Assembly: GCF_037023745.1 (NCBI RefSeq)
Contig: NZ_CP146101.1
Span: forward strand, 4,084,001-4,148,000
Origin: Streptomyces sp. SCSIO 30461
GTDB lineage: Bacteria; Actinomycetota; Actinomycetes; Streptomycetales; Streptomycetaceae
DNA length: 64,000 nucleotides
Reading direction: 5' to 3'
Part shown: positions 1-64,000 of the stretch, one piece after another
Position numbering within the stretch: the first letter of the stretch is position 1
Layout: the number at the start of each line of letters is the position of its first letter
The notes under the pieces: model-generated
What the model was told of the DNA's origin: nothing
What the model saw: the letters and a program-made list of their open reading frames with translations, nothing else
Database searches by the model: none
Translations under genes and position numbers: made by a program

Positions 1-540
1 ACACCTGCGCTTGCGCATCTCGGCGACCTGACCCTGGCGACACGAACCGGCCACAGCCTTCCACCGCCTCGCCACACTGCCCCGCAAACCCCTGACCACC
101 CACGACCCGAAAGACCCCGGAGAACCCGACCACCGCGCCGGGGCTCCACCATGCCCGAACACCGAAATCGCTTCGGCCACCCGACAGCAGACGATCAACG
201 ACACCTCATCGCCTCAAGCGAAAAGGCGAGGTCAGCAGGGCAGCCTCACGCGGTACACACACCAAATCGTGACTCGCTCTTGACAAGAAGCACTATCTAA
301 CGTGCCATCAAGGCTATCGCAACTGTGCGACACACGAGCGGTCGTCACCGTTTATTCGGGTCTGAACCTCTACGCTTACTTCAGTGGCACCAGCGACCTC
401 TCTTCTGCTGTCGAGAGGTACTCCGCAGCCGACCTTACCGGGGCACCTCGATATAAAGTCCGGTAATCCTGAATTGAGTTGGTGGTGCCGGGACTGAAAA
501 GACCAGAAAGGCCTTCCTGTGGCCTCTGGGTACTCGATCT
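1..540. other. no supported gene
   Basis: I see no convincing coding region in the 540 bases before the IS5-type element. Short open frames exist on both strands, but they lack a ribosome site and any recognisable motif. Confidence 0.5.
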
Positions 541-1425
541 CTAAGAGAGTGTCTCACGTGGTGAGTTTCGCGAGCTTCTTGTAGCAGGTGAGGGCGGCTG
601 CGGGGCCGAGGAAGGCGAGGAAGTGGGAGCCCTTTCACTCGTACCGAACGGTGAGCCAGCGGTAGCCGGACAGCCCGGCGATCGACCGCTCGATCTTCCA
701 GCGGTGCCGGCCAAGCCGCTCACCGGACTCGATGCCCGGCCGTGCGATACGCGGGACGACTCCCCGCTCACGCAGCCAGGACAGGTGCTCGGCGGAGAAG
801 TCCGCCTTGTCGGCACGGAGCTTGACCGGTCGGCGCCGCCGCGGCCCGCGGCGGGAGCGGACGGCGGGTATGGCCCGGACCAGCGGCTTGAGGGCCAGGC
901 TGTCGTGCATGTTCGCGCCGGACACCGCGACGGCGAGCGGAATGCTCTGGGGCCTCGGACAGCACGTGCAGCTTGCTGCCCTTCTTGCCACGATCGATCG
1001 GATTCGGCCCGGTGAACGCACCCCCCTTTTCGCCCGCACCGACGCCGCGTCCACGATCACGCAGGTCCAGTCGAGCTCACCCCGGACACCAAGTTCGTCC
1101 AAGACCGACCGGTGCTGTCGGCGCCACAGCCCTGCCTGGGTCCACGCGGTGAACCGGCGATGCGCCGTCGCGGGCGAGACGCCGAACCTCTCCGGCAGGT
1201 GTCGCCAGGCGCACCCGCTGGTCAGCACGTACACCACCGCCGTGAATACAGCCCGCTCATCCAGCGGCGCGATCCCACCGCCCTGCGGACGGGAGTTGAA
1301 CGACGGCAGCAACGGTGCGACCAGCTCCCATAACCCGTCAGGAACCAGCCGCTGCGACAGATCAGCACCCACGAAGAGACATCATGCCGCAGCCCACACC
1401 ATCACCACGTGAGACAACCTCTAAG
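541..1425 (-). mobile_element. IS5-type insertion sequence, defective, with CTAAG flanks
   Basis: The broken transposase is framed by imperfect inverted ends: AGAGTGTCTCAC at 546-557 and, reversed, AGGTTGTCTCAC at 1409-1420. The pentamer CTAAG stands directly outside both ends (541-545 and 1421-1425), which fits the CTAA/CTAG-type target duplications of IS5-family elements. The flanks therefore suggest insertion as a unit at this site. Because the transposase is inactivated, the copy could move only in trans. Reading the pentamer as a target duplication is inference from one locus. Confidence 0.75.
554..1372 (-). pseudogene. IS5-family transposase, two frameshifts and a premature stop
   Basis: The protein begins with GTG at 1372 and carries the usual N-terminal half of IS5-family DDE transposases (GLWELVAPLLP, CAWRHLPERFGVSPATAHRRF). 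Near 1020-1026 a base is missing from a run of G, moving the frame; near 948-953 an extra base restores it. The displaced segment still encodes FTGPNPIDRGKKGSKLHVL in the other frame. At 635-637 a TGA replaces what is usually an arginine codon in RYERKGSHF; beyond it the tail KGSHFLAFLG...YKKLAKLTT continues to the true stop at 554. The gene is thus inactivated three times, although two lesions compensate. IS1/IS4-like families are excluded by the N-terminal motif. Confidence 0.85.
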
Positions 1426-1661
1426 CCGGCGAGGGGATTTGCACCCGACCGCCCCTCCGCGCACCGTACCTGCGCAGTCAAGGTGCGGACGTTTCTTGCC
1501 AGCCCGCAGTTGTCGCGGTCGACGAACGGGCCTTCACTGTCTCGTCGAGCTGCAGCCAGGGCTGGCAGGAAGCCACAGGCATACGGATTTCCATCCCAAC
1601 CCATGCGTGTCGGCACACCCCTCCGGCCCAATAAACGACGACGCAACTCCCGGAGCCGCAG

Positions 1662-4043
1662 ATGACCCCGACCGTCGACAGTGCCGCACCCCTCGCCGAG
1701 AGCGAACTGCGAGCTCTGGATGCGCACTGGCGCGCCGCCAATTATCTGGCGGCCGGGCAGATCTACCTGCTGTCGAATCCGCTGCTGCGTGAACCGCTGC
1801 GCCCTGAGCACATCAAACCGCGGCTGATGGGCCACTGGGGAACAACTCCGGGGCTGACCCTCGTCTACACCCATCTCAACCGCGTCATCAGCAGTCGAGG
1901 GCAGGACGCTCTCTGCATCTGGGGACCGGGGCATGGCGGCTCGGCGGTTCTCGCGGGTTGCTGGCTGGAGGGCACCTACACCCGTACCTATCCAGACGTT
2001 ACTCGTGACGCTGCGGGCATGGCCAGGCTGTTCCGCCAGTATTCCTTCCCTGGCGGTGTGCCCACCAACATCGCCCCGGAGACTCCGGGTGCCGTCTACG
2101 AGGGAGGGGAATTGGGATATTCGCTGTCCCATGCGTACGGGACGGCACTGGACAATCCCGACCTGCTGGTCGCCTGCGTGATCGGCGACGGCGAGTTCGA
2201 GACGGGAGCACTGGCTGCCTCCTGGCACAGCAATAAGTTCCTCAGTCCCGTACACGATGGCGCTGTGCTGCCCATTCTCCATGTAAACGGCTATAAGATC
2301 GACAACCCGACCGTGCTGGCCCGCCTGCCGGAAGAGGAACTCGACCATCTCCTCCGAGGCCTGGGACATGAGCCACTGTACGTCTCAGGTGACGACCCCT
2401 CCCACGTTCACCAAGCCATGGCCTCCGCGCTGGACACAGCGGTCGACCGGATCCATGCCATCCAGCAGGCAGCTCGGTGCAACGGCGTCCACGAGCGCCC
2501 CCGCTGGCCGGTACTCGTCCTGCGCACTCCCAAAGGCTGGACGGGCCCCGTGAAGGTGGACGGCGTCCCAGTGGAGGGAACCTGGCGCTCCCACCTAGTG
2601 CCCCTTCCCCACGCACGGCACGACCCCGGCCATCTTGCTCAGTTGGAGACCTGGCTGCGTTCCTATCGGCCGGAGGATCTGTTTGACGACGACGGCAAGC
2701 CCACCGACGAGGTGCTGTCCTGTGTGCCGGACGGCCCTCGGACTCTCGGAGCCTCTGTCCACGCCAATGGCGGTTCGAGACTGCAGGCCCTCCCGGTACC
2801 ACCGCTGGAAGAGTACGCCGTTGCTGTGGACGAGCCGGGCATCACGCAGCACGAGCCCACTCGGGTCCTGAGCGGACTGCTCAGGAAAGTCATGGAGGAC
2901 ACCGCGCAGCGTCGCGACTTCCGCTTGGTGGGCCCGGACGAGACGACTTCCAACCGTCTGCAGGCCGTCTACGAGGCCACCGGCAAGGCGTGGCAGGACG
3001 ACATCCTGGCGACCGACGAGCACCTGTCCGGTGACGGCCGGGTGATGGAGATCCTCTCCGAACACACCTGCCAAGGGTGGCTGGAAGGATATCTGCTCTC
3101 AGGCAGGCACGGCCTGTTCTCCTGCTACGAATCATTCGTTCACATTGTCGCCTCTATGATGAGCCAGCACATCAAATGGCTGCACACAGCACGTCAGCTG
3201 CCTTGGCGAGCCCCTGTCGCGTCCCTCAACTACCTGCTCACTTCTCACGTATGGCGACAAGAGCACAACGGCTTCTCCCATCAGGACCCCGGAGGCATCG
3301 GCCATGTCCTCGACAAGAGCCCCGACGTGGTCCGCGTCTACCTGCCACCGGACACCAACACCCTGCTTGCCGTCACTGAGCAGGTACTGCACAGTCGTGA
3401 CAACGTCAACGTCGTTGTCACCGGCAAACGACCCACCTTCGACTGGCTCTCGATCGAGCACGCCCGCGAGCACTGCGCCCGGGGCGCGGGCATCTGGCGC
3501 TGGGCGGGTACCGACGACGGCAGCCGTATCCCGGACGTCGTACTCGCCTGTGCCGGCGACGTTCCCACCTTAGAGGCGGTGGCTGCAGCGGGAATGCTGC
3601 GCCGTCACCTTCCCGACCTGTCAGTGCGGTTCATCAACATCGTCGAACTCGCGCGGCTCATCCCTCCCGGGCATCATCCCCGGGGCATGCCGGACGAGGA
3701 GTTCGACGCGCTCTTCACCCGCGACCGTCCGGTGATCTTTGCGAATCACGGCTACCCATGGCTGGTCGACCGCCTCACATTCCGCCGCTCGATCCAATCC
3801 CGACTATACGTGCGCGGCTACCTCGAGTCGGGAACCACCACCACGCCCTTCGACATGGTTGTGCGCAACGACCTCGATCGCTACCGGCTCGTCATGGACG
3901 TCATCGATCGTGTACCAGACCTTGGTCCGCGCGCAGCCGCCTTGCGGCAGACCATGTCCGACGCTCGCTCCCGCCACCACGCATGGATCCAGAAGCATGG
4001 CGACGACATGCCCGAAGTGGCCGGCTGGGCCTGTCGATCATGA
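1662..4043 (+). CDS. xfp: phosphoketolase (xylulose-5-P / fructose-6-P type)
   Basis: A 793-residue thiamine-diphosphate enzyme of the XFP family, which cleaves xylulose 5-phosphate (and often fructose 6-phosphate) with phosphate to acetyl phosphate plus glyceraldehyde 3-phosphate or erythrose 4-phosphate in the cytosol. Family landmarks include HIKPRLMGHWGTTPGL near residue 50, GPGHGGSAVLA near 90, IGDGEFETGALAASWHSNKFL near 180 (the TPP-binding region), HVNGYKIDNPT near 210, and the C-terminal NHGYPWLVDRL/RGYLESGTTTTPFDM. Length is normal for the family (about 790-800). ATG at 1662 has GGAG seven bases upstream. It stands alone between IS relics, so its expression is probably monocistronic. 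No acetate kinase gene lies beside it, unlike in many phosphoketolase operons. Confidence 0.96.
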   Translation: MTPTVDSAAPLAESELRALDAHWRAANYLAAGQIYLLSNPLLREPLRPEHIKPRLMGHWGTTPGLTLVYTHLNRVISSRGQDALCIWGPGHGGSAVLAGCWLEGTYTRTYPDVTRDAAGMARLFRQYSFPGGVPTNIAPETPGAVYEGGELGYSLSHAYGTALDNPDLLVACVIGDGEFETGALAASWHSNKFLSPVHDGAVLPILHVNGYKIDNPTVLARLPEEELDHLLRGLGHEPLYVSGDDPSHVHQAMASALDTAVDRIHAIQQAARCNGVHERPRWPVLVLRTPKGWTGPVKVDGVPVEGTWRSHLVPLPHARHDPGHLAQLETWLRSYRPEDLFDDDGKPTDEVLSCVPDGPRTLGASVHANGGSRLQALPVPPLEEYAVAVDEPGITQHEPTRVLSGLLRKVMEDTAQRRDFRLVGPDETTSNRLQAVYEATGKAWQDDILATDEHLSGDGRVMEILSEHTCQGWLEGYLLSGRHGLFSCYESFVHIVASMMSQHIKWLHTARQLPWRAPVASLNYLLTSHVWRQEHNGFSHQDPGGIGHVLDKSPDVVRVYLPPDTNTLLAVTEQVLHSRDNVNVVVTGKRPTFDWLSIEHAREHCARGAGIWRWAGTDDGSRIPDVVLACAGDVPTLEAVAAAGMLRRHLPDLSVRFINIVELARLIPPGHHPRGMPDEEFDALFTRDRPVIFANHGYPWLVDRLTFRRSIQSRLYVRGYLESGTTTTPFDMVVRNDLDRYRLVMDVIDRVPDLGPRAAALRQTMSDARSRHHAWIQKHGDDMPEVAGWACRS

Positions 4044-4093
4044 AAACGGCCTGAGCGGCACGGGACCGGCCCCCGAGAGGAGAATCTCCCACG

Positions 4094-4345
4094 GTGATGA
4101 AGGTCTGCTCGCCTGACTTCAAGGCGGATGCTGTCGCGCCGTACCTGTCGGTCCCAAGCCACACCTTCGAGGGCATCGGCAAGGATCTGGGGATCAGTCG
4201 CAAGATGCCGCGTAACGGAGTGCGGACCGAACGGACCCGCCACGGCGGGGGGAGGCCGCTTGTCGCCCCCCATGGCCAAGGGTTTCCTCGCGGACGGCCA
4301 GATATCCCCCTGGAACTGGACGGGAGTCGAATCGGCCTGGGGTAG
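4094..4345 (+). pseudogene. IS3-family transposase OrfA fragment
   Basis: The first 50 or so residues (SPDFKADAV..YLS, then the helix-turn-helix-like IGKDLGISRKMPRNGVRTER) match the N-terminal helix-turn-helix of IS3-type OrfA proteins, which typically read SPEFKADAVALYLS...VAKDLGISRETLRNWVR. After about position 4250 the similarity ends and the frame runs into unrelated sequence. No OrfB follows. It is a truncated scrap marking an old insertion next to the phosphoketolase gene. Confidence 0.7.
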
Positions 4346-4347
4346 CT

Positions 4348-6120
4348 GTGACGGGTGCGGCTGCTGCGCCTCATGCTGCATCCAGCGCTCGGCTACGTCT
4401 GTGCCGCGCAGGCGGATTGGTCGCCGCCAGCCGCCGCCTGGCCGCCCTGCCCCGCCTGAGCCCGAACGTGCCCCCCCCCTTCCCTGAGCACCTCGCCGAC
4501 GACGCCCTGGCCGACACCCCCGGGGCCGGTCTGGGCCGTCGCCCCGGCCAGCGTCCGCACCCCCGGCCTGGGCCGCGGACACGGCATGGAGTTCTTCCCC
4601 CGCATCGAGGAGGCCATCGACACCCGGTGCGAGAAGTACAACCACCGCAGCCCCGTGTTCATCGAGGTCCCCGGCATCAAGGTGCCACCAACCGAGAGCG
4701 GCTCACGCGTCAGCGGACCGATCCCCCTCGAACGGATCCCCGCCGCCCTGGACGCCGCCGACGTGGGCACCCTCCTCGTCCCCGTCCTGTGGAGCACCGA
4801 CGAGGTCCGCGCCCGGGTGAAGGCGGCGATCGCCGCCCAGTGGGGCCTCGGCGAAAATTGGAGGGCCGTCGAAGGCGTCGTCGAAGCCGCCGTCGGCGGG
4901 CGTATCGAGGTTGTTTTCCTCCACGACAAGGCCGGTGCCCTCGGCCGCGGACCACGCACCAGCGCGGAGCGCGAGCGGGACCTGGCACACATGCTCGCCC
5001 CCACACCCGCAAGGACACGCTCGTCGCGGCGATCTGCGAGACCGACTGGGACCCCGAGCGCTGGTACCCGAGTGTCGAAGCCCGCGAGAAGGCCGAGGCC
5101 GAGGACGGCAAGTGGCCCACCAAGCAGGCTCTCGCGCGCCTCGCAGCGGCCTCCCAGTACATCAAGCAGGCCCCGCCTCCGGTCCCCACCCTCACCCGGG
5201 AGGGCAAGCCCTACAACGAGAAGTACCGCGTAAAGAAGGTCGCCTCCCGCCAGAGCGGCCTCGACAGCTCGACCACGAACGTGCTGCGCGAGATCCTCAG
5301 CACCGTCGGCGCCACCGACCACCGCCTCGGTGCCGCGTTCGGCAAACCGGGTCTTCGAAGTTAAGCGGTGCGGCATGGCCATGCCAATACGACGGTCGTC
5401 GACCGGGAGGGCGGTCAGGCCAGTCATTGCACGGGCAGCGCACCGCGTCGGCCGTCCGCCCGGAAGCTGTCATGTACGCACGCACCGCTTAACTTCGAAG
5501 ACCCGGCAAACCGCCGCTCAAGAACTGGTGGCACATCGGCATCCACGTCCGCCTCCACGCCCAGCGCCGCACGCCCGGCAAGCGCCGCACCACCGAACCG
5601 GCACCGATCACCGCAACCCTCACTGCCATGCGCCCCACCGGCGGAAGGGACGCCCCTGGCAGGTCTGGGCCTACAGTCCCCAGGCCGGGCAGTGGCAGCC
5701 CCACAGCCCGGCCACCACCGCGCTGCACGCCGCCGACCTCGCCTGGGACGTCAGCGGATACCGCGCCGCCGCGGACGAGACACTCCAGGCACGCGCCGCC
5801 GGGGACATCGTCGACCAGGCCCTCATCGCCACCCGCACCCAACTCCCCACTGCAGCACCCGCGGTGCTCTACGTCGATGGCGACGTCGCCGAGTACATCT
5901 GGGCGGGCCTCACCGACGAAGCCCTGGGCCAGGACCCGCCGCCCGGCACCCCCCGGCCGGCGTCCTGGCTGCCCGGCCACAGCCTCCCCCGCGCCCAACG
6001 TCCCCTGGCCTCCGCACGCGTCATCGGCGACCTGGAGCGCATTCGCCTTGGTCTGTCCGGCTTGCCGGGGACCGTTCCCGAGGCCCCGGCCGGGTGGATC
6101 ATGACCTCATGGGAGCCTGG
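4348..6120 (+). pseudogene. decayed pPIWI_RE-like (prokaryotic PIWI/RNase H fold) protein, C-terminal part
   Basis: Pieces of one long protein lie in consecutive frames. Frame one from about 4586 has MEFFPRIEEAID..., VPVLWSTDEVRARVKAAI and GGRIEVVFLHD. After a shift near 5015 comes DTLVAAICETDWDPERWYP and DGKWPTKQALARLAAASQYI, up to AAFGKP at 5348, where a MITE is inserted. Excising the MITE and one target copy continues the frame into PLKNWWHIGIHVRLH and ITATLTAMRP. Another shift near 5640 gives RPWQVWAYSPQAGQWQP, VDQALIAT..., VLYVDGDVAEYIWAGLTDEALG. The order and spacing of these blocks agree with my knowledge of actinobacterial pPIWI_RE proteins (MID-like then RNase H fold domain). This is a recollection-based match, not an alignment. 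The N-terminal third is absent, and no DinG-type helicase or restriction endonuclease partner is present here. Confidence 0.55.
5349..5504. mobile_element. 156-bp MITE with perfect 24-bp terminal inverted repeats
   Basis: The element opens with GGGTCTTCGAAGTTAAGC... at 5349-5372, and the exact reverse complement of those 24 bases closes it at 5481-5504. The octamer GGCAAACC flanks both ends (5341-5348 and 5505-5512) as a target-site duplication. The interior has no coding capacity. GG-starting ends with 8-bp duplications are typical of ISL3-family elements, so a parent IS of that family is my best guess. It interrupts the pPIWI_RE-like gene, whose frame reads through if the insertion is removed. 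Confidence 0.9.
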
Positions 6121-6192
6121 CCAGAGGCCCCGTCGCTGTCCTGTCTGCCCCGCCCGGCCGGAGCCACCTCCGGTCAGGAAGGCATCTCCGGC

Positions 6193-6474
6193 ATGACAGG
6201 AACGGACACCGAGGCAGCCGCTGAACCCGTGGTGATCGGCGGGGTGGACTCCCACGCCGACACCCTCCACGTCGCCGGGGTGACCGACCACGGCGGCCAG
6301 CTCGCCGATGCCGAGTTCCCCACAACGGCCGCCGGATACACGGCTGCTCTCGCATTCGTGGCACCGGGACATCGTGGCCCTGCACCGCGACCTGCTGGGC
6401 ATCTCCACCGTTCGCGAGCCGACACCCACCACCGACCCAGCCGAGCCCCAGGCGCGCAGCCCGTCTGTCCGTGA
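6193..6474 (+). pseudogene. IS110-family transposase, N-terminal fragment
   Basis: From the ATG at 6193 the frame reads VIGGVDSHADTLHVAGVTDHGG and FPTTAAGYTAALAF, the start of an IS110/IS116/IS902 DEDD transposase, with the first catalytic Asp in GGVDSHADTLHVA. Similarity stops after about 60 residues, near 6370, and the remaining catalytic residues and the transposase_20 domain are missing. It abuts the decayed pPIWI_RE-like gene and is one of several truncated insertion elements in this stretch. Confidence 0.8.
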
Positions 6475-6702
6475 AGGCTCATCCCTGCGGTGGTCCAGGC
6501 ACGCATCTTCTATCCCCCACCGATATGCGGGCAGGTGGGAAACGGACAGCCGCCCTCTTCGGTGAGGCGATAGACGTCGGGATGGACCCCTGGCACAGAC
6601 GCCTTCAGCCCGGACCTCTGACTCGGCAGGAGTGGCGCTCTGCCGAACTCCTGCCGACGAAGGCTGGGCGTATTCAGCACCTGTCCCTGAGCTGGGCGAA
6701 AG

Positions 6703-6954
6703 TCAGACTTCGTTCGAACCGCCGATCACCCCGCTGGCACGCGTCGGCCCGGCATGGGTCCCGGCCTCGGACGGCACGCCAGCCCGCGAGGGCTCCAAGG
6801 CGCCTGATCCTTCGCGGGGACCCTCACCGGAAGGCACCGCCAGAGACTGGTCCAGGTTGTCCAGCGCCGCTTCATAGGCCGCACGTGCAGCAAGGGCGTC
6901 ATCGGCGGCGTCGCGTATCCGTGTCAGCCGTTCCTTCTCGGTCGATGTCCCCAT
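6703..6954 (-). CDS. small hypothetical protein, helical N-terminus
   Basis: An 83-residue protein I do not recognise. The first 40 residues (MGTSTEKERLTRIRDAADDALAARAAYEAALDNLDQSL) are strongly helix-forming and rich in Ala, Arg and Asp, as in short coiled segments. The rest is rich in Pro, Gly and Ser and probably disordered. ATG at 6954 has a good GGAGG ten bases upstream, which is the main reason to believe it. It lies between IS relics and the aldo-keto reductase, so it could also be a leftover of a longer gene. No function can be inferred. Confidence 0.5.
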   Translation of the reverse strand: MGTSTEKERLTRIRDAADDALAARAAYEAALDNLDQSLAVPSGEGPREGSGALEPSRAGVPSEAGTHAGPTRASGVIGGSNEV

Positions 6955-7167
6955 ACTCAGCGTGCCTCCGGATCAGGTCGTATCGGTGAGCGGGTCGGGT
7001 GCGTCCGGTAGCACGGTGGATGAAGGAGCCCACGCGGAGCCTCGGCGCCCCACGACGACGCGGCGAGCGTGCGGGTGCGGACGAGCCCGGACACGCGGAT
7101 CCGGCGACGACCAGCTCCGGAACGTACCGGAGCGGCCATCGCCGTTCGGCCGACCATGGCCGTCGGC

Positions 7168-8154
7168 TCAGTTCACGGAATCGAGCTTCGCCCGCTGCTC
7201 TTCGGTCAGTTCGAGGTCCACGGCGTCAAGGCTCTCGTCCAGCTGCGCGATCGAGGACGCGCCGACCAGCGGAAGGATGGGGATGTCGCCTCCCATCAGC
7301 CAGGAGAGAACCACCTGGTTGACGGTCGCGCCCGTCTCATCGGCCACCGCCTTCACCGCCTCCTGCCTCGCGGGCGTGCCCGCGTGCTCGAAGCCCGGCC
7401 CCAGCGGCTTGTCCTCACGGACGTACGCACCGGACAGCAACGGGGAGTAGGCAACCTGGGTGAGCTCAGGGTTGGCCCGCACATAGCTCAGCAGGTCGCC
7501 GCCGACGAGGCCTTGATTGCCGTCGGGTGACCGCAGGCTCGGTACGTCCATGCGCTGGCGCAGGTAGCTGTGGTGGTGCTGGAGCACCTCATAGCCGGGC
7601 ACCCCCGCCTCGGCGGCCAGCGTGCGGGCGCGCTCCACCCGCCATGCCCAGTGGTTGCTCGCGCCCAGCAGGCCGGCGATCCCGTCGCCGACGATCTCGC
7701 CGAATGCCTCGACGGTCTCCTCGAGCGGGGTTTTCTCATCCATGACGTGCGCGTACAGGAGGTGGATGCGCTCGATGCCGAGTCGGTCCCGGCTGCGCTC
7801 GGCGGATTCACGAATGACTTTGGTCGAAAGGCCCTCGATGTCGAGGCTGAATCCGTTCGTCGGAGCGTTCGGGCGGGCGCCGAGTTTCGTGGCGATCGTG
7901 ATCTCGTCGCCGATTCCCCGGGTGCGGATCCAGCGGCCGAGCAGTTCCTCACTTTCGCCGCCCTGTGTCGTGTTGACCCAGAACGCGTAGTTGTTGGACG
8001 TGTCGATGAACGTGCCGCCCGCCTCGACGAAACGGTCGAGAACGGCGAACGAGGTCGCCTCGTCGGTCACCGTTCCGAAGAGCATCGAGCCGAGGCTCAG
8101 CACACTCACCTCACGGCGGGTGGCCGGGTCGCTGCCAATAACGCGGTATTTCAT
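7168..8154 (-). CDS. aldo/keto reductase
   Basis: A 328-residue TIM-barrel oxidoreductase of the aldo-keto reductase superfamily, expected to reduce a carbonyl with NADPH. Visible landmarks are LGSMLFGT near residue 22, FIDTSNNYAFW (catalytic Asp and Tyr), the Lys of IATKLGARP, and AYSPLLSGAY toward the C-terminus. The presumed catalytic His is in LLYAHVMDEKT. I chose ATG 8154 (MKYRVIGSD) over an upstream in-frame start because family members begin here and AGAGGA precedes it. It is the last gene of a leftward trio with a type II thioesterase and a P450 (13-bp gap to the thioesterase), so it may tailor the product of the neighbouring NRPS/PKS cluster. The substrate is unknown. Confidence 0.88.
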   Translation of the reverse strand: MKYRVIGSDPATRREVSVLSLGSMLFGTVTDEATSFAVLDRFVEAGGTFIDTSNNYAFWVNTTQGGESEELLGRWIRTRGIGDEITIATKLGARPNAPTNGFSLDIEGLSTKVIRESAERSRDRLGIERIHLLYAHVMDEKTPLEETVEAFGEIVGDGIAGLLGASNHWAWRVERARTLAAEAGVPGYEVLQHHHSYLRQRMDVPSLRSPDGNQGLVGGDLLSYVRANPELTQVAYSPLLSGAYVREDKPLGPGFEHAGTPARQEAVKAVADETGATVNQVVLSWLMGGDIPILPLVGASSIAQLDESLDAVDLELTEEQRAKLDSVN

Positions 8155-8167
8155 GAGGGAGTCCTCT

Positions 8168-8977
8168 TCAGGGGGTACCGACGGTATGCGGAACTGATGC
8201 GTCCAGGTGAGCCTTTTGTTCACCCGCTACGGAAGTGGTGATGGCCTCCACGAGGGTGCCGAGATGGGGAACCAGAAAGAAATGACCGCCGCTGAGGACC
8301 CGCAGTCGGAACGGGCCGGTCGTGTGATCGGCCCAGGCCCGGGCCATCGCCGCGTCCACGCGTGGGTCGACGTCCCCGATGAACGCGGTGATCGGGCAGT
8401 CGAGACGGGGAGCTCCCCGGTAGCGGTAGGTCTCGGTGGCGACGTAGTCGCTGCGCACGGCGGGGAGGATGGCGGCGAGCAGGTCCGGATTGTCCAGCAT
8501 CCGCGTGTCCGTACCCCCGAGGAGCTTCATATCGGCGATGAGCTGCTCGTCGGTCGCGAGGTGCACCGAGCCCGGCGCGGGAATCGACGGGGCGCGGCGC
8601 CCGGACACGAACAGGGCGGACACCTCGGCGCCTTCGGCCCGGAGCCGACAGGCCACCTCGAAGGCGAGCGTGGCTCCCATGCTGTGCCCGAAGAAGGCGA
8701 AGGGCTCATGGGTCCAGTCGGCCAGTTCGGCGGCGATGACGTCGGCCAGCTCGGTCATGCTCTCGATACAGGGTTCGTTGAACCGCTCCTGGCGGCCCGG
8801 GTACTGGACGGCCAGCATCTCGGTCCCTGGCGCGAGCATGGCCGAGAAAGGAAAGTAGTACGAGGCGTTGCCGCCTGCGTGCGGGAAGCAGAAGAGCCGC
8901 AGGGCACCGGGCTCCGCAGGGTGGAAGCGGCGCAGCCACGGGGTGTCCGGCGGGGTTGCGGGCATGACAGAGGTCAC
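8168..8977 (-). CDS. type II thioesterase (alpha/beta hydrolase)
   Basis: A 269-residue external thioesterase of the kind that frees stalled or mis-primed acyl groups from NRPS/PKS carrier proteins. The sequence has LFCFPHAGGNASYY near residue 30, FFGHSMGATLAFE around residue 95 (nucleophile Ser in GHSMG), FIGDVDPRVD for the acid, and GGHFFL near the C-terminus for the catalytic His. The start overlaps the preceding P450 stop by four bases (ATGA). Its place beside broken NRPS and PKS genes supports an editing role for that assembly line. The gene itself looks intact. Confidence 0.93.
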   Translation of the reverse strand: MTSVMPATPPDTPWLRRFHPAEPGALRLFCFPHAGGNASYYFPFSAMLAPGTEMLAVQYPGRQERFNEPCIESMTELADVIAAELADWTHEPFAFFGHSMGATLAFEVACRLRAEGAEVSALFVSGRRAPSIPAPGSVHLATDEQLIADMKLLGGTDTRMLDNPDLLAAILPAVRSDYVATETYRYRGAPRLDCPITAFIGDVDPRVDAAMARAWADHTTGPFRLRVLSGGHFFLVPHLGTLVEAITTSVAGEQKAHLDASVPHTVGTP

Positions 8978-10233
8978 CCCGGCCGCCGTACACCGGCACG
9001 GGGCCGGGCAGTGATCGGTACGTGCTTGTAGCCGGAGACGAAGTTCGAGGCCAGCCGCTCGGGCTTGCCCGCCGGCCGGAAGTCGTCGAACCGGCCGAGG
9101 AGTTCCTCGAAGAGGATCCGCAGCGTGACCCGGGCGCCGCTGTGGCCGATGCAGTAGTGCGGGCCGATGCCGAACGCCACGTGCTTGTTGGGCTTGCGGC
9201 GGATGTCGAAGGACATCGCGTCCGGGAAGACGGTCTCGTCCCGGTTGGCCGAGCCGAGCCAGACCACCACCGCGTCGCCCGCGGAGACGAGCGTGTCACG
9301 GACCTCGACGTCGCGCGTCGCGTAGCGCAGGAAGTGGTTCACGGGAGACGCCCAGCGCAGGGTTTCCTCGACGGCGGTGGCATTGACCTCCGGGTGAGCG
9401 GCCCAGTCCTCCAGCACTCCGCTGTCGATGAACTCGGCCATGACGTAGTTCGGTGAGTGCGGGGTGGTGACGTTCGCGCCGAGCAGCAGGCTGTAGCAGT
9501 TCGCCACGATCTCCCCGGGGTCCATGTGGCGGCCTTCGAACTCAGTGGAGATCAGCACACTCAGCAGGTCGTCACCGAGGTCGTTCCGGCGGAACCGCAT
9601 CAGGTCCTGGAAGTATGCGAAAAGCTCGCGGTGCGCCCGCTCCAGGGTGGCGTCCCTGCCGCCCTGATCCTGGTACTCCGGGCCGTCCGCGGCGATGCAC
9701 ACCGTGGTGAGCCGGCTGAGCCAGGGCCAGTCCGCTTTGGGCAAGCCCATCATCGTACCGGTCACGGACATCGGCATCGCCAGCATGGCCTCGGCGAAGT
9801 CGAAGCTCCCGCCGTCCGTGAGCGGCATGATGAGGTCCAGGACCAGGGGCCTGATCATGTCCTTCTGGCGCTCCACGGCCTTGACCGCGAGGGCCTTCTT
9901 CAGGCGAGTCTGCATCTCGGTGTGCCGGGGCGGGTCGGTGACGGCCAGTTGCTTGCCTCCCGCCGGGTCGTCCGTGCCCAGGAGGTCGAGCATGGTGCCG
10001 CGCTCCGAGGTGAAGGTCGCGGTGTCGCGGAGGACTCGCTCGGCGTCGTCGAAGCCGACGATGTTCCAGAACCCGCGTCTGTCGTCCACCTCCTGACGGG
10101 TCAGCGTGTTCAGATCCCGCATGCGCCGCCAGACGGCGTGCGCGTCACCATCGCTGTAGAGCAGAGGGTCGACGAGGTCGGTCGGTCCCGGGTGGACCGG
10201 GCATCCGGAAATCGCGGCGTCGTGGACTTTCAA
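8974..10233 (-). CDS. cytochrome P450, NovI/NikQ-like (carrier-bound amino acid hydroxylase?)
   Basis: A 419-residue soluble bacterial P450. The heme ligand is in FGIGPHYCIG (about residue 358), ExxR is present in EETLRW, and the I-helix reads LLLGANVTTPHSP instead of the usual AGxxTT. As I recall, this I-helix form is typical of the CYP162/163 group (NikQ, NovI) that beta-hydroxylates amino acids tethered to a peptidyl carrier protein. Start: TTG at 10233 with AAGGAC upstream gives a normal length; an upstream TTG at 10338 would add 35 residues. It overlaps the thioesterase gene and faces NRPS genes containing carrier domains, consistent with hydroxylating a carrier-bound residue. The substrate assignment is inference. 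Confidence 0.88.
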   Translation of the reverse strand: MKVHDAAISGCPVHPGPTDLVDPLLYSDGDAHAVWRRMRDLNTLTRQEVDDRRGFWNIVGFDDAERVLRDTATFTSERGTMLDLLGTDDPAGGKQLAVTDPPRHTEMQTRLKKALAVKAVERQKDMIRPLVLDLIMPLTDGGSFDFAEAMLAMPMSVTGTMMGLPKADWPWLSRLTTVCIAADGPEYQDQGGRDATLERAHRELFAYFQDLMRFRRNDLGDDLLSVLISTEFEGRHMDPGEIVANCYSLLLGANVTTPHSPNYVMAEFIDSGVLEDWAAHPEVNATAVEETLRWASPVNHFLRYATRDVEVRDTLVSAGDAVVVWLGSANRDETVFPDAMSFDIRRKPNKHVAFGIGPHYCIGHSGARVTLRILFEELLGRFDDFRPAGKPERLASNFVSGYKHVPITARPRAGVRRPG

Positions 10234-10601
10234 GGCTTTCGTCGTCCTTTCGTCCGAGTGCGGGGCGACCCCTTCTTCATTTCGATTGGAGGCATGCCGC
10301 AGGACAACGTACAGGACGACTGCCGGAACGTGAACCAATCACTTTTCCGGACCGCTACGATTCGGACGTGCGTCAGGGCTTGAACCGCGACTTCCGGTCT
10401 ATGGGCGCTTTTGAGCCAGGTGGCCTGAAACACTAATCGGCTGGTCCGAGCGGCATTCGCAACCCGAACAAGATCACCCTTGACACGCCGATTGACAGGC
10501 AGCTAGCGCCATTCAGCCGTTGGTCGGAGATACTGTCCGGCCGTTGACAGGACTTACTTTCCTGTTCCCAATGGTTTCGAAATAAGGCGCGACACGGGAA
10601 T
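10234..10601. promoter_or_regulatory. divergent intergenic region between P450 and NRPS genes
   Basis: These 368 bases separate the leftward P450/thioesterase/reductase genes from the rightward NRPS genes and should hold both promoters. The stretch 10,400-10,650 is visibly richer in A and T than its neighbours. I see no convincing operator or gene within it. Confidence 0.45.
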
Positions 10602-12314
10602 TTGCATTCCTGGTTCTATTATCCAAGTGAGTCTTCGGGGGATTCTCTCTTGCTGTCCGATACATCATTGGAAGATGCCGTTTGGTACCCCGTGACACGT
10701 ATGCAGCAAGGACTCTGGGCACTGGATCGCGATGAGCTTCTGAGGCCGACTCAACTCGTTCCTTCCGTCGTCGAGTTCGCCGGCCCGGTGAACCACGCGC
10801 TGCTCGTGGCCGCGACCGGGCGCGCTCGCCAGGCACCCGTCGCTACGGGCCAGGTTCCGGCTCGACGTGAAGCGTCGGCGCGTCGAGTACAGCAGCCACG
10901 AGTCCCCGGCCGTTGCGGGTTTCCTCGACGCGGCGGCCGAAGGCCGGAGCGAGGAGGAGATCGACCGCCTCGTCAAAGCCCTGTGCTCCACCCCCTTCGA
11001 CCTGGCCACCGAGGCACCCGCCAGGGCCGAGATCATCCGGATGGACGCCGAACGCACGCTCCTCGTACTCACTTCGCACCACATCGTCTTCGACGGTCCG
11101 TCGCGCACCATGCTCCTGGAAGAGATCTTCGCCATCTACCGGGCCGGACTCGCCGGAACGGAACCGGAGTTGAGCAGCCCTCCGCATCCGGCCTCGATAG
11201 TCTCCACCCGCTCCGACGAGGAGACAGCCGCCCAGGTCCAGGAAGTGGTCGAACGGCTGCGCGGCGCTCCCACCGACGTACGGCTGCCCTTCGATCGCGC
11301 CGCCGGGGAAGAAACGTCATTCCTGGGCGCCAGCGCCACCACCCGCCTCGACGCCGAACGGACGGCCGAGGCACTGGCCGTCGCGGCGGCGGAAGGCTGC
11401 ACCACCTTCATGCTGGGGGTCGCCTGCTGGCCGGGACCCTGGCCCGCAGCAGCGACCAGCGGGACTTCCTGATCGCCTTCGCCTGGCCCGGGCGTGACCA
11501 TCCCGAGGCCGCCGATGTCATCGGCATGTTCATCACGACGGTCGTCCTGCGCGTCTCCCTCGACACGGACACGACCTGGCGCGCACTGCTGAGCAAGGCG
11601 CGGACCGGCAGCATGGAGGCGTTCATGGACAGTGACGTGCCGCTGGACGCCATCTCGGCCGAGCTCAACCCCGACCGCAACGCGCTCTGGCCACCGCTGA
11701 CCCCCGTCCTCCTCAATCTGGACGACGCGCCGCACAACCCCCGGCTCGCGCCCGGTGTCACCGGCCGGCTCCGTCCGCTCGACCCGCTGTACATCAAGTA
11801 CGGCCTCGCGGCATTCGTCCGCATCGCCGACAGCCCCCAGGGACGCAGGCTGGAACTCTCGCTGGACTACCCGGCGGACGTCACCGACCACGCCGCTGTC
11901 GCCGCCTTCCTGATGGATCTGCGGCGCAGTGCCGCGGACCTTGCCACTTCCCCGGAGGAAACCGTGCTCGAACAGTCCATCGACGCGATCGCCCTCGACG
12001 ACCCGGCCGAGCGGCTCGAACTCGTACGGTCCATCTGGCGCGAGGTCTTGGGTACCGACGAGGTCGACGACGACGTCAGCTTCTTCGAATCGGGCGGCGA
12101 CTCCCTGCTGCTCGTCCTGCTCGTCGAGCGGCTGAGCCAGGCCTCCGGGCGGGGGCTGCGCACCGTCGACCTCTTCCGCTCGGCCACCGTGAACGGCCAG
12201 GCCGAGCTTCTCGCGGCGCCCTCATCGGCGCCCGCTCCGGCCGCTGTCGGCACGAGGGACGCCGGCCTGCTCGACGCCGCCCGCAACCGCCGCACGGCCG
12301 ACGAGGCCGTCTGA
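10602..12314 (+). pseudogene. NRPS condensation-PCP protein with two compensating frameshifts
   Basis: The protein begins with a condensation domain (WYPVTRMQQGLWALDRD near residue 35). An extra G in 10,818-10,820 moves the frame; in that frame LARHPSLRARF and the active-site motif SHHIVFDG (HHxxxDG) are read. Near 11,422 a missing base restores the first frame, which continues QRDFLIAFAWPGR, VIGMFITTVVLR and a carrier domain with FFESGGDSLLLV (phosphopantetheine Ser). Corrected, this is a C-PCP protein of about 570 residues. The start (TTG 10602) is uncertain. It abuts the next NRPS gene (TGATG overlap). Either a genuine pseudogene or a sequence with two base errors; the rest of the cluster argues for decay. 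Confidence 0.8.
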
Positions 12315-14936
12315 TGACCCGCGAAGAACTCGCGGCGTCCGTTCTCGGCGCAGCGACGGACCCGGCGACCTTCGTCTCGCAGACCTTCATCGCACTGGGC
12401 GGGGACTCACTGCGCGCCATGCGGCTGGCGGCGCTGATCGAGGAGCAGCTGGGCCTTCGCGTCGCGGTGAAGGCGCTACTGGGCGGCGAGCCCCTCGCCG
12501 ATGTACTCGCCGGCGCCGCGCCCGTGGAGGCGGGTGCCACGGGTGGTGCCACGCATACCGCGAAAGGGGCCGGCGAGCGCAACGGCGCCGGCGACGACAG
12601 TGCCGTCTCCCCCGCGCAGCGCGGAATGTGGCTCATCGAGCGGGTGGCCGGCGGCTCCCCCTACAACCTGGTCTTCAGCTGCTTCGTCGAGGACGGCCGA
12701 CTGGACCGGGAGAAGCTCACGAAGGCCCTGGCCGAGACCGTGGCCCGCCACGAAGGCCTGAGAACCGTCTTCCGCGAGTCCGGAGACGACGTCGTGCGCG
12801 AGGTACCGCCCGCCCACGCGCCGGATGTGACGGCCTTCACCCACGACGGCCCCGTGGACGGTTTTCACGCCTTCGTACGACGGGTCGGCGCCGAACAGGG
12901 GCGCTTGCCCTTCGAGTTGTCGACCGCGCCGGCCTACCGCTTTCTCCACTTCTCGCACCCTCAGGGCCGCGAGGCCGTGGTCCTGGCTCGCCGACTTCCG
13001 CGCCACCGTCGATGAGCTCGTGGCGGACCCGGCCGCCCGGCTGGAGGATGTGCGCGGCATCTCCCCCGAGGGCCGCCTGCGGCTCGACGCGATCAACGAG
13101 ACGCGCCGGGACTTCCCGGACACCTCGCTCGACGCGCTCTTCCGGGAGACGGCCGCCCGGACGCCGGACGCCGTCGCCGTACGCGACGAGGCGTCCGAAC
13201 TGACCTACGCTCAGCTCGCGGACGCGGCAGCCGAGCAGGCTCGCCTGCTCAGCGCGGCCGGTGTCCGGCCGGGTGACCGCGTGCTCGTCGGCGTGGACCG
13301 CTCGGTCGCCGAGGTTGTGGCCGTCCTCGGTGTGCAGTGGGCGGGCGCCGCATATGTCGGTGTGGAACTGAGCGGGACGGACAGCCATCTCGCGAAGATC
13401 GTGGCGCGTGCCGAACCGGCCGCCGCGCTCGTCGGCCCGGTGCCCGGGAGCGCCGCGAGCCGCCTCGCCGGGCTGGGCGCCGCCCCCGTGGCGACATGGG
13501 AACCGTGCTGGTCGGACGGTGCCGCCGCCGCGGGAATCCGTTCCGTTCCCGCCGGAGGACTCCGCTCGGCAGGGATACCTGGCCTTCACCTCGGGGTCGA
13601 CCGGTGAGCCCAAGGGCGTATCGATTCCGCACCGCGCCGTGATCCGCCTTGTCCACGAGGCGGAGTATGTGCGACTCGGCCACGGCGCGCGGATGCTGCG
13701 GCTCTCGCCGCTGGCCTTCGACGCCTCGACTCTGGAACTTTGGGGGGCACTGCTGACCGGAGCCACCCTGGAGGTGCACCCGGCCGGTCTGGCATCGCCC
13801 TCGGAACTCGGAGCGTTCCTGCGCGAGCGCGAGGTCACCGTCGCCTGGCTCACCGCGGGCCTGTTCCGGCTTGTCGAGGAGTTCGCCCCGGACTCACTCG
13901 CCGGGCTGCGGCAGTTGCTGACCGGCGGTGACGTGGTGCCGCACGAGCACACGGCGCGCGCGCTCGCCCGTCACCCTGGCCTGATCATCACCAACGGCTA
14001 CGGGCCGACCGAGAACACCACCTTCACCACCACGCACTCGGCTCGGCGGCCGGAGGACGTCGACGGCCCCCTGCCGATCGGCCGGCCGGTGCCCGGCACC
14101 CGGGTGTACGTGCTCGACGAGCGCCGCAGAGTGGTGCCGCCTGGCGCGGTCGGCGAGCTGTATGCGGGAGGCGCAGGACTGGCCGACGGCTACTTCGGCG
14201 ACGACACCGGGACCGCACGCTCGTTCGGGTCTTCTCCCCCGATGTGCCCGAACGCCTCTACCGCACGGGCGATGTCGTTCGGATCGACAGCCTCGGCCGG
14301 CCGTGCTTCCTCGGCCGGGCCGACGACCAGGTCAAGCTGCGCGGCTACCGGGTCGAACTCAGCGCGATCAGCGACGCCCTGACCGCCCACCCGGAAGTGC
14401 AGGACGCCGTCGTCCATGTCACGGACGGCGACAGCGCGGAGAAGCGCCTGGTGGCTGCGGTGGTCCTGGCCGCCGGCGCCGGGATCGACGCGGTCGGCCT
14501 GCGCGCCCTGCTGCAGGAGCGGCTTCCGGCGTACATGGTGCCCACGCTGTGGGCCGTCGTGGACCGGCTGCCGGTGACGGCCAACGGCAAGGTGGACCGG
14601 CGTGCGCTCGCGGCGGGGGCCGTGCCCGCCGCCCAGGCGGGCCGGTCGGGGGCAGCTGTCACCGAAGGGGCGCAGGAGGCTCCGCACAAGGCCGTTGCGG
14701 ACCTCACCGAGCAGATCACCGAGCTGTTCGCCGCGGTGATCGAAGGCGGCAGGCCGCCCGAAGACGTCGTGGCCGACACCGACTTCTTCATGGTGGGCGG
14801 CAACTCCCTCGGCGTCGTTCGGCTGATGCGCAGGCTCAAGGAGCAGCTCGGAGTAAGCGTGCGTCTGCGCGACTTCCTGCTCTCGCCGACCCCGGAGGGC
14901 CTGCGGGCGCTTGTCGAGAAGGCCACCGGCCGGTGA
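12314..14936 (+). pseudogene. NRPS PCP-C(deleted)-A-PCP, broken
   Basis: The order is: carrier domain (FIALGGDSLRAMR), N-terminal half of a condensation domain (SPAQRGMWLIERV, ARHEGLRTVFRE), a junction near 12,980, then an adenylation domain and a final carrier domain (FFMVGGNSLGVV). At the junction the condensation domain jumps from FLHFSHPQGREAVVL to WLADFRATVDELV, losing the HHxxxDG motif and most of the second half, with a frame change. The adenylation domain is split by shifts near 13,550 and 14,215; its motifs LAFTSGSTGEPKG, FDASTLELWG, NGYGPTENTT, YRTGD and NGKVDRRAL are all present. By hand alignment to GrsA the binding-pocket code is DALWLGGTF, which resembles valine codes. The protein could not be made whole. 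Confidence 0.85.
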
Positions 14937-16159
14937 CCCGTACACCGGCGACAACCGCCCTCGCACCGCCGTCTCCCGACGGCGTGCGGCCCCCGGAGTG
15001 GGACGAGGGACTGGAATGCTGGGTCGTCGCGGATCCGCGGCTGGCCCGGCAGATCCTCAACCACCCCGGCTTCACCTCCGGGACCTTCGAGCGCTCCTTC
15101 CAGCTCTACATGACAGAGGCCGCACGCGAGGAATTCAGCGAACTCACCGAGTTTCTGCGGCTGTGGTTCGTACAGGCCGACGCCCCCGAACACACCGCGC
15201 TGCGCCGCCCGGTGCAAAGGGTGATGTCCGCCTCGTACGTCCGCTCCCTCGCACCGCGTATCGAGCAGATCGTCGACACATGCCTCGATGACCTCGCCGC
15301 GGCCCGGCCGCACGACGTGGTGCCGACGGTCGCCGACGGCATCTCCGGCACGGTCATGGCCGATGTGATCGGTGTCGACGAGCCGCCGGAGGTACCGCAC
15401 CGCTGGTCGCGGACGCTGTCCCTGTTCATCGGAGCCATGTACCGGCAGGACCACGCCAGGGAGGCCCATCGCGCCATGACGGAGATGACCCGGGCGCTGT
15501 CCCGCGCATCCGCCCCGGCGGCCTTCCCCCGCGACACACCGCAGGACCGGGCCCGTACGACGGCGACCTGGGCGATGAACCTGTTCGGCGGCCTGGAGAC
15601 GACCGCGTCGCTGCTCGGCTCGACCGTGCTGACGGCACTGGGCGATCAGGCCGTGTGGGACGCGGTCCGCGAGCAGCGGCCTGGCGCTGTGGAGGAACTT
15701 GTCGAGACCGTGCTCGTACAGCGGCCACCGCTGCGGCACCTCGGACGGGTCGTCGCCCGTGATCACGAGGTGGCAGGCGCGCACCTGAAGGAGGGCGACC
15801 TCGTGCTCGTCAGCCTCACCGGGGAAGGACTGCTCGCCGACGGGGACCGGCCGGACGACCGCACGACCGGCGGCGGATGTCCGGTCACGGGGGCAGGCTC
15901 GGACGGGGCCGGGACCGGAGCCGGCCGGTCGGAGCCGCATCTCGTCCTCGGCCATGGACCGCACTACTGCATCGGCGCCCCTCTCGCCCGGCTGGAAGCG
16001 GCCGTTCTGCTGCGGCGGCTCGCGAAGCGGTTCCCGAGTGCCCGCCTCGCCGCCGACGCCGCCGTGTGGGGACCCAGCCTCTCCTATGTCGGCCTCGATC
16101 ATCTGTACGTCGATCCGGGTCCGGCAGCCACCGCACCGCGCCGGACCGGAGGGATGTGA
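14933..16159 (+). CDS. cytochrome P450 with altered ExxR motif
   Basis: A 408-residue P450. The I-helix is MNLFGGLETTASLLG and the heme-binding segment LGHGPHYCIGAPLARLE (Cys about residue 345). The helix-K motif is unusual: where ExxR is expected the sequence reads EELVETVLVQRPPL, with Glu replacing the Arg, and three extra residues before the conserved PPL. An unusual Gly/Asp/Thr-rich insertion (about residues 300-330) precedes the heme loop. The GTG start overlaps the NRPS stop (GTGA), so it was translated with the NRPS and presumably oxidised its product. Whether the enzyme is still functional is doubtful. Frame and length are otherwise intact. Confidence 0.85.
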   Translation: MTRTPATTALAPPSPDGVRPPEWDEGLECWVVADPRLARQILNHPGFTSGTFERSFQLYMTEAAREEFSELTEFLRLWFVQADAPEHTALRRPVQRVMSASYVRSLAPRIEQIVDTCLDDLAAARPHDVVPTVADGISGTVMADVIGVDEPPEVPHRWSRTLSLFIGAMYRQDHAREAHRAMTEMTRALSRASAPAAFPRDTPQDRARTTATWAMNLFGGLETTASLLGSTVLTALGDQAVWDAVREQRPGAVEELVETVLVQRPPLRHLGRVVARDHEVAGAHLKEGDLVLVSLTGEGLLADGDRPDDRTTGGGCPVTGAGSDGAGTGAGRSEPHLVLGHGPHYCIGAPLARLEAAVLLRRLAKRFPSARLAADAAVWGPSLSYVGLDHLYVDPGPAATAPRRTGGM

Positions 16160-17716
16160 CCGTGTCGACGTAGAACGCCGTGGCCGTGGTCGGCATGGCC
16201 TGCCGGCTACGGGGCGCCGATGACGTCCGGCAGTACTGGGCAGCGCTCACGGGCGCCGTGGACGGCATCAGCCGCCGCACGACCGAGCAGCTGCTGGCCC
16301 GGGGAGCCGACCCGGAGTACGTGCGCCGCGACAACTTCGTCCCGGCCATGGCGTCATCTCCGGCTCCCGGCGGTTCGACTGGGCGTTCTTCAGGTACAGC
16401 CGCGCCGAGGCGGCGGCGATGGACCCGTAGCAGCGCGTGTTCCTGGAATGCGCCACGACGGCCCTCGACGACGCGGCGCTCGACCCCGTCCGGTTCCCGG
16501 GCCGGGTCGGCGTGTACGCGGGGGCCGACCGGGTCGGCGTTCGCAGGGACGACTCCCTGAGCGAACTTGCCCTCTACATCGGGCAGGAGAAGGACTTCCT
16601 CGCCACCCGCGTGGCCTACAAGCTGGGGCTGCGCGGGCCCGCGCTCACCGTCCAGACGGCCTGCTCGGCCTCGTTGACAGCCCTCCACCTCGCCGCACGG
16701 GCCCTCGTCGGCGGCGAATGCGACGCGGCCCTGGCGGGCGGTGTCACCGTGATGCCCGAGGGCGAGTGGGGTTATCTCTTCGAACCGGGCGGCATTCTCT
16801 CCCCCGATGGCCGCTGCCGGCCGTTCGACGAGAACGCGGCAGGCACCGTGCCCAGCGAGGGCGTCGCCGTGGTGGTGCTCAAGCGGCTCGCGGACGCGCT
16901 GCGCGACGGTAACCGCATCGCCGCGGTGATCGCGGGCACGGCGGTCAACAACGACGGCTCGGACAAGATGGCGTACACCGCGCCGTCCATCACCGGGCAG
17001 AGCGAGGTGATCCGCGCCGCGCAGCGGATGGCGGGCGTCGACCCCGCCGACATCGACTACGTCGAGGCGCACGGCACGGCGACCAAACTCGGCGACCCGG
17101 TCGAGGTGCAGGCTTTGACCGAGGTGTTCCGGGACGCCTCGAAGGCCACCGGCTGGTGTCGGCTGGGCGCGGTGAAGGGAAACATCGGGCACACCGGCGT
17201 GGTGGCGGGCGTCGCCGGGCTGATCAAGACCGCGCTGATGATGGAGCACGGACAGCTCGTGGCCACCGCCCACTTCGGCAGCCCCAACCCGCTGCTGGAG
17301 CTGGAGGAATCGCCGTTCCGGATCGCCGCGGACAACGAACCCTGGCCCCGGCGCGGCACACGGCTCGCGGCTGTCAGCTCCTTCGGCGTGGGTGGCACCA
17401 ACGCCCACGTCCTGGTCCAGGGCGCCCCGTCCCGCCCGCGGCCAGCGGGACGGGGGGCGGCCCCCGGCCGTTCGCGCTGTCGGCGGCCACGCCCGAGGCA
17501 CTGGGACGGCTGGCCGGTGCGCTCGCCGACCGGCTCACACCGGCCGCGAACGGCGAACAGGCCCCGGCTCTGGATGAGATGGCGAGAACACTGGCGGACC
17601 GGCGGGTCCACCGGCACCGTTCGGCGCTGGTCGCCTCGGATCCGGCGCAGGCGGCCCGGCTGCTGCGCGGGGTGCAGAAACGGACGGACGAGGCCACGCC
17701 GGACGCAAGCGGGTGA
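16156..17716 (+). pseudogene. modular PKS ketosynthase with two TAG stops and frameshifts
   Basis: GTG at 16156 overlaps the P450 stop. Codon 6 is TAG (16,171) in an otherwise normal KS entrance (NAVAVVGMACRLRGA). A frameshift near 16,350 is followed by FDWAFFRYSRAEAAAMDP, then a second TAG (16,428-16,430) where other ketosynthases have MDPQQR. Both are CAG to TAG changes. Downstream the domain is complete: active-site Cys in VQTACSASL, EAHGTATKLGDP, GAVKGNIGHTGVVAG and FGVGGTNAHVL. After a further shift near 17,455 the linker FALSAATPEALGRLAGALADRL leads to 17,716. The acyltransferase domain that should follow is cut off. Originally an NRPS-PKS hybrid extension module; now inactive. Confidence 0.88.
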
Positions 17717-18186
17717 GCCCTCCGGTGCTGTTTCTGGCCAGTCTTCGGCGGCCTTGCCCCGGCCACTCACGCCCCATGGCCGCCGCGTTCCTCGCCAACA
17801 CCGCCGGCCCCTACCCGAGGGCCGGCGGCACCCCGCAGGTACAGCGGGCGACGCGCGCGGCCGTCGCCGACTTCACCTACCTCACCGGGTGGATGACGAT
17901 GTACGAGAACGAACACGGCACCGGCCAGCGCCACTACCAGCGCGCGCACGAACTCGCCGCAGCCGCCGAGGACCACCTCACCTACTGCCGCACCCTGCGG
18001 GACAAGAGCCTTCAGGCCAGTCATCTCGGGCACGGGCCCAAGGGGCGCGAGCTCGCCGAAGGGAAGACCTCCCGTGACGCGCAGCGATGCCTCAAGCGGG
18101 TCATCTGCCGTCAGATCTTCTGGATCCTTGAGCCCGCCGACCGGAACCGACTCGGCAACGAAGAAGAACTCGCTCACGCAGCTTGA
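17713..18186 (+). pseudogene. chimeric relic: AT start, regulator fragment, transposase tail
   Basis: One open frame joins three unrelated scraps. Residues 1-15 (SPPVLFLAS) are the beginning of the PKS acyltransferase domain. Residues 28-115 (FLANTAGPYPRAGG..., VADFTYLTGWMTMYENEHGTGQRHYQRAHELA) resemble the C-terminal TPR-like region of Streptomyces XRE-type regulators. The end (RDAQRCLKRVICRQIFWIL) looks like the tail of an IS110-type transposase. A GTG at 17713 overlaps the PKS stop, so the frame might be translated, but I regard it as the product of successive deletions. Boundaries are approximate. Confidence 0.65.
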
Positions 18187-18403
18187 CACGACATAGCAGC
18201 CTCGGGGCTGCCGTGGCGTGTCGCGCAGAAAGGCCGTCCAGCGCAAACTCGGGGAAAGTGACGACCTGGACTGGAGGGGCCAGAACTGGCGACCTCGCGC
18301 AACCGGGAGTCGCGTATTCCGTGGCTCTCCAGGGGCGACGGCACCGTGTGTGGTCGCCAGGGGCATAGTGCCGGTCGTGCGTTGCCGACCCTCGGTTGCT
18401 TCG

Positions 18404-19099
18404 TCATGTGCCGGTGCCGTCCGAGGATCTCGTTTTGCCGGGGCCCATCACGCGGAGCGACGCCCAGGACACCGCAAAGAGCCCTGCGGCTACCAGTGAC
18501 GACCGTGTTCCCATAGCGGCAGTGACCAGCGCGCCGATCGCGGCACCCGTGCCGAAAGACAAGATGACTGACGCGTACAAGACCGCGAGACGCAGGTCGG
18601 ACTGGCTCCGGGTGCGGCGTGCGGTCAGCGCCGCGCCGGTGACCCTTGTCAGGTTCCCGGTCATAGCGACCGTGAGGAAGGTGGCTGGTCTGACCATCTG
18701 GAAGAAGACGACCTGGAGCGCGACGACGAATCCGATGGATGTGGTGACTGCGGTCTGTGGAATGCCCCCGGGCGCCAGTCCGATCACGGACAGCACCGCG
18801 GTTTCGAGGGCGAGGGCGTACAGCAGCGGACAGCGGGCAGTTCGATTGCCTTTTGTCGAGATGCCACGGAACGACTCGGCTACGACGACACCTGCGACGA
18901 ACGCCATCATGGGCCACAGGTGCGTAAGAGATCCGTGGGATCGAGGCTGGGCCAGGTCGACACAGAACAGGACCAGATTTCCCGTCTGCGCTCCCGCGAA
19001 GACGCCACCGTGAGCCATGTACAGATAGGCATCCACGTAGCCATTGGCCACAATGACCAGAGAGCTCAGCGTGACAGGGACTGTAGCGTCTTCACCCAT
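18404..19099 (-). CDS. DUF1275 (YoaK-like) membrane protein
   Basis: A 231-residue integral membrane protein with about six hydrophobic segments. Features of the DUF1275/YoaK family are GYVDAYLYMAHGGVFAGAQTGNLVLF near the N-terminus and the second repeat-like motif ATFLTVAMTGNLTRVT in the middle. Its function is unknown in the literature I know. I chose ATG 19099 (MGEDATVPV) because the longer open frame upstream is a fragment of an IS3 transposase in the same frame. It is a single leftward gene between relics. Similar proteins are scattered in Streptomyces and often neighbour mobile DNA. Confidence 0.85.
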   Translation of the reverse strand: MGEDATVPVTLSSLVIVANGYVDAYLYMAHGGVFAGAQTGNLVLFCVDLAQPRSHGSLTHLWPMMAFVAGVVVAESFRGISTKGNRTARCPLLYALALETAVLSVIGLAPGGIPQTAVTTSIGFVVALQVVFFQMVRPATFLTVAMTGNLTRVTGAALTARRTRSQSDLRLAVLYASVILSFGTGAAIGALVTAAMGTRSSLVAAGLFAVSWASLRVMGPGKTRSSDGTGT

Positions 19100-19109
19100 C
19101 CGGGCTCCG

Positions 19110-19482
19110 GGGCAGCGGTTGGACAATGGGGCCGGTTGTTGTTCCTGTGTGGACCAAGGACACCAGCATATGGACGATACGGGGCACGATACCGTCGCGT
19201 GAAACAGCCTCACGGAGCAGTTCCTCGACCCGTTCGGCTGTTTCGGTGAGTACGACGGTGTGCGGCTGAAGATGTCGATGATCGCGTAGACGTGGAACCA
19301 GAAGGCCTTGGCCGGACCGGGCAACCGGGTAATGTCCCAGGTGAACCTCTCCGAGGGCCCGCACGTGACCGGTTCGGGATCGTCCTGGACGGGTGGGGTG
19401 GCCCAGCGGCGGACGCAAGCCAGTACATGGGGGTGCAACCGTGCCGCGCGCTGTGTTCGGCACCGATGCCTTGAACGTTCAC
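19110..19482 (-). pseudogene. IS3-family transposase OrfB fragment
   Basis: Reading leftward, FTWDITRLPGPAKAFWFHVYAIIDIFSR is the start of the rve integrase core of IS3-type OrfB (catalytic Asp in TWDIT, then IIDIFSR). After a frameshift near 19,260 the sequence continues TETAERVEELLREAVSRDGIVP, matching the same protein in another frame. The C-terminal half with the catalytic Glu is missing, and the DUF1275 gene begins directly behind it. Confidence 0.75.
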
Positions 19483-19850
19483 CTCGATCCGTCAGCCATG
19501 ACCGGGCTTCTGTGAGGTGATCGGTTTACCCTGGTTTGTCTTCTTGGAGAGGTCAGGGTGCGTCGCGTGTCGCTGCGGCTGCGCCGGGTTCCACGGGCCC
19601 GGGTGGTGCTGGTGTCCTCCGTTCTGCTCTTCGTCGGGGTCGGGCCGGCCGTCAGGTGACGGCCGGGAGGCTGGAGATCCGGCTCCAGGCGGTGGTGAAC
19701 GCGCTGACCCAGGGCCAGGAGGTGTTCGTGCGGGGCGTGGGTCGGCGACCGTGTTCGACCCGGCGTTGCCGGGCCGCAGATGGTCGCGCAGCATCAGACA
19801 CCCGGCAAACGACGTCAGACCATCGCCACAGCAGCCAAACCGGACAGCAC
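19483..19850. other. intergenic region, no supported gene
   Basis: About 370 bases without a convincing coding sequence. A short frame at 19,558-19,660 encodes a basic, hydrophobic peptide (RVVLVSSVLLFVGVGPAV), but it has no good start. Confidence 0.4.
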
Positions 19851-20276
19851 CTAAGCCGCAGAGATGCAGCCCTGGGCCATCGCCTCAGTGACTTTTTCCT
19901 CGCCGTCAGCGACGGCCCGGTCCAGTTGCTCGGTACACCAGCGGGTCACCTGGTCTGCCATGCCGGATCCGGGGCCCTCGCCCTTGTCGACCAGCTTGGT
20001 GGCGAGGTCCCGTCCGAAGTCATAGTCTGCGGCTGCTTCGGTGCCCGGCTCGTAGGGGTTGCCGACGAAGTAGTTGTCCGGCTCCGACTCGGGGGCGGTG
20101 CCGGTGTTCGCGGCGATGAGCCAGCATGCGACCAGGAGTGTCGGGGTGCCCATGCCGACGGCTGCCCACCACCAGCCGACCCGGGTAGAGGTTCTGCGCC
20201 CGACCGCGTAGGACAGCGTTGCCATCAGTGGGAGCAGGACGAGCAGGCCGAAGATGACGGCGATGCCGAGCGCCAT
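19851..20276 (-). CDS. small membrane protein, hypothetical
   Basis: A 141-residue protein with two N-terminal membrane helices (IAVIFGLLVLLPLMATLSYAV, then the segment around TPTLLVACWLIAA). An acidic extracytoplasmic or cytoplasmic tail follows, with two Cys (TRWCTEQL and QGCISAA) that could pair. I do not recognise a family. ATG at 20276 has AAGGA seven bases upstream. The start lies inside a small upstream reading frame with its own strong ribosome site, suggesting coupled translation. Confidence 0.7.
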   Translation of the reverse strand: MALGIAVIFGLLVLLPLMATLSYAVGRRTSTRVGWWWAAVGMGTPTLLVACWLIAANTGTAPESEPDNYFVGNPYEPGTEAAADYDFGRDLATKLVDKGEGPGSGMADQVTRWCTEQLDRAVADGEEKVTEAMAQGCISAA

Positions 20277-20383
20277 GCTGCAATCCTTCTTTCAGTGAGG
20301 CCGGGGGCCACCCGTTCGGCGGGCAGAACGCTGCGGCGATCTCCTGCCAGATCGTCGGAGCGTACCTGCTCGGCCAAAGACAT
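20225..20383 (-). CDS. possible 52-residue coupled upstream peptide
   Basis: ATG at 20383 is preceded by a very good site (GGAGG, five bases away). The frame MSLAEQVRSDDLAGDRRSVLP... runs 52 codons and overlaps the first 50 bases of the membrane-protein gene in another frame. The peptide itself has no recognisable motif. It may be a real small protein or a leader that delivers ribosomes to the overlapping gene. Confidence 0.4.
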   Translation of the reverse strand: MSLAEQVRSDDLAGDRRSVLPAERVAPGLTERRIAAWRSASPSSSACSSCSH

Positions 20384-20490
20384 TAGAGCCTCCGCGCGCC
20401 TCGGATGGGGCGCGTGAGGGCCGGTGGACAATACGTGCGGCGGCTGCGCTGCCGCTCGGCACCGTCCCTGTCGTGTGAGGAGACCCGGCC
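20384..20490. promoter_or_regulatory. divergent promoter region
   Basis: A 107-base gap between leftward (20,383) and rightward (20,491) translation starts, both with strong ribosome sites. It must hold both promoters. No clear -10/-35 pair or operator could be picked by eye. Confidence 0.35.
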
Positions 20491-20595
20491 ATGAAGCCCG
20501 TAGCCACCTCGCTTGTCCCTCGTCCTTCGTCGGTCGTCCCGGTCCCGCGTCCCGGTCTCGCCGCAGTCTTCCGTGGCATGACGGCGGCGAGGTGA
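20491..20595 (+). CDS. 34-residue leader peptide overlapping a methyltransferase start
   Basis: ATG at 20491 follows GAGGAG with good spacing. The frame encodes a 34-residue peptide beginning MKPVATSLVPRP and ending FRGMTAAR, with its TGA at 20,593-20,595 overlapping the GTG start of the methyltransferase (GTGA). The methyltransferase start has only a weak site of its own, so translational coupling through this peptide is likely. The peptide has no family resemblance. Confidence 0.45.
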   Translation: MKPVATSLVPRPSSVVPVPRPGLAAVFRGMTAAR

Positions 20596-21413
20596 CCGCT
20601 GCTCCGCGGGAGGATCCGACGGGTGACGGACGCTACGGTCGGACCGTCTTCCGCCCCGACGAGGCAGGTGGGGGCGCGCGCATCGGCCTCGGGGCCCTCG
20701 CCTACGACGACCTCACCCTGGCACGGCTGCGGGCACTCGGGGCCGGTCCCGGATGGCGCTGCCTCGACGTGGGCGCCGGCACGAGTACGGTCTCCCGCCG
20801 CCTCCTTGACGAGGCCGGGGTGGAGCATGTAGTCGCCGTGGACCGTGACGTCCGCTTCCTGACCCGGCGACCCGGGCTCGACGTGCTCGAAGCCGATGTC
20901 GCCGCCCCGGATTTCGACCCCGGCCGGTTCCGGCTCGTCCACGCGCGGTTCGTGCTGATGCATCTGCCCGAGCACGAGCGTGTGATCGACTCGCTGGCAG
21001 CGCTCTTGGAGCCCGGTGGGGTGCTGGTGCTCAGCGACGCCGTCGACCTGACGGGCGGCCACACACCGCGAACGCCGTACACGGCAGCCATGCGGGCGAT
21101 GTGGCGGGGGCTGCGGGTCGGTATCGGCACCGATGTCTCCTGGGTACCTTCATACCCGCAACTACTGCGCCAGGCAGGTCTCTCGCCTGTCGCGGCCGAG
21201 CTCCATGTGCCCCGCTCCTGCCGGGCAGTGCCCTCAGCCGCTTCTGGGCGGACACCTGGGAGCGGAGCAGAGCGGCGATGCTGGCCACCGGACTCGTCGA
21301 TGACGCGGCCATCGACAGGGCGGTCCGCTACCTGGAGTCGGAGGAGTGCGCCGACCTGTCGGCAGGCATGCTCACCGCCTGGGGGGGAAAAGCCCGAACA
21401 GGATTCCCGATGA
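20592..21413 (+). pseudogene. SAM-dependent methyltransferase with two compensating indels
   Basis: The N-terminal two thirds form a class I methyltransferase: GWRCLDVGAGTSTVSRRLL (SAM motif I) near residue 57, the acidic VVAVDRDV, and FRLVHARFVLMHLPEHERV. Near 21,222 the frame changes; in the new frame GSALSRFWADTWERSRAAML and LVDDAAIDRAVRYLESEE continue the expected C-terminus. At a run of seven G (21,381-21,387) one base too many moves it back, ending in GEKPEQDSR at 21,413. Corrected length is about 273 residues. The pattern (paired indels, one in a homopolymer) could be sequencing error, in which case the gene is intact. Start GTG 20592 is coupled to a leader peptide. Confidence 0.7.
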
Positions 21414-21840
21414 GCCGCGTCCGTGCACGACCGCCCGGTATCCGCGCACCGGGCGCGGCAGCGCCGTCGGCCGGACGGGAATCCGGACGCGAACCGTCGA
21501 CCCGAGCGGGGCGGGGCGGGGCGGATGCCCGCACGTTCACCGAATGCGGCGGGACGATCGGCTGCCGGCTCCGGGGCTCGTTTCTGAGGAGCCCTTCCCC
21601 GCCTTGGTGCTGCGCTTCTTGTAGCGGTACCGATCGAGAACGGGAGGCCGTCCGTCACGTGATCCCTTGCGCAGGCGGGCTGTCAGGCTGCGTCGTTGCC
21701 CGGACGCGGCAACCCCGACGCCTGGTCGACCCCCCTGTCGTCACCACCCGCTCCGGCGTCCGCCGGGCAGACCTTACGGACCTGTGACGGCCGGGCGTGG
21801 GGCAGGGGCAGAACGCGAATCCCGCCGTAGCGTCAGCGAC
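21414..21840. other. intergenic region upstream of the glycan operon
   Basis: These 427 bases carry no gene I can support. They contain a short GGGGC tandem run (around 21,507-21,525) and must include the promoter of the four-gene operon that starts at 21,841. Confidence 0.4.
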
Positions 21841-22899
21841 ATGCGAGTACTTGTCACTGGAGGCGCAGGCTTCATCGGTGCGCAGGTCGTGGCCGCCCTC
21901 ACCACGCGGGGCCACGAGCCGGTCGTCCTGGATGCCCTGCTCCCCTCGGTCCATCCGGTTCCTCCCTTGATGGCGACCTGCGCCGACCGCATCCAAGGGG
22001 ACGTGCGGGATCGCGGCGTAGTCGTGCGGGCGCTGCAGGAGGTCGACGCCGTCTGCCACCAGGCGGCGATGGTCGGCCTCGGCAAGGACTTCGCCGAGGC
22101 GCCCGACTATGTGGCCTGCAATGACCTGGGCACCGCGGTGCTGCTCGCGGCGATGGCGGAGGCGGGGGTCCGTGATCTGGTGCTGGCCTCCTCGATGGTC
22201 GTGTACGGCGAGGGCCGCTACGAGTGTCCGGTCCACGGGGCGGTCCGCCCGGGACCGAGGCCAGGCGCGGCCCTGGAGTCCGGCCGCTTCGAGCCCGAGT
22301 GCCCCACCTGCGGGCGGGAGCTGACGCCTGGTCTGGTGGGCGAGGACGCCCCGGCCGATCCGCGCAATGTCTATGCCACGACCAAGCTCGCGCAGGAACA
22401 TCTCGCGGCAGCTTGGGCACGATCGACGAACAGCCGGGCCGTGGCCCTGCGGTACCACAACGTGTACGGACCGGGCATGCCGCGCGACACCCCGTACGCC
22501 GGCGTGGCGTCCTTCTTCCGCTCGGCACTGGAGCGCGGCGAGGCGCCACGCGTCTTCGAGGACGGGCGCCAGCGGCGGGACTTCGTCCATGTGCGGGATG
22601 TCGCGGGCGCCAACGTGCTGGCGCTGGAGGCAGTGGGTGACCGGCAGCCCGGCGTGCTGACCGCGTACAACACGGGCAGTGGAACTCCCCACACGGTCGG
22701 AGAGATGGCGGCCGAGCTGGCGGCCGCGTGCGGCGGTCCCGCACCGGTGGTGACCGGCGAGTTCCGGCTCGGCGACGTACGCCACATCACCGCCGACTCG
22801 CGACGGCTGAGGGCGGAGCTGGGTTGGAAGCCGGTGGTCGGCTTCACCGCGGGCATGGCGGAGTTCGCGACGGCGGAGCTGAGGGGTGCGAACGGATGA
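21841..22899 (+). CDS. NAD-dependent sugar epimerase/dehydratase
   Basis: A 352-residue extended short-chain dehydrogenase acting on a nucleotide sugar. VTGGAGFIG at residues 5-13 binds NAD; the catalytic pair is in the SSMVVYGEG region and YATTK (Tyr-x3-Lys). An insertion of about 40 residues after VVYGEGR contains Cys residues spaced as ECPVHG and ECPTCGREL, resembling a small zinc ribbon, which ordinary UDP-glucose epimerases lack. ATG 21841 starts directly at the Rossmann fold. It is first in an operon whose genes overlap by four bases (epimerase, GT2, DUF2064, methyltransferase). The group probably builds or modifies a cell-envelope glycan. Confidence 0.9.
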   Translation: MRVLVTGGAGFIGAQVVAALTTRGHEPVVLDALLPSVHPVPPLMATCADRIQGDVRDRGVVVRALQEVDAVCHQAAMVGLGKDFAEAPDYVACNDLGTAVLLAAMAEAGVRDLVLASSMVVYGEGRYECPVHGAVRPGPRPGAALESGRFEPECPTCGRELTPGLVGEDAPADPRNVYATTKLAQEHLAAAWARSTNSRAVALRYHNVYGPGMPRDTPYAGVASFFRSALERGEAPRVFEDGRQRRDFVHVRDVAGANVLALEAVGDRQPGVLTAYNTGSGTPHTVGEMAAELAAACGGPAPVVTGEFRLGDVRHITADSRRLRAELGWKPVVGFTAGMAEFATAELRGANG

Positions 22900-23576
22900 G
22901 TGCGATGGGGGATGTCATTCTGCCCTGCCTCGACGAGGCCGAGGCACTGCCTTGGGTCCTGGAGCGCATTCCGGCCGGTTGGAGGGCGATCGTCGTCGAC
23001 AACGGTTCGACCGACGGGTCCGCTGAGGTCGCACGTTCGCTCGGCGCCACGGTGGTGTACGAGCCGCGCCGCGGGTTCGGCGCGGCCTGTCACGCGGGGC
23101 TGCTGGCCGCTGCGGCGGAGTACGTCTGCTTCTGCGACTGCGACGCCACGCTGGACCCCCTGCTGCTGCCGGACTTCGTGCGACGGGTAGCGGACGGCGA
23201 GGCGGACCTGGTCCTGGGTCGGCGCCTTGCGCATGAGCGTGGTGTCTGGCCCCTGCATGCCCGCGCCGGAAATCTGGCCCTGATGCGCATGCTGCGCCGC
23301 CGCACCGGGCTGTCGCTCCGGGACCTCGGCCCGATGAGGGCGGCGCGCCGCGAAAACCTGCTGGACCTCTGCCTCACCGACCGGCGCAGCGGCTACCCGC
23401 TGCAGATGGTCGTCCGGGCTGCTGACGCGGGCTGGCGGGTGACGGAGCTGGACGTGCCCTATCTGTCCAGGACCGGAAGGTCGAAGGTGACCGGCACGTG
23501 GCGCGGCACATGGCAGACGGTCCACGACATGCGGGCGGTGCTGGTGGAGTCGCCGCCCTTCGAGGAGGCGGTATGA
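22896..23576 (+). CDS. family 2 glycosyltransferase (polyprenyl-phosphate type)
   Basis: A 226-residue GT-A enzyme. LPCLDEAEALPWVLERIP and IVVDNGSTDGSAEVA are the nucleotide-sugar-binding start, and CDCDATLDP supplies the DxD-like metal site. The later GRRLAHERG...GLSLRDLGPMRAARRE resembles dolichol-phosphate mannosyltransferase-like proteins. There is no membrane helix, so it would work at the inner face of the membrane. The ATGA overlap with the epimerase gene and with the next gene implies co-translation. It may charge a lipid carrier later used by the polytopic GT87-like protein encoded nearby. Confidence 0.88.
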   Translation: MSAMGDVILPCLDEAEALPWVLERIPAGWRAIVVDNGSTDGSAEVARSLGATVVYEPRRGFGAACHAGLLAAAAEYVCFCDCDATLDPLLLPDFVRRVADGEADLVLGRRLAHERGVWPLHARAGNLALMRMLRRRTGLSLRDLGPMRAARRENLLDLCLTDRRSGYPLQMVVRAADAGWRVTELDVPYLSRTGRSKVTGTWRGTWQTVHDMRAVLVESPPFEEAV

Positions 23577-24196
23577 GCACGCTGCTCGTCATCGCGAAGC
23601 AGCCCGTGCCCGGACGGGTGAAAACGCGGCTCACCCCCTTCTACACGCCCGAGCAGGCGGCTGCGCTGGCCGAGGCCGCTCTGGCCGACACTCTACGGGC
23701 GGTACGTGCCACCCCTGCGGGACGGCGCGTTCTCGTGCTCGACGGAGTGCCGGGGGCGTGGTTGCCCGACGGCATCGACGTCGTACCGCAGGTCGCGGGC
23801 GGCCTGGACGAGAGGCTCGCGGCCGCGTTCGCGTCCTGCTCGGGAACGGCCCTGCTGGTCGGCATGGACACCCCGCAAGTCACACCGCGGCTGCTCGCCC
23901 ACGGGTTGGAACTCGCCAGGAGCGGGGCTGCGATCGGGCCCGCCGAGGACGGCGGATTCTGGGCATTGGGGCTGGCCGAGCCCAACCCCGAGTTGCTGCT
24001 GGGCGTGCCCATGTCCGTAGCGGAAACAGGGGCCGTCCTGCGTCGCCGACTGGTCACCGCGGGTCTGACAGTGGGCGAGCTTCCCCGACTGAGGGACGTC
24101 GACACACCCGGCGATGTGCCGCGAGTGGCCGCCCAAACCCCGAGGAGCCGCTTCTCCGCGGCAGCAGCGCAGCTCACCGGGTCGGGGGTTCGATGA
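23573..24196 (+). CDS. DUF2064 / TIGR04282-type glycosyltransferase-like protein
   Basis: A 207-residue protein with the GT-A fold of the DUF2064 (TIGR04282) family, related to nucleotidyltransferases such as CofC. Signature segments are VIAKQPVPGRVKTRLTP at the N-terminus, LVGMDTPQVTPRLL in the middle, and IGPAEDGGFWALGL. A role in sugar activation or transfer is inferred from its operon. It overlaps the neighbours on both sides by ATGA. Confidence 0.88.
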   Translation: MSTLLVIAKQPVPGRVKTRLTPFYTPEQAAALAEAALADTLRAVRATPAGRRVLVLDGVPGAWLPDGIDVVPQVAGGLDERLAAAFASCSGTALLVGMDTPQVTPRLLAHGLELARSGAAIGPAEDGGFWALGLAEPNPELLLGVPMSVAETGAVLRRRLVTAGLTVGELPRLRDVDTPGDVPRVAAQTPRSRFSAAAAQLTGSGVR

Positions 24197-24861
24197 CGAC
24201 CACCGTGCCCACGACATCGACTCCCGCCACTGCTTGGCGGGCCGATCCCTACACAAGAGCACTGCGCACCGGCCGGGGCCCGCTGTTCCTGCGCCGTCCG
24301 GACGGCTGGCTGCTTCCGCTGGAAGTGGAACGCTGGTGCGCGGCCCCTGACGCGGCGGATCTGACCGTCCTGGACCGCTGCCGGGGACCCGTCCTGGACA
24401 TCGGCTGCGGTCCAGGACGGCTCGTGTCCGCACTGGCTGAGCTGGGCCGGCCGAGTCTGGGGGTCGACGTCAGCCCGGTGGCCGTCGCGCGCACCGTCGA
24501 CTCGGGCGGCAGTGCACTGTGCCGATCGGTATTCGATCCGCTGCCCCAGGAGGGTTGCTGGGGCACCGCACTGCTCGTCGACGGCAACATCGGCATCGGC
24601 GGCGACCCCTTCGTGCTGCTGACCCGAATCGCTCAGCTGGTCTCCCCAGCCGGCCTGCTGATAGTCGAGGTGGACCCGGCGGATGTCGACGAGCGCGTGG
24701 ACGTCCGGGTGGTGGACGGAGAGGGAATCCCCGGTGGGGTCTTCCCATGGGCCCGGTTGGGTCTGCCCGCACTCCTCGGCTGCGCCGCCGAGGCAGGATG
24801 GAGCCACGCGGCACCATGGAGGGTCTCAGGTCGCACTTTCGCGGCACTCTCCCGCGGGTGA
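24193..24861 (+). CDS. class I SAM-dependent methyltransferase
   Basis: A 222-residue methyltransferase. VLDIGCGPGRLVSALAELG near residue 67 is SAM motif I, followed by LGVDVSPVAV (motif II acidic residue) and LLVDGNIGIGGDP. The N-terminal region (WRADPYTRALRTGRGPLFLRRPDGW) is typical of a small family found in this operon type in Streptomyces. It is the last gene of the four-gene overlapping operon. The substrate may be the sugar or lipid made by the upstream enzymes; this is inference from position. Confidence 0.88.
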   Translation: MTTTVPTTSTPATAWRADPYTRALRTGRGPLFLRRPDGWLLPLEVERWCAAPDAADLTVLDRCRGPVLDIGCGPGRLVSALAELGRPSLGVDVSPVAVARTVDSGGSALCRSVFDPLPQEGCWGTALLVDGNIGIGGDPFVLLTRIAQLVSPAGLLIVEVDPADVDERVDVRVVDGEGIPGGVFPWARLGLPALLGCAAEAGWSHAAPWRVSGRTFAALSRG

Positions 24862-24895
24862 GCGAAGCCGCTTGCGCCGTACGGCACTCGGAGGT

Positions 24896-25360
24896 CTATG
24901 GCCTGCCGTCTCCGGCGGCGTCGTCACTGTCGGCCCCGTCGCTCTCCTCGCGGTGACGCGTCCGCCGCGCGGCCAGTGCCCGCACAGCGCGCGGCAGGAT
25001 CAGCGCGGTGGCGGCCAGGACAGCGACGACACCTGAGGCCAGCAGCCAGTTGTCCACATAGTCCAGCGGCAACGCGGACGGATTCGCCGGAGCACCCGGG
25101 CGCAGCAGCGGTGGGAGCGCGATCAGGGTCAGTGCGCCGCATACGATCATGGCCGCTCGGATCACGGGGCGCCCGGGTAGTACTGCCAGCAGAGAACCCA
25201 CCGCCAGAACCACGGGTGCGATGAGGACGTCGTGCAGGACGATCGCCCCACCCAGCCAGATCACCACGTCCCATGGATCCCGCACGTCGCCCGTGCCGAA
25301 GAGCAGCCAGGCTCCGAATCCCATCACGACGAGGCCGATCCCGCCCATGAAGATCCGCAT
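24896..25360 (-). CDS. small polytopic membrane protein
   Basis: A 154-residue protein with about four transmembrane segments (MGGIGLVVMGFGAWLLFG, VVIWLGGAIVLHDVLIAPVVL, AAMIVCGALTLIALPPLL, LASGVVAVLAATALIL) and a charged tail ending in acidic repeats. ATG 25360 overlaps the stop of the molybdopterin oxidoreductase by ATGA, so the two are co-translated. A role as membrane partner of that enzyme is plausible but unproven. Confidence 0.8.
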   Translation of the reverse strand: MRIFMGGIGLVVMGFGAWLLFGTGDVRDPWDVVIWLGGAIVLHDVLIAPVVLAVGSLLAVLPGRPVIRAAMIVCGALTLIALPPLLRPGAPANPSALPLDYVDNWLLASGVVAVLAATALILPRAVRALAARRTRHREESDGADSDDAAGDGRP

Positions 25361-26574
25361 CAGAGGACCTCCAGCCGTGTGACCCACTTGGTCTGGAGTA
25401 CGCCGGGACGGTTCGGGGCGATGACACGGGCCGGGAAACCATGGTCCAGGGAGAGGACCTCTCCATTGAGCTTCAGCGCGAGCAGCGTCAGCGGGTCGCG
25501 TGCGTATCCTCGGCCCATCTCCATGATCCGGTAGGCCCCGCGCCGCTCCAGGGACACCACACGCAGCAGCGCGCCCGGCGGCGCCCCGGCCAGGTCGAGC
25601 AGGTCACGGATCCGCACGCCCGTCCAGTCGCCCGATGCGCTCCAGCCTTCAACGCACGCGATGGGCAGGCTGACGGTGTGCTGGGGCATGGATCGGAGTT
25701 CCTCCAGCGAGAGTTCGTACGGTCGGGGCCCAGCTACCGACAAGCGCCACTGATCCACCGCCACCCCGGTGCCGAGTCCGGCCGCGGCGGCTGTGCGGTT
25801 GACGGGCAGTCCCTGTCGGCCGTGGTCCGGGTGGCGCGGCGCCAGCAGGTCGAACCGCTTCAGCGGGGTGAGTGACTGACCGACCGTCACAAGGGTGACC
25901 GCGCCGACGGCCGCCGCGACCCCTGCCAGGAACGAGCGTCTGTCGGGCTCGTCCTCAGCCGGAAGCTCCAGCGTTCCCGGAGACCTTCGGGTCCAATGTG
26001 ACCTGATCTGGGGAGCTTTGACCGCGACGTGCAGCAGCAGCGCACCCACCAGCATCCAAGCCACCGCGAAGTGCACCGGCACGAAGGAGAACGGCCACGG
26101 GTACCACTGGAAGGTGTTCAGCAGCCCGCTGAACACCTGGAACACCGCTGTCGCCACCAGCGCCGCCACCGACAGCCGCTCCAGGGCGTGCAGTACGGAG
26201 CGGGCCGGCGGCCAGAGGAAGAGCCGCGGATACACAATCCACAGCTTCGCCATCAGCAGCGGGATCACGGCGATTCCGCTTGCTACGTGCAGGCCCTGGG
26301 ACAGTCGGTATCCCCAGACCGGACGGGGCGGCAGCAGCGGCAGCAGCCAGTCCGGCGGCTTCTGCAGGAAGTGGCTTGCCAGCCCGGTCAGGAAGCACAC
26401 CACGATCGCCATAGCCGACCAACGGCCGACGGCAGTCGCGGTGCGGGGGTCGTGGAGCCGTCCTTTGAAGGACGGTAGCCATGTACCGACGGGCAGTCGC
26501 CCCCTGCACGCGCGCAGCCGATCCGTGAGGGATGCCACGAGGCCACGTTCCCATCCAGTGCGTCGCCATCTCAT
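25360..26574 (-). CDS. molybdopterin-dependent oxidoreductase with membrane cytochrome-like half
   Basis: A 404-residue two-part protein. The first 190 residues contain about four or five hydrophobic helices (MAIVVCFLTGLASHF, GIAVIPLLMAKLWIVYP, VAALVATAVFQVFSGLL, HFAVAWMLVGALLLHVAVKAPQ) with His residues placed as in cytochrome b561-like proteins. A basic RRSFLAG segment and a further helix follow. The second half is a sulfite-oxidase-fold molybdopterin domain; the molybdenum-ligating Cys is in PIACVEGWSASGDWTGVRIRDLL. ATG 26574 was chosen because it precedes the first helix region closely. It probably passes electrons between a periplasmic substrate and the membrane. The substrate is unknown. 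Confidence 0.88.
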   Translation of the reverse strand: MRWRRTGWERGLVASLTDRLRACRGRLPVGTWLPSFKGRLHDPRTATAVGRWSAMAIVVCFLTGLASHFLQKPPDWLLPLLPPRPVWGYRLSQGLHVASGIAVIPLLMAKLWIVYPRLFLWPPARSVLHALERLSVAALVATAVFQVFSGLLNTFQWYPWPFSFVPVHFAVAWMLVGALLLHVAVKAPQIRSHWTRRSPGTLELPAEDEPDRRSFLAGVAAAVGAVTLVTVGQSLTPLKRFDLLAPRHPDHGRQGLPVNRTAAAAGLGTGVAVDQWRLSVAGPRPYELSLEELRSMPQHTVSLPIACVEGWSASGDWTGVRIRDLLDLAGAPPGALLRVVSLERRGAYRIMEMGRGYARDPLTLLALKLNGEVLSLDHGFPARVIAPNRPGVLQTKWVTRLEVL

Positions 26575-26687
26575 GGCACCATCACACCCCCGAACGGGGC
26601 ATTCGGTGCTGCTTCGACACCTTACGAATCGCTGACGTCGACGTCGGCGGCCCGCCCACGAGAGCATCGGCTGGCACGCTGAGCAGC
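26575..26687. promoter_or_regulatory. divergent promoter region
   Basis: A 113-base gap between the leftward oxidoreductase and the rightward glycosyltransferase. It should hold promoters for both; no element could be defined by eye. Confidence 0.35.
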
Positions 26688-28136
26688 GTGATCAACCCTC
26701 GCACTCTCGTCACCGGTCTGCTGCTGGCCACTCTCACCATCACGCTCGCCCTCACCGTCCGACACGACGGATACGTCACGGATTCCGTCGGCCTGGCCTG
26801 CTGGTACGGGGCCTGCTGGCTGCTGTTCGCGCTGGCGGTCCGGTTCCTGAGGAAGGTCTCCGTCCGCCACGCAGTGGCGATGGTTCTCGGCGGCTCCGTG
26901 ATCATCGCTGCGACAGGGCTCATGGCTCCCCCACGTACCAGCAGCGACTCGTACCGCTACGCCTGGGACGGACGGGTGCAGGCTGCCGGGATCTCCCCCT
27001 ACGACCACCCTCCCGCCTCCCCCGCCCTCGCCGAGTTGCGGGATCCCTGGCTCTTCCCGGCGGGCACGGATTGCGCAGGCCCGGAGCGCGCACGGATCCC
27101 CGGCCCCGTCGGCGAGATCCGATGTACTCGGCTCAACAGGCCACGCGTCCACACCATCTACCCACCGGTGGCCGAGGGCTATTTCGTACTGGTCCACGCG
27201 CTTTCCCCGGATGACTCCCGGCACAAGCCCCTGCAGATGGGAGGTGCGCTGCTGTCCGTGGGCGTGACCGGCGTGCTGCTGCTGGCGCTGCGCCGACGGG
27301 GCGATCCGCGCGATGCCGCGTACTGGGCCTGGTGCCCGGCAGTGCCCATCGAAGCGGTCAACAATGCCCACGCCGACGTCCTCGCTGTGCTTCTGGGTGT
27401 GGCCGGTCTCGCCGCCGTCGCGCGGCACCGCACGCTGGGCGGCGCCCTTCTCGGAGCCGCCACTGCCGCCAAGCTGCTGCCCGCGCTCCTGCTGCCGGGC
27501 GCGCTCTCCGGAGTGCGCAGATGGCGAGACGCCGCCGCAATCGTGATCCCTGCCGCCGCCGTTGTCGCACTGACGTATCTGCCGTATGTGCTTCTCTCGG
27601 AGGGCTCCGTCCTCGGCTATCTCGGCGGGTACGTCGAGGAGGAGGGTTACGAGGACTCGTCGGCCCGAAGCCGCTACGCCCTGCTACGGCTGGTGCTGCC
27701 CGGCAGTTGGGCGGTCCCGGCCGTCGCTGTCGTGATGTTGTGTGTCGTCGTGCACGTGCTGCTCCGCGGCGATCCCGGACGCCCGTGGCATGGCGCCCTC
27801 TTGGTCACCGGTACGGCCTTCCTCCTGCTGACACCCGGCTACTCCTGGTACGCGCTGCTGCTCATCGCACTCGTGGCCCTGGACGGCCGCTGGGAGTGGC
27901 TCACGGTAGCCGCGGCAGGCGCAGCCAAGTACGTCACCGCGCAGTCGGGCGGCGACCCGGACGTGATCGCCACGACCGCGCACACCGTCGCAGCCTGTGC
28001 GGTGGTCACGGGCTGCTTCCTCAGGCGTTCGCGAAATCCCCATGGCTCCGACCGACAGGGCCGCACCAAGCGGACGCAGGAGAGCGCGCAGCCGCTGCGC
28101 AGACGCGGGAACCCGGCAACTCGGTTGAAGACATGA
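26688..28136 (+). CDS. GT87/DUF2029-type polytopic glycosyltransferase
   Basis: A 482-residue membrane protein with around ten or more hydrophobic helices, consistent with polyprenyl-phosphate-dependent mannosyltransferases (GT-C fold, DUF2029/GT87). The first loop carries SSDSYRYAWDGRVQAAGISPYDHPP, where the acidic residues and Tyr are those expected of the catalytic loop. Later landmarks are HTIYPPVAEGYFVL and AVNNAHADVLAVLLG. GTG at 26688 starts just before the first helix; earlier in-frame starts lie within the divergent promoter. It would transfer a sugar on the outer face of the membrane, presumably from the carrier made by the neighbouring GT2 enzyme. The C-terminal tail is basic. Confidence 0.85.
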   Translation: MINPRTLVTGLLLATLTITLALTVRHDGYVTDSVGLACWYGACWLLFALAVRFLRKVSVRHAVAMVLGGSVIIAATGLMAPPRTSSDSYRYAWDGRVQAAGISPYDHPPASPALAELRDPWLFPAGTDCAGPERARIPGPVGEIRCTRLNRPRVHTIYPPVAEGYFVLVHALSPDDSRHKPLQMGGALLSVGVTGVLLLALRRRGDPRDAAYWAWCPAVPIEAVNNAHADVLAVLLGVAGLAAVARHRTLGGALLGAATAAKLLPALLLPGALSGVRRWRDAAAIVIPAAAVVALTYLPYVLLSEGSVLGYLGGYVEEEGYEDSSARSRYALLRLVLPGSWAVPAVAVVMLCVVVHVLLRGDPGRPWHGALLVTGTAFLLLTPGYSWYALLLIALVALDGRWEWLTVAAAGAAKYVTAQSGGDPDVIATTAHTVAACAVVTGCFLRRSRNPHGSDRQGRTKRTQESAQPLRRRGNPATRLKT

Positions 28137-28139
28137 GTC

Positions 28140-28300
28140 CCGAACGGAGGACTCCCGGACCTCAGTCATGGCCCGCTCACCCCCTTCTGCAGCCGTGAGG
28201 CTGATGCGAAGACCTTCTGCTTCACCGAGCCAGCCCTCACGTTCGGCTTCGTCGATGCGGCCGTACAGGTTGTTCCGAATCTCTTCGAGTCGAGGCCGTT
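28140..28300 (-). pseudogene. C-terminal scrap of an integrase-like protein
   Basis: Reading leftward from the IS boundary, the frame gives LEEIRNNLYGRIDEAEREGWLGEAEGLRISLTAAE. This resembles the C-terminal helix region of a common Streptomyces recombinase/integrase-type protein (usually EIRDNL.ARIAEAEREGWLGEVEGLQVSL). Only about 40 residues survive. The rest appears to have been removed where the adjacent IS5-type element lies. The family name is from memory. Confidence 0.4.
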
Positions 28301-29172
28301 CAGTGAACCCTTCTCGGTAACGTCTCGTGACGGTTCGTGATCTTCGGCCAGGTGGTGCACCCGTGTTCCATCTGGAGCAGGACGAGGGCGGCTCGGGCGA
28401 TCCGGGTGATGCCGCTGGGGTCGAGGCTGACCCGGCGCAGGGCCTTGAAGGTGACCTTGAGTAGGGCGTTGGCCCGCTCGGCGACCGCGTGGACGCCTCG
28501 GATGACTGAGTTGAACGCCTGCTGCCCGTCGTCGAGTTCGCCGCCTTTGGGCTTCTTGACCGGATGGCGGAAGCCGTCGCCGGCGCTTTCGTAGCCGAGG
28601 TCGGTCAGGGTGGGAATGTCAAGGGTGGAGGCGAGCCGGTTGAGGGCGTCGACCAGGCCGTGGGTGCGGGAGCAGGTGGTGTCATGTTCGCGGCCGGGGC
28701 GGACCGGGGAGACCCAGATCGGCCAGCCGTCGGGGGCGGAGATGACCTGGACGTTGCCGCCGTGGTGCTTGTGCTTCCCGGACCACCAGAGGTCGGCGCC
28801 GTTGGGGCCGGGGGCGGCGACGCGGCCGGCACGGATGACGGTGCCGTCCAGGTTGAGATGGGTGTAGCCGGCGGACGCCGCCCGTTCCAGCGCGGTGGAC
28901 AGATCCGGGGCGTGGTCGGCGAGCACGGTCAGCCCTTCGTGCGAGTAGCGGTACGCGGTGGGAACCGAAACCCCGTTGTCCCGGGCGAGTTGGGCCAGCC
29001 GCGTCCCGTCGACGAACCACCGCAGCACCAGGACACCCTGCTTGAAGACGCCCAGAGCGCGGGTCCCGTTGCGAGTGCCGAGCCGTTCGCGGTGCTCGCG
29101 CAAGAGTCGGGCGAGAGACTCGGCGGTCTCCCTACCGACGTCGAGTGTTGCGGTATAGGTGATACTGGTCAA
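28300..29172 (-). CDS. IS5-family transposase (DDE_Tnp_4 type), intact
   Basis: A 290-residue transposase beginning MTSITYTATLDVGRETAESLARLL. Motifs of the DDE core are visible: YTHLNLDGTVIRAGR (first Asp), LTDLGYESAGDGF (second Asp) and VIRGVHAVAERANALLK (Glu). A helix-turn-helix segment (LARDNGVSVPTAYRYSHEGL) precedes the core. Length and motifs agree with full-length members common in Streptomyces, so it is probably active. I could not delimit terminal repeats by eye. It sits between an integrase scrap and a truncated VOC gene. Confidence 0.88.
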   Translation of the reverse strand: MTSITYTATLDVGRETAESLARLLREHRERLGTRNGTRALGVFKQGVLVLRWFVDGTRLAQLARDNGVSVPTAYRYSHEGLTVLADHAPDLSTALERAASAGYTHLNLDGTVIRAGRVAAPGPNGADLWWSGKHKHHGGNVQVISAPDGWPIWVSPVRPGREHDTTCSRTHGLVDALNRLASTLDIPTLTDLGYESAGDGFRHPVKKPKGGELDDGQQAFNSVIRGVHAVAERANALLKVTFKALRRVSLDPSGITRIARAALVLLQMEHGCTTWPKITNRHETLPRRVH

Positions 29173-29346
29173 CGCGTGAAGCCTCTGGGTTCCGGAACGT
29201 GATCTTCGCAGACCTGTTCCTACCAGGGGCTACTCGCATACCTGATGCCGGGTCAGTCCGTCTGGGCCAGTCAGGAAGATCGCGGATCTGTCGGACGGGC
29301 GATCTGGCCAATACTCTGAGCCCCGTCCGCACTATCTGGGAGAGTC

Positions 29347-29691
29347 ATGACAAGTAGGTTCACCGAGTTGGTCGTTGACTGCCGTGATCCGGAGAGGCTC
29401 GCGGCCTTCTGGTGCGAGGTCCTGGACTTCAAGGTGATCGACCGGAGCGCGGGCAGGGTCGAGATCGGTTCCTGGGTGCCGACCGTCCAGGATGTTCGGG
29501 CCCGTCAGATGCCACCCACCCTGCTGTTCATCCAGGTACCCGAGGGCAAGACCGTGAAGAACCGGCTTCACCTCGACGTCAGCCCGATCGACGGCAGCAC
29601 CGAGGACGAGGTGACCAGATTGATCGGCCTCGGCGCTACCAAGACGGATGTGGGCCAGGGCTGTATCGGCGGCCCAGGCCGCCCGGCATAA
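29347..29691 (+). pseudogene. VOC-family (glyoxalase-like) protein, truncated at the C-terminus
   Basis: A normal start (GGGAG then ATG) and a normal N-terminal module: FTELVVDCRDPERLAAFWCEVLDFKV, then PPTLLFIQVPEGKTVKNRLHLDVSP and EVTRLIGLGATKTDVGQG. Family members continue with a metal-binding ADPEGNEF-type segment. Here the sequence leaves the family after GQG (near 29,660), exactly where a 3'-truncated IS1182-type transposase arrives from the other side, and stops at 29,691. The second metal ligand is lost, so the protein is unlikely to be active. Confidence 0.75.
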
Positions 29692-30363
29692 AGCGAGGGC
29701 GTCCTGACCCAAGACCTGGGCGAGGCGGTCGCGCTTGGTCTGCGAGGACGGCATCCGCCAGCCATCCACCCGGGACCCGTACCGCTGGGCGAACCCCGCC
29801 ACATCGATCCGGCCGGCCAGCCACGACGGCGCCGCAGTCGCGAGGGCCTCCAGGGCCGCCCGCACGCTCTCCCCTGCCAGCTCAAGACGGTTCAAGTCCC
29901 GCACCGCACTGATCACATGGGTGGAATCAGTACGCTGCCTGCCTCCGTCCCCCACCAGGCCGGCGTCCTTGCAGTGCTCAAGGAGCCGGTCGAAGACCAC
30001 CCGTTCCATGCCATTGTCCGCGAGCCGGGCCCGGAACCTGGACAGCACACTCACGTCGAAACCGGTGTCCGTCAGCTCCATCCCGAGCGCGTACTTCCAG
30101 TCGATCGCCCGCACCATCATCACCGCGGCCTGCCGGTCGGTGAGGTCCTCGCAGTACTGCAGCACCGTGACCAGCGACAACACCCCCGGCGACAGCCCCG
30201 GAGCACCCCGCACCCCGAACGCCCCCGCGAACGGCTCATCAGCGAAAATCCCCGCCAGACGGTCCCGGGCCCGTATCGCCAGGCTCCCCTTCGGGAACGC
30301 CGCCCGAGCCACCCTCACCGTCTGCTCCGGGATCTCCGGCAGCCCCACCGGCCGCATCGACAC
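29660..30363 (-). pseudogene. IS1182-family transposase, 3' truncated
   Basis: GTG at 30363 has GGAGGT upstream and begins SMRPVGLPEIPEQTVRVARAAFPKGSLA, the usual N-terminus of IS1182 transposases. The order RGAPGLSPGVLSLVTVLQY, LTDRQAAVMMVRAIDWKYALGMELTD, FRARLADNGME and GGRQRTDSTHV (first catalytic Asp) follows. Similarity ends after LCRAAWA near 29,660, where the frame runs into the antisense of the VOC gene; the later catalytic residues are missing. Insertion with deletion of both 3' ends made this junction. Confidence 0.85.
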
Positions 30364-30627
30364 CCGTCCCACCTCCACGGCCGCACGGCACGAAAGCGAC
30401 CCAGAGACGATCATCACCGACCCGGCCCCACCCCCGCCACGAATTGCGCAGCAGAGTCATCGGGCAGGACAAAGCTCTTCAGATCCCTTCCGGGACTTTG
30501 CTCCTCAGGCATGGCGGGAAGCTAGCAGAACGGCTTCTGACCTGCACAAATATCGCAGTTAGTTCGGTCAACACACCCTCCGCGCCGTCGAACTCGCAGA
30601 CCTTCTTGTAGCGGATCGGGCCCGTGA

Positions 30628-31320
30628 TCAGGAGTCGCGCAGCATGCCAGGATGGTCCCGTCCGGTGAGGTCGACGGCCAGGCGCCCGCTGGTCAGGTCC
30701 GCGAAGCTGAGAGCCAGTTCCTGCCACTGCGAGCCCGCGAACGCGCGGGAGTCCACGATGTGCTGCCGCTGATCACCATGCGAAAGCACCGCCCACAGCG
30801 ACACGACAGAGTCGTGGCTGCCGTAGTCGAACCCCAGGGAGGCAATGTCCTCCCAATGCAGTTGCAGCCGGACCTTCCAACGAAATGCTCCCCCAGGACG
30901 GGGCCATTTGTCCCGGACAAGCATGCCGGACTCGTTCAGACTGAACTCGGTGTCCTTGTTGCTGCTGAGAACAGTGACAGGGCCCCGTGCCTGCCTCTCA
31001 GGCGGCGGCTCTTCCCGACGCCGGGGAGGACGCGCCTTTCCGAGCACGGTAGTCAGGAATGCGTCGTCCGACGCCGAACGCTCGTGGGAGGGGCGGATCC
31101 TGAGGTCGCGTCGCCCCGTACCAGCCGACCGGACGGCATCGCGGCGGTTGAGCACGCAGGCGCTGGTTATGAGACTCGCTCCGGCGACCATGCAGACACC
31201 ACCTACAGCCCACTTGCCGACTCCCGGCTGATCGGCCAGTAGTGCCGAGAGTCCGAAGACGAGCACCAGGACCCCGATGACCATGGAGGAGTAACGTGCC
31301 CAACTCGGCCCTTTGCCCAC
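30628..31320 (-). CDS. membrane protein, hypothetical
   Basis: A 230-residue protein with two N-terminal membrane helices (YSSMVIGVLVLVFGLSALLA and KWAVGGVCMVAGASLITSACVL). A basic linker (PPRRREEPPPERQAR) comes next, then a soluble domain of about 110 residues rich in beta-prone sequence (TEFSLNESGMLVRD, FRWKVRLQLHWEDIASLGFDYGSHDSVVSLWAVL) that looks like a PH-type fold. I do not recognise a named family. It is a single leftward gene, between IS1182 debris and a broken LuxR gene. Confidence 0.65.
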   Translation of the reverse strand: MGKGPSWARYSSMVIGVLVLVFGLSALLADQPGVGKWAVGGVCMVAGASLITSACVLNRRDAVRSAGTGRRDLRIRPSHERSASDDAFLTTVLGKARPPRRREEPPPERQARGPVTVLSSNKDTEFSLNESGMLVRDKWPRPGGAFRWKVRLQLHWEDIASLGFDYGSHDSVVSLWAVLSHGDQRQHIVDSRAFAGSQWQELALSFADLTSGRLAVDLTGRDHPGMLRDS

Positions 31321-31363
31321 GATCGCCTGCCCCTTCTCCCGATGATTCCGAAACGCCTTCTGT

Positions 31364-32037
31364 ATGGCTGACGTTCCCCAGTGCCTTCCCGATTCAAGCG
31401 CACAGCAAGAAAGACCAACGCACCGAGGTCGAGCGACGCAGGGAGTCAGCTACCGAGGACCTTGGCGTCTCCCCAGACCGGACACCCCCGAACTCCGCAT
31501 CCTGTCACCGGCGCAGCGGCCGAAGGCCGATGTGCTGCTCGTCCTCGCGGACGAGATACGCGAGTCGACGATGCGACTGCTTGAGTCACTCGCCGCGAAC
31601 TGCCGCAATCCGGGCGTAGCGATCATCCTCGTCTCGGACCAGGTGCCGGAGCCCTATGTACTGCGGGCCGTGCAGGGGGCTGCGCAGCGTGACCGAGGTC
31701 GGTGCACGGGTTCGACGTGGTGGTGGACACCATCCGGAGCGTGGCGAAGGGTGCCGCCTGCATGCCGCCGGAGTTCCAAGGCCGGCTCGTTGACAAGATC
31801 CGTTCCCTCCAGGGCGAGGTGCTCGCCCCGATCGGCATGACCCTGTCCGGGCTGATCCCGCGGGAGATCCTTGTGCTACGGCTGCTGTCGGAGGGGCTCG
31901 ACACCACGGAGATCGCCGGACGCCTCAACTACTCGGAACGCACCGTCAAGCACGTGTTCGGCGGAGTAACCAGCCGCTTCCGCCTGCGTAACCGCACCCA
32001 GCCCGTCGCCTTCGCCCTGCGCCAAGGCGTGCTGTAA
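31364..32037 (+). pseudogene. LuxR-type response regulator, frameshifted
   Basis: The first part encodes a receiver-like domain (ADVLLVLADEIRESTMRLLESLAANCRNPGVAIILVSD, VLRAVQG). Near 31,690 the frame is lost. From about 31,715 a second frame gives VVDTIRSVAKGAACMPPEFQGRL, the linker SLQGEVLAPIGMTLSGL, and the helix-turn-helix REILVLRLLSEGLDTTEIAG...YSERTVKHV with the usual tail RNRTQPVAFALRQGVL. In Streptomyces homologues these are one protein. At least one, perhaps two, shifts lie between 31,680 and 31,715. A perfect terminator hairpin follows the stop. Confidence 0.75.
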
Positions 32038-32064
32038 CGGCTTCTCCGCCCTCTGCTCGGTCGT

Positions 32065-32087
32065 CCTGCCCGGATCGTCCGGGCAGG
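32065..32087 (+). terminator. hairpin downstream of the LuxR relic
   Basis: A 9-bp perfect stem (CCTGCCCGG / CCGGGCAGG) with the five-base loop ATCGT, 25 bases after the stop codon. No U tract follows, as is common in Streptomyces terminators. Confidence 0.7.
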
Positions 32088-32711
32088 GCGGTGCGACGGA
32101 CAACAGCCGGCGTGACAAGACAACCTGAGCAAGTAGCACCCACTCGTGCCGATGGGTCGGCCACACCAAGGTCCCGCATCGGTGACCCAGCTGCGCGCGG
32201 GAGGCACTCGGGTGTTCGGCACCGCGGCGACCGGGCAGACGGCATGGTACGGAGCGGCATGCGCTGCAGCACCGATGCGGTATCCGAGGGAGGACGGCCG
32301 CACCTGGCGGGCCCACCACGAGCAACTGCGCGTGGGATGCCGGCGTGAACGAGCGGCGAGGGGATGGCTTCATTCTTCCCCGCGCTCTCCATGATGGACG
32401 TCCCCTGGGGCTGAACCCCCGATCCCGGATTCCGTCAGAGCGCAACAAGCCCACGTCGCAAGGATCAAACGCCGGGTGCCTCTTGTTCATCGCCCCAGCC
32501 GGACGCCGGGCAAGGGTGACGGAGCAACCGTCGCTGGCGCAGATGCGGATTCCCATTGATGATGATGCACCAGAAGAGCCGCAGGTGGGTCAGCTGCAGC
32601 CTCAGCAGGGAGACCCCCCGACGGCTTCGATTCGACCGGGAACACGCTTCACCACCACACGTCAGCCGCAAGGCCGAACGCCGGCTTCTGATCGTCTAGG
32701 AGAGAACGTCT
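32088..32711. other. intergenic region, no supported gene
   Basis: About 620 bases with open frames on both strands but no recognisable protein or ribosome site. It must include the promoter of the P450 gene at 32,712. Confidence 0.4.
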
Positions 32712-34055
32712 GTGTCACTGACAGCCATACCCGTTGCCAAGGGGCGCGTCCCGGGCCTCGGCCACCTGCCGCGACTGCTGCGCGATCCCCTGGGGGCTCT
32801 GAGATCCCTCCACACCGAGGGGCCTGTCCTCCGTCTTCAGGTCGCCACCATGCCTGTGGTCCTGGTAACGAGCCCCGAAGCCGTTCACGAAGTGCTGGTC
32901 AACGGCAAGGCCTTCAACAAAGGCCGCATGTTCGACCGGGTCCGCTCCTTCTCCGGCAACGGACTGGCCAGCTCAGACGGCGCCTACCACCGACGGCAGC
33001 GGCGGCTGATCCAACCCATGTTCTACAAGGAGCGCTTGGCGGGCTATGCCGAGACAATTGGCAAGCAGGCACGCGCGCTCGCTGACTCATGGAGCGACGG
33101 GCAGGTCATCGACGCTCATGATGTGATGGGCTCTTACGCCATCGGCGTCTTGACGAAGACGCTCTTCGGTGCCGATATCGGTGCTCCGGCGATCCGGGCT
33201 GTCCAAGAGGATGTTCCCCTCCTCAACAGCTACCTGCTGCGCAGAGCGATCGCCCCGGAGTCTTTCGACAGGTTCCCGATCTGGAAGGCGTTCGACCAGG
33301 CCTCGGCGCGCATGCGAGCCGTATTCGACGATGCCATCGCCGCTACCCGGGCATCCGAACCAGAGGCCCGCGGCGACCTGCTGTCCTTGCTGCTCTCCGC
33401 ACGTGACGAGACCGGCGCGAGTCTCACTGACCAGGAAGTACGCGATGAACTGACGACGATGCTCTTCGCCGGGTCCGAGACCGTCGTGTCAACCCTCGCC
33501 TGGACGCTGTACTACCTTGGCCGGCACCCTGAGGTGGAGCAGGAACTGCTGGCCGAGATCGATGAGGTGATCGGCGACCGCCAGATCACCTTCGCCGACG
33601 TGCCACGCCTGCCGAGCGTCGGCCGCGTCCTGGACGAGGTCATCCGCCTTCACGGGGTGGTCGCGACGATGCGACGTACCACCGAGGAAGTCACCATCGG
33701 CGGCTACACCATCCCAGCGGACACGGAGGTTCTCCTCAGCTTCTACGCACTCCACCGGCGTCCCGACCTGTACCCGGATCCGAACCGATTCGACCCCGGC
33801 CGATGGCTCCCCGAGGAGACGGCAGCACGACCGCGGCAGCATGTCGTCCCCCTGGGCGCAGGCGCCCACAAGTGCATTGGTGACAAGTTTGCGTGGATGG
33901 AAGCCACGATCACCCTGGCGACGATCCTGCCCCGATGGCAGCTCCGTTCGGTCCCCGGCAGCAAGCCTCCGAAGGAGGCGGTCGCCGCCGTGGCACACCC
34001 CGTACGTGTCCCCATGGTCATCCGTCAACGCCAGGATCGTGGGCGATCGCAATGA
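32712..34055 (+). CDS. cytochrome P450, terpene-oxygenase-like
   Basis: A 447-residue P450 with all key motifs: I-helix FAGSETVVSTL, ExxR in LDEVIRLHG, the PxRFDPGRW-like PNRFDPGRWLPEE, and the heme loop PLGAGAHKCIGDKFAWMEA (Cys near residue 387). The K-helix/heme pattern and N-terminus (PVAKGRVPGLGHLPRLLRDPLGAL) resemble the CYP183/PtlI and related terpene oxygenases of Streptomyces. GTG at 32712 is preceded by AGGAGA. No terpene cyclase gene is in the window, so the substrate is unknown. It has a normal, intact reading frame and stands alone. Confidence 0.9.
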   Translation: MSLTAIPVAKGRVPGLGHLPRLLRDPLGALRSLHTEGPVLRLQVATMPVVLVTSPEAVHEVLVNGKAFNKGRMFDRVRSFSGNGLASSDGAYHRRQRRLIQPMFYKERLAGYAETIGKQARALADSWSDGQVIDAHDVMGSYAIGVLTKTLFGADIGAPAIRAVQEDVPLLNSYLLRRAIAPESFDRFPIWKAFDQASARMRAVFDDAIAATRASEPEARGDLLSLLLSARDETGASLTDQEVRDELTTMLFAGSETVVSTLAWTLYYLGRHPEVEQELLAEIDEVIGDRQITFADVPRLPSVGRVLDEVIRLHGVVATMRRTTEEVTIGGYTIPADTEVLLSFYALHRRPDLYPDPNRFDPGRWLPEETAARPRQHVVPLGAGAHKCIGDKFAWMEATITLATILPRWQLRSVPGSKPPKEAVAAVAHPVRVPMVIRQRQDRGRSQ

Positions 34056-34173
34056 CCATGTGAGCCGCCCGTCGCCCTGCTCACCTCTGGTGCGGTGCGG
34101 TGAAGGCTGTCCACGGTGATACGGCCGGTTCCCGCCGCCCTGTGCTACCGGTGGGCGGGAACCGGCTGGTCTG

Positions 34174-34485
34174 TCAGAGCGCCCTGAGGTAGTACATGGT
34201 GCGGACCCCGCTGGGTGAGCAGGCCAGGGTGTTCTGCGCGCCGGTGAAGGTGAAGCCGGGCATCGTGGTGCACGCCCACATGCCGTCTGCGGGGAGTTGC
34301 ACGTAGTACATGGTGCGGACCCCGCTAGGGGAGCAGGCCAGGCTGCTCTGAGTACCGGTGAACGTGTGGCCGGGCGGTACCGTGCACGACCAGAACCCGG
34401 CAGCCGGTGCCTCGGCCCTGGGCGATGCGGACGCAGTGTCAGCTGCCGCCGACGCTGTGGTGGGGGCGAGGGCGGCACCCAGCAT
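34174..34485 (-). CDS. secreted protein with two tandem 37-residue Cys repeats
   Basis: From ATG 34485 the protein is 103 residues and ends with two near-identical units: FWSCTVPPGHTFTGTQSSLAC... and MWACTTMPGFTFTGAQNTLAC..., each followed by SPSGVRTMYY. Each unit has two Cys, suggesting a disulfide-closed module; the repeat is also clear in the DNA. Upstream in the same frame lies ARRGTRTRPLLLGVGSAVVM joined to LGAALAPTTASAAA, a classical signal peptide, but without an ATG, GTG or TTG. In another frame a GTG (VSKLNRREGERALAP) stops after 19 codons, so a one-base indel near 34,515 may hide the true start. Function unknown; exported. Confidence 0.65.
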   Translation of the reverse strand: MLGAALAPTTASAAADTASASPRAEAPAAGFWSCTVPPGHTFTGTQSSLACSPSGVRTMYYVQLPADGMWACTTMPGFTFTGAQNTLACSPSGVRTMYYLRAL

Positions 34486-34594
34486 GACGACGGCGGATCC
34501 TACGCCGAGCAGCAGGGGGCGAGTGCGCGTTCCCCTTCGCGCCGGTTCAGCTTGCTCACCGCTAAGGGCTGTCCGCAGGACTCATCGAACAGAG

Positions 34595-34632
34595 GCCTCC
34601 TGGCGCCCCAATGTCCTCGACCGCCAGGAGGC
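34595..34632. other. inverted repeat (11-bp stem)
   Basis: GCCTCCTGGCG at 34,595-34,605 is repeated in reverse complement at 34,622-34,632 with a 16-base loop. It lies upstream of the leftward repeat-protein gene and downstream of no rightward gene, so it is more likely an operator or RNA element than a terminator. A single copy of CTAAGGGCTGTCC, the end sequence of the MITE found at 37,787, stands just beside it at 34,562. Confidence 0.4.
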
Positions 34633-34803
34633 TTGACGTCATATCCGGACTGGTACGGACAGAGATATGCTGCGCTGGGCTTCCGAACATGTGCTTCATG
34701 AAGCGGATGCTCAGGGCTGCTGCGCGCGGCATGCAATGACGATCATGAGTGCCCTGTCCGGCCTTCGTGACGGACGCACTCGCCATCTCCGGAGGCGACC
34801 GAC

Positions 34804-36213
34804 TTGACCCCCCACCACCCCTCAACGATGCCTGACGGGGCCGCGCCGCCTCCCGGCTGCCCGGCCCACGGCGGTCGGAACGGCCTACAGCGCCTCGCGG
34901 AGATCACCGACCCTGCGGGAACGTACGAGAACCTGCGTCGCCAGTACGGCGCGGTGGCGCCTGTGCTGCTGCATGGTGACCTCCCCGCCTGGCTGGTGCT
35001 CGGGTACCGCGAGAATCTCGACGTCATGCGGACCCCCAGGCTGTATGCCCGCGACTCCCGTCATTGGAGCGCGTTCCAAGAGGGCCGCGTGCCGATGGAC
35101 TCTCCCCTCGTTCCCATGGTCGGCTGGCAGCCGATGTGCGCCTTCGTCGACGGTGCAGAGCACGCCCGACTGCGAAGCGCCGTGGTGGACAGCCTCGATG
35201 CGATCAGCCGACACGGTATGCGACGGTACGTCAAGTACTTCACCCAGCAGCTCGTCGCGCGCTTCTCGGAATCCGGAAGGGCAGACCTCGTCAGCGACTT
35301 CGTCGAACGCCTGCCCATGCTGGTCGTCAGCCGGATCATCGGCATGAGCCCGGACAAGGGTCCGCTGCTCGTCGAACCGACGCTCGACCTGATCCGGGGC
35401 AGCGACACCGCGCCGGCGAGCAACCGTCTCGTCACCCGGGTGCTTGAGGACTTGGTCGCGTACAAGGCCAACTCGCCCGGTGAAATGGACCTGGCCACCC
35501 GCATCCTCGGTCACGAGTCCGCGCTCAACCACACAGAGGTGGTCGAACATCTGCGGCTGATCCTCGTCGCCGCACATCAGAACACGGTGAACCTGCTCAC
35601 CCAGACGCTGCGATTGATGCTGACCGACAGCAGCTTCCGCGGACGGCTCAACGGCGGCTACATGACGCTGCCGGAGGCACTCGACCAGGTGATGTGGGAC
35701 AACCCCAGCCTCAATGTGCTCCCGGGCCGCTGGGCCTTGGCCGACCACACGCTTGCGGGGCAGCAGATCAAGAGGGGTGACATGCTCCTGATGGGCATCG
35801 CTGCAGCCCATATTGATCCTGAACAGCGCCCGGACCTTTCCGTTTCGATGGCCGGCAATCGCGCGCACCTGGCGCTGGGCAGCGGTCCTCATGCTTGCCC
35901 TGGTGGGGACATCGGCCGTGCGATCGCCGACACGGGCATCGAGGTGCTGATGGAGTTGCTGCCCGACATACGGCTGGCGGTGCCGAACTCCGAGATCCGC
36001 ATCACGTCCGACTGGATGACCTCCCGGCCCGCCGCTCTTCCGGTCGAGTTCACTCCGCGGAGGTCTGACAGCATCTCACCTCGGCGGCAGCACTCTCAGG
36101 CGACCAGGCCTCTTCCCGCCACCAGAGAGAGCGCCGAACCCCCGGCCATCCCGTCGCCGCGCCCACCGAAGAGGTGGCGCAGGCTGAATTCGCACTCACG
36201 CCCGACAGCCTGA
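34804..36213 (+). CDS. cytochrome P450, CYP157-like, lacking ExxR
   Basis: A 469-residue P450-fold protein. The heme loop is LALGSGPHACPGGDIGRAIA (Cys near residue 364). In place of ExxR it reads ALDQVMWDNPSLNVLPGRWA. Loss of ExxR with a DQxxW/EQxxW motif is known for the Streptomyces CYP157 family. The I-helix also lacks the usual AGxxTT (LILVAAHQNTVNLLTQ). The start is TTG at 34804 with GGAGGCGA close by. CYP157 genes often belong to conservon operons with a CYP154; no conservon genes are seen here. The C-terminal 50 residues are Pro/Ser/Arg-rich and unusual, which may mean the stop of the original gene was lost. Confidence 0.88.
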   Translation: MTPHHPSTMPDGAAPPPGCPAHGGRNGLQRLAEITDPAGTYENLRRQYGAVAPVLLHGDLPAWLVLGYRENLDVMRTPRLYARDSRHWSAFQEGRVPMDSPLVPMVGWQPMCAFVDGAEHARLRSAVVDSLDAISRHGMRRYVKYFTQQLVARFSESGRADLVSDFVERLPMLVVSRIIGMSPDKGPLLVEPTLDLIRGSDTAPASNRLVTRVLEDLVAYKANSPGEMDLATRILGHESALNHTEVVEHLRLILVAAHQNTVNLLTQTLRLMLTDSSFRGRLNGGYMTLPEALDQVMWDNPSLNVLPGRWALADHTLAGQQIKRGDMLLMGIAAAHIDPEQRPDLSVSMAGNRAHLALGSGPHACPGGDIGRAIADTGIEVLMELLPDIRLAVPNSEIRITSDWMTSRPAALPVEFTPRRSDSISPRRQHSQATRPLPATRESAEPPAIPSPRPPKRWRRLNSHSRPTA

Positions 36214-36501
36214 CTCTGCGGAGGAGACATGGCTGTTCGCGTGAACTGCGTCCTGGGGCTGCCGTCGCAGGCAGAGCGACTGCCTTCGTTCACATGGTGC
36301 TCAGGCGGCTCGTGATCAACCTGCCGTGGGCCCCCGACTTCCTCGGGGGCCCAAAGACCGACCGTCATGTCCTCGAAGCCAGGACTGGGTACCTGCTCCG
36401 GCTGGTCGCTCTCACGCAGACGCAGCTGAGTGCGAGGATTTGCGGGTGCTGAAGTGCGAGATCGGCGGTCGTCGGGATCGCGGTCGCTGCCTCATGGGTG
36501 G

Positions 36502-36786
36502 TCAGCGCAGAATGTCGGCCCAGTGCGCCAGGATCGCGGGGAACTCCTCGGGACCCACCCAGGCCCGGAACAACTGGGCTGCGGAGCAGCGGTTCTCCGG
36601 GTAACCGAAGTAGGCGCCGACGATCGCGTGGTCGTGTATGAGAGCGCCCTCTTGCACCCTGAACTGCTCCTTCCGTACGCACACGTACCCCTGACGGGGA
36701 ATCAGGCATACATGCCTTTGGGCTCGATGTCTCCAAGTTCTCCGTTTGCGTTCATGGCTCGGACCCTGGACCGGGCCTACTGCCAC
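36502..36786 (-). CDS. small hypothetical protein, possibly frameshifted start
   Basis: The C-terminal 55 residues (FRVQEGALIHDHAIVGAYFGYPENRCSAAQLFRAWVGPEEFPAILAHWADILR) look like a real globular domain, but I do not recognise it. The N-terminal part in this frame is basic and unlikely. In another frame, an ATG near 36,755 gives MNANGELGDIEPKGMYA before a stop, and joining the two near 36,705 would make a sensible 80-residue protein. A one-base indel there is therefore likely. Codon usage in the second half is typical. Confidence 0.4.
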   Translation of the reverse strand: MAVGPVQGPSHERKRRTWRHRAQRHVCLIPRQGYVCVRKEQFRVQEGALIHDHAIVGAYFGYPENRCSAAQLFRAWVGPEEFPAILAHWADILR

Positions 36787-36909
36787 TGGAGCACGTTGGT
36801 GTGATCCAGCCAGACGGAGGCCTCAATCAGCCCGCGTCCGCAGCGCGGGCGCGGGATTCGGCACGAGGCGGGAGAACAGCTGCGAACGGCGGGTGTTAGC
36901 TTCTATCCC

Positions 36910-37566
36910 GTGGTGGAGCACCAGGACGAGACCAGGGCGGCCTACGACGGGGTCGTCGAGCTGTACGCGTCGATGTTCGCTGATCGGCTGGAGACGCAAC
37001 CGTTCTCACGGAACATGATCGGCACTTTCGCCGAGCTGGTGCGCGGGACGGGGAGTCCGCGGGCGGCCGATGTCGGCTGCGGGCCCGGACATCTGACGGC
37101 CATGCTGCATGACCTGGGGCTGGATGCCTTCGGGCTCGACCTCTCTCCAGCCATGGTCGACCACGCCCGGCGGGCCCATCCAGCGCTGCAGTTCGAGGAG
37201 GCGCGAATGGAGGCCCTGCCAGTCGAGGACGGCAAGCTCGGCGGCGTGCTGGCCCACTACTCGATGATCCACACCCCTCCTGGGGAACTACCCGCGCTGC
37301 TCGCCGAGCAGGCGCGTGTCCTGGCGCCAGAGGGCCTGCTCCTGGCCTCGTTCTTCGCGACCGACGGGCCCGAGCCGGTCCGCTTCGACCACAAGGTGAC
37401 ACCCGCCTACAGCTGGCCGGCGGACCGGTTCGCCGAGCTCCTGGCCCAGGCCGGTCTCGTCACGTTCGCCCGGCTGCTCCACGACCCGGCCTCTGAGCGG
37501 GGCTTCCTCGACGCCCACTTGCTGGCCCGCAAGTCGGAGGACACCGTCGAGGCCATCGCACAATAG
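36910..37566 (+). CDS. class I SAM-dependent methyltransferase
   Basis: A 218-residue methyltransferase. The SAM motif is AADVGCGPGHLTAML near residue 55, followed by GLDLSPAMVDHARRAHP (acidic residue of motif II) and GGVLAHYSMIHTPPGELPALL (motif IV region). The methyl acceptor is unknown; the type is common as a stand-alone enzyme in Streptomyces. GTG at 36910 is followed by a second GTG, so the start could be three bases later. No clear operon partner. Confidence 0.85.
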   Translation: MVEHQDETRAAYDGVVELYASMFADRLETQPFSRNMIGTFAELVRGTGSPRAADVGCGPGHLTAMLHDLGLDAFGLDLSPAMVDHARRAHPALQFEEARMEALPVEDGKLGGVLAHYSMIHTPPGELPALLAEQARVLAPEGLLLASFFATDGPEPVRFDHKVTPAYSWPADRFAELLAQAGLVTFARLLHDPASERGFLDAHLLARKSEDTVEAIAQ

Positions 37567-37786
37567 GGCAGCCGCAACGGCACATGCAGGACTTCAAAGC
37601 GTTTCGACGAGCAGGGAAAAGACGTCCGCGATCCGAAGGGCTGGCCTGGCCCGGACAGCGGCATCGCCGCGGCCGAGGACACCTGCACCGCGCAGGCGAG
37701 GCCCGCCTCGACGCGTTCCGCTGGCTGCACCACCACAACATTCAGGACGCCGTCACTCCCGCCTCGGACACCGCAGCCCCGATCAC

Positions 37787-37982
37787 CTAAGGGCTGTCCC
37801 GTAATCCCCGGCGGGCGCGCGGCGACAGCTACGGCACTCCCCCCGGCTTCGCCGGGAGGTGCCCCCACGCTGCGTTGTCGAATCGCCCGAATACACCCAG
37901 TATGAGGGCGACTCTCTGCCTTGCGTTGCACCGCACCTGACGCCGCGCTCTGATCCACCGCGGACTACGGGACAGCCCTTAG
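37787..37982. mobile_element. 196-bp MITE-like repeat with 17-bp inverted ends
   Basis: CTAAGGGCTGTCCCGTA at 37,787-37,803 is repeated exactly in reverse complement at 37,966-37,982; with one mismatch the similarity extends to 21 bases. The interior holds a GC hairpin (CCCGGC-TTC-GCCGGG) and no gene. The outer CTAA/TTAG fits IS5-type target choice. I recall AGGGCTGTCCCGT-type ends in many Streptomyces genomes, so this is probably a known repetitive element mobilised by an IS5-family transposase. Confidence 0.75.
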
Positions 37983-39055
37983 AAGACAGCATCTGGAACA
38001 ACATCAACAGGTGCACCGAACACCGGACATCTCGCGACACTCGTCTCCCGCGGGCAGAGGGCGCCTTACCGGCCGTTTCACCGGCGGGTGGCACGAGTGA
38101 CAAGACCGTCGGCGGAGTGAAGCGGGCAAAGACTCGCAGCGGCGAGTGGCGGAGATCTTGCTGTATCCGAGGGCCTGCGTGATTCGCATGGCTCCGACCC
38201 TCCGCGTACCGACCGCGACTCTTGCGACTGGTCAGGCGGCCGCTCCGCCAACTCCTCGACCAGTCTGCAGCACCGTCGTCCGACGCTCCGCGTGTCCCAG
38301 ACGTCACTCGTCTCCGCCCGACCGCGGACCGAGTGCCGGGGGCAAGGAGAACTCCGCCGCTCCGCATCCCGAGCCGGACGGCCTCGGAGCGATGACCGAA
38401 TACCCCCTATGTGACAGCGTGGCCGGTTCTCAAACCACCGTGTTGTCCGAGGGTTGGCACCGGGACATGATCCTTTCTCGTACGGCAAGACCACCCATGC
38501 GGAAGCCGAGATGTGATGCACCGAACCTCCACGAAACGGACCCGACAGCCTACGGGCCGTCTTCAGACGCCTGTGTCCCCGTAGGCCAGGTCTATGCGAA
38601 GTCCGGTCCGGGGTGCCGGACTCCGTCACCCAGCGAGGAAGCCGCAGGACGGTCTCTCCACTTGACCTCAACGCGGGCCGTCTCTGCTTCCCTCACCCAA
38701 CGGGCATAGATCACAATGCCGTTCATCCCCGGTCAGGTGTGCCTGACGGAATCGGCTTCATGAGTTCCGCCTCGCACGCCGCGGTCCGCTGATGCGGCCC
38801 GTGCCACCCGATCCGCAGCGCGTCGAAGTCTCGGGGCCCATATCGGGAGCCGTCGCCCTGCCTGATCGGGCCGACAGGACCGTCACCTGATCGTGGTGGC
38901 CTCAGTCGGCCCAGACGGCGCGGCCGTCTGTCCGGCGACTCACCGTCCCCACTGTATCGGGCCCATCCCCTGCATCTCGATCGCGTACCCCTGCGCCTCT
39001 CCTCCCGCATGCCATCTCTTCACGACGTTTCACCGCAAAGGAGTTCCTGATTTCC
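37983..39055. other. intergenic region, no well-supported gene
   Basis: About 1.07 kb. Open frames on both strands show no recognisable protein. The best coding-like piece is leftward, about 38,745-38,870, ending GWHGPHQRTAACEAELMKPIP, but it lacks a start with a ribosome site. The 3' end must contain the transglutaminase promoter. Confidence 0.4.
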
Positions 39056-40312
39056 ATGCACAAACGCTCGAGGATTCTCGCTGTCACCACGGTGGGCGTA
39101 TTGATGTGTACGGCTGGTCTCATGCCGTCTGTCAGCCAAGCCGCCGACAGGGGCGAGAGGGAGGACAGGGAGTCCTACGCCGAGGAACACGGTCTGACGG
39201 CAGATGACATCAGGCACATCAATGCTCTGAACGAGCTGGCACTGAATCTGGGGCGGGTCGGCAAGCCCTCAGGGCCGTCGCTGCCGAGTACCGTCGAATC
39301 TCTCAGGGCCGCGGCGGCGGCAGGCGGCAGGGTAACACCTCCCGCCGAGCCCCTCGACCGCATGCCCGAGGCCTACCGGGCCTACGGAGGCAGGGCGACC
39401 ACGGGCATCAGCAACTACATACGCAAGTGGCAGCAGGTCTACAGCCAACGCGACGGCCAGATTCGGCAGATGACCGAAGCGCAGCGAGAGCAGCTGTCCT
39501 ACGGTTGTGTGGGTGTCACCTGGGTCAACTCAGGGCCCTACCCGACGAACAGACTGGCGTTCGCCTCCTTCGACGAGGACAAGTACACGAACGCTCTGGA
39601 GAACACGATTCCCAGGGCAGGCGAGACGCGGGCTGAGTTCGAAGGGCGCATCGCCAAGGAGAGTTTCGACGAAGGCAAGGGCTTCAAGCGAGCTCGCGAT
39701 GTGGCGTCCGTCATGAACAAGGCCCTTGAGGACGCCCACGACGAGGGGACGTACCTCAACAACCTCAAGGCGGAACTCACAAGGAGCAATGACGCGCTGC
39801 TCAACGAGGACGCCCGATCGAACTTCTACGCGGCTCTCAGGAATACGCCTTCCTTCAAGAGCAGGGATGGGGGAAATTACGACCCGTCCAAGATGAAGGC
39901 GGTCATCTACTCCAAGCACTTCTGGAGCGGACAGGATCCGCAAAGCTCCTCCGACAAGAGGAAGTACGGCGACCCGAACGCTTTCCGCCCCAGCACGAGC
40001 ACCGGCCTGGTCGACATGTCGGAGGACAGGAACACCTCTCGCAGCCCCGGCAACCCCGGTGAAAGCTATGTCAACTTCGACTACGGATGGTTCGGCGACC
40101 AGAACGAAGCAGATCCCGACAAGACCGTGTGGACCCACGCCAACCACTATCACTCGCCGAACGGCGGCATGGGCCCCATGAAGGTGTACGAGAGCAAGTT
40201 CCGCAGCTGGTCCGCCGGATACGCGGACTTCGACCGCGGATCCTACATCATCACCTTCATACCCAAGAGCTGGAACACCGCACCCGCCAAGGTGACGCAG
40301 GGCTGGCCGTAA
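39056..40312 (+). CDS. microbial transglutaminase precursor (protein-glutamine gamma-glutamyltransferase)
   Basis: A 418-residue secreted zymogen closely matching Streptomyces transglutaminases, which cross-link proteins between Gln side chains and Lys or other amines without calcium. A signal peptide (residues 1-29, ending SVSQAA) and a propeptide of about 58 residues precede the mature enzyme, whose start motif is RVTPPAEPLDRMP. Catalytic residues are present: Cys151 in YGCVGVTW, Asp342 in NFDYGWFG and His361 in THANHYH, all at a constant offset of 87 from Cys64, Asp255 and His274 of the mature S. mobaraensis enzyme. ATG has AAAGGAG upstream. It is transcribed alone. Activation would need proteases encoded elsewhere. 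Confidence 0.97.
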   Translation: MHKRSRILAVTTVGVLMCTAGLMPSVSQAADRGEREDRESYAEEHGLTADDIRHINALNELALNLGRVGKPSGPSLPSTVESLRAAAAAGGRVTPPAEPLDRMPEAYRAYGGRATTGISNYIRKWQQVYSQRDGQIRQMTEAQREQLSYGCVGVTWVNSGPYPTNRLAFASFDEDKYTNALENTIPRAGETRAEFEGRIAKESFDEGKGFKRARDVASVMNKALEDAHDEGTYLNNLKAELTRSNDALLNEDARSNFYAALRNTPSFKSRDGGNYDPSKMKAVIYSKHFWSGQDPQSSSDKRKYGDPNAFRPSTSTGLVDMSEDRNTSRSPGNPGESYVNFDYGWFGDQNEADPDKTVWTHANHYHSPNGGMGPMKVYESKFRSWSAGYADFDRGSYIITFIPKSWNTAPAKVTQGWP

Positions 40313-40341
40313 CACCGGACCGCCGCAGGAGTACAGCAAGA

Positions 40342-40908
40342 TTACTCCCGTAGGTCCAGGAGCTGACCCTCTACGTTCGCCACGCAGGCGGGAGAGCCGG
40401 GCGCAACGCTGCCCGGCTCTCCCGAGGACGAGCAAGGCTGCAGGTCATACAGCCAGCCGGTCACCGCAGCGGTCTCGGTGCGCGAGTCCACGACGCCGTC
40501 GGTACCGACCCAGGTCGGTACCGACGGAGCCTGCGGAACCGCCGCGGTCACCCGATCGAGACTCCCGTTCGATCGACAGCCTTCGAGATCGGTACAAGCA
40601 ACAACCATGGGATGCTCCGGCAGGGCGAGCCAGTCCAACCAGGAGATCTCGCGGCCGAGGAAGCGCGGCTGCTCGAACGGCCAGTCGGCGGCGATCCGCT
40701 GCGGCACCAGCACGTCGAGGGCCTGCTCGACCTTGCTGCCCACCAGCTCGCCCACCACCCACCAGGAGATCTCGCCGTCCGGGCCGGGCCTCTCCGGTGG
40801 GTCGATGTAGACACAGCCGAGCAGAGCTTTCTCCGCCGCGTCGAACAGCGCGTACTTGAAGGACTGGTGTGCGGCGATCTCCTTCTCAAGCATCGCCTGC
40901 ACCCTCAT
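40342..40908 (-). CDS. GNAT-like acetyltransferase remnant
   Basis: The first 100 residues (SFKYALFDAAEKALLGCVYIDPPERP, GEISWWVVGELVGSKVEQALDVLVPQRIA, DWPFEQPRFLGREISWLDWLALPEHP) match the C-terminal half of a small N-acetyltransferase-like family. The N-terminal strands of the fold are missing, and family members end near LALP. Here another 90 residues follow that look unrelated (Ser/Pro/Val-rich with scattered Cys). I read it as a truncated gene that has captured a new tail, so activity is doubtful. The start could be the ATG at 40908 or at 40893. Confidence 0.5.
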   Translation of the reverse strand: MRVQAMLEKEIAAHQSFKYALFDAAEKALLGCVYIDPPERPGPDGEISWWVVGELVGSKVEQALDVLVPQRIAADWPFEQPRFLGREISWLDWLALPEHPMVVACTDLEGCRSNGSLDRVTAAVPQAPSVPTWVGTDGVVDSRTETAAVTGWLYDLQPCSSSGEPGSVAPGSPACVANVEGQLLDLRE

Positions 40909-40985
40909 CTGTTACCGCAGACCCGGAGGCGCCACGCCGCAGTAATTCGATGGTGCACGTGAAGCGGTGTGATCATCCTGATCCA

Positions 40986-41579
40986 GTGACACAACCCAAG
41001 CATCAGATCAGAGCCCTGCACACGAACTCGACGATCACCGTCTACCAGGCATACTCGCCGGAGATCGGTCTGGTGGCGGCCCGAGACGGTCGATTCCCGG
41101 CAGTGTGGCAGCGGGACCGGATGACGTGGATCAAGCCGTCATTTCTGTGGATGATGTACCGCTGCGGGTGGGGCACCAAGGAAGGTCAGGAGCATGTCCT
41201 CGCCGTCGAGATCACCCGGGAAGGCTTCGAGTGGGCACTGCGGCACGCCTGCCTGTCCCACTATGAGCACGGACTCCACACCGACCGCAACACATGGAGG
41301 CGCCAACTGAAGCGGGCTCCTGCCCGGGTTCAATGGGACCCCGAACGCGACCTGCATCTTCGGCCCCTACCCCACCGATCGCTACAACTCGGCCTCGCCG
41401 AGGAAGCCGCACGTCTCTACGCCGACGAGTGGATCGTCTCCATCGCCGACGTCACGCCGCTGGCCCGCACGATCCACGCCCATGTACAGGGCGGAGAGCT
41501 GGACGCCGCCCAGCAACTCTTGCCGCACGAACGCCCCTATCCCGTGAGCGATGAGATTCTGACTCACCTACACCGATAG
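40986..41579 (+). CDS. DUF4291 protein
   Basis: A 197-residue protein of the DUF4291 family. The family signature is complete: KHQIRALHTNSTITVYQAYSPEIG, RFPAVWQRDRMTWIKPSFLWMMYRCGWGTKEGQEHVLAVEI and REGFEWALRHACLS. Biochemical function is unknown to me. I place the start at GTG 40986 (MTQPKHQIRA) because homologues begin just before the QIRA motif; an upstream ATG at 40950 is possible. It is divergent from the acetyltransferase remnant. Confidence 0.85.
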   Translation: MTQPKHQIRALHTNSTITVYQAYSPEIGLVAARDGRFPAVWQRDRMTWIKPSFLWMMYRCGWGTKEGQEHVLAVEITREGFEWALRHACLSHYEHGLHTDRNTWRRQLKRAPARVQWDPERDLHLRPLPHRSLQLGLAEEAARLYADEWIVSIADVTPLARTIHAHVQGGELDAAQQLLPHERPYPVSDEILTHLHR

Positions 41580-42268
41580 GCGGGAACACCAATTGAGATG
41601 ACTTCCGATAAGGATGGTCGCATCCAGCCGGTCTCCGGGGGCGTCGTTCGTCGCACGGCCTGTGGTCCGACAGAGCTACCAGAACCGCAGTTGGTCATTC
41701 CACTTGCACAGGTCGGCGGAAGCGAGCAGGAATCCGGCAGGAGCCCGTTGACCTGACGGCAACTACCGGCCACAGCCGCCTTCCAAGCCTGCAAAGTGAA
41801 AGCCGGGCGCGACCGAGGCCCCGTGTGCGGGGACGCAGACACCGAGAGCGGAGAAGGTGCCGCATGGCTCGGTCACGCTGCACCTGCCCGCACCGACCCG
41901 GCTGCGCCCGCGTGGGCCACCTTCGCCGCCATGCTCGAGCGGCAAGCGGCTGGGCGGCGGCGCGCCGACGATACCCGCCGGCACGACGACGACGGAAACC
42001 GGCCCAGCCGAAACCCGCGAATATGACATAAAGTAAATTTGGTGTGGTCTCGCCGAAGCAGAGGCGGGTGTGCAAGGCTGAGGGAACTTCCCAGCCTGGT
42101 CTGGTGAGGTGCCCCGCGCTGCCGGGCGGTCATCGTAGTGGCTGCCGGAGGGTACGGGTGGTCTTGCTCGGCTGTGCGCGGCACCGATGGCCGCGCGCCT
42201 AACGGCGAGCTTCCACCCGTTTGGAAGCCGGCCGTTCTGGGCTCCGTCCCGAAGGGGCCGTCTGAATC
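41580..42268. other. intergenic region, no supported gene
   Basis: About 690 bases. A frame at 41,796-42,026 (APAWATFAAMLERQAAGRRRADDTRRHD) looks faintly protein-like but has no ribosome site or family match. A short AT-rich stretch (42,025-42,045) may be part of a promoter for the STAS gene. Confidence 0.4.
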
Positions 42269-42625
42269 ATGCAGGACTTCAATGTGAACGTCAGCCGCCT
42301 CCCCAACCGGGTGGTGGTCGCCCTCCGAGGCGAACTCGACATCGACACCTGCCCCCACGTCACCCATGCTGTCGCTCCCCTGGCACTGCACAACAGCACC
42401 CTCATCTTGGACCTGAGCAAGGTGTCGTTCATGGACTCCAGCAGCCTCACCATGCTGTTGCGCCTACGGCAGCGCTCCGGAGCCGAGGGCTTCCTGCTGG
42501 AACTGTCCGGCCTCCCGGAACAAGGCCGCAGGGTCATGGAACTGACCGGAGCCCTGCCGCTGTTCCGGATGCGGTCGCCCGAGCTCCCCGCACCGCGCAA
42601 CGTCCCCGAGCACCACAAAGCCTGA
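42269..42625 (+). CDS. STAS-domain anti-sigma factor antagonist
   Basis: A 118-residue single STAS domain (SpoIIAA/BldG-like). NRVVVALRGELDIDTCPHV is the first strand-helix, LILDLSKVSFMDSSSLTMLLRLR holds the conserved Ser (in DSSSL) that a partner anti-sigma kinase would phosphorylate, and the C-terminal helix follows. It would free a sigma factor by binding the unphosphorylated anti-sigma factor. No RsbW-like kinase or sigma gene is adjacent; only a methyltransferase remnant follows two bases after the stop. Confidence 0.9.
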   Translation: MQDFNVNVSRLPNRVVVALRGELDIDTCPHVTHAVAPLALHNSTLILDLSKVSFMDSSSLTMLLRLRQRSGAEGFLLELSGLPEQGRRVMELTGALPLFRMRSPELPAPRNVPEHHKA

Positions 42626-42626
42626 G

Positions 42627-43268
42627 ATGACGTGCGCGCCGCCCGCCCGAGCACGGAACGGGACGGCACGTGGGACGCAGCCGCGCGCAACGGTAGTGGA
42701 CCGCACACAACGTAGAAGCGACGAGGCGCACCATGCCGCGACGAGGCCGTTGCGACCAGGCACGATGCGCCCGCTCGCCGCGCACCCGAGCAGCCCGGCG
42801 CGGCGCCGCACGCACACCCTGGCAGCCGCGGTGCAGGCCGGGCTGGAGCGGGCCTTTCCGATCGACCCGCCGCAGTTCCTCCCGACGGTTCCGCACGGTT
42901 ACGCATACCCCGGCGTCGTGGGCGCTGGCCTCTCGGCCGCCGGGTTCACCGTGGAGGAGGAACAGGAGTTGACTCCGGCGTGCCCTCTCGCATCGGTCGC
43001 CGACGTCGCCACCGGATACCTCACCGGAACGCCGGTGCGCGCGACCATCGTGGAGCGTGGCGACGGGCCGACCGTCCGCGCCACCGTCATCGAAGAGATG
43101 ACGAACCGCCTGGTCCCAGGTACCGCTGTCCGACCCCAAGACGGCATACGCCTTCCGCAGCACGGTCTGAACGCGCGGCGCATCCGCCGGATGCCGGAAA
43201 CGCACCACAACGTCTTCCAAGATCAGCGGCCACATGGAACAATCAATTCCGTATTGTCCGATTTTTGA
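42627..43268 (+). pseudogene. methyltransferase C-terminal fragment
   Basis: Residues 65-165 (AVQAGLERAFPIDPPQFLPTVPHGYAYPGVVGAGLSAAGFTVEE, ASVADVATGYLTGTPVRATIVERG) match the C-terminal half of a small SAM methyltransferase group, which usually reads FPDDPPRFL.R.PHGYHD...L.AAGF and CQGTPLR. The SAM-binding half is missing and the front 60 residues are non-homologous. The end is also irregular. It follows the STAS gene immediately, but I regard it as a relic. Confidence 0.5.
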
Positions 43269-43441
43269 CAGGTTCTCAAATCGCTGGCACCTTGATCATC
43301 AACGGCAGCACTCGGCGCCGTATCGCCATGATGGCTCAGGAAGGCCACCCGCACCCATGCCCGAGAACTCGGCACTTCCGGCCGACCCGGGTGGGGGGAG
43401 CTTGTCGGCCCCAACGAGCCTGGGATCAAGAAGGACAGCAG

Positions 43442-43939
43442 ATGATTCGCAAGGCAATGTCGGCGCTGATAGCGCTCCTGACCGCGGTCGGGGTCAGCTT
43501 CCTCGCCGCCGGCCCGGCTCAGGCGGTCGGCAACACCAAGCTGTGGAACATGGGCAACTGCGCCACTCCGGAGGGCAACAGCACCGCCAACGGCACGGTC
43601 GTCACCACGTGGGACTGCACGGGCAGCAGCCTGCAGAAGTGGCATTGGCAGGGCATGTTCCTCGTCCACGACGTGAGCGGCAAGTGCCTGACTCCGCGCG
43701 GCAACGCCTCAGGCACCAACGGCGCCGTCCTCACTCTGTGGACCTGTGACTTCAACTCGCTTTCCAGCCCGCAGCGGTTCGATACCGACTTCGACCAGTA
43801 CACCGACCGCATTCGGACGCTGAACGGGTCGAAGTGCATCACCAACAAGGGCAACTCGCTGGCCAACGGCACCTGGCTCACCCTGTGGACCTGCAACCCG
43901 GAGTGGAACTACGCACAGGTGTGGCAGATCTCCCTGTAG
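43442..43939 (+). CDS. secreted ricin-type beta-trefoil lectin (CBM13-like)
   Basis: A 165-residue exported protein. The signal peptide (MIRKAMSALIALLTAVGVSF..., ending GPAQA, about residue 28) is followed by a single beta-trefoil of about 135 residues. The three subdomains are marked by repeating NxxGKC/NGSKC and TLWTC pieces and Q-x-W-type ends (QKWHW, QRF, QVWQI). Paired Cys in each lobe probably form disulfides. Such domains bind galactose, xylan or similar sugars. Here there is no attached enzyme, so it is a stand-alone lectin. ATG 43442 has AAGGAC upstream. Confidence 0.9.
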   Translation: MIRKAMSALIALLTAVGVSFLAAGPAQAVGNTKLWNMGNCATPEGNSTANGTVVTTWDCTGSSLQKWHWQGMFLVHDVSGKCLTPRGNASGTNGAVLTLWTCDFNSLSSPQRFDTDFDQYTDRIRTLNGSKCITNKGNSLANGTWLTLWTCNPEWNYAQVWQISL

Positions 43940-43957
43940 CACCCGTAGTCCCACACA

Positions 43958-43994
43958 GCGAATGGTCCGCCGACGAAATCGGCGGACCATTCGC
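43958..43994. terminator. strong hairpin terminator after the lectin gene
   Basis: A 16-bp perfect stem (GCGAATGGTCCGCCGA and its complement) around the loop CGAAA, 18 bases after the lectin stop. It could also serve the opposite strand, where no convergent gene ends nearby before 44,163. Confidence 0.9.
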
Positions 43995-44162
43995 CTTCAT
44001 ACCTGAGCCAGCGAACCGGAGGCTTCTGATCCGGTCGGCGCCCCCGCGCCTCGGGCAGTCCGTGACGCGTGTCCTGTCGAGGTCAACGCACGGTGGCCTT
44101 CGCCTCCGGTCCGGGCAGCGACCGCGGACCGGGCGCGGTCGATCACGCGTCGGGTCCGGTCG

Positions 44163-45413
44163 TCATGTGACCGCCTTGTCCAGGTAGTGAAGTGCAGCGT
44201 CCCTGAGAGCCGCGATACCGACCGGGAGGGCCGTTCGTACGTCAGGGGCGAAGCCCGGCGCATGGTTGGGCGGTACCGGATAACCCCCCGCGCGGGCGGC
44301 CCGCCACGCACCGGCACCGGTGACACCGAGCAGCCAGTACGCCAGGGGGACGCCGTCCTCGCCGAAGCAGGAGAAGTCCTCGGTGGCCGTAGTGGCCGGG
44401 GTGCGGACCACGCGTTGCGCGCCGAGCAGATTCTCGTGCACCCGGCGCAGCGCGGTCGTCACGGAGTGGTCGGGGATCAGGGAACGCGAGCGTGCGGCGA
44501 TCGTGAACTCGGGGTCACGGGGGCAGGCGGAGGCCTCGCACTCGGCGCGGATGACGCGTTGTGCCACCGCGCTCAGCCTGGTGAGGACTTCGTCAGTGAA
44601 CGCCCTTATACACAGCGTGAGTTCCGCCCTGTCGGGAGTAACGTTGGCACGGTCACCCGCTCTGAGAACGCTCACGGTCAGGACCGCCTGCTCCGCGGGG
44701 TGTGTCTGCTGCGCCACGACCGACTGCAGGCGGACGACCGCTGCCGCCGCCGCCAGGACCGGATCGGCCGTGAGGTGCGGTGTGCCCGCGTGGCCGCCCC
44801 GGCCGTGGATCACCACATCGAGCGTGACACTGCCCGACAGGAGTGGGGCACCGGGGGCTGCATGGGCGACCGTGCCCGCGGGGATCGGGGCAGCGTGCTG
44901 GGAAAGCGCCAGGTCAGGGAGGCCGAAGCGGTCGTACAGGCCGTCGTCGAGCATCGCCCGGGCGCCGGTCAGGGTCTCCTCGGCAGGTTGGCCGACGATC
45001 AGCACGGTCCCTCGCCAGCGGTCCGACAGCCTGGTCAGCTCTCCGGCCGCCCCCGCGACGGCTGCCAGGTGCAGGTCGTGGCCGCAGGCGTGCATGACGC
45101 CGGGGACCGTGCTCGCGTAGGGCAGACCGGTCCCCTCGGTCACCGGCAGGGCATCCAGTTCCGCGCGGAGGAGAACGGTCGGACCGGGGCCGTTGCGCAG
45201 GACGCCCACGACGCCATGGCCCCCCACGTCCCGGGTCACCGCGTAGCCGTGCCGGGACAGTGCGGCCGCGAAGGTGCCGGCAGTGCGCTGCTCGGTGCCG
45301 GACAGCTCGGGATGGGAGTGCAGGTCGATGTAGAGCTCCAGAGCGGGACGCAGGGTCCCGGGAGGCAGGATGGTGGTGCCGGGCGACGTCGCTCCTGCGG
45401 TTGCGTGGGTCAC
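44163..45413 (-). CDS. M20-family amidohydrolase
   Basis: A 416-residue metal-dependent amidohydrolase of the M20D type (hippurate/IAA-amino acid/N-acyl hydrolases). Metal ligands are visible in MHACGHDLHLAAV, VGQPAEETLTGARAML (catalytic Glu pair), LSQHAAP and, near the C-terminus, TEDFSCFGE. The dimerisation domain is present (GRGGHAGTPHLTADPVLAAA). The gene diverges from the RiPP precursor gene, with 284 bases between them. It could be a cluster gene (deacylating or trimming the peptide) or an unrelated neighbour; its promoter region is shared only in space. Confidence 0.9.
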   Translation of the reverse strand: MTHATAGATSPGTTILPPGTLRPALELYIDLHSHPELSGTEQRTAGTFAAALSRHGYAVTRDVGGHGVVGVLRNGPGPTVLLRAELDALPVTEGTGLPYASTVPGVMHACGHDLHLAAVAGAAGELTRLSDRWRGTVLIVGQPAEETLTGARAMLDDGLYDRFGLPDLALSQHAAPIPAGTVAHAAPGAPLLSGSVTLDVVIHGRGGHAGTPHLTADPVLAAAAAVVRLQSVVAQQTHPAEQAVLTVSVLRAGDRANVTPDRAELTLCIRAFTDEVLTRLSAVAQRVIRAECEASACPRDPEFTIAARSRSLIPDHSVTTALRRVHENLLGAQRVVRTPATTATEDFSCFGEDGVPLAYWLLGVTGAGAWRAARAGGYPVPPNHAPGFAPDVRTALPVGIAALRDAALHYLDKAVT

Positions 45414-45697
45414 GGGTGTCCACCTCGCTGGGTCGGTACGGGGTTATGCCCGGGGCCCGGCCCGCTCCCGGCTTCGCGGCAGGTGCCGCCGGTGGCAGCG
45501 GGAGGAGCACCCGGAGGCCGGATGTGCGGTCGGAGTCGGTCCGCTGTCACCTCATGTCAGCGCTCTGGCAGCGGAACGCGGCCGATCTGACAGTGGCTGG
45601 GGTTGGGATGGGGGTGTCGCCGGGTGACACCGCCGCGGTCGTGGCCGCCGAGGACTCCGGCGGCGTTGACCCGTAGTCGGTATCCAAGGAGATCATC
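45414..45697. promoter_or_regulatory. divergent region upstream of the RiPP precursor
   Basis: These 284 bases must hold the precursor promoter and that of the amidohydrolase. An imperfect palindrome, GGTGTC...GACACC (45,610-45,630), lies about 70 bases before the precursor start and is a candidate operator. The ribosome site AAGGAG precedes the precursor ATG by seven bases. Confidence 0.4.
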
Positions 45698-45871
45698 ATG
45701 GCCAAGACCGAGCTCGCCACCCTCGCCGACGAGATCCTGGAGTTGGAGTCGGAGACCTTCGAGATCTCGGACTACTCGGACGCGGCCGAGGTCGTACTCG
45801 CCGGTTCGTGTTCGTCCTCCTCGACCTCGACCTGCTCCAGCACCACCAGCACCACCTCCTGCAGCGCCTGA
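45698..45871 (+). CDS. RiPP precursor peptide, Ser/Thr/Cys-only core
   Basis: A 57-residue peptide with AAGGAG seven bases before its ATG. The leader (residues 1-36) is acidic with MAKTELATLADEILELE, then SETFEISDYSDAAEVVLAG, the L-E-F-I-S-D pattern seen in thiopeptide and goadsporin-type leaders and typical of RRE recognition. The C-terminal core (residues 37-57) begins SCSSSSTSTC and ends STTSCSA; in all it has 11 Ser, 6 Thr, 3 Cys (positions 2, 10, 19 of the core) and a final Ala. Cleavage after AG is the natural guess. It lies opposite to and convergent with the biosynthetic operon. YcaO, SagB and split-LanB enzymes encoded beside it could turn these residues into azoles and dehydroamino acids. 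Confidence 0.9.
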   Translation: MAKTELATLADEILELESETFEISDYSDAAEVVLAGSCSSSSTSTCSSTTSTTSCSA

Positions 45872-45892
45872 CAGCAAGTACGCGCGCACGGC

Positions 45893-45937
45893 AGCCCCTT
45901 CCCGAACCGGAGTACCATCTCCGTACGGGAAGGGGCT
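45893..45937. terminator. bidirectional terminator between precursor and operon
   Basis: A 12-bp perfect stem (AGCCCCTTCCCG at 45,893-45,904 and its complement at 45,926-45,937), with a smaller internal stem CGGAG/CTCCG in the loop. It lies between the two convergent stops, so it can end transcription from both sides. Confidence 0.85.
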
Positions 45938-45967
45938 TGTCCGTACTGTCCCCTGCGTCCTCTCCGG

Positions 45968-47965
45968 TCATGGGAACGGGTGCGGGACAGTCTTGATCTC
46001 GGCTTCCGGCAGCTCATCCGTGCGCCGGCCCGCGTCCCGCAGTCCGGCGCGCAGCCTGGGCATGCGCAGGGCGCGCTGCCTGGTCCAGCCGAAGTCGAGC
46101 GGCAGGAGCCCGGGGACGATGGTCCTGACGGTGTGCAGGCCCATGCGGCGCTGCTCGGGAGTCGTCTGGTCGACGGCGATCACGTCGAACCCGGCGCCGC
46201 ACAGTTCGTCGCGGACCAGCCACAGGTCGTCGAGTAGGTCCCCGGTGCGCGGGCGGCGGTCCTCCCAATCCTGATACAGCCGGGTGAGCGGCAGCACGGC
46301 GGTCGGGTCCAGGTACTCGGCGGCGTGGCCCGCCATGGCAGGCAGGCCGTACAGCTGGGCATGGTCCTTCAAGTGGAGGACCTTGGTGTAGTCCCGGGCC
46401 ATCTCCTCCAGTTCGGTGCGCCGTTCGGCCACCTGGTACGGCAGGTACGGAATGTAGGTCAGCACCTCGGACAGGGCTGCCTCGACCGTGCCTTCCGGGT
46501 CGAAGCCGGCAGCGGCGGCGAAGGAGAGCGTCCCGTATCCGCCGTCGCGGCGGACCGCCAGGGCGGTGACGACGGGGACGGCCGGGCCCATGCGCGTGTC
46601 GAAGGCGTGGACGTCATAGCCGTGCAGTGCGGCCCGGTCGACCATGTTGTGGATCGCGGGAGTCCGGCAGGTCGCCAGGTCGATCTCGGTGAGGCGCGCC
46701 CTGCTGTACCAGGCGAGCAGGAAGGCGTCTCGCTCGATGAGCTCCAGCAGCCCGAAGAGGATCGCCTCCTCCAGGCTGCCGCCCGTCGCACAGCCGTTGG
46801 AGCACTCGAAGACGAAGTTGTCGGCGTCGACGCCCGCGCCGTAGTGGGCGAGCCGGGCGGGGATCAGGGCGGGCTGGTCGTCGCGCAGCGAGTGCCCCCA
46901 CACCCAGGGCATCTTCCGGTCCGGGTCGAAGGGGCTGACCAGGTGGTCCTTCGCATAGGTCTCCGGCGCGTAGAAGCCGCAGTCGACGGGGTTCAGGACG
47001 CGCGCGCCGCCGGCCGCGAGGCTGCTGTACGCCTCCATGACGGGGGCGGTACCGCGGCGCCTGTGGGTGCCCGCGTAGCGTTCGAGGCCCTCCAGGTAGG
47101 CGAGATTCCTGCTGGTGTTGTAGCAGTTGGACTGTCCGCTCCAGGTGACGTCGTTCAGTCCGGCGTAGCCCCGTACGAAATGGGTGCCGGCTACCGGTGC
47201 TGTGGTCGTGGAAGCGGGGTTGATCCAGGTGTCGGAGCCGATGGCGCCGCACACGGGGTTGGCCAGGGCCGCGGTCGGGAGCGGATAGGCGTCCAGGGGT
47301 CGGATGCGGTAGCCGTCCGGTTTCGGCTTCGGTCGGGGGGCGAACGTCATACGGGCCGCTTCGGCCGTGTCGGGGCGCTCCTTCACGCAGGCGGGGCACA
47401 GCGGCTCGGGCAGCAGCGGGAACGTGGCGGTGGCCAGGGTGCCCAGGTCGACGCGGGTCACCTGCGGCAGGGACCGGTCCGCCGCTGTGAACCCCTCGGG
47501 GGCCCTGCGCGTCCCCGGCAACACCGCCAGGTATGCCGCCCAGACGGCGTCCACGGTGAAGGGGGTGAGGACCGGCCAGTCGACAGCGCCGTACGAGGGG
47601 TAGCCCAGTTCGAGCGCCTCCCGCTCCGAACGGCTGCGCAGTCGCTGCCACCGCATGGCCAGGCACTGGCCACAGGCGGCCGTTCGCGTGCCGCCGTCCA
47701 TACGACCGATGTCGCCCGCGTCGCCACCCCAGGGGCCGATGAGCACGGCACGCGAGGTGAGCTGGATGTTCGCCGCGGGCCGCTCGGCGGCGTACGGGTC
47801 CGGGACACCGCAGCCGAGGGTGTCGGCGGCGCCGAGCGGTACGACCAGGGGTACGGGGAGGTTTGGCAGAGCCGCCGTCCGGTGGCGGGCAGTGAGCTCG
47901 CACTGCAGTCGGCTCCTGGCTGTGTCCAGGGGCGCCTCTTCGCGCTCACGCACAACGCCCGTCAT
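45968..47965 (-). CDS. YcaO cyclodehydratase (first of two)
   Basis: A 665-residue TOMM cyclodehydratase that would activate backbone amides with ATP to close Cys/Ser/Thr side chains into azolines. The N-terminal part (about 190 residues) has CxxC pairs in ACGQCLAMRWQR and LCPACVKERPDTAEAA, likely a structural zinc tetrad. The YcaO domain has the ATP-binding motif SNGCATGGSLEEAI...ELIERDAF near residue 390. The protein ends PHPFP, the PxPxP tail of azoline-forming YcaO proteins. ATG 47965 overlaps the permease stop by four bases (ATGA). It is last in the operon. A second YcaO with the same design is encoded at 56,300. Confidence 0.94.
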   Translation of the reverse strand: MTGVVREREEAPLDTARSRLQCELTARHRTAALPNLPVPLVVPLGAADTLGCGVPDPYAAERPAANIQLTSRAVLIGPWGGDAGDIGRMDGGTRTAACGQCLAMRWQRLRSRSEREALELGYPSYGAVDWPVLTPFTVDAVWAAYLAVLPGTRRAPEGFTAADRSLPQVTRVDLGTLATATFPLLPEPLCPACVKERPDTAEAARMTFAPRPKPKPDGYRIRPLDAYPLPTAALANPVCGAIGSDTWINPASTTTAPVAGTHFVRGYAGLNDVTWSGQSNCYNTSRNLAYLEGLERYAGTHRRRGTAPVMEAYSSLAAGGARVLNPVDCGFYAPETYAKDHLVSPFDPDRKMPWVWGHSLRDDQPALIPARLAHYGAGVDADNFVFECSNGCATGGSLEEAILFGLLELIERDAFLLAWYSRARLTEIDLATCRTPAIHNMVDRAALHGYDVHAFDTRMGPAVPVVTALAVRRDGGYGTLSFAAAAGFDPEGTVEAALSEVLTYIPYLPYQVAERRTELEEMARDYTKVLHLKDHAQLYGLPAMAGHAAEYLDPTAVLPLTRLYQDWEDRRPRTGDLLDDLWLVRDELCGAGFDVIAVDQTTPEQRRMGLHTVRTIVPGLLPLDFGWTRQRALRMPRLRAGLRDAGRRTDELPEAEIKTVPHPFP

Positions 47966-48720
47966 GACTTGTCGCTCCAGCGGAAGGTCTTGAGCGCGAT
48001 GGCTCCGAAGAGGACGGCGCAGCCGGCGAGCACCCCGCAGGCCACCATGACGTCGGCGCCGACGCCGTCGCTGCCGGTGAGGGCGGCGGAGGTCCCGTCC
48101 ACGAGGTAGTACAGCGGCAGGGCCCTGGCAAGGGTCTGCATCCAGTCCGGCATGGCGTCCAGCGGGAAGAAGGAGCCGGACAGGAACGCCATGGGGATCA
48201 TCAGGCAGTTGGCGATCGCGGCGACCGCCTCGGGGGTCTGCGCGTATGTGCCGACGATCACCCCGATCGCCAGGAAGGCGGTGATGCCGAGGAACAGTAC
48301 CGGCAGTGCCAGCGGCCATCCGGAGGCCAGGCGCAGCCCGAACCACGGCAGCAGCGCCACCCCCACGAACAGCACGGCCTGGACGAGGCCGATGCCCAGC
48401 GCCAGGACGTAACGGGAGGCGAGCACGGCGGGGAGCCGCACCGGGGTCATGCGGATGAGGCGGAGCAGGTCGTCACGGCGCCACTGCATCAGCACGAACC
48501 CGATTCCGAAGACGGCCGCGTTGGCGATGCCCCAGGCCAGCACGCCGGGCGCGATGTAGTTGATGTAGGGCTGCCCGCTCTGCTCCACGTTCTTGCCGTG
48601 GAAGATGAGGCCGAAGACGACGAGGAAGAGGAGAGGGAAGGCGAAGGTGAAGAAGAGGGTGGCCTTGTCGCGGACGTAGGCCCGGTATCCGGCCTGGCTC
48701 AACGCGGCGTATGCGCTCAT
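47962..48720 (-). CDS. ABC-2 type transporter permease
   Basis: A 252-residue permease with six hydrophobic segments (FAFPLLFLVVFGLIFHG at the start, later VQAVLFVGVALLPWFGL, LFLGITAFLAIGVIVGTYAQ and a C-terminal VMVACGVLAGCAVLFGAIAL). The ABC-2 signature region is in TPEAVAAIANCLMIPMAFLSGSFFPLDAMPDWMQTLARALPLYY. Together with the ATPase encoded 64 bases upstream it should export the modified peptide or provide self-protection. It overlaps the first YcaO gene. Confidence 0.9.
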   Translation of the reverse strand: MSAYAALSQAGYRAYVRDKATLFFTFAFPLLFLVVFGLIFHGKNVEQSGQPYINYIAPGVLAWGIANAAVFGIGFVLMQWRRDDLLRLIRMTPVRLPAVLASRYVLALGIGLVQAVLFVGVALLPWFGLRLASGWPLALPVLFLGITAFLAIGVIVGTYAQTPEAVAAIANCLMIPMAFLSGSFFPLDAMPDWMQTLARALPLYYLVDGTSAALTGSDGVGADVMVACGVLAGCAVLFGAIALKTFRWSDKS

Positions 48721-48784
48721 GGTGGCGTATCTCTTTCGTGTACGCGTGAAACGGGGTGCGGGGGCGGTGCCGCGATGGCAGCGG

Positions 48785-49750
48785 CTACGAAGCCTCGGTG
48801 GAAGCGGGTTCCGTGGCGTTGCCGATCAGTTCGAGGTAGACGTCCTCGAGGCTGGCGGTGCGGGTCCGTACGCCCTGGAGTCCGGCGAGTGCATCGACGT
48901 GGGCCAGGACAGGGCCCGAGTCCAGGGTCTCCAGAACGATCGTGTCGCCTTCCAGGGCCACCTCCCGCACACCGGGAATGCCCCGGGCCGCCTCCAGCGT
49001 GAGCCGGCCGGCGGGCACCAGCAGCCGGGTGGTCGGACTGCCCGCGGCCACCATCCGGGCAGGTGTGTCCAGCGCGGCAAGACGCCCGGCGACGATGATG
49101 GCGACCCGGTCGCAGAGGGCCTCCGCCTCGTCCAGGTGGTGGGTGGTGTAGACGATGGTGCGGCCGGCACCCTTCAGGTCGCGCAGCACCTGCCACAGGT
49201 CCCGGCGGGCCTGCGGGTCGAGGGCCGCGGTCGGCTCGTCCAGGAAGATCAGTTCCGGATCGTGGACGAGGGCGGCGGCGACGGCGAGACGCTGGCGCTG
49301 ACCGCCGGACAGGTCCTCCACTCGGACATCGCCATGGTCGGTCAGCCGGACGGACGTCAGGGCCCGTTCGGCGGCGGCGTGTCCCGCGCCGTACAGGGCG
49401 GCGACCGTACGCAGATGTTCGCGCGCCGTCAGCCGGACGAAGAACGCCGACGCCTGGGTCTGGACTCCGACCCTCGGCAGCAGACCGACGTCGCGCGGCC
49501 AGGGGGCCCTGCCGAGGACCGACACGGAACCGGAGTCCGCCTTCCGGAGGCCCTCCATGATCTCGATGAGGGTGGTCTTGCCCGCTCCGTTGGGACCGAG
49601 CAGCCCGAAGAACTCACCGCGTGCCACCGTCACCGAGATGCCGTCCACAGCCTTGGTGGATCCGTAGTGCTTGCGCACGGAGTCGAGGACGATGGCCGGC
49701 CCGTCCTGTGCGGAGGGTGAGGCGGTGGACGTGGGATCAGTGGTGCTCAC
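48785..49750 (-). CDS. ABC transporter ATP-binding protein
   Basis: A 321-residue ATPase. Walker A is LLGPNGAGKTT near residue 54, Q-loop VGVQTQASAFF, signature EDLSGGQRQRLAVA, Walker B LIFLDEPTAALDP, and the H-loop YTTHHLDEAE. The C-terminal 90 residues form the extension common in drug-exporter ATPases (DrrA-like). The adjacent permease makes a two-component exporter. The start ATG 49750 lies 55 bases from the M50 gene stop. Confidence 0.94.
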   Translation of the reverse strand: MSTTDPTSTASPSAQDGPAIVLDSVRKHYGSTKAVDGISVTVARGEFFGLLGPNGAGKTTLIEIMEGLRKADSGSVSVLGRAPWPRDVGLLPRVGVQTQASAFFVRLTAREHLRTVAALYGAGHAAAERALTSVRLTDHGDVRVEDLSGGQRQRLAVAAALVHDPELIFLDEPTAALDPQARRDLWQVLRDLKGAGRTIVYTTHHLDEAEALCDRVAIIVAGRLAALDTPARMVAAGSPTTRLLVPAGRLTLEAARGIPGVREVALEGDTIVLETLDSGPVLAHVDALAGLQGVRTRTASLEDVYLELIGNATEPASTEAS

Positions 49751-49805
49751 GGGTCTCTCCTTGTCGGGCGGCTCACCATGTGGCGAGCCGGTGCCTTGAC
49801 GGCGC

Positions 49806-50918
49806 TCACCCGTTGGTGAGCAGGTGGTGGACGATCGCGGTGACCGCCGTGACGAGCGCGCCGAGCACGAATGGGACGCTCATTCCGTACGCGGTGTAGG
49901 CGGCACGGGCCCGTCGCGGGTACTCCCGGGCAGCAGGGTCCCGGCGTACGGCCAGCCGCAGATACGTCCGGGTTGATGCGGCCAGTTCGGTGGCGCCCGC
50001 CAGCTGGGCGGCGATCTTGTATCCGTCCAGTGGGGGCAGGGGAACGAGCATGGTGAACGCCTGTACGCTCCCGAGGAACAGGATTCCCGCGAGTGCTGCT
50101 CGGGTCCCTTCGTCTACCGGGGCGTACCACCAGACGGCGAAGAACGGCAGCAGGAACAGAAGGTTCATGACGGCACCGGCGGCCGCCGTGGCGATCCGGT
50201 GGCGGCGGGTGCCCAGATAGAGGAAGTCGTCGACGGTGCAGTACATGATGACGACCGGAAGCCGCCAGCGCAGTCCGATCTCGTGGACGTGGCCGCCGTG
50301 GTGCCGGGCGACCACCCCGTGCGCCAGTTCGTGCAGGGCGGTGCTCAGCCACAGCAGGGTCGCCGCGGCCGTCAGCAGGAACGGATCGGTGAACAGTTCC
50401 CTGGTGGCCAGGAGCAGTTCGCCGACGTGCCAGGCGAGGACGACCTCCATGGTGGCGAGCAGCACCAGCAGCGGTGCCACGCACCACGGTGACAGCAGCG
50501 GGCGCACGGCCCGGTGCAGCCGCGCGGTCGTCGCGTCCGCGTCCGCGACCAGCCGGAGACTGCCGCGCAGCACTCCGCGTGGCTCGGGTGCCGGTGCCGG
50601 GGGCCCGGCGACGGCCGGGGAGTCGGTCAGGAGCCCTCGGGTGCCGAGCATGCCCAGCAACCGCTGCCAGTGGGCGTCGGCGAGCCTGCGCCCGTATGCG
50701 CGGGCGTACTCCGAGCCGATCTCCTCCAGGGTGCGGTGCCCATCCATACGGGAGATGAGGAAGTGCTCCTTGACGCCCACCTTGAAGGACTGCCCGCTGC
50801 CGGTGTCCTTGATCAGGTGCACGGTGTTCCTGCCGTGCAGGAACGCGTCGCTGATCAGGACCCCGGGGCGCAGCCGAGGCCGGTACGCCGTGAAGGCGGA
50901 GGGAGTCGGGGCGGTCAT
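49806..50918 (-). CDS. PqqD-like / M50 zinc metalloprotease membrane protein
   Basis: A 370-residue protein with two parts. Residues 15-95 (NTVHLIKDTGSGQSFKVGVKEHFLISRMDGHRTLEEIGSEY) resemble the winged-helix PqqD/RRE fold used to hold leader peptides. The rest is a polytopic M50 domain: HELAHGVVARHHGGHV (HExxH zinc site near residue 195) and VPLPPLDGYKIAAQ (the third ligand region, LDG). It is therefore a candidate leader peptidase acting within or near the membrane, bound to the leader by its own N-terminus. ATG overlaps the upstream gene (ATGA). Its role in this cluster is inference; similar proteins occur in other RiPP loci. Confidence 0.85.
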   Translation of the reverse strand: MTAPTPSAFTAYRPRLRPGVLISDAFLHGRNTVHLIKDTGSGQSFKVGVKEHFLISRMDGHRTLEEIGSEYARAYGRRLADAHWQRLLGMLGTRGLLTDSPAVAGPPAPAPEPRGVLRGSLRLVADADATTARLHRAVRPLLSPWCVAPLLVLLATMEVVLAWHVGELLLATRELFTDPFLLTAAATLLWLSTALHELAHGVVARHHGGHVHEIGLRWRLPVVIMYCTVDDFLYLGTRRHRIATAAAGAVMNLLFLLPFFAVWWYAPVDEGTRAALAGILFLGSVQAFTMLVPLPPLDGYKIAAQLAGATELAASTRTYLRLAVRRDPAAREYPRRARAAYTAYGMSVPFVLGALVTAVTAIVHHLLTNG

Positions 50919-51955
50919 CGCGGCTCTCGCAGGGCGCGGCCCAGGACATGGGCGAGGTAGGCCTCGTCGCGGATGGTCACATGCAGCCGGTTGTTGGTCA
51001 TATGCATGTACGGAGAGAGCAGGCGAGGCAGCGCCACGGCGGGGTCGGTGACGCGCTCGTCGCGTTCGCCGTCCCACGACCGGAACACCAGGTCGCCGTC
51101 GTCGGCCAGGGTGCGGGCACGGTCCCGGAGTTCGGCGCAGTGATCGGCCCAGTCGGCGAGGAACGCGGGGAGACGGGGCGTGTCGTCTCCGCCGGCGACG
51201 GCGTTGCGGACGGCGGCGAAGCGGGATGCGAGCTTCGGCGCCATGGCCGCGTAGTTCGTGTCGTATTCCTCGCTGCCGATGAAGCCGGTACCGGGGAAGG
51301 CCCGGTGCCAGAACGCGTAGTAACTGTCCAGGTAGTCGGCCAGCTCGTCGTCGCCAGGCAGGAAGGAGCAGGACATGACCATCATCAGTTGCGCCGACGT
51401 GCCGAGCAGCACGGTTCGCAGGTGCAGGTTCTTGGTACGGAAGGCCTCGATGACCAGATCGCTGGAGTGCCGGAAGTGCCATTCGGCCAGCTCGATTCCG
51501 GCCGGACCACCGTACTTGCCGTATTCCGGCTCGTACTCGGTCGGGCTGCGGGTGTTGTTGGGCCGCAGCCGCATCCGGCCCTGGTCGTCGGTGTAGCGGG
51601 CGCGCTCGCCGGCGGGGTACTCGATCTCGAAGAGCGTGTTGTAGAACTCGCTGAGGAAGCCCGAGTCGACCTCGTACAGGGCGGGGCGCTCCGCGAGGAA
51701 CGCGTCGACGGCCGCTTCGGTACGGCGCCGGACCTCGTCCTCCGCATCCGGGGAGGAGGGCTTGATCCGCAGGCGGACATGGGGGCCTTCGAGCCAGTAG
51801 TTGATGAAGAAGTAGCCGTCGATGAGCCCGTCCGCCTCCAACCCGGCCACAAGGGGACGGATGCAGTGGAGCAGCATGGGGCGGGGGTTGGCGGCGTAGA
51901 AGACGTGGGTGGCCTGCCAGGCCCCGGTGCCCGTACGTGTTCCGGTCGTCGTCAT
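50915..51955 (-). CDS. stand-alone LanB elimination domain (thiopeptide-type, SpaB_C)
   Basis: A 346-residue SpaB_C-family protein. Segments typical of the glutamate-elimination domain are HVFYAANPRPMLLHCIRPL, FFINYWLEGPHVRLRIKP (the PHxRLR Arg/His pair), TEYEPEYGKYGGPAGIELAEWHF and the C-terminal HMTNNRLHVTIRDEAYLAH. It should remove glutamate from glutamylated Ser/Thr to give Dha/Dhb. A homologous fold also catalyses the [4+2] cycloaddition in thiopeptides, but the YGG...AEWHF pattern fits elimination better. Only one such gene is present. It is overlapped by its neighbours on both sides by ATGA and is co-translated with the LanB glutamylation protein. Confidence 0.88.
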   Translation of the reverse strand: MTTTGTRTGTGAWQATHVFYAANPRPMLLHCIRPLVAGLEADGLIDGYFFINYWLEGPHVRLRIKPSSPDAEDEVRRRTEAAVDAFLAERPALYEVDSGFLSEFYNTLFEIEYPAGERARYTDDQGRMRLRPNNTRSPTEYEPEYGKYGGPAGIELAEWHFRHSSDLVIEAFRTKNLHLRTVLLGTSAQLMMVMSCSFLPGDDELADYLDSYYAFWHRAFPGTGFIGSEEYDTNYAAMAPKLASRFAAVRNAVAGGDDTPRLPAFLADWADHCAELRDRARTLADDGDLVFRSWDGERDERVTDPAVALPRLLSPYMHMTNNRLHVTIRDEAYLAHVLGRALREPR

Positions 51956-54666
51956 CCGTGGTGGTTCCTTCCTGCGGTGCGGGCGGCGGTCGCCGTCTCC
52001 ACGGCGAGTTCCGAGACATGGCGGCCCCGGTCGGACACGGTGTGCAGGGCGTCCTCGTCGGGCAGCATCTCCCGGAACACGACCCGGGACTCCGCCGTCC
52101 TGATCAGCCCCTCGAACGCGGAGAGCGACAGAGGGCTGTCGAAGTCCACGTACTGTGGCTTCGCGGCGGTGGCGCCCCGGGCACCGGAGTCCGAGACGGT
52201 GGCGAACACTCGGTCCGGCAGACCGTGTGCGCGCCGGAAGCGGTGCCAGCCGAGGAATCGTTCGGCGTCCGGCACAGAGGGCCCGGCCAGCGGCAGCCGG
52301 CCGGCCGGACAGCTCCAGCTGCGGCGGCTGAGCACCACGCTGCCGTGTCTCACGCGCGGCCGTCCGGTGACGCCGTCGTCCGGCTCGCCCTCGGGGACAC
52401 CGCCCCAGACGTCGAGCGGTGCGATGGACGTCGGAGAGAGCAGCAGCAGGGTGCGGGGCAGTTCGGGGAGGGCGAGCGGCACCAGGTAGCCGAGGTAGAC
52501 CGGCACCACCTCGCGGCCGAGCCGGACCGAGCGCAGCACCAGCCGGTCGGCTCGCTCGTCGTGCTCGATGCAGAGGCTGTCGAGTGGGATGCGGAACTGC
52601 GGGTCCAGCGTGCCGCTTTCCCCCGGGCAGACGATCTCGTGTGACGTGAGTCGGCCGTGGAGGTTGAGGTTGCTGGTTACCGGGCCACCCGTCACCTCTG
52701 CGAAGACTGCGCCTTCCGGCCGGATGTCCTCCGCCCGGCGCAGCAGTCGCTCCTCGATGCCGTCGAAGCAGTGGGTGAAGCGGCTGAAGGGAAAAGAGAG
52801 CCCCCCGTATGAGCGGTTGAGCACGGCCAGCGGACGGCCGTCTCCGCGGTCGGCCAACTGGAGGTGATGGCTCATGGGCAGGAAGTCGGCTGTCACGGGG
52901 ACCAGTGCGGAGGCGACCTCGTCGATGAGGGCGTCGTCCACGACGAGCTCTTCCCCGTCCCTGGCGTCCCACAGGGCCCGCATCCTCGTGACGAAGGTCT
53001 CGCGGGCGGTGTCGAGTGCTTTCAGCTGCGGCAGTCCCAGCCAGTTCACCTCGGGGACGTAGCGGCCTCGGGCATCGAAGGGGGTGCGGCCGGAGGTGAA
53101 GCTCAGATACTGGTCGAAGAAGTCCTCGTGGAAGTCATGGACCAACTTCAGCAGGTCGTCGCAGCGGCCGCCCTGCCCGTACCGGGCGAGGAAGAACCCC
53201 TTGAAGGTGATGCGCTGCGGCAGCGTCAGGTCGAAGGCGGGCAGGATCCGCTCCACCTGGCGCAGGGGATGCTCGATCTGTTCGGCCCACAGTCTCGGCC
53301 CCAGGGTCGTCGGAGGGCCCGCCGCGACGTCCTCGTACAACACGGTCTGCGGGACTCTGCCCTTCTCGGCACCCAACTCCTGCTGAATGCAACTCAGTTC
53401 GTCTCTCAGTTCGCGCAGCAGCGCGGTGCGGGCGGCCGGGGCGGCCTTGCCGAATCGGTCGACGCACTCAGCGGCCGCTTCGAGCCGGCCGGCCAGTGTG
53501 CTCGCCCAGGGACGGCCGAGGTCCCGCAGGGACTCCTGGAACGCCCGTAGCGGATCGGTGTCGTGCACCTCGGTCCGCAGGCATGGGACCTGCACCATGC
53601 CCACGTCCAGCAGGGCTTGGAGGTACTGGGCGCACTCCTCGTCGCCGGCGTCCCGGTCGGCGGCGAGCCAGTCGGCCAGCTCGGCGAACCGCACGGTCTC
53701 CCGCTTCTCGAAGAGCCCGAGCAGCCTCTCCAGGGTGCCGCTGCGGCGCAGAAAGAACAGCCGGTCCTTGACCGCGTCGAAGGTGACCGCCGTGTCGTCG
53801 TCGCCTGCCGTCACCCATCGGCGCACATAGCGCACCCGTTCGCCGTCCCTGCCCCAGCCGGAGGCCAGGGACACGGGCAGGTCGGCGCGGCGGGCCGGGT
53901 CGGCGACGACGGTCTCCGCGAGTCGGCGCAGTGCCACGACGTTCAGGCGGGGATGGCTGGTCCACTCCTGCGCGATCCTCACCTCCAGTCCGCCCGCCGG
54001 AGACTGCAGGTCGGCACGCTCGCCGGACCAACCGAACTCGGCCCGCTCGCCGAACTCACCGAACGCGACCCCGGTGAAGGTCGAGAACGGGCTGGTCTTA
54101 CAGGCCGTCCGATACAGGTACGACAGCAGAGAACGCTCGATCTTGCGAGTCCTCCTGTCCGGGCGGGCGTCCGGCGCCGCAGTCGTCTTCCGTAGGTAGG
54201 TGTCGAGTCGGGCGTCCAGGGCGGGTGAGGCGAGCAGCAGGCCCTTGCGCAACCGCTCCTCGCCCGCCAGTCGGCACAGCGCGGCGCGGCTGCGGGCGGT
54301 CTCGACCGCGAGCAGTCCCGCTCCCTGCGCGCTGCGGGCCGCGAGGCCGCGGCGTGCGGCGAGCCAGTCCGCCAACGCCTCTCCCACCGCCTGGTCCAGG
54401 CCGGTCACCAGGGACAGCGCCGCCTCGGCATCGCCCGGCAGGCGGTTGTTGAAGACGTCCCGGCGCAGCTTCAACAGTGCACGGCGCCCTGCGTCTTCGG
54501 CACATCGCCCGATCAAAGGGTGCAGCAGATCACCCAGTGCTGCGCCCGCAACGCCCAGTCGGTCACCGGTCGCAAGGACGTCGTCGGCCCAGCGGCGGCT
54601 GTCCGGGCAGCGCAGCTCACGTACGGTGTCGATGGGCAGCCCGGCGACCCGGAGCATGAACGGCAT
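51952..54666 (-). CDS. LanB glutamylation-domain dehydratase
   Basis: A 904-residue lantibiotic-dehydratase N-terminal domain (Lant_dehydr_N), the tRNA-Glu-dependent enzyme that glutamylates Ser/Thr of the precursor. Signature pieces are PFMLRVAGLPIDTVREL at the start, LLSYLYRTACKTSPFSTFTGVAFG near residue 190, PQRITFKGFFLARYGQGGRC in the middle and AVLNRSYGGLSFPFSRFTHCF later. It lacks the elimination domain, which is encoded by the next gene, so this is a split LanB as in thiopeptides and goadsporin. ATG 54666 (MPFMLRVAG) is preferred over upstream starts because it begins at the family motif. The core peptide has 17 possible Ser/Thr targets. Confidence 0.94.
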   Translation of the reverse strand: MPFMLRVAGLPIDTVRELRCPDSRRWADDVLATGDRLGVAGAALGDLLHPLIGRCAEDAGRRALLKLRRDVFNNRLPGDAEAALSLVTGLDQAVGEALADWLAARRGLAARSAQGAGLLAVETARSRAALCRLAGEERLRKGLLLASPALDARLDTYLRKTTAAPDARPDRRTRKIERSLLSYLYRTACKTSPFSTFTGVAFGEFGERAEFGWSGERADLQSPAGGLEVRIAQEWTSHPRLNVVALRRLAETVVADPARRADLPVSLASGWGRDGERVRYVRRWVTAGDDDTAVTFDAVKDRLFFLRRSGTLERLLGLFEKRETVRFAELADWLAADRDAGDEECAQYLQALLDVGMVQVPCLRTEVHDTDPLRAFQESLRDLGRPWASTLAGRLEAAAECVDRFGKAAPAARTALLRELRDELSCIQQELGAEKGRVPQTVLYEDVAAGPPTTLGPRLWAEQIEHPLRQVERILPAFDLTLPQRITFKGFFLARYGQGGRCDDLLKLVHDFHEDFFDQYLSFTSGRTPFDARGRYVPEVNWLGLPQLKALDTARETFVTRMRALWDARDGEELVVDDALIDEVASALVPVTADFLPMSHHLQLADRGDGRPLAVLNRSYGGLSFPFSRFTHCFDGIEERLLRRAEDIRPEGAVFAEVTGGPVTSNLNLHGRLTSHEIVCPGESGTLDPQFRIPLDSLCIEHDERADRLVLRSVRLGREVVPVYLGYLVPLALPELPRTLLLLSPTSIAPLDVWGGVPEGEPDDGVTGRPRVRHGSVVLSRRSWSCPAGRLPLAGPSVPDAERFLGWHRFRRAHGLPDRVFATVSDSGARGATAAKPQYVDFDSPLSLSAFEGLIRTAESRVVFREMLPDEDALHTVSDRGRHVSELAVETATAARTAGRNHHG

Positions 54667-54676
54667 CTCGGCCCCC

Positions 54677-56263
54677 TCAGGCGATCTCGTACCGGAAGTC
54701 GGCCGGGGTGGGCCGCTCATGGCCGATCATCATGATCAGGAGTGGTGCCTCGCCGGTCTCCTGGAGACCGAGCTCCTCGATGTACGAGATGTTGTCGAAG
54801 CCCAGGGCGACTCCGCAGCCCAGCTCCATGGCGGAGGACGCCGTGTAGACGGCCTGCGACACGGCACCTACGGTGGCGTTGACGAGGCGGTAGCCGCGGT
54901 CGCCGACGGCATCGAGCACGGCGGTGGTGCGGATGGTCGGCACCAGCACCGCCCCGGCCTGTTCCAGGTTGTAGTTCGCCAAGAAGTAGTTCCGCTGGAG
55001 GAAGGCACCGGGGCTGCCCTCGGTGACGGACCCGAGGCAGTGGGCGTCGGGGTCGTAGGCGTACGCGCCCGGGGCGAGGCCGTCGACGTGGTTGACGAAG
55101 GCGTACAGGTTGACGAGCCGGGTCTCGCCCGTGCCGGTGTCCCCTCCGAGCCGGGCCCCCGCCATTGCGGCCTTCAGGCATGCCGCCAACTGGTCCTGGC
55201 CGACGGGCCGCCCCACCTCGAAGCGGCCGAAGCTGCTGCGGCGGCGGCGCAGCGCGGTACGCACGTCCGTGTCCAGCGGCCGGGGTGCGGACAGCGGGAC
55301 CTCGGTGCGGCTCGGTCCGGGGTCCGGAGCGGCAGAGGCGAGCGCTCCGGAGGCGGGACGCCGCGCGGCGTGCTCGGCGGTGACCGTCTGCATCCGCGTG
55401 ACGGCGTCGAAGGTGAGCACGGTGCGAGACCGCTCGGCGTCCCGGTGGCGTACGGCCGCCGGGACAGGGGCCGACGTGGTGCGGGCGCCGCGCCATCGCA
55501 GGGGGACGACCGCGAAGACGCCCTCCTGCTCGGTCCGTATGCCGAGCAGCCGGGCCAGCCGCTCCTCGTCGAACCACATCAGCGGCTCGACCTCCAGGCC
55601 CCTGGCCCGGGCCCACATGCGCCAGGTCTGCACAACGGTGCCGACGTCCATGCTGACTGCGTGGAAGGAGAAGCTGTTGTACTTGAAGGCGTTCTGCCAG
55701 TACTTGACCGCGAGCACCACGAACTGGTCGGTCGCACCGGCGCCCGGGGCGGTGTCGCCCAGGGCCGCGCGCAACTCGCCCGACACATCGCCGGTCAGCA
55801 GTCGCTGCATGGCGTGGTGGCGGGTCGCGTAGTAGTGGACGCCAGGCGGTACGGGCCCGCTGGGGCCGGAGACCCAGTAGACGCTCACGGGGTAGAGGCC
55901 GCCACCTGACGCCGTGCCCCGGGACCAGTTGGCGAGCGGATAGCTCGGCAGACTGGCGAGGTCCGTGTTGGCCTGGACACCCAGGCGGCGGCCGGTCAGC
56001 CCGTACGAGTCGTACAGCATCCCGGACAGCGCTTCCAGGTCGAACATCCCGTCGGCCGGGCCGGCGTCCGGGCCCAGTTCCAGGCCCCGGTCGAGCGACG
56101 CGTCCGCCGGATAGCCGCTGCCGGGCAGCGGCATGGTGTCCACACCCGGGTAGTACTTGGTCTTGCGGGGGCCGTCGGCCCAATCAGGCACGAATGCGGC
56201 GGGTTCCATCGCGACCCGCCCGCGCCGCATGATCGCGGCCGCGTACTCTTGGGCGTATCCCAT
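54677..56263 (-). CDS. SagB-type azoline dehydrogenase
   Basis: A 528-residue FMN-dependent nitroreductase-fold protein of the SagB/ThcOx type that oxidises azolines to aromatic azoles. The N-terminal half has KYYPGVDTMPLP, RRLGVQANTDLAS and NWSRGTASGGGLYPVSVYWV (the FMN-contact S-GG-LYP motif). A linker of about 40 Pro/Ala-rich residues leads to a second nitroreductase-like half (TDVRTALRRRRSSFGRFEVGRP, RLVNATVGAVSQAVYTASSAMELGCGVALGFD). Tandem architecture is known for several TOMM oxidases. Ten bases separate its stop from the LanB ATG. It predicts thiazoles/oxazoles rather than azolines in the product. Confidence 0.92.
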   Translation of the reverse strand: MGYAQEYAAAIMRRGRVAMEPAAFVPDWADGPRKTKYYPGVDTMPLPGSGYPADASLDRGLELGPDAGPADGMFDLEALSGMLYDSYGLTGRRLGVQANTDLASLPSYPLANWSRGTASGGGLYPVSVYWVSGPSGPVPPGVHYYATRHHAMQRLLTGDVSGELRAALGDTAPGAGATDQFVVLAVKYWQNAFKYNSFSFHAVSMDVGTVVQTWRMWARARGLEVEPLMWFDEERLARLLGIRTEQEGVFAVVPLRWRGARTTSAPVPAAVRHRDAERSRTVLTFDAVTRMQTVTAEHAARRPASGALASAAPDPGPSRTEVPLSAPRPLDTDVRTALRRRRSSFGRFEVGRPVGQDQLAACLKAAMAGARLGGDTGTGETRLVNLYAFVNHVDGLAPGAYAYDPDAHCLGSVTEGSPGAFLQRNYFLANYNLEQAGAVLVPTIRTTAVLDAVGDRGYRLVNATVGAVSQAVYTASSAMELGCGVALGFDNISYIEELGLQETGEAPLLIMMIGHERPTPADFRYEIA

Positions 56264-56299
56264 GACGTGCTCCTCGGTGGCTCGGTCGGTAGGGGGCGC

Positions 56300-58228
56300 T
56301 CACGGGAAAGGGTGCGGCGCGGGGTTGAAGTCGGCGGGTACGAGGTCGTGATCACGCAGCCCGGCCTCGCGCAGGGCGGTGCGCAGGCGGGGCATGCCCA
56401 GCGCGCGCTGGCGTGTCCGGCCGAAGTCGATCGGCAGGAGCCCGGGCACGATCACGCTGACCGTGGTCAGTCCCAGGTCCCGCTGTTCCGGCATGGTCTG
56501 GTCGACCACGATCACGTCGAACCCGGCGCCGGTGACCGCCTTGACGCACCACTCCAGGTCGTCCCGCAGATCGTCCGACACCTCGGGCGCCGGACAGCGC
56601 GCGTCCGCGCCGTAGAGCTCCGTGAAGGACCGCCGGGGCTTCCTGGGCGCGCCGGGCTCCCCGATCAGGAAGTGCGCGTGTTCGCCCATCTCCGGGACGC
56701 CGTACGCGAGCGGGTGGTCGTGCAGGGCCTCGACCTTGTCGAAGTCGTCCGCCATGGCCCGCAGTCGCTCCCAGTCGCGCTCCGTGCGGCTTTGGAGATT
56801 CACCGCGTCGGTCGCGATCTCGCACAGGGCACCGGCAAGCGCGGCCTCCGGGTCGAGTCCGGCGCCGCCGCCGAAGCACATGCGGCCGAGGCCGCCGTCG
56901 GGGCGTACCGCGACGCCGGTCACGACCGGGATCGGGAAGGTGATCCGGGTATCGAAGAAGCGGGCCTCGTAGCCGTACATCTCCAGCCGGTCCACCATGG
57001 CCCGGGTGGCCGGGCGGGCGCTGGTGCGGGGATCGATCTCGGGGAGTGCGGCCCGGCCGTACCAGGTGAGCAGGAAGGCGTCGCGCTCCACGACCTCCAT
57101 GAGGCCGCAGTACACGGCCTCTTCGAGGCAGCCACCGGAGGCGCAGCCGTTGGATGACTCCTGGACGAAGCGGTTCTCCAGCCCCGGTGCGTGGTAGTAC
57201 GTCAGCACCTCGGGGACCAGGACCGGTTGCCGGTCGGCGAGCGAATAGCCCCAGACCCAGGGGATCTCGCGGTCGGGACGGAACGGTGCGACGGCGGGGT
57301 TGGCGCGGTGGAAGGCGTCGGAGTACAGGCCGCAACGGCGGGGGTCCAGTGCCGCCTTGCCCTGATTGCGAAGGCCCTCCAGGGAGTCCAGCACCCCTGC
57401 CCGCCTGGTGCGGGCGCGCATGCCGGCGTAGCGCTCCAGTCCTTCCAGGACCCCGATGCGCATGCTCTGGGCGAATGTGTCGGCATGGCCGCCCCAGAAC
57501 GTCTCCCGGAGGTAGGCGCCCGAGCGCATGGAGAAGCAGCCGATGGTGGCGGAGGTGGACAGGGAGGACACGTCCTGGACGACGGACGACCCCAGGGACC
57601 CGCAGACGGGGTTGGTGTAGGCCTCGGGGGGGAGGTCGTAGGCACCGGCGTCCCGGACGCGGAAACTGCCGGGACGGTGCTTGGGGGCGGAGCGCAGGCG
57701 CAGGACGGCGGCCTCGGGAGTGTCGGGTTCGGGCTCCGCGCAGGCGGGGCACTCGGGGTCCGGCACCAAGGGGTAGGCGCGGGAACGGAGCGTCTCCAGG
57801 TCCACGACGTGGACGAGCGGGTAGGCGCCGGTGACGGGCCCTGTGCCACCGGAGGCGCGGGCGGCGATCAGCCCCGCGAGAGCTTCGGCGGCGAACGGGG
57901 TCAGGTACGGGGTCTCCCCCGCCGCCCGGGTACCGGCACCCAGTTCCAGCGCCTCACGCAGGGGGACGGAGCGGACCGCCTGCCAGCGGCGGTCCAGGCA
58001 CAGGCCGCACGGGCGCCGCACGTCGCGAGCCGTCCCGCTGAACGGCCCGACGATGACCTGACGGCCGTAGTGCCGTACGGGCACGGCTGCGAACCGGCGG
58101 TCGCCGTCCGCCTTGAAGGCGTCTCGGACACCAAGGGGCGCGACGTCGAGTTCCACGCTGACGCCGTACCGGGCGAGTGCGACGTGCAGCTCCTGCTCCA
58201 GGCGGCGCGTCGCGTCAGTCACGGGCAT
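56300..58228 (-). CDS. YcaO cyclodehydratase (second of two)
   Basis: A 642-residue protein with the same plan as the first YcaO. The N-terminal region contains PCGLCLDRRWQ and ECPACAEPEPDTPEAA (CxxC pairs). The YcaO core has SNGCASGGCLEEAV...EVVERDAFL near residue 360, and the tail ends PAPHPFP. The two YcaO proteins differ clearly, so they are old paralogues and not a recent duplication. One may act on Cys and the other on Ser/Thr, or they may work as a pair with the ThiF-like protein. ATG 58228 lies 14 bases inside the ThiF gene, suggesting coupled translation. Confidence 0.94.
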   Translation of the reverse strand: MPVTDATRRLEQELHVALARYGVSVELDVAPLGVRDAFKADGDRRFAAVPVRHYGRQVIVGPFSGTARDVRRPCGLCLDRRWQAVRSVPLREALELGAGTRAAGETPYLTPFAAEALAGLIAARASGGTGPVTGAYPLVHVVDLETLRSRAYPLVPDPECPACAEPEPDTPEAAVLRLRSAPKHRPGSFRVRDAGAYDLPPEAYTNPVCGSLGSSVVQDVSSLSTSATIGCFSMRSGAYLRETFWGGHADTFAQSMRIGVLEGLERYAGMRARTRRAGVLDSLEGLRNQGKAALDPRRCGLYSDAFHRANPAVAPFRPDREIPWVWGYSLADRQPVLVPEVLTYYHAPGLENRFVQESSNGCASGGCLEEAVYCGLMEVVERDAFLLTWYGRAALPEIDPRTSARPATRAMVDRLEMYGYEARFFDTRITFPIPVVTGVAVRPDGGLGRMCFGGGAGLDPEAALAGALCEIATDAVNLQSRTERDWERLRAMADDFDKVEALHDHPLAYGVPEMGEHAHFLIGEPGAPRKPRRSFTELYGADARCPAPEVSDDLRDDLEWCVKAVTGAGFDVIVVDQTMPEQRDLGLTTVSVIVPGLLPIDFGRTRQRALGMPRLRTALREAGLRDHDLVPADFNPAPHPFP

Positions 58229-60398
58229 GGGCAGCGTCCTCGGGGTCGGTCGTGAGGAGGACGTAGGCCGCGCTGATGCCACCCGACGGCAGGTCGGCGG
58301 GGGTCGTCGGGACATGGAGGGCGTCCCGGCCGGCGGCCCGGAGGCGGTCCAGGATCGTCGGGAAGTCCGTCGTGACCGCGTTCACGGCCATCGGCCGGCC
58401 GGTGACCGCGATCGTCTCCGGCGCCAGGTCGCCCAGCAGCGGGTCACCGAGGTCCACCGCGGTACCGGGGTCCTCCGCCGCCAGTTGGACCCCGCCCAGG
58501 AGATCGCGGAGAGCCGAGCAGGCCGCTGCCCGGCCGGACAGTCCGGCGCCGACCGCCCAGCGGCCGTCGGCGGCCCTGGCCAGGACGGTGTGCGCCGAAG
58601 TACGTGCGGCCTCGCCCAGGTCGAGCAGTTCGACGTCGACGCCCAGGGTGCGGGCCGACTTGAGCAGGAAGACCGACTCCGGGGCGTCGTCCGCCTCGTC
58701 GGCGGCCAGCAGCCGCACCTGTGTCGCTCCGCGGACCGCGCGCAGCAGGGCGTCGTGGCTCAGCGCCGACAGCAGGCCCCGGCCCGCCGCCGTCTGAGGG
58801 GTGGGGCCGGCCCCGGCCCCCGCGCGGGTGGCGAGGATCGACCGGGCCCGGTTGTGCTCCCCGAAGGGACGTACCGCGGCCGTGGGGACCCGGATCGGCT
58901 CCTTGGTGAGGAGGGAGGTCGCGATGGTCCACGACGTGACCGTCCCGCCCTTGCCGCCGCCGGTCGTCAGCCGATCGGGGCCGAGCGCGGTGGCGACGTC
59001 CCTGCCCGACGCCCCGGCGTCGGCCGGCACCACATGCTCGACGTACGTCTCGGCAGCCGCGTACAGCGCCCTCATCCGCGCACCCGCCAGATGGTGCACG
59101 TCGAAGGCGGCGATCGTGCGCCGTACGCCGGCTCCGAGGGCGACCTCGACCCGGCTGATCTTGAGGGGGGTCTGGGTGATCTGCTCGTCGTCGTAGCGGC
59201 GGAAGACTCCCGTGTACGGACGGACCAGCGCGCCGCTGATCCGGTTGAGGTCCTCGACAAGGGTCTCGGCGTCGCGTGCGGTCTCCACGGTCGCGGTGGC
59301 GGGGAGAGCGAGTTCGTCGGGGAGCGGGGAGCCCCCGGTGGTGGTGAGCGCGGCGCAGCGGCGGCAACGGGGATGGGGCAGCACAGGCTCGGCGACGACG
59401 TCCAGCGACTCCAGGTCCTGCACGAGGACCTGCTGCCTGGTTTCGGGCGGCAGGGCTTCGGTGGTGAGCCGGAAGACCTCGTAGCCGAGGAGGTTGCCGG
59501 TCATCGAGGCGACGGGCCCGGTCGGCAGTACCCGGCTTGCCCGGGGCGTGACGCTGCCGGTGACGGTGGCCCAGAGATCGGCGGCGGCTCCCTCGTCGGT
59601 GTTGCCGCCGAGCCGCAGGGCCGCGCAGGTCCAACAGCCGGTGGAGGTGGCGGTGGCGAGCGGGCCGGTGACGGTGTGTCCGCCGAAGCCCCAGGTGGGG
59701 ATGAGGGTGTGCCCGTCGGGCACGCCCTCGGTGAGCAGCCGCCGGGTGGTGGCCGCCGCTTCGGAGCCGGTGACGACGACGACTTCGTAGCCGGTGAGCT
59801 CCGGCCACCCGGACACCGCGGGCAGTCGGGCTATGCGCACCGGGCTGTCGTCCGCGTCGAGTTCGCCGGCCTCGCGAGCCACGTCGGGGAAATCGGTGGT
59901 GACGGCGATGTGGGCACAGCCGTTGCGGACCAGGCTGAGCGCGCACCAGCGGGCGACGTCGTCTTCGCCGAGGACCGCGACACGCGTGTCCCGGAAGCGG
60001 GCGAAACGCGCGGGCGCTCCGTCGGAGTAGTGGTCGATGTACGCGATCTGTGCGGAGAACCGGCGGGCCGGGCCGGTCGTGGCGCCCGGTTCGGCGGTGT
60101 CCTTCTCAGGGACGTCGCGGGCGAAGTCGCGCTCGTAGAGGGTCTTCACCAGTTCCGCCGCCATGGCGCGCTGGGGCGGTCCGAAGCCTTCGCAGATGTC
60201 GCCCAGGGTGTGCTGTCCGGCAAGGTGCGGGACGAGGAGGGAGGCGAAGCGGTAGGCGGTGCGGCCCGTGAGGTGGAAGCCGCCGTCCGCGTTGTGGAAC
60301 AGCACGCCGCCGGGGGTCTCGGTGAACAGCACGTCCCTGCGTATGCGGGGCCGGGTCGCTGCGAGTGCGTCGAACGTGGTGTCGACCATGGGGGTCAC
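58215..60398 (-). CDS. Ocin-ThiF-like TOMM leader-binding protein
   Basis: A 727-residue F-protein/E1-like partner of YcaO. The first 90 residues (FTETPGGVLFHNADGGFHLTGRTAYRFASLLVPHLAG, LGDICEGF) resemble an RRE winged helix that binds leaders. A ThiF-like Rossmann region follows (FRDTRVAVLGEDDVARWCALSLVRNG). Two CxxC pairs (TGCWTCAALRLGG and RCRRCAALTTTGG) should hold zinc. It probably presents the precursor to the cyclodehydratase; the ATP-binding residues of true E1 enzymes are not evident. GTG at 60398 overlaps the SARP stop (GTGA). ATG 60389 is an alternative start. Confidence 0.88.
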   Translation of the reverse strand: MTPMVDTTFDALAATRPRIRRDVLFTETPGGVLFHNADGGFHLTGRTAYRFASLLVPHLAGQHTLGDICEGFGPPQRAMAAELVKTLYERDFARDVPEKDTAEPGATTGPARRFSAQIAYIDHYSDGAPARFARFRDTRVAVLGEDDVARWCALSLVRNGCAHIAVTTDFPDVAREAGELDADDSPVRIARLPAVSGWPELTGYEVVVVTGSEAAATTRRLLTEGVPDGHTLIPTWGFGGHTVTGPLATATSTGCWTCAALRLGGNTDEGAAADLWATVTGSVTPRASRVLPTGPVASMTGNLLGYEVFRLTTEALPPETRQQVLVQDLESLDVVAEPVLPHPRCRRCAALTTTGGSPLPDELALPATATVETARDAETLVEDLNRISGALVRPYTGVFRRYDDEQITQTPLKISRVEVALGAGVRRTIAAFDVHHLAGARMRALYAAAETYVEHVVPADAGASGRDVATALGPDRLTTGGGKGGTVTSWTIATSLLTKEPIRVPTAAVRPFGEHNRARSILATRAGAGAGPTPQTAAGRGLLSALSHDALLRAVRGATQVRLLAADEADDAPESVFLLKSARTLGVDVELLDLGEAARTSAHTVLARAADGRWAVGAGLSGRAAACSALRDLLGGVQLAAEDPGTAVDLGDPLLGDLAPETIAVTGRPMAVNAVTTDFPTILDRLRAAGRDALHVPTTPADLPSGGISAAYVLLTTDPEDAAHARD

Positions 60399-62197
60399 GC
60401 TCTCTCTGTGGTCTCGGGGCGTGGGCCGCCTGCTGCGGCGGCTCTGCGGGCGTACGCGCGAAGCAGTTCGTGCACTCGGTAGGGGCCGGGGGGCCCCTCT
60501 TCCAGGAACCCGGCGTCGACCAGCCGTTCCAGGAGTTCCTCGGCCTCGGCGGCGCCGGTACCGAGGGCGGAGACGCCGTCCTGGGCCGGGAAGGCGGCCG
60601 CCGGCAGGGAGCCGACCCCCACGAAGGCGTCGGCCAGTCGGGGGGCGAGCCGGTCGAGGGCGGCGTCGAGCACCCGGATGACGGACAGCCCCGGGTCGTC
60701 CGCCAGGGAGAGCCGGGCCAGCGGGTCGTCGGCCAGCCAGCCCGCGGCGTCCGCGAGACCGAGCGCGGGACGGGTCAGCAGCCTGGCCGCGATGATGCGC
60801 AGAGCGAGCGGGAAATACCCGCACAGCGCGGCGAGTCGGCGTGCCGCGGCCTCTTCCGGCTTGACCCGTTCGGCACCGATGGTGGCGACGAGCAGTCGGT
60901 GCGCGTCCTCCTCTTCGAGGGTGGACAGTCGGTGGACGCGACCGCCGTGGGTGGCCACCAGGCCGGCGAGTCCCCTGCGGCTGGTGATGATCACGGCCCC
61001 GCCGGACACTGCCGGGAGCAGCGGCCTGACCTGGCCGGCGTCGACGACGTCGTCCAGGACGAGAAGCACCGGAGCGCCGGGTTCGCGGACCCGCAAGGCC
61101 GTCTCCACCGCGGCGGCGGCCTCGGTGGCGTCGCGCGGCCGGCCGTCGGGGTGCACCATCGGCACGTGCAACCGCCCGCCGGGGAACCTGTCCCGTACCC
61201 GGTGGGCGACGTGGTGGGCGAGTGCGGACTTGCCTATACCCGGGGCGCCCGAGAGCAGGATCGTCACGGCCTCGTCGCGGGCCTCGGTCAGCTCGGCCTC
61301 CATTGCGGCGGTCTCGGCCGCTCTGCCGGTGAAGGAGGGCACGGGGGGCACCGGAACCACCGGAAGCGGCGGGTCGCCGCGGTCCTCGGCCGGGGATCGG
61401 CGGACATCCGCCGTGCCGATCGCGGCAACTGCCCGCACGCCGTCGGCCGACGGCCCCAGGTCGTCGCCTCGGAGGATGGCCAACTCGAGCCGGCGCAACC
61501 CCGGGGAAGGGTCGACACCCAGTTCCGCGAGCAGGTACCCCTTGACCCGCCGGTATTCGGTCAGCGCCTCGCTCTGCCGCCCGCTGCGGTACAGCGCCTC
61601 TATCAACTGCTCGTGGAACCGCTCGTTGCCGGGGTGGGCACGTGTCTCGCTCCACAACGCCACCAGTGCCTCCCCGCAGCGGCCGAGTGACAGTTCGAGA
61701 TCGCAGACGCGCTGCACGGTGCGCAGCCGCTCCTCGACCAGCCGCGGAGCCTCGTCCCGGTGCAGCACCTCAGAGCGGACGTTGGCCAGCAGCGAGCCGT
61801 GCCACAACGCCAGCGCATCCTTGAGCGCGCGTAGCTCCAACTCCGGGGTGTGGGCGAGACGGGCTGCGTGGCGTACCCCGTCCCGGAACCCGATCACGTC
61901 GAGGCTCCGCGGTCCCGCGCTGATCCGGTAGCCGCCGGGGACCGCTTCGATCGGGGTGTCCACCACTCCGTGCTTGACGAAGAGCCGCCGCAGGCGCAGG
62001 ACGCAGGTCTGCAGCGCCGCCTTCGCCGCGGCCGGTTGTTCCTCACCCCAGATGGCTCGCTGCAGATACTCGGCGGACACCACGCCGTTCGCATTCAACA
62101 GCAGAGCGGCCAGCAGGTTGGTCGGTTTGGAAGGTGGGAGCACGACGCTTTCCATGCCGTCCGTGATGCTCAACGGCCCCAGTACCTCGAATCGCAT
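60395..62197 (-). CDS. SARP/AfsR-type pathway regulator
   Basis: A 600-residue regulator. The N-terminal OmpR-like DNA-binding domain (MRFEVLGPLSITDGMESVVLPPSKPTNLLAALLL...VPGGYRI) is followed by the bacterial activation domain (EALRALKD...-type TPR, LIEALYRSGRQSEALTEYRRVKGYLLAELGVDPSP). An NB-ARC ATPase comes next, with Walker A SGAPGIGKSALAHH near residue 316 and LLVLDDVVDAGQV. ATG 62197 marks the domain start. As first gene of the operon, overlapping the ThiF gene, it is very likely its activator. Three TTGTCA hexamers in phased arrangement lie about 460 bases upstream. Confidence 0.94.
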   Translation of the reverse strand: MRFEVLGPLSITDGMESVVLPPSKPTNLLAALLLNANGVVSAEYLQRAIWGEEQPAAAKAALQTCVLRLRRLFVKHGVVDTPIEAVPGGYRISAGPRSLDVIGFRDGVRHAARLAHTPELELRALKDALALWHGSLLANVRSEVLHRDEAPRLVEERLRTVQRVCDLELSLGRCGEALVALWSETRAHPGNERFHEQLIEALYRSGRQSEALTEYRRVKGYLLAELGVDPSPGLRRLELAILRGDDLGPSADGVRAVAAIGTADVRRSPAEDRGDPPLPVVPVPPVPSFTGRAAETAAMEAELTEARDEAVTILLSGAPGIGKSALAHHVAHRVRDRFPGGRLHVPMVHPDGRPRDATEAAAAVETALRVREPGAPVLLVLDDVVDAGQVRPLLPAVSGGAVIITSRRGLAGLVATHGGRVHRLSTLEEEDAHRLLVATIGAERVKPEEAAARRLAALCGYFPLALRIIAARLLTRPALGLADAAGWLADDPLARLSLADDPGLSVIRVLDAALDRLAPRLADAFVGVGSLPAAAFPAQDGVSALGTGAAEAEELLERLVDAGFLEEGPPGPYRVHELLRAYARRAAAAGGPRPETTERA

Positions 62198-62205
62198 CGC
62201 CGTGC

Positions 62206-62478
62206 CTAGTCCCCACCGTTGAGCGGCGTGCGCGGACCGACCGGTGCGGCGGTCGGCTGCCGCCGCTGGGCCGTGGCCCGGTGAAGGGGCCCTTGGACCG
62301 CCTGCGGGAGTGACGGCCCCGCCGCGGTTCCGCCGGGCCGGTGGCACCTGCCGTCGCCCCCGGTGGGCACGATCGCCACCCCCGCCGTACCGGCGCCGAC
62401 CGCCAGTACGGCGCGTGCACGGTCCGAGGCGGCACCGGCGCGTGTCTGCCCTGCCGACGTCTTCGTCGTTCCCGCCAT
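62206..62478 (-). CDS. possible 90-residue protein upstream of SARP
   Basis: ATG at 62478 follows a GGGGGG run; the frame encodes 90 residues with one hydrophobic stretch (ARAVLAVGAGTAGVAIVP) and a basic, Pro/Gln-rich tail, ending nine bases before the SARP start. No family is recognised, and composition alone does not separate it from chance. It could be a small membrane peptide or untranslated leader. Confidence 0.3.
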   Translation of the reverse strand: MAGTTKTSAGQTRAGAASDRARAVLAVGAGTAGVAIVPTGGDGRCHRPGGTAAGPSLPQAVQGPLHRATAQRRQPTAAPVGPRTPLNGGD

Positions 62479-63160
62479 GCTTCGCCCCCCCCAGATCGCT
62501 CCGCTTCGGTCGTTTTCGCGGTGCGCGTCACGATGTCAACGACATCTCCGCGGCAGCGCGGGCGTCCCCCCGGCCGTACTGCCGTAACGGCGTGCCCGGC
62601 GCCAGGTGGTGGCCACCACGGCGGAGCGCGCTCATCATTCGCGCCCCTCATTGTCATTGTCAAGATCCTTGTCAACAGCGGAATTTGATGAAAAATCAAC
62701 TCTCTTGAGAGCCACACCCCAACCGCCCATGATCGTTTGTTTTCCGCTGGCCAGGCCTGGTTTTGATCGGGGCGGGGGAAGGATGCCGGCTTCTTGCCCG
62801 CTCGACGGCCGAGCGTTGGACGCGGATGGATGAGCGGCCTGGCGAGCCCCGTTCCGGATTCGCCCTGGTGGGGACGTGCCACGGTTCAGGTGCGGACCAC
62901 GACGGCCGCCCCTCGGGGTGTCGCTGTTCAGCGCCGGGCATCGGCGACCGGGAGCGACGACGGCGACGTGGGCGCGCGATCCAAGGGCCGCGCCCTCAGA
63001 GCCTGATGCCCCGTTCGTGGAGCAGGAGCATTCCGACGGAGGCGATCACCACGCTCATGGCATGGGCGCGGTCCTGGGGAGCAACGCATGCTCCGATCCG
63101 CGGCTCCCAGACGTACAACCTCGCGGGGCGGCGGCGAGTCCAACGGGGTGAGGCGCTGCG
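62479..63160. other. intergenic region containing the RiPP operon promoter
   Basis: About 680 bases. The AT-rich section 62,640-62,750 stands out in this high-GC DNA and contains the TTGTCA repeats. Toward 63,000-63,130 on the minus strand a short frame (VWEPRIGACVAPQDRAHAM, then SVVIASVGMLLLHERGIRL) looks protein-like but lacks a good start. Nothing else is supported. Confidence 0.45.
62651..62675 (-). promoter_or_regulatory. candidate promoter/SARP operator: phased TTGTCA repeats
   Basis: TTGTCA occurs at 62,651, 62,657 and 62,669, so the spacing is 6 and 12 bases. On the minus strand this gives TTGACAA repeated with a 12-base period, then a possible -10 (AATGAT) 18 bases after the second copy. 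SARP activators bind direct repeats at the -35 region, usually with an 11-base period, so this is a reasonable but unproven autoregulatory site. Confidence 0.45.
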
Positions 63161-63685
63161 CTACGGGCTGCCACAGGACACGCCTGCGCGGACGGGGCGC
63201 CGCCCGAGCAACAGGCAGCCCAGCAGCGCACCCGTGGTGTTGAGGATGACGTCGTCGATGTCAAAGGCTCGGCCGGTGATCAGCGTACCCTGGGCCACCT
63301 CGACCAGGATCATGACGAGGGCAGTCACCGCCGCCACCCGCAGCAGACCCCGCGCCTTCGGCAGGAGCACCGGCAGAAGTACGCCGAAGGGAACACCCAG
63401 CAGCACGTTGCCACCGAGCTGTCCGACCGTGTCGAGGAACGCGGGCTGGCCGATGTACTCACGTATGGAGTCCCCGGGACGGAGGTTGCTGTGGGTCAGT
63501 GCCTCCGAGGCCGCCGAAGGCTCGAGCGTGAGCCGGGCAAGGACCACGCTGAACGCCACGGTCCCGGCGAAGGCCAGCAGCACGGCCAGTCCGCGCACGA
63601 GCGGTCTGGTCGGCCGGCCGCCATGCACCGCGCTCTCGTCGGCTTCCGTAACCGAGGTGTCGTCCGATGCGGCCTGCGTCATCAT
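63161..63685 (-). CDS. VanZ-family membrane protein
   Basis: A 174-residue protein with about four transmembrane helices (LVRGLAVLLAFAGTVAFSVVLARL, GGNVLLGVPFGVLLPVLLP, VAAVTALVMILVEVAQ, DVILNTTGALLGCLLL). Family landmarks are GQLGGNVLLGVPFG, the E of LVEVAQG, and RAFDIDDVILNTTGALLG. VanZ proteins confer low-level glycopeptide resistance in enterococci, but most actinobacterial members have no known role. The start is ATG 63685 or 63682. It is probably outside the RiPP cluster. Confidence 0.88.
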   Translation of the reverse strand: MMTQAASDDTSVTEADESAVHGGRPTRPLVRGLAVLLAFAGTVAFSVVLARLTLEPSAASEALTHSNLRPGDSIREYIGQPAFLDTVGQLGGNVLLGVPFGVLLPVLLPKARGLLRVAAVTALVMILVEVAQGTLITGRAFDIDDVILNTTGALLGCLLLGRRPVRAGVSCGSP

Positions 63686-64000
63686 CGCCCCTACCCCAGT
63701 CCGTTGACGTCCCAGCTCCGGTACCCCCGCCGGTTAGGCCCGACATGCCCGGAGCGCGCCACGTCACGGTGAACGGCGTATGGCATCGGACCGAGCCCTA
63801 CCGGGCATCCCCGGCATGGTGGACGGACCGGCCGCTACAGGAATCGGCGAATCGGGGCGACCGACGCCTCCTCTCTCCGGGGCCGGCAGCGGGCCGCTCT
63901 CGGCTCCGCTCGCCGCCATCGCAGCGCGCAATCCGGAGCACACGCCGGTCGGCTCGGACTCGGGCGCCTTCGACACCACATGTCAACTGGCCGGTGCGCC
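63686..64000. other. window end, no supported gene
   Basis: The last 315 bases hold only short frames without recognisable features; a gene could begin beyond the edge. Confidence 0.4.

Follow-up and report, generated by a model that had tools for sequence, protein, structure and literature searches.

Several described pathways install azoles and dehydroamino acids on the same ribosomal peptide, and related systems offer further points of comparison. In goadsporin biosynthesis, azoles direct the formation of Dha (PMC5303826). Coryneazolisins were described as having two YcaO proteins together with lanthipeptide-like dehydratases but lacking a [4+2] enzyme (Cox et al., 2015; PMC4603692), in a report that also mentions thiopeptide clusters occasionally bearing an additional fused cyclodehydratase. 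In thiopeptides, leader loss accompanies [4+2] cyclisation in most cases (PMC7136475), and the geninthiocin B cluster is listed with a pyridine-forming enzyme (GenD) as well as with a dehydratase C-terminus (GenC) (PMC6306032). The daptide leader is removed by an RRE-dependent intramembrane peptidase, MpaP (PMC10036551), and spongiicolazolicins are linear azole/dehydro peptides from Streptomyces sp. CWH03 (PMC8838263, PMC11583998). How Ser and Thr residues are shared between azole-forming and dehydrating enzymes has been stated to be not yet known (PMC10676384). We describe below a gene cluster that, in our judgement, quite likely makes a linear, pyridine-free azole/dehydroamino-acid peptide from a thiopeptide-like precursor, the leader of which would be cut by an RRE-M50 protease.

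The cluster lies in a window of 64,000 nucleotides, the whole stretch analysed, from Streptomyces sp. SCSIO 30461 (contig NZ_CP146101.1, positions 4,084,001 to 4,148,000); coordinates below are those of the window. A first-pass annotation had named 11 genes, all of which are present where it had placed them, each with a match in Pfam or NCBIfam to the family assigned to it. Ten of the 11 run in the same direction on the minus strand, overlapping by 4-44 bases or separated by 5-64, from a SARP-family regulator (BTAD) with an NB-ARC ATPase domain (60395-62197; PF03704, 124 bits; PF00931, 46.9 bits) through an F protein, YcaO-A, a SagB-type dehydrogenase, a LanB N-domain, a PF14028 protein, an M50 protease and an ABC ATPase and permease to YcaO-B. 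The gene for the 57-residue precursor peptide (45698-45871) is the sole plus-strand member of the set and lies 96 bases from YcaO-B, which agrees with the earlier description of nearly all genes as overlapping or closely spaced; over the whole set, the gaps measure 5-96 bases. That annotation had also called the cluster complete, and although everything it listed is there, it overlooked an M20 peptidase on the minus strand (44163-45413; PF01546, 94.3 bits; PF07687, 38.7 bits), 284 bases away from the precursor start, which belongs to the cluster, since it is syntenic in 55 of 57 relatives, and extends it to 44163. From 44163 to 62197, all 12 frames are uninterrupted by internal stops and have GC3 of 0.83-0.94, and none contains a TTA codon, the link to bldA; at gathering cut-offs, Rfam gave no match within the window. 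A VanZ-family membrane protein (63161-63685; PF04892, 77.1 bits) adjoins the cluster.

This gene set is widespread and stereotyped, and not an oddity of Streptomyces sp. SCSIO 30461. Public genome contigs scanned with the PF14028 protein yielded 152 relatives; we kept 80, and 57 of these are flanked by 9 kb or more in both directions. Across these 57 well-covered loci, the F protein, YcaO-A, SagB, LanB, PF14028 protein, M50 protein and ATPase are each present without exception, the SARP regulator, permease and YcaO-B each in 56, the M20 peptidase in 55 and the precursor in 52. All 11 non-precursor genes keep one order and one strand in 54 of the 57, and the precursor, when found (52/57), always lies between YcaO-B and the M20 gene on the opposite strand, so that chance assembly of the genes is excluded by this synteny. 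For four loci outside the 52 (L075, L076, L081 and L088), a precursor match lies some 1.3-1.7 kb past the SARP end of the fetched stretch, a placement judged by coordinates with the same contig assumed. Within the genus, 40 of the 246 genomes sampled, own genome included, have the PF14028 gene in a single frame at 53% identity or above, and 1 further genome has it split over two frames; outside the genus, 8 genomes carry a homologue at 43-55% identity in a class-wide sample of 394, which makes the host range a lower bound. Eleven more distant relatives have either two YcaOs (5) or one (6), and in several of them there are short ORFs, two or three per locus, with tails rich in Ser, Thr and Cys. 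Five of the distant loci (L144-L147 and L149) combine one YcaO, an M50 protein, LanB and an elimination protein with one to three Cys-richer precursor-like ORFs, and could possibly represent the state before YcaO duplication. The proposal that the cluster may be a new member or subclass thus loses ground, the set being common and stereotyped and the two-YcaO oddity having been published for coryneazolisins, and keeps it in one respect: no characterised product with this core was found in the open-licence literature.

The precursor is of thiopeptide type, passing the cut-offs of both thiazolylpeptide precursor models (TIGR03892 thiopep_precurs, 46.1 bits against 25; NF033400, 38.6 bits against 30), and it has 151 homologues at E <= 1; precursor homologues bear the name thiazolylpeptide-type bacteriocin in their sources. 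Both observations speak for a true thiopeptide cluster, in which the single PF14028 protein would be a divergent pyridine synthase, possibly with two functions, and the product would be macrocyclic. The leader is followed by the presumed core, SCSSSSTSTCSSTTSTTSCSA, made up entirely of Ser, Thr and Cys with a terminal Ala. Unmodified, these 21 residues have a calculated monoisotopic mass of 1961.71 Da, which each azole would lower by about 20.03 Da and each dehydration by 18.01 Da. A [4+2] cyclisation needs Ser1 in the core. With the core taken to start after a LAG/LAS-type site, the first residue is Cys in 36 of the 98 precursors matched among 120 listed homologues, a variability unlike the Ser1 needed for [4+2], and this is one of several observations, given below, that make a true thiopeptide cluster unlikely. 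Positions -14, -11, -9 and -7 to -3 hold one residue in at least 113 of 118 homologues used, whereas positions -21 to -18 vary among these 118 of the 120 listed, in counts that favour conserved cores as the homologues were found by similarity.

Cores were read in two ways, by an S/C/T/G/A pattern and by a leader pattern without a composition limit, and each way gave 61 cores from 59 of the 80 loci, all 21 residues long. Two loci, L035 and L068, have two precursor copies per cluster, with cores differing slightly. The 61 cores are encoded by 51 DNA sequences that specify only 8 peptides, 16 of the 21 positions being invariant, a sign that the core is under purifying selection. The exact core of our strain is a rare variant, found in 2 of the 61 cores of relatives, as might be expected if the cluster were degenerate or inactive in this genome; that is very improbable, given frames with no internal stops and GC3 of 0.83-0.94 in all 12 genes, motifs that are kept, and the purifying selection just described. 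A core this constant would be easier to reconcile with a conserved target or signal than with a diversifying antibiotic.

The PF14028 protein (50915-51955, minus strand; PF14028, 142 bits), a stand-alone LanB C-domain, has to be labelled with care, because the PF14028 fold is common to elimination domains of LanB and to pyridine synthases of the [4+2] type. In the PDB, TbtD/PbtD come first both by fold, although fold alone is not decisive, and by sequence, and its best curated NCBIfam match is NF045556 (TbtD_PbtD_pyrid), all of which favours a pyridine synthase; yet it scores 95.8 bits against a cut-off of 325, or 94.5 bits, over profile positions 1-276, when the genome is searched. That cut-off is passed in 24 of 249 family genomes, where true pyridine synthases reach 392-450 bits, and in at least 15 of the 24 a neighbouring second protein scores 90-111 bits, mostly over profile positions 1-268. 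Elimination partners thus score like the protein studied here, and the one partner tested from a true thiopeptide cluster also has TbtD as its best match. In the genome of SCSIO 30461, the PF14028 protein is alone in matching NF045556 among the seven of ten candidates scored.

A tree was built from 29 proteins, comprising 6 true pyridine synthases, 4 proteins of the pyridine side with lower scores, the 10 partners from those loci, 1 further own-genome protein and 8 family members. It groups the family with elimination proteins, apart from pyridine synthases, at a 100/97 split, with a warning of long branches from the program. The motif H[ML]xxNRL, the His of which we take to be the equivalent of the essential NisB His961, is present in 6/6 elimination proteins and 0/6 pyridine synthases of six true thiopeptide loci, as well as in the aligned family members; with 18 more loci, it is found in 21 of 24 elimination partners (the exceptions being L151, L152 and L167) and in none of 24 pyridine synthases. 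Four further loci with a pyridine-side protein under the cut-off (L119-L122) show it in 4/4 proteins of the elimination side and 0/4 of the pyridine side, sides that were themselves assigned from tree and motif and do not count as independent support. Its His, Asn and Arg are invariant in 37/37 family sequences. Copy number points the same way: two PF14028-type proteins occur in 24/24 loci with a true pyridine synthase, against one in 58/58 relatives of the present cluster. By score, tree, motif and copy number, the [4+2] pyridine synthase of TbtD/TclM type that characterises thiopeptides appears to be missing from this locus, and the PF14028 protein, which tree and motif place on the elimination side in agreement with its earlier label of a separate elimination domain, is most likely a glutamate-elimination enzyme and not a pyridine synthase.

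The remaining modification enzymes, all on the minus strand, include two fused C-D azoline-forming cyclodehydratases, YcaO-A (56300-58228; TIGR03604, 311.3 bits; TIGR03882, 107.7 bits) and YcaO-B (45968-47965; TIGR03604, 314.4 bits, cut-off 219; TIGR03882, 87.7 bits, cut-off 36.9), which are 42.6% identical and both end in PHPFP. In both, ExxER and related acidic/amide residues are kept in at least 97% of relatives (n = 70 and 69). In the YcaO tree their clades are sisters (96/98) and exclude ten YcaOs from pyridine-synthase loci; the next branch is, weakly (87/84), a long-branched YcaO of the same genome (L124). This relationship makes it probable that a duplication within the lineage produced the pair, and retention of both copies suggests that they divide the work.

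The same pair bears on whether the cluster is a Streptomyces branch of the coryneazolisins, a described two-YcaO family of dehydrated TOMMs. Two YcaOs, a LanB-type or lanthipeptide-like dehydratase, the lack of a [4+2] enzyme and a Ser/Thr/Cys-rich core are indeed common to both (PMC4603692). In the published description, however, one of their D proteins is discrete and the other C-fused, and the two belong to distinct groups, whereas here both YcaOs are TIGR03882-TIGR03604 fusions over cut-off and sisters; the same description sets coryneazolisins apart as products of Corynebacterium with a core interrupted by Ile, while Ile occurs in 0/61 cores located here by leader motif. A coryneazolisin branch is for these reasons rather improbable.

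The F protein (58215-60389), an Ocin-ThiF-like leader-binding protein (TIGR03882, 53.3 bits, cut-off 36.9; TIGR03693, 83.2 bits, below cut-off), matches the PbtF structure 8t19 (E 3e-5) and has as its C-terminus (residues 482-711; 58257-58946) a third, partial YcaO-like domain (PF02624, 51.1 bits), probably inactive and degenerate because few polar residues are conserved. SagB (54677-56263; TIGR03605, 141.7 bits, cut-off 78.4) belongs to the FMN azoline dehydrogenases, and the LanB N-domain (51952-54720; PF04738, 151 bits) is presumed to carry out tRNA-Glu-dependent glutamylation of Ser/Thr; none of the 12 cluster proteins matches LanC, the cyclase of class I lanthipeptides. With the YcaO, SagB, LanB and elimination families all matched, the azol(in)es and dehydroamino acids foreseen by the first-pass annotation stand as predicted products.

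The M50 protein (49806-50918, minus strand; PF02163, 33.5 bits, cut-off 27.2) has a profile match to 3b4r (E 1.7e-5). Fold comparison of its model aligns residues ~12-100 to RRE/PqqD and ~118-368 to site-2 proteases, so that the PqqD-like part previously attributed to it is recovered, although Pfam does not detect it, and HExxH and P[LF]DG are found in 77/77 relatives with a long match. Judged by this model, with an N-terminal RRE fold and a site-2 protease core bearing HExxH and a DG motif, it is an RRE-site-2 protease fusion. Such a protein is present in 58/58 family loci, 10/11 distant relatives and 2/2 other YcaO loci tried; it occurs in 0/24 loci with a true pyridine synthase and in 0/4 of L119-L122, and its presence here as an extra peptidase also argues against a thiopeptide cluster. 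By analogy, we propose it as the leader peptidase. Daptide MpaP is the same kind of protein, the M50 protein scoring 89.8 bits on NF041824, below the 300-bit equivalog cut-off; the aminotransferase, methyltransferase and alcohol dehydrogenase families of daptides are matched by none of the 12 genes. The ABC genes, encoding a DrrA-like ATPase (48785-49750, minus strand; PF00005, 99.2 bits; TIGR01188, 218 bits, below its cut-off) and an ABC-2 type permease (47962-48720, minus strand; PF01061, 96.8 bits), match only ATPase and permease families and no peptidase family in Pfam. For the M20 peptidase, terminal trimming or some other hydrolysis would be a plausible role.

In two other loci, too, an M50 protein of model NF041824 has a YcaO and an elimination-type protein close by. 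One (L130) is on contig 1 of S. pacificus CWH03, which also carries the present cluster (L022); it is the only other YcaO locus there and encodes a YcaO, an M50 protein (139.5 bits), an elimination-type protein and three Ser/Gly-rich precursor-like ORFs. Spongiicolazolicin was considered and rejected as the product of L022, since its published 28-29 residues, unmodified ones among them, misfit a 21-residue Ser/Thr/Cys core; L130 better fits the published lengths and tripeptide pattern and is likely the spongiicolazolicin locus. The other (L123) is a second RiPP cluster of SCSIO 30461, outside the window (C1:6346001-6366000), with a YcaO, an M50 protein (134.8 bits), an elimination-type protein and a match to LanB; its three short ORFs have Ser/Gly/Cys-rich tails similar to those in L130. 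Dehydrazoles were likewise rejected as a counterpart of the present cluster, as they are described with a DUF4135/LanM-type enzyme and, in the one characterised case, an NHLP leader (PMC10676384).

Gene content, synteny, the assignment of families and motifs, the occurrence of one PF14028 protein per locus and the co-occurrence patterns are observed; they can be fitted to a pathway modelled on homologues, from which we infer the chemical steps and their order, the division of labour between the YcaOs, the roles of the M50 and M20 proteins, and the linearity and function of the product. The F protein would bind the leader, and YcaO-A and YcaO-B would form azolines on Cys, Ser and Thr, to be oxidised by SagB. 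The LanB N-domain would glutamylate remaining Ser/Thr, and the PF14028 protein would remove the glutamate to leave Dha/Dhb. As there is no [4+2] enzyme, the leader would not be expelled by cyclisation; the RRE-M50 intramembrane protease may instead recognise and cut it, after which the ABC pair would export the product, and the M20 peptidase might trim or otherwise hydrolyse it. The product is probably heavily modified and non-macrocyclic. A bolder and decidedly tentative proposal is that these loci, entered in databases as thiopeptides, form a distinct, widespread actinobacterial class of pyridine-free RiPPs, in which an RRE-guided intramembrane protease replaced [4+2] expulsion and sister cyclodehydratases write a fixed azole/dehydro pattern on a nearly invariant core of Ser, Thr and Cys only.

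Roughly one in six of the genomes sampled from the genus (40/246) encodes a close homologue of the PF14028 protein, and the precursors are annotated as thiazolylpeptides; if our reading is true, the thiopeptide label is wrong for many of the clusters predicted to make one. Pyridine synthase and RRE-M50 protease, which alternate between loci, would then represent two exchangeable endings of the same azole/dehydro pathway, and with the sister YcaO pair one could test directly how a single all-Ser/Thr/Cys substrate is divided between two cyclodehydratases.

Set beside known systems, the cluster resembles loci with an over-cut-off pyridine synthase in its thiopeptide-type precursor and its YcaO, SagB-like, LanB and elimination homologues; it differs from them in having an RRE-M50 protease in place of a second PF14028 protein, with no over-cut-off pyridine synthase in the genome among the seven of ten candidates scored. 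The goadsporin cluster (godA-H) likewise combines YcaO, SagB and a split LanB, for glutamylation and elimination (PMC5303826), and is described without a [4+2] enzyme (PMC4603692); the combination of YcaO, SagB and split LanB without a pyridine synthase, typical of goadsporin-type dehydrated LAPs, is what we find here. Goadsporin is a linear product with azoles and Dha (PMC5303826), as is predicted for the present cluster. The goadsporin report names one cyclodehydratase, GodD (PMC5303826), against two YcaOs here; its leader is probably cut by the peptidase domain of the ABC transporter GodB, and its pathway includes an N-acetyltransferase, GodH. The present cluster departs from this pairing of a peptidase-containing ABC transporter with an N-acetyltransferase, having an RRE-M50 protease and a peptidase-free ABC pair, no acetyltransferase among its 12 genes in Pfam, and an F protein and M20 peptidase besides. 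We file it not with the thiopeptides but among the dehydrated linear azole peptides, as a variant of these.
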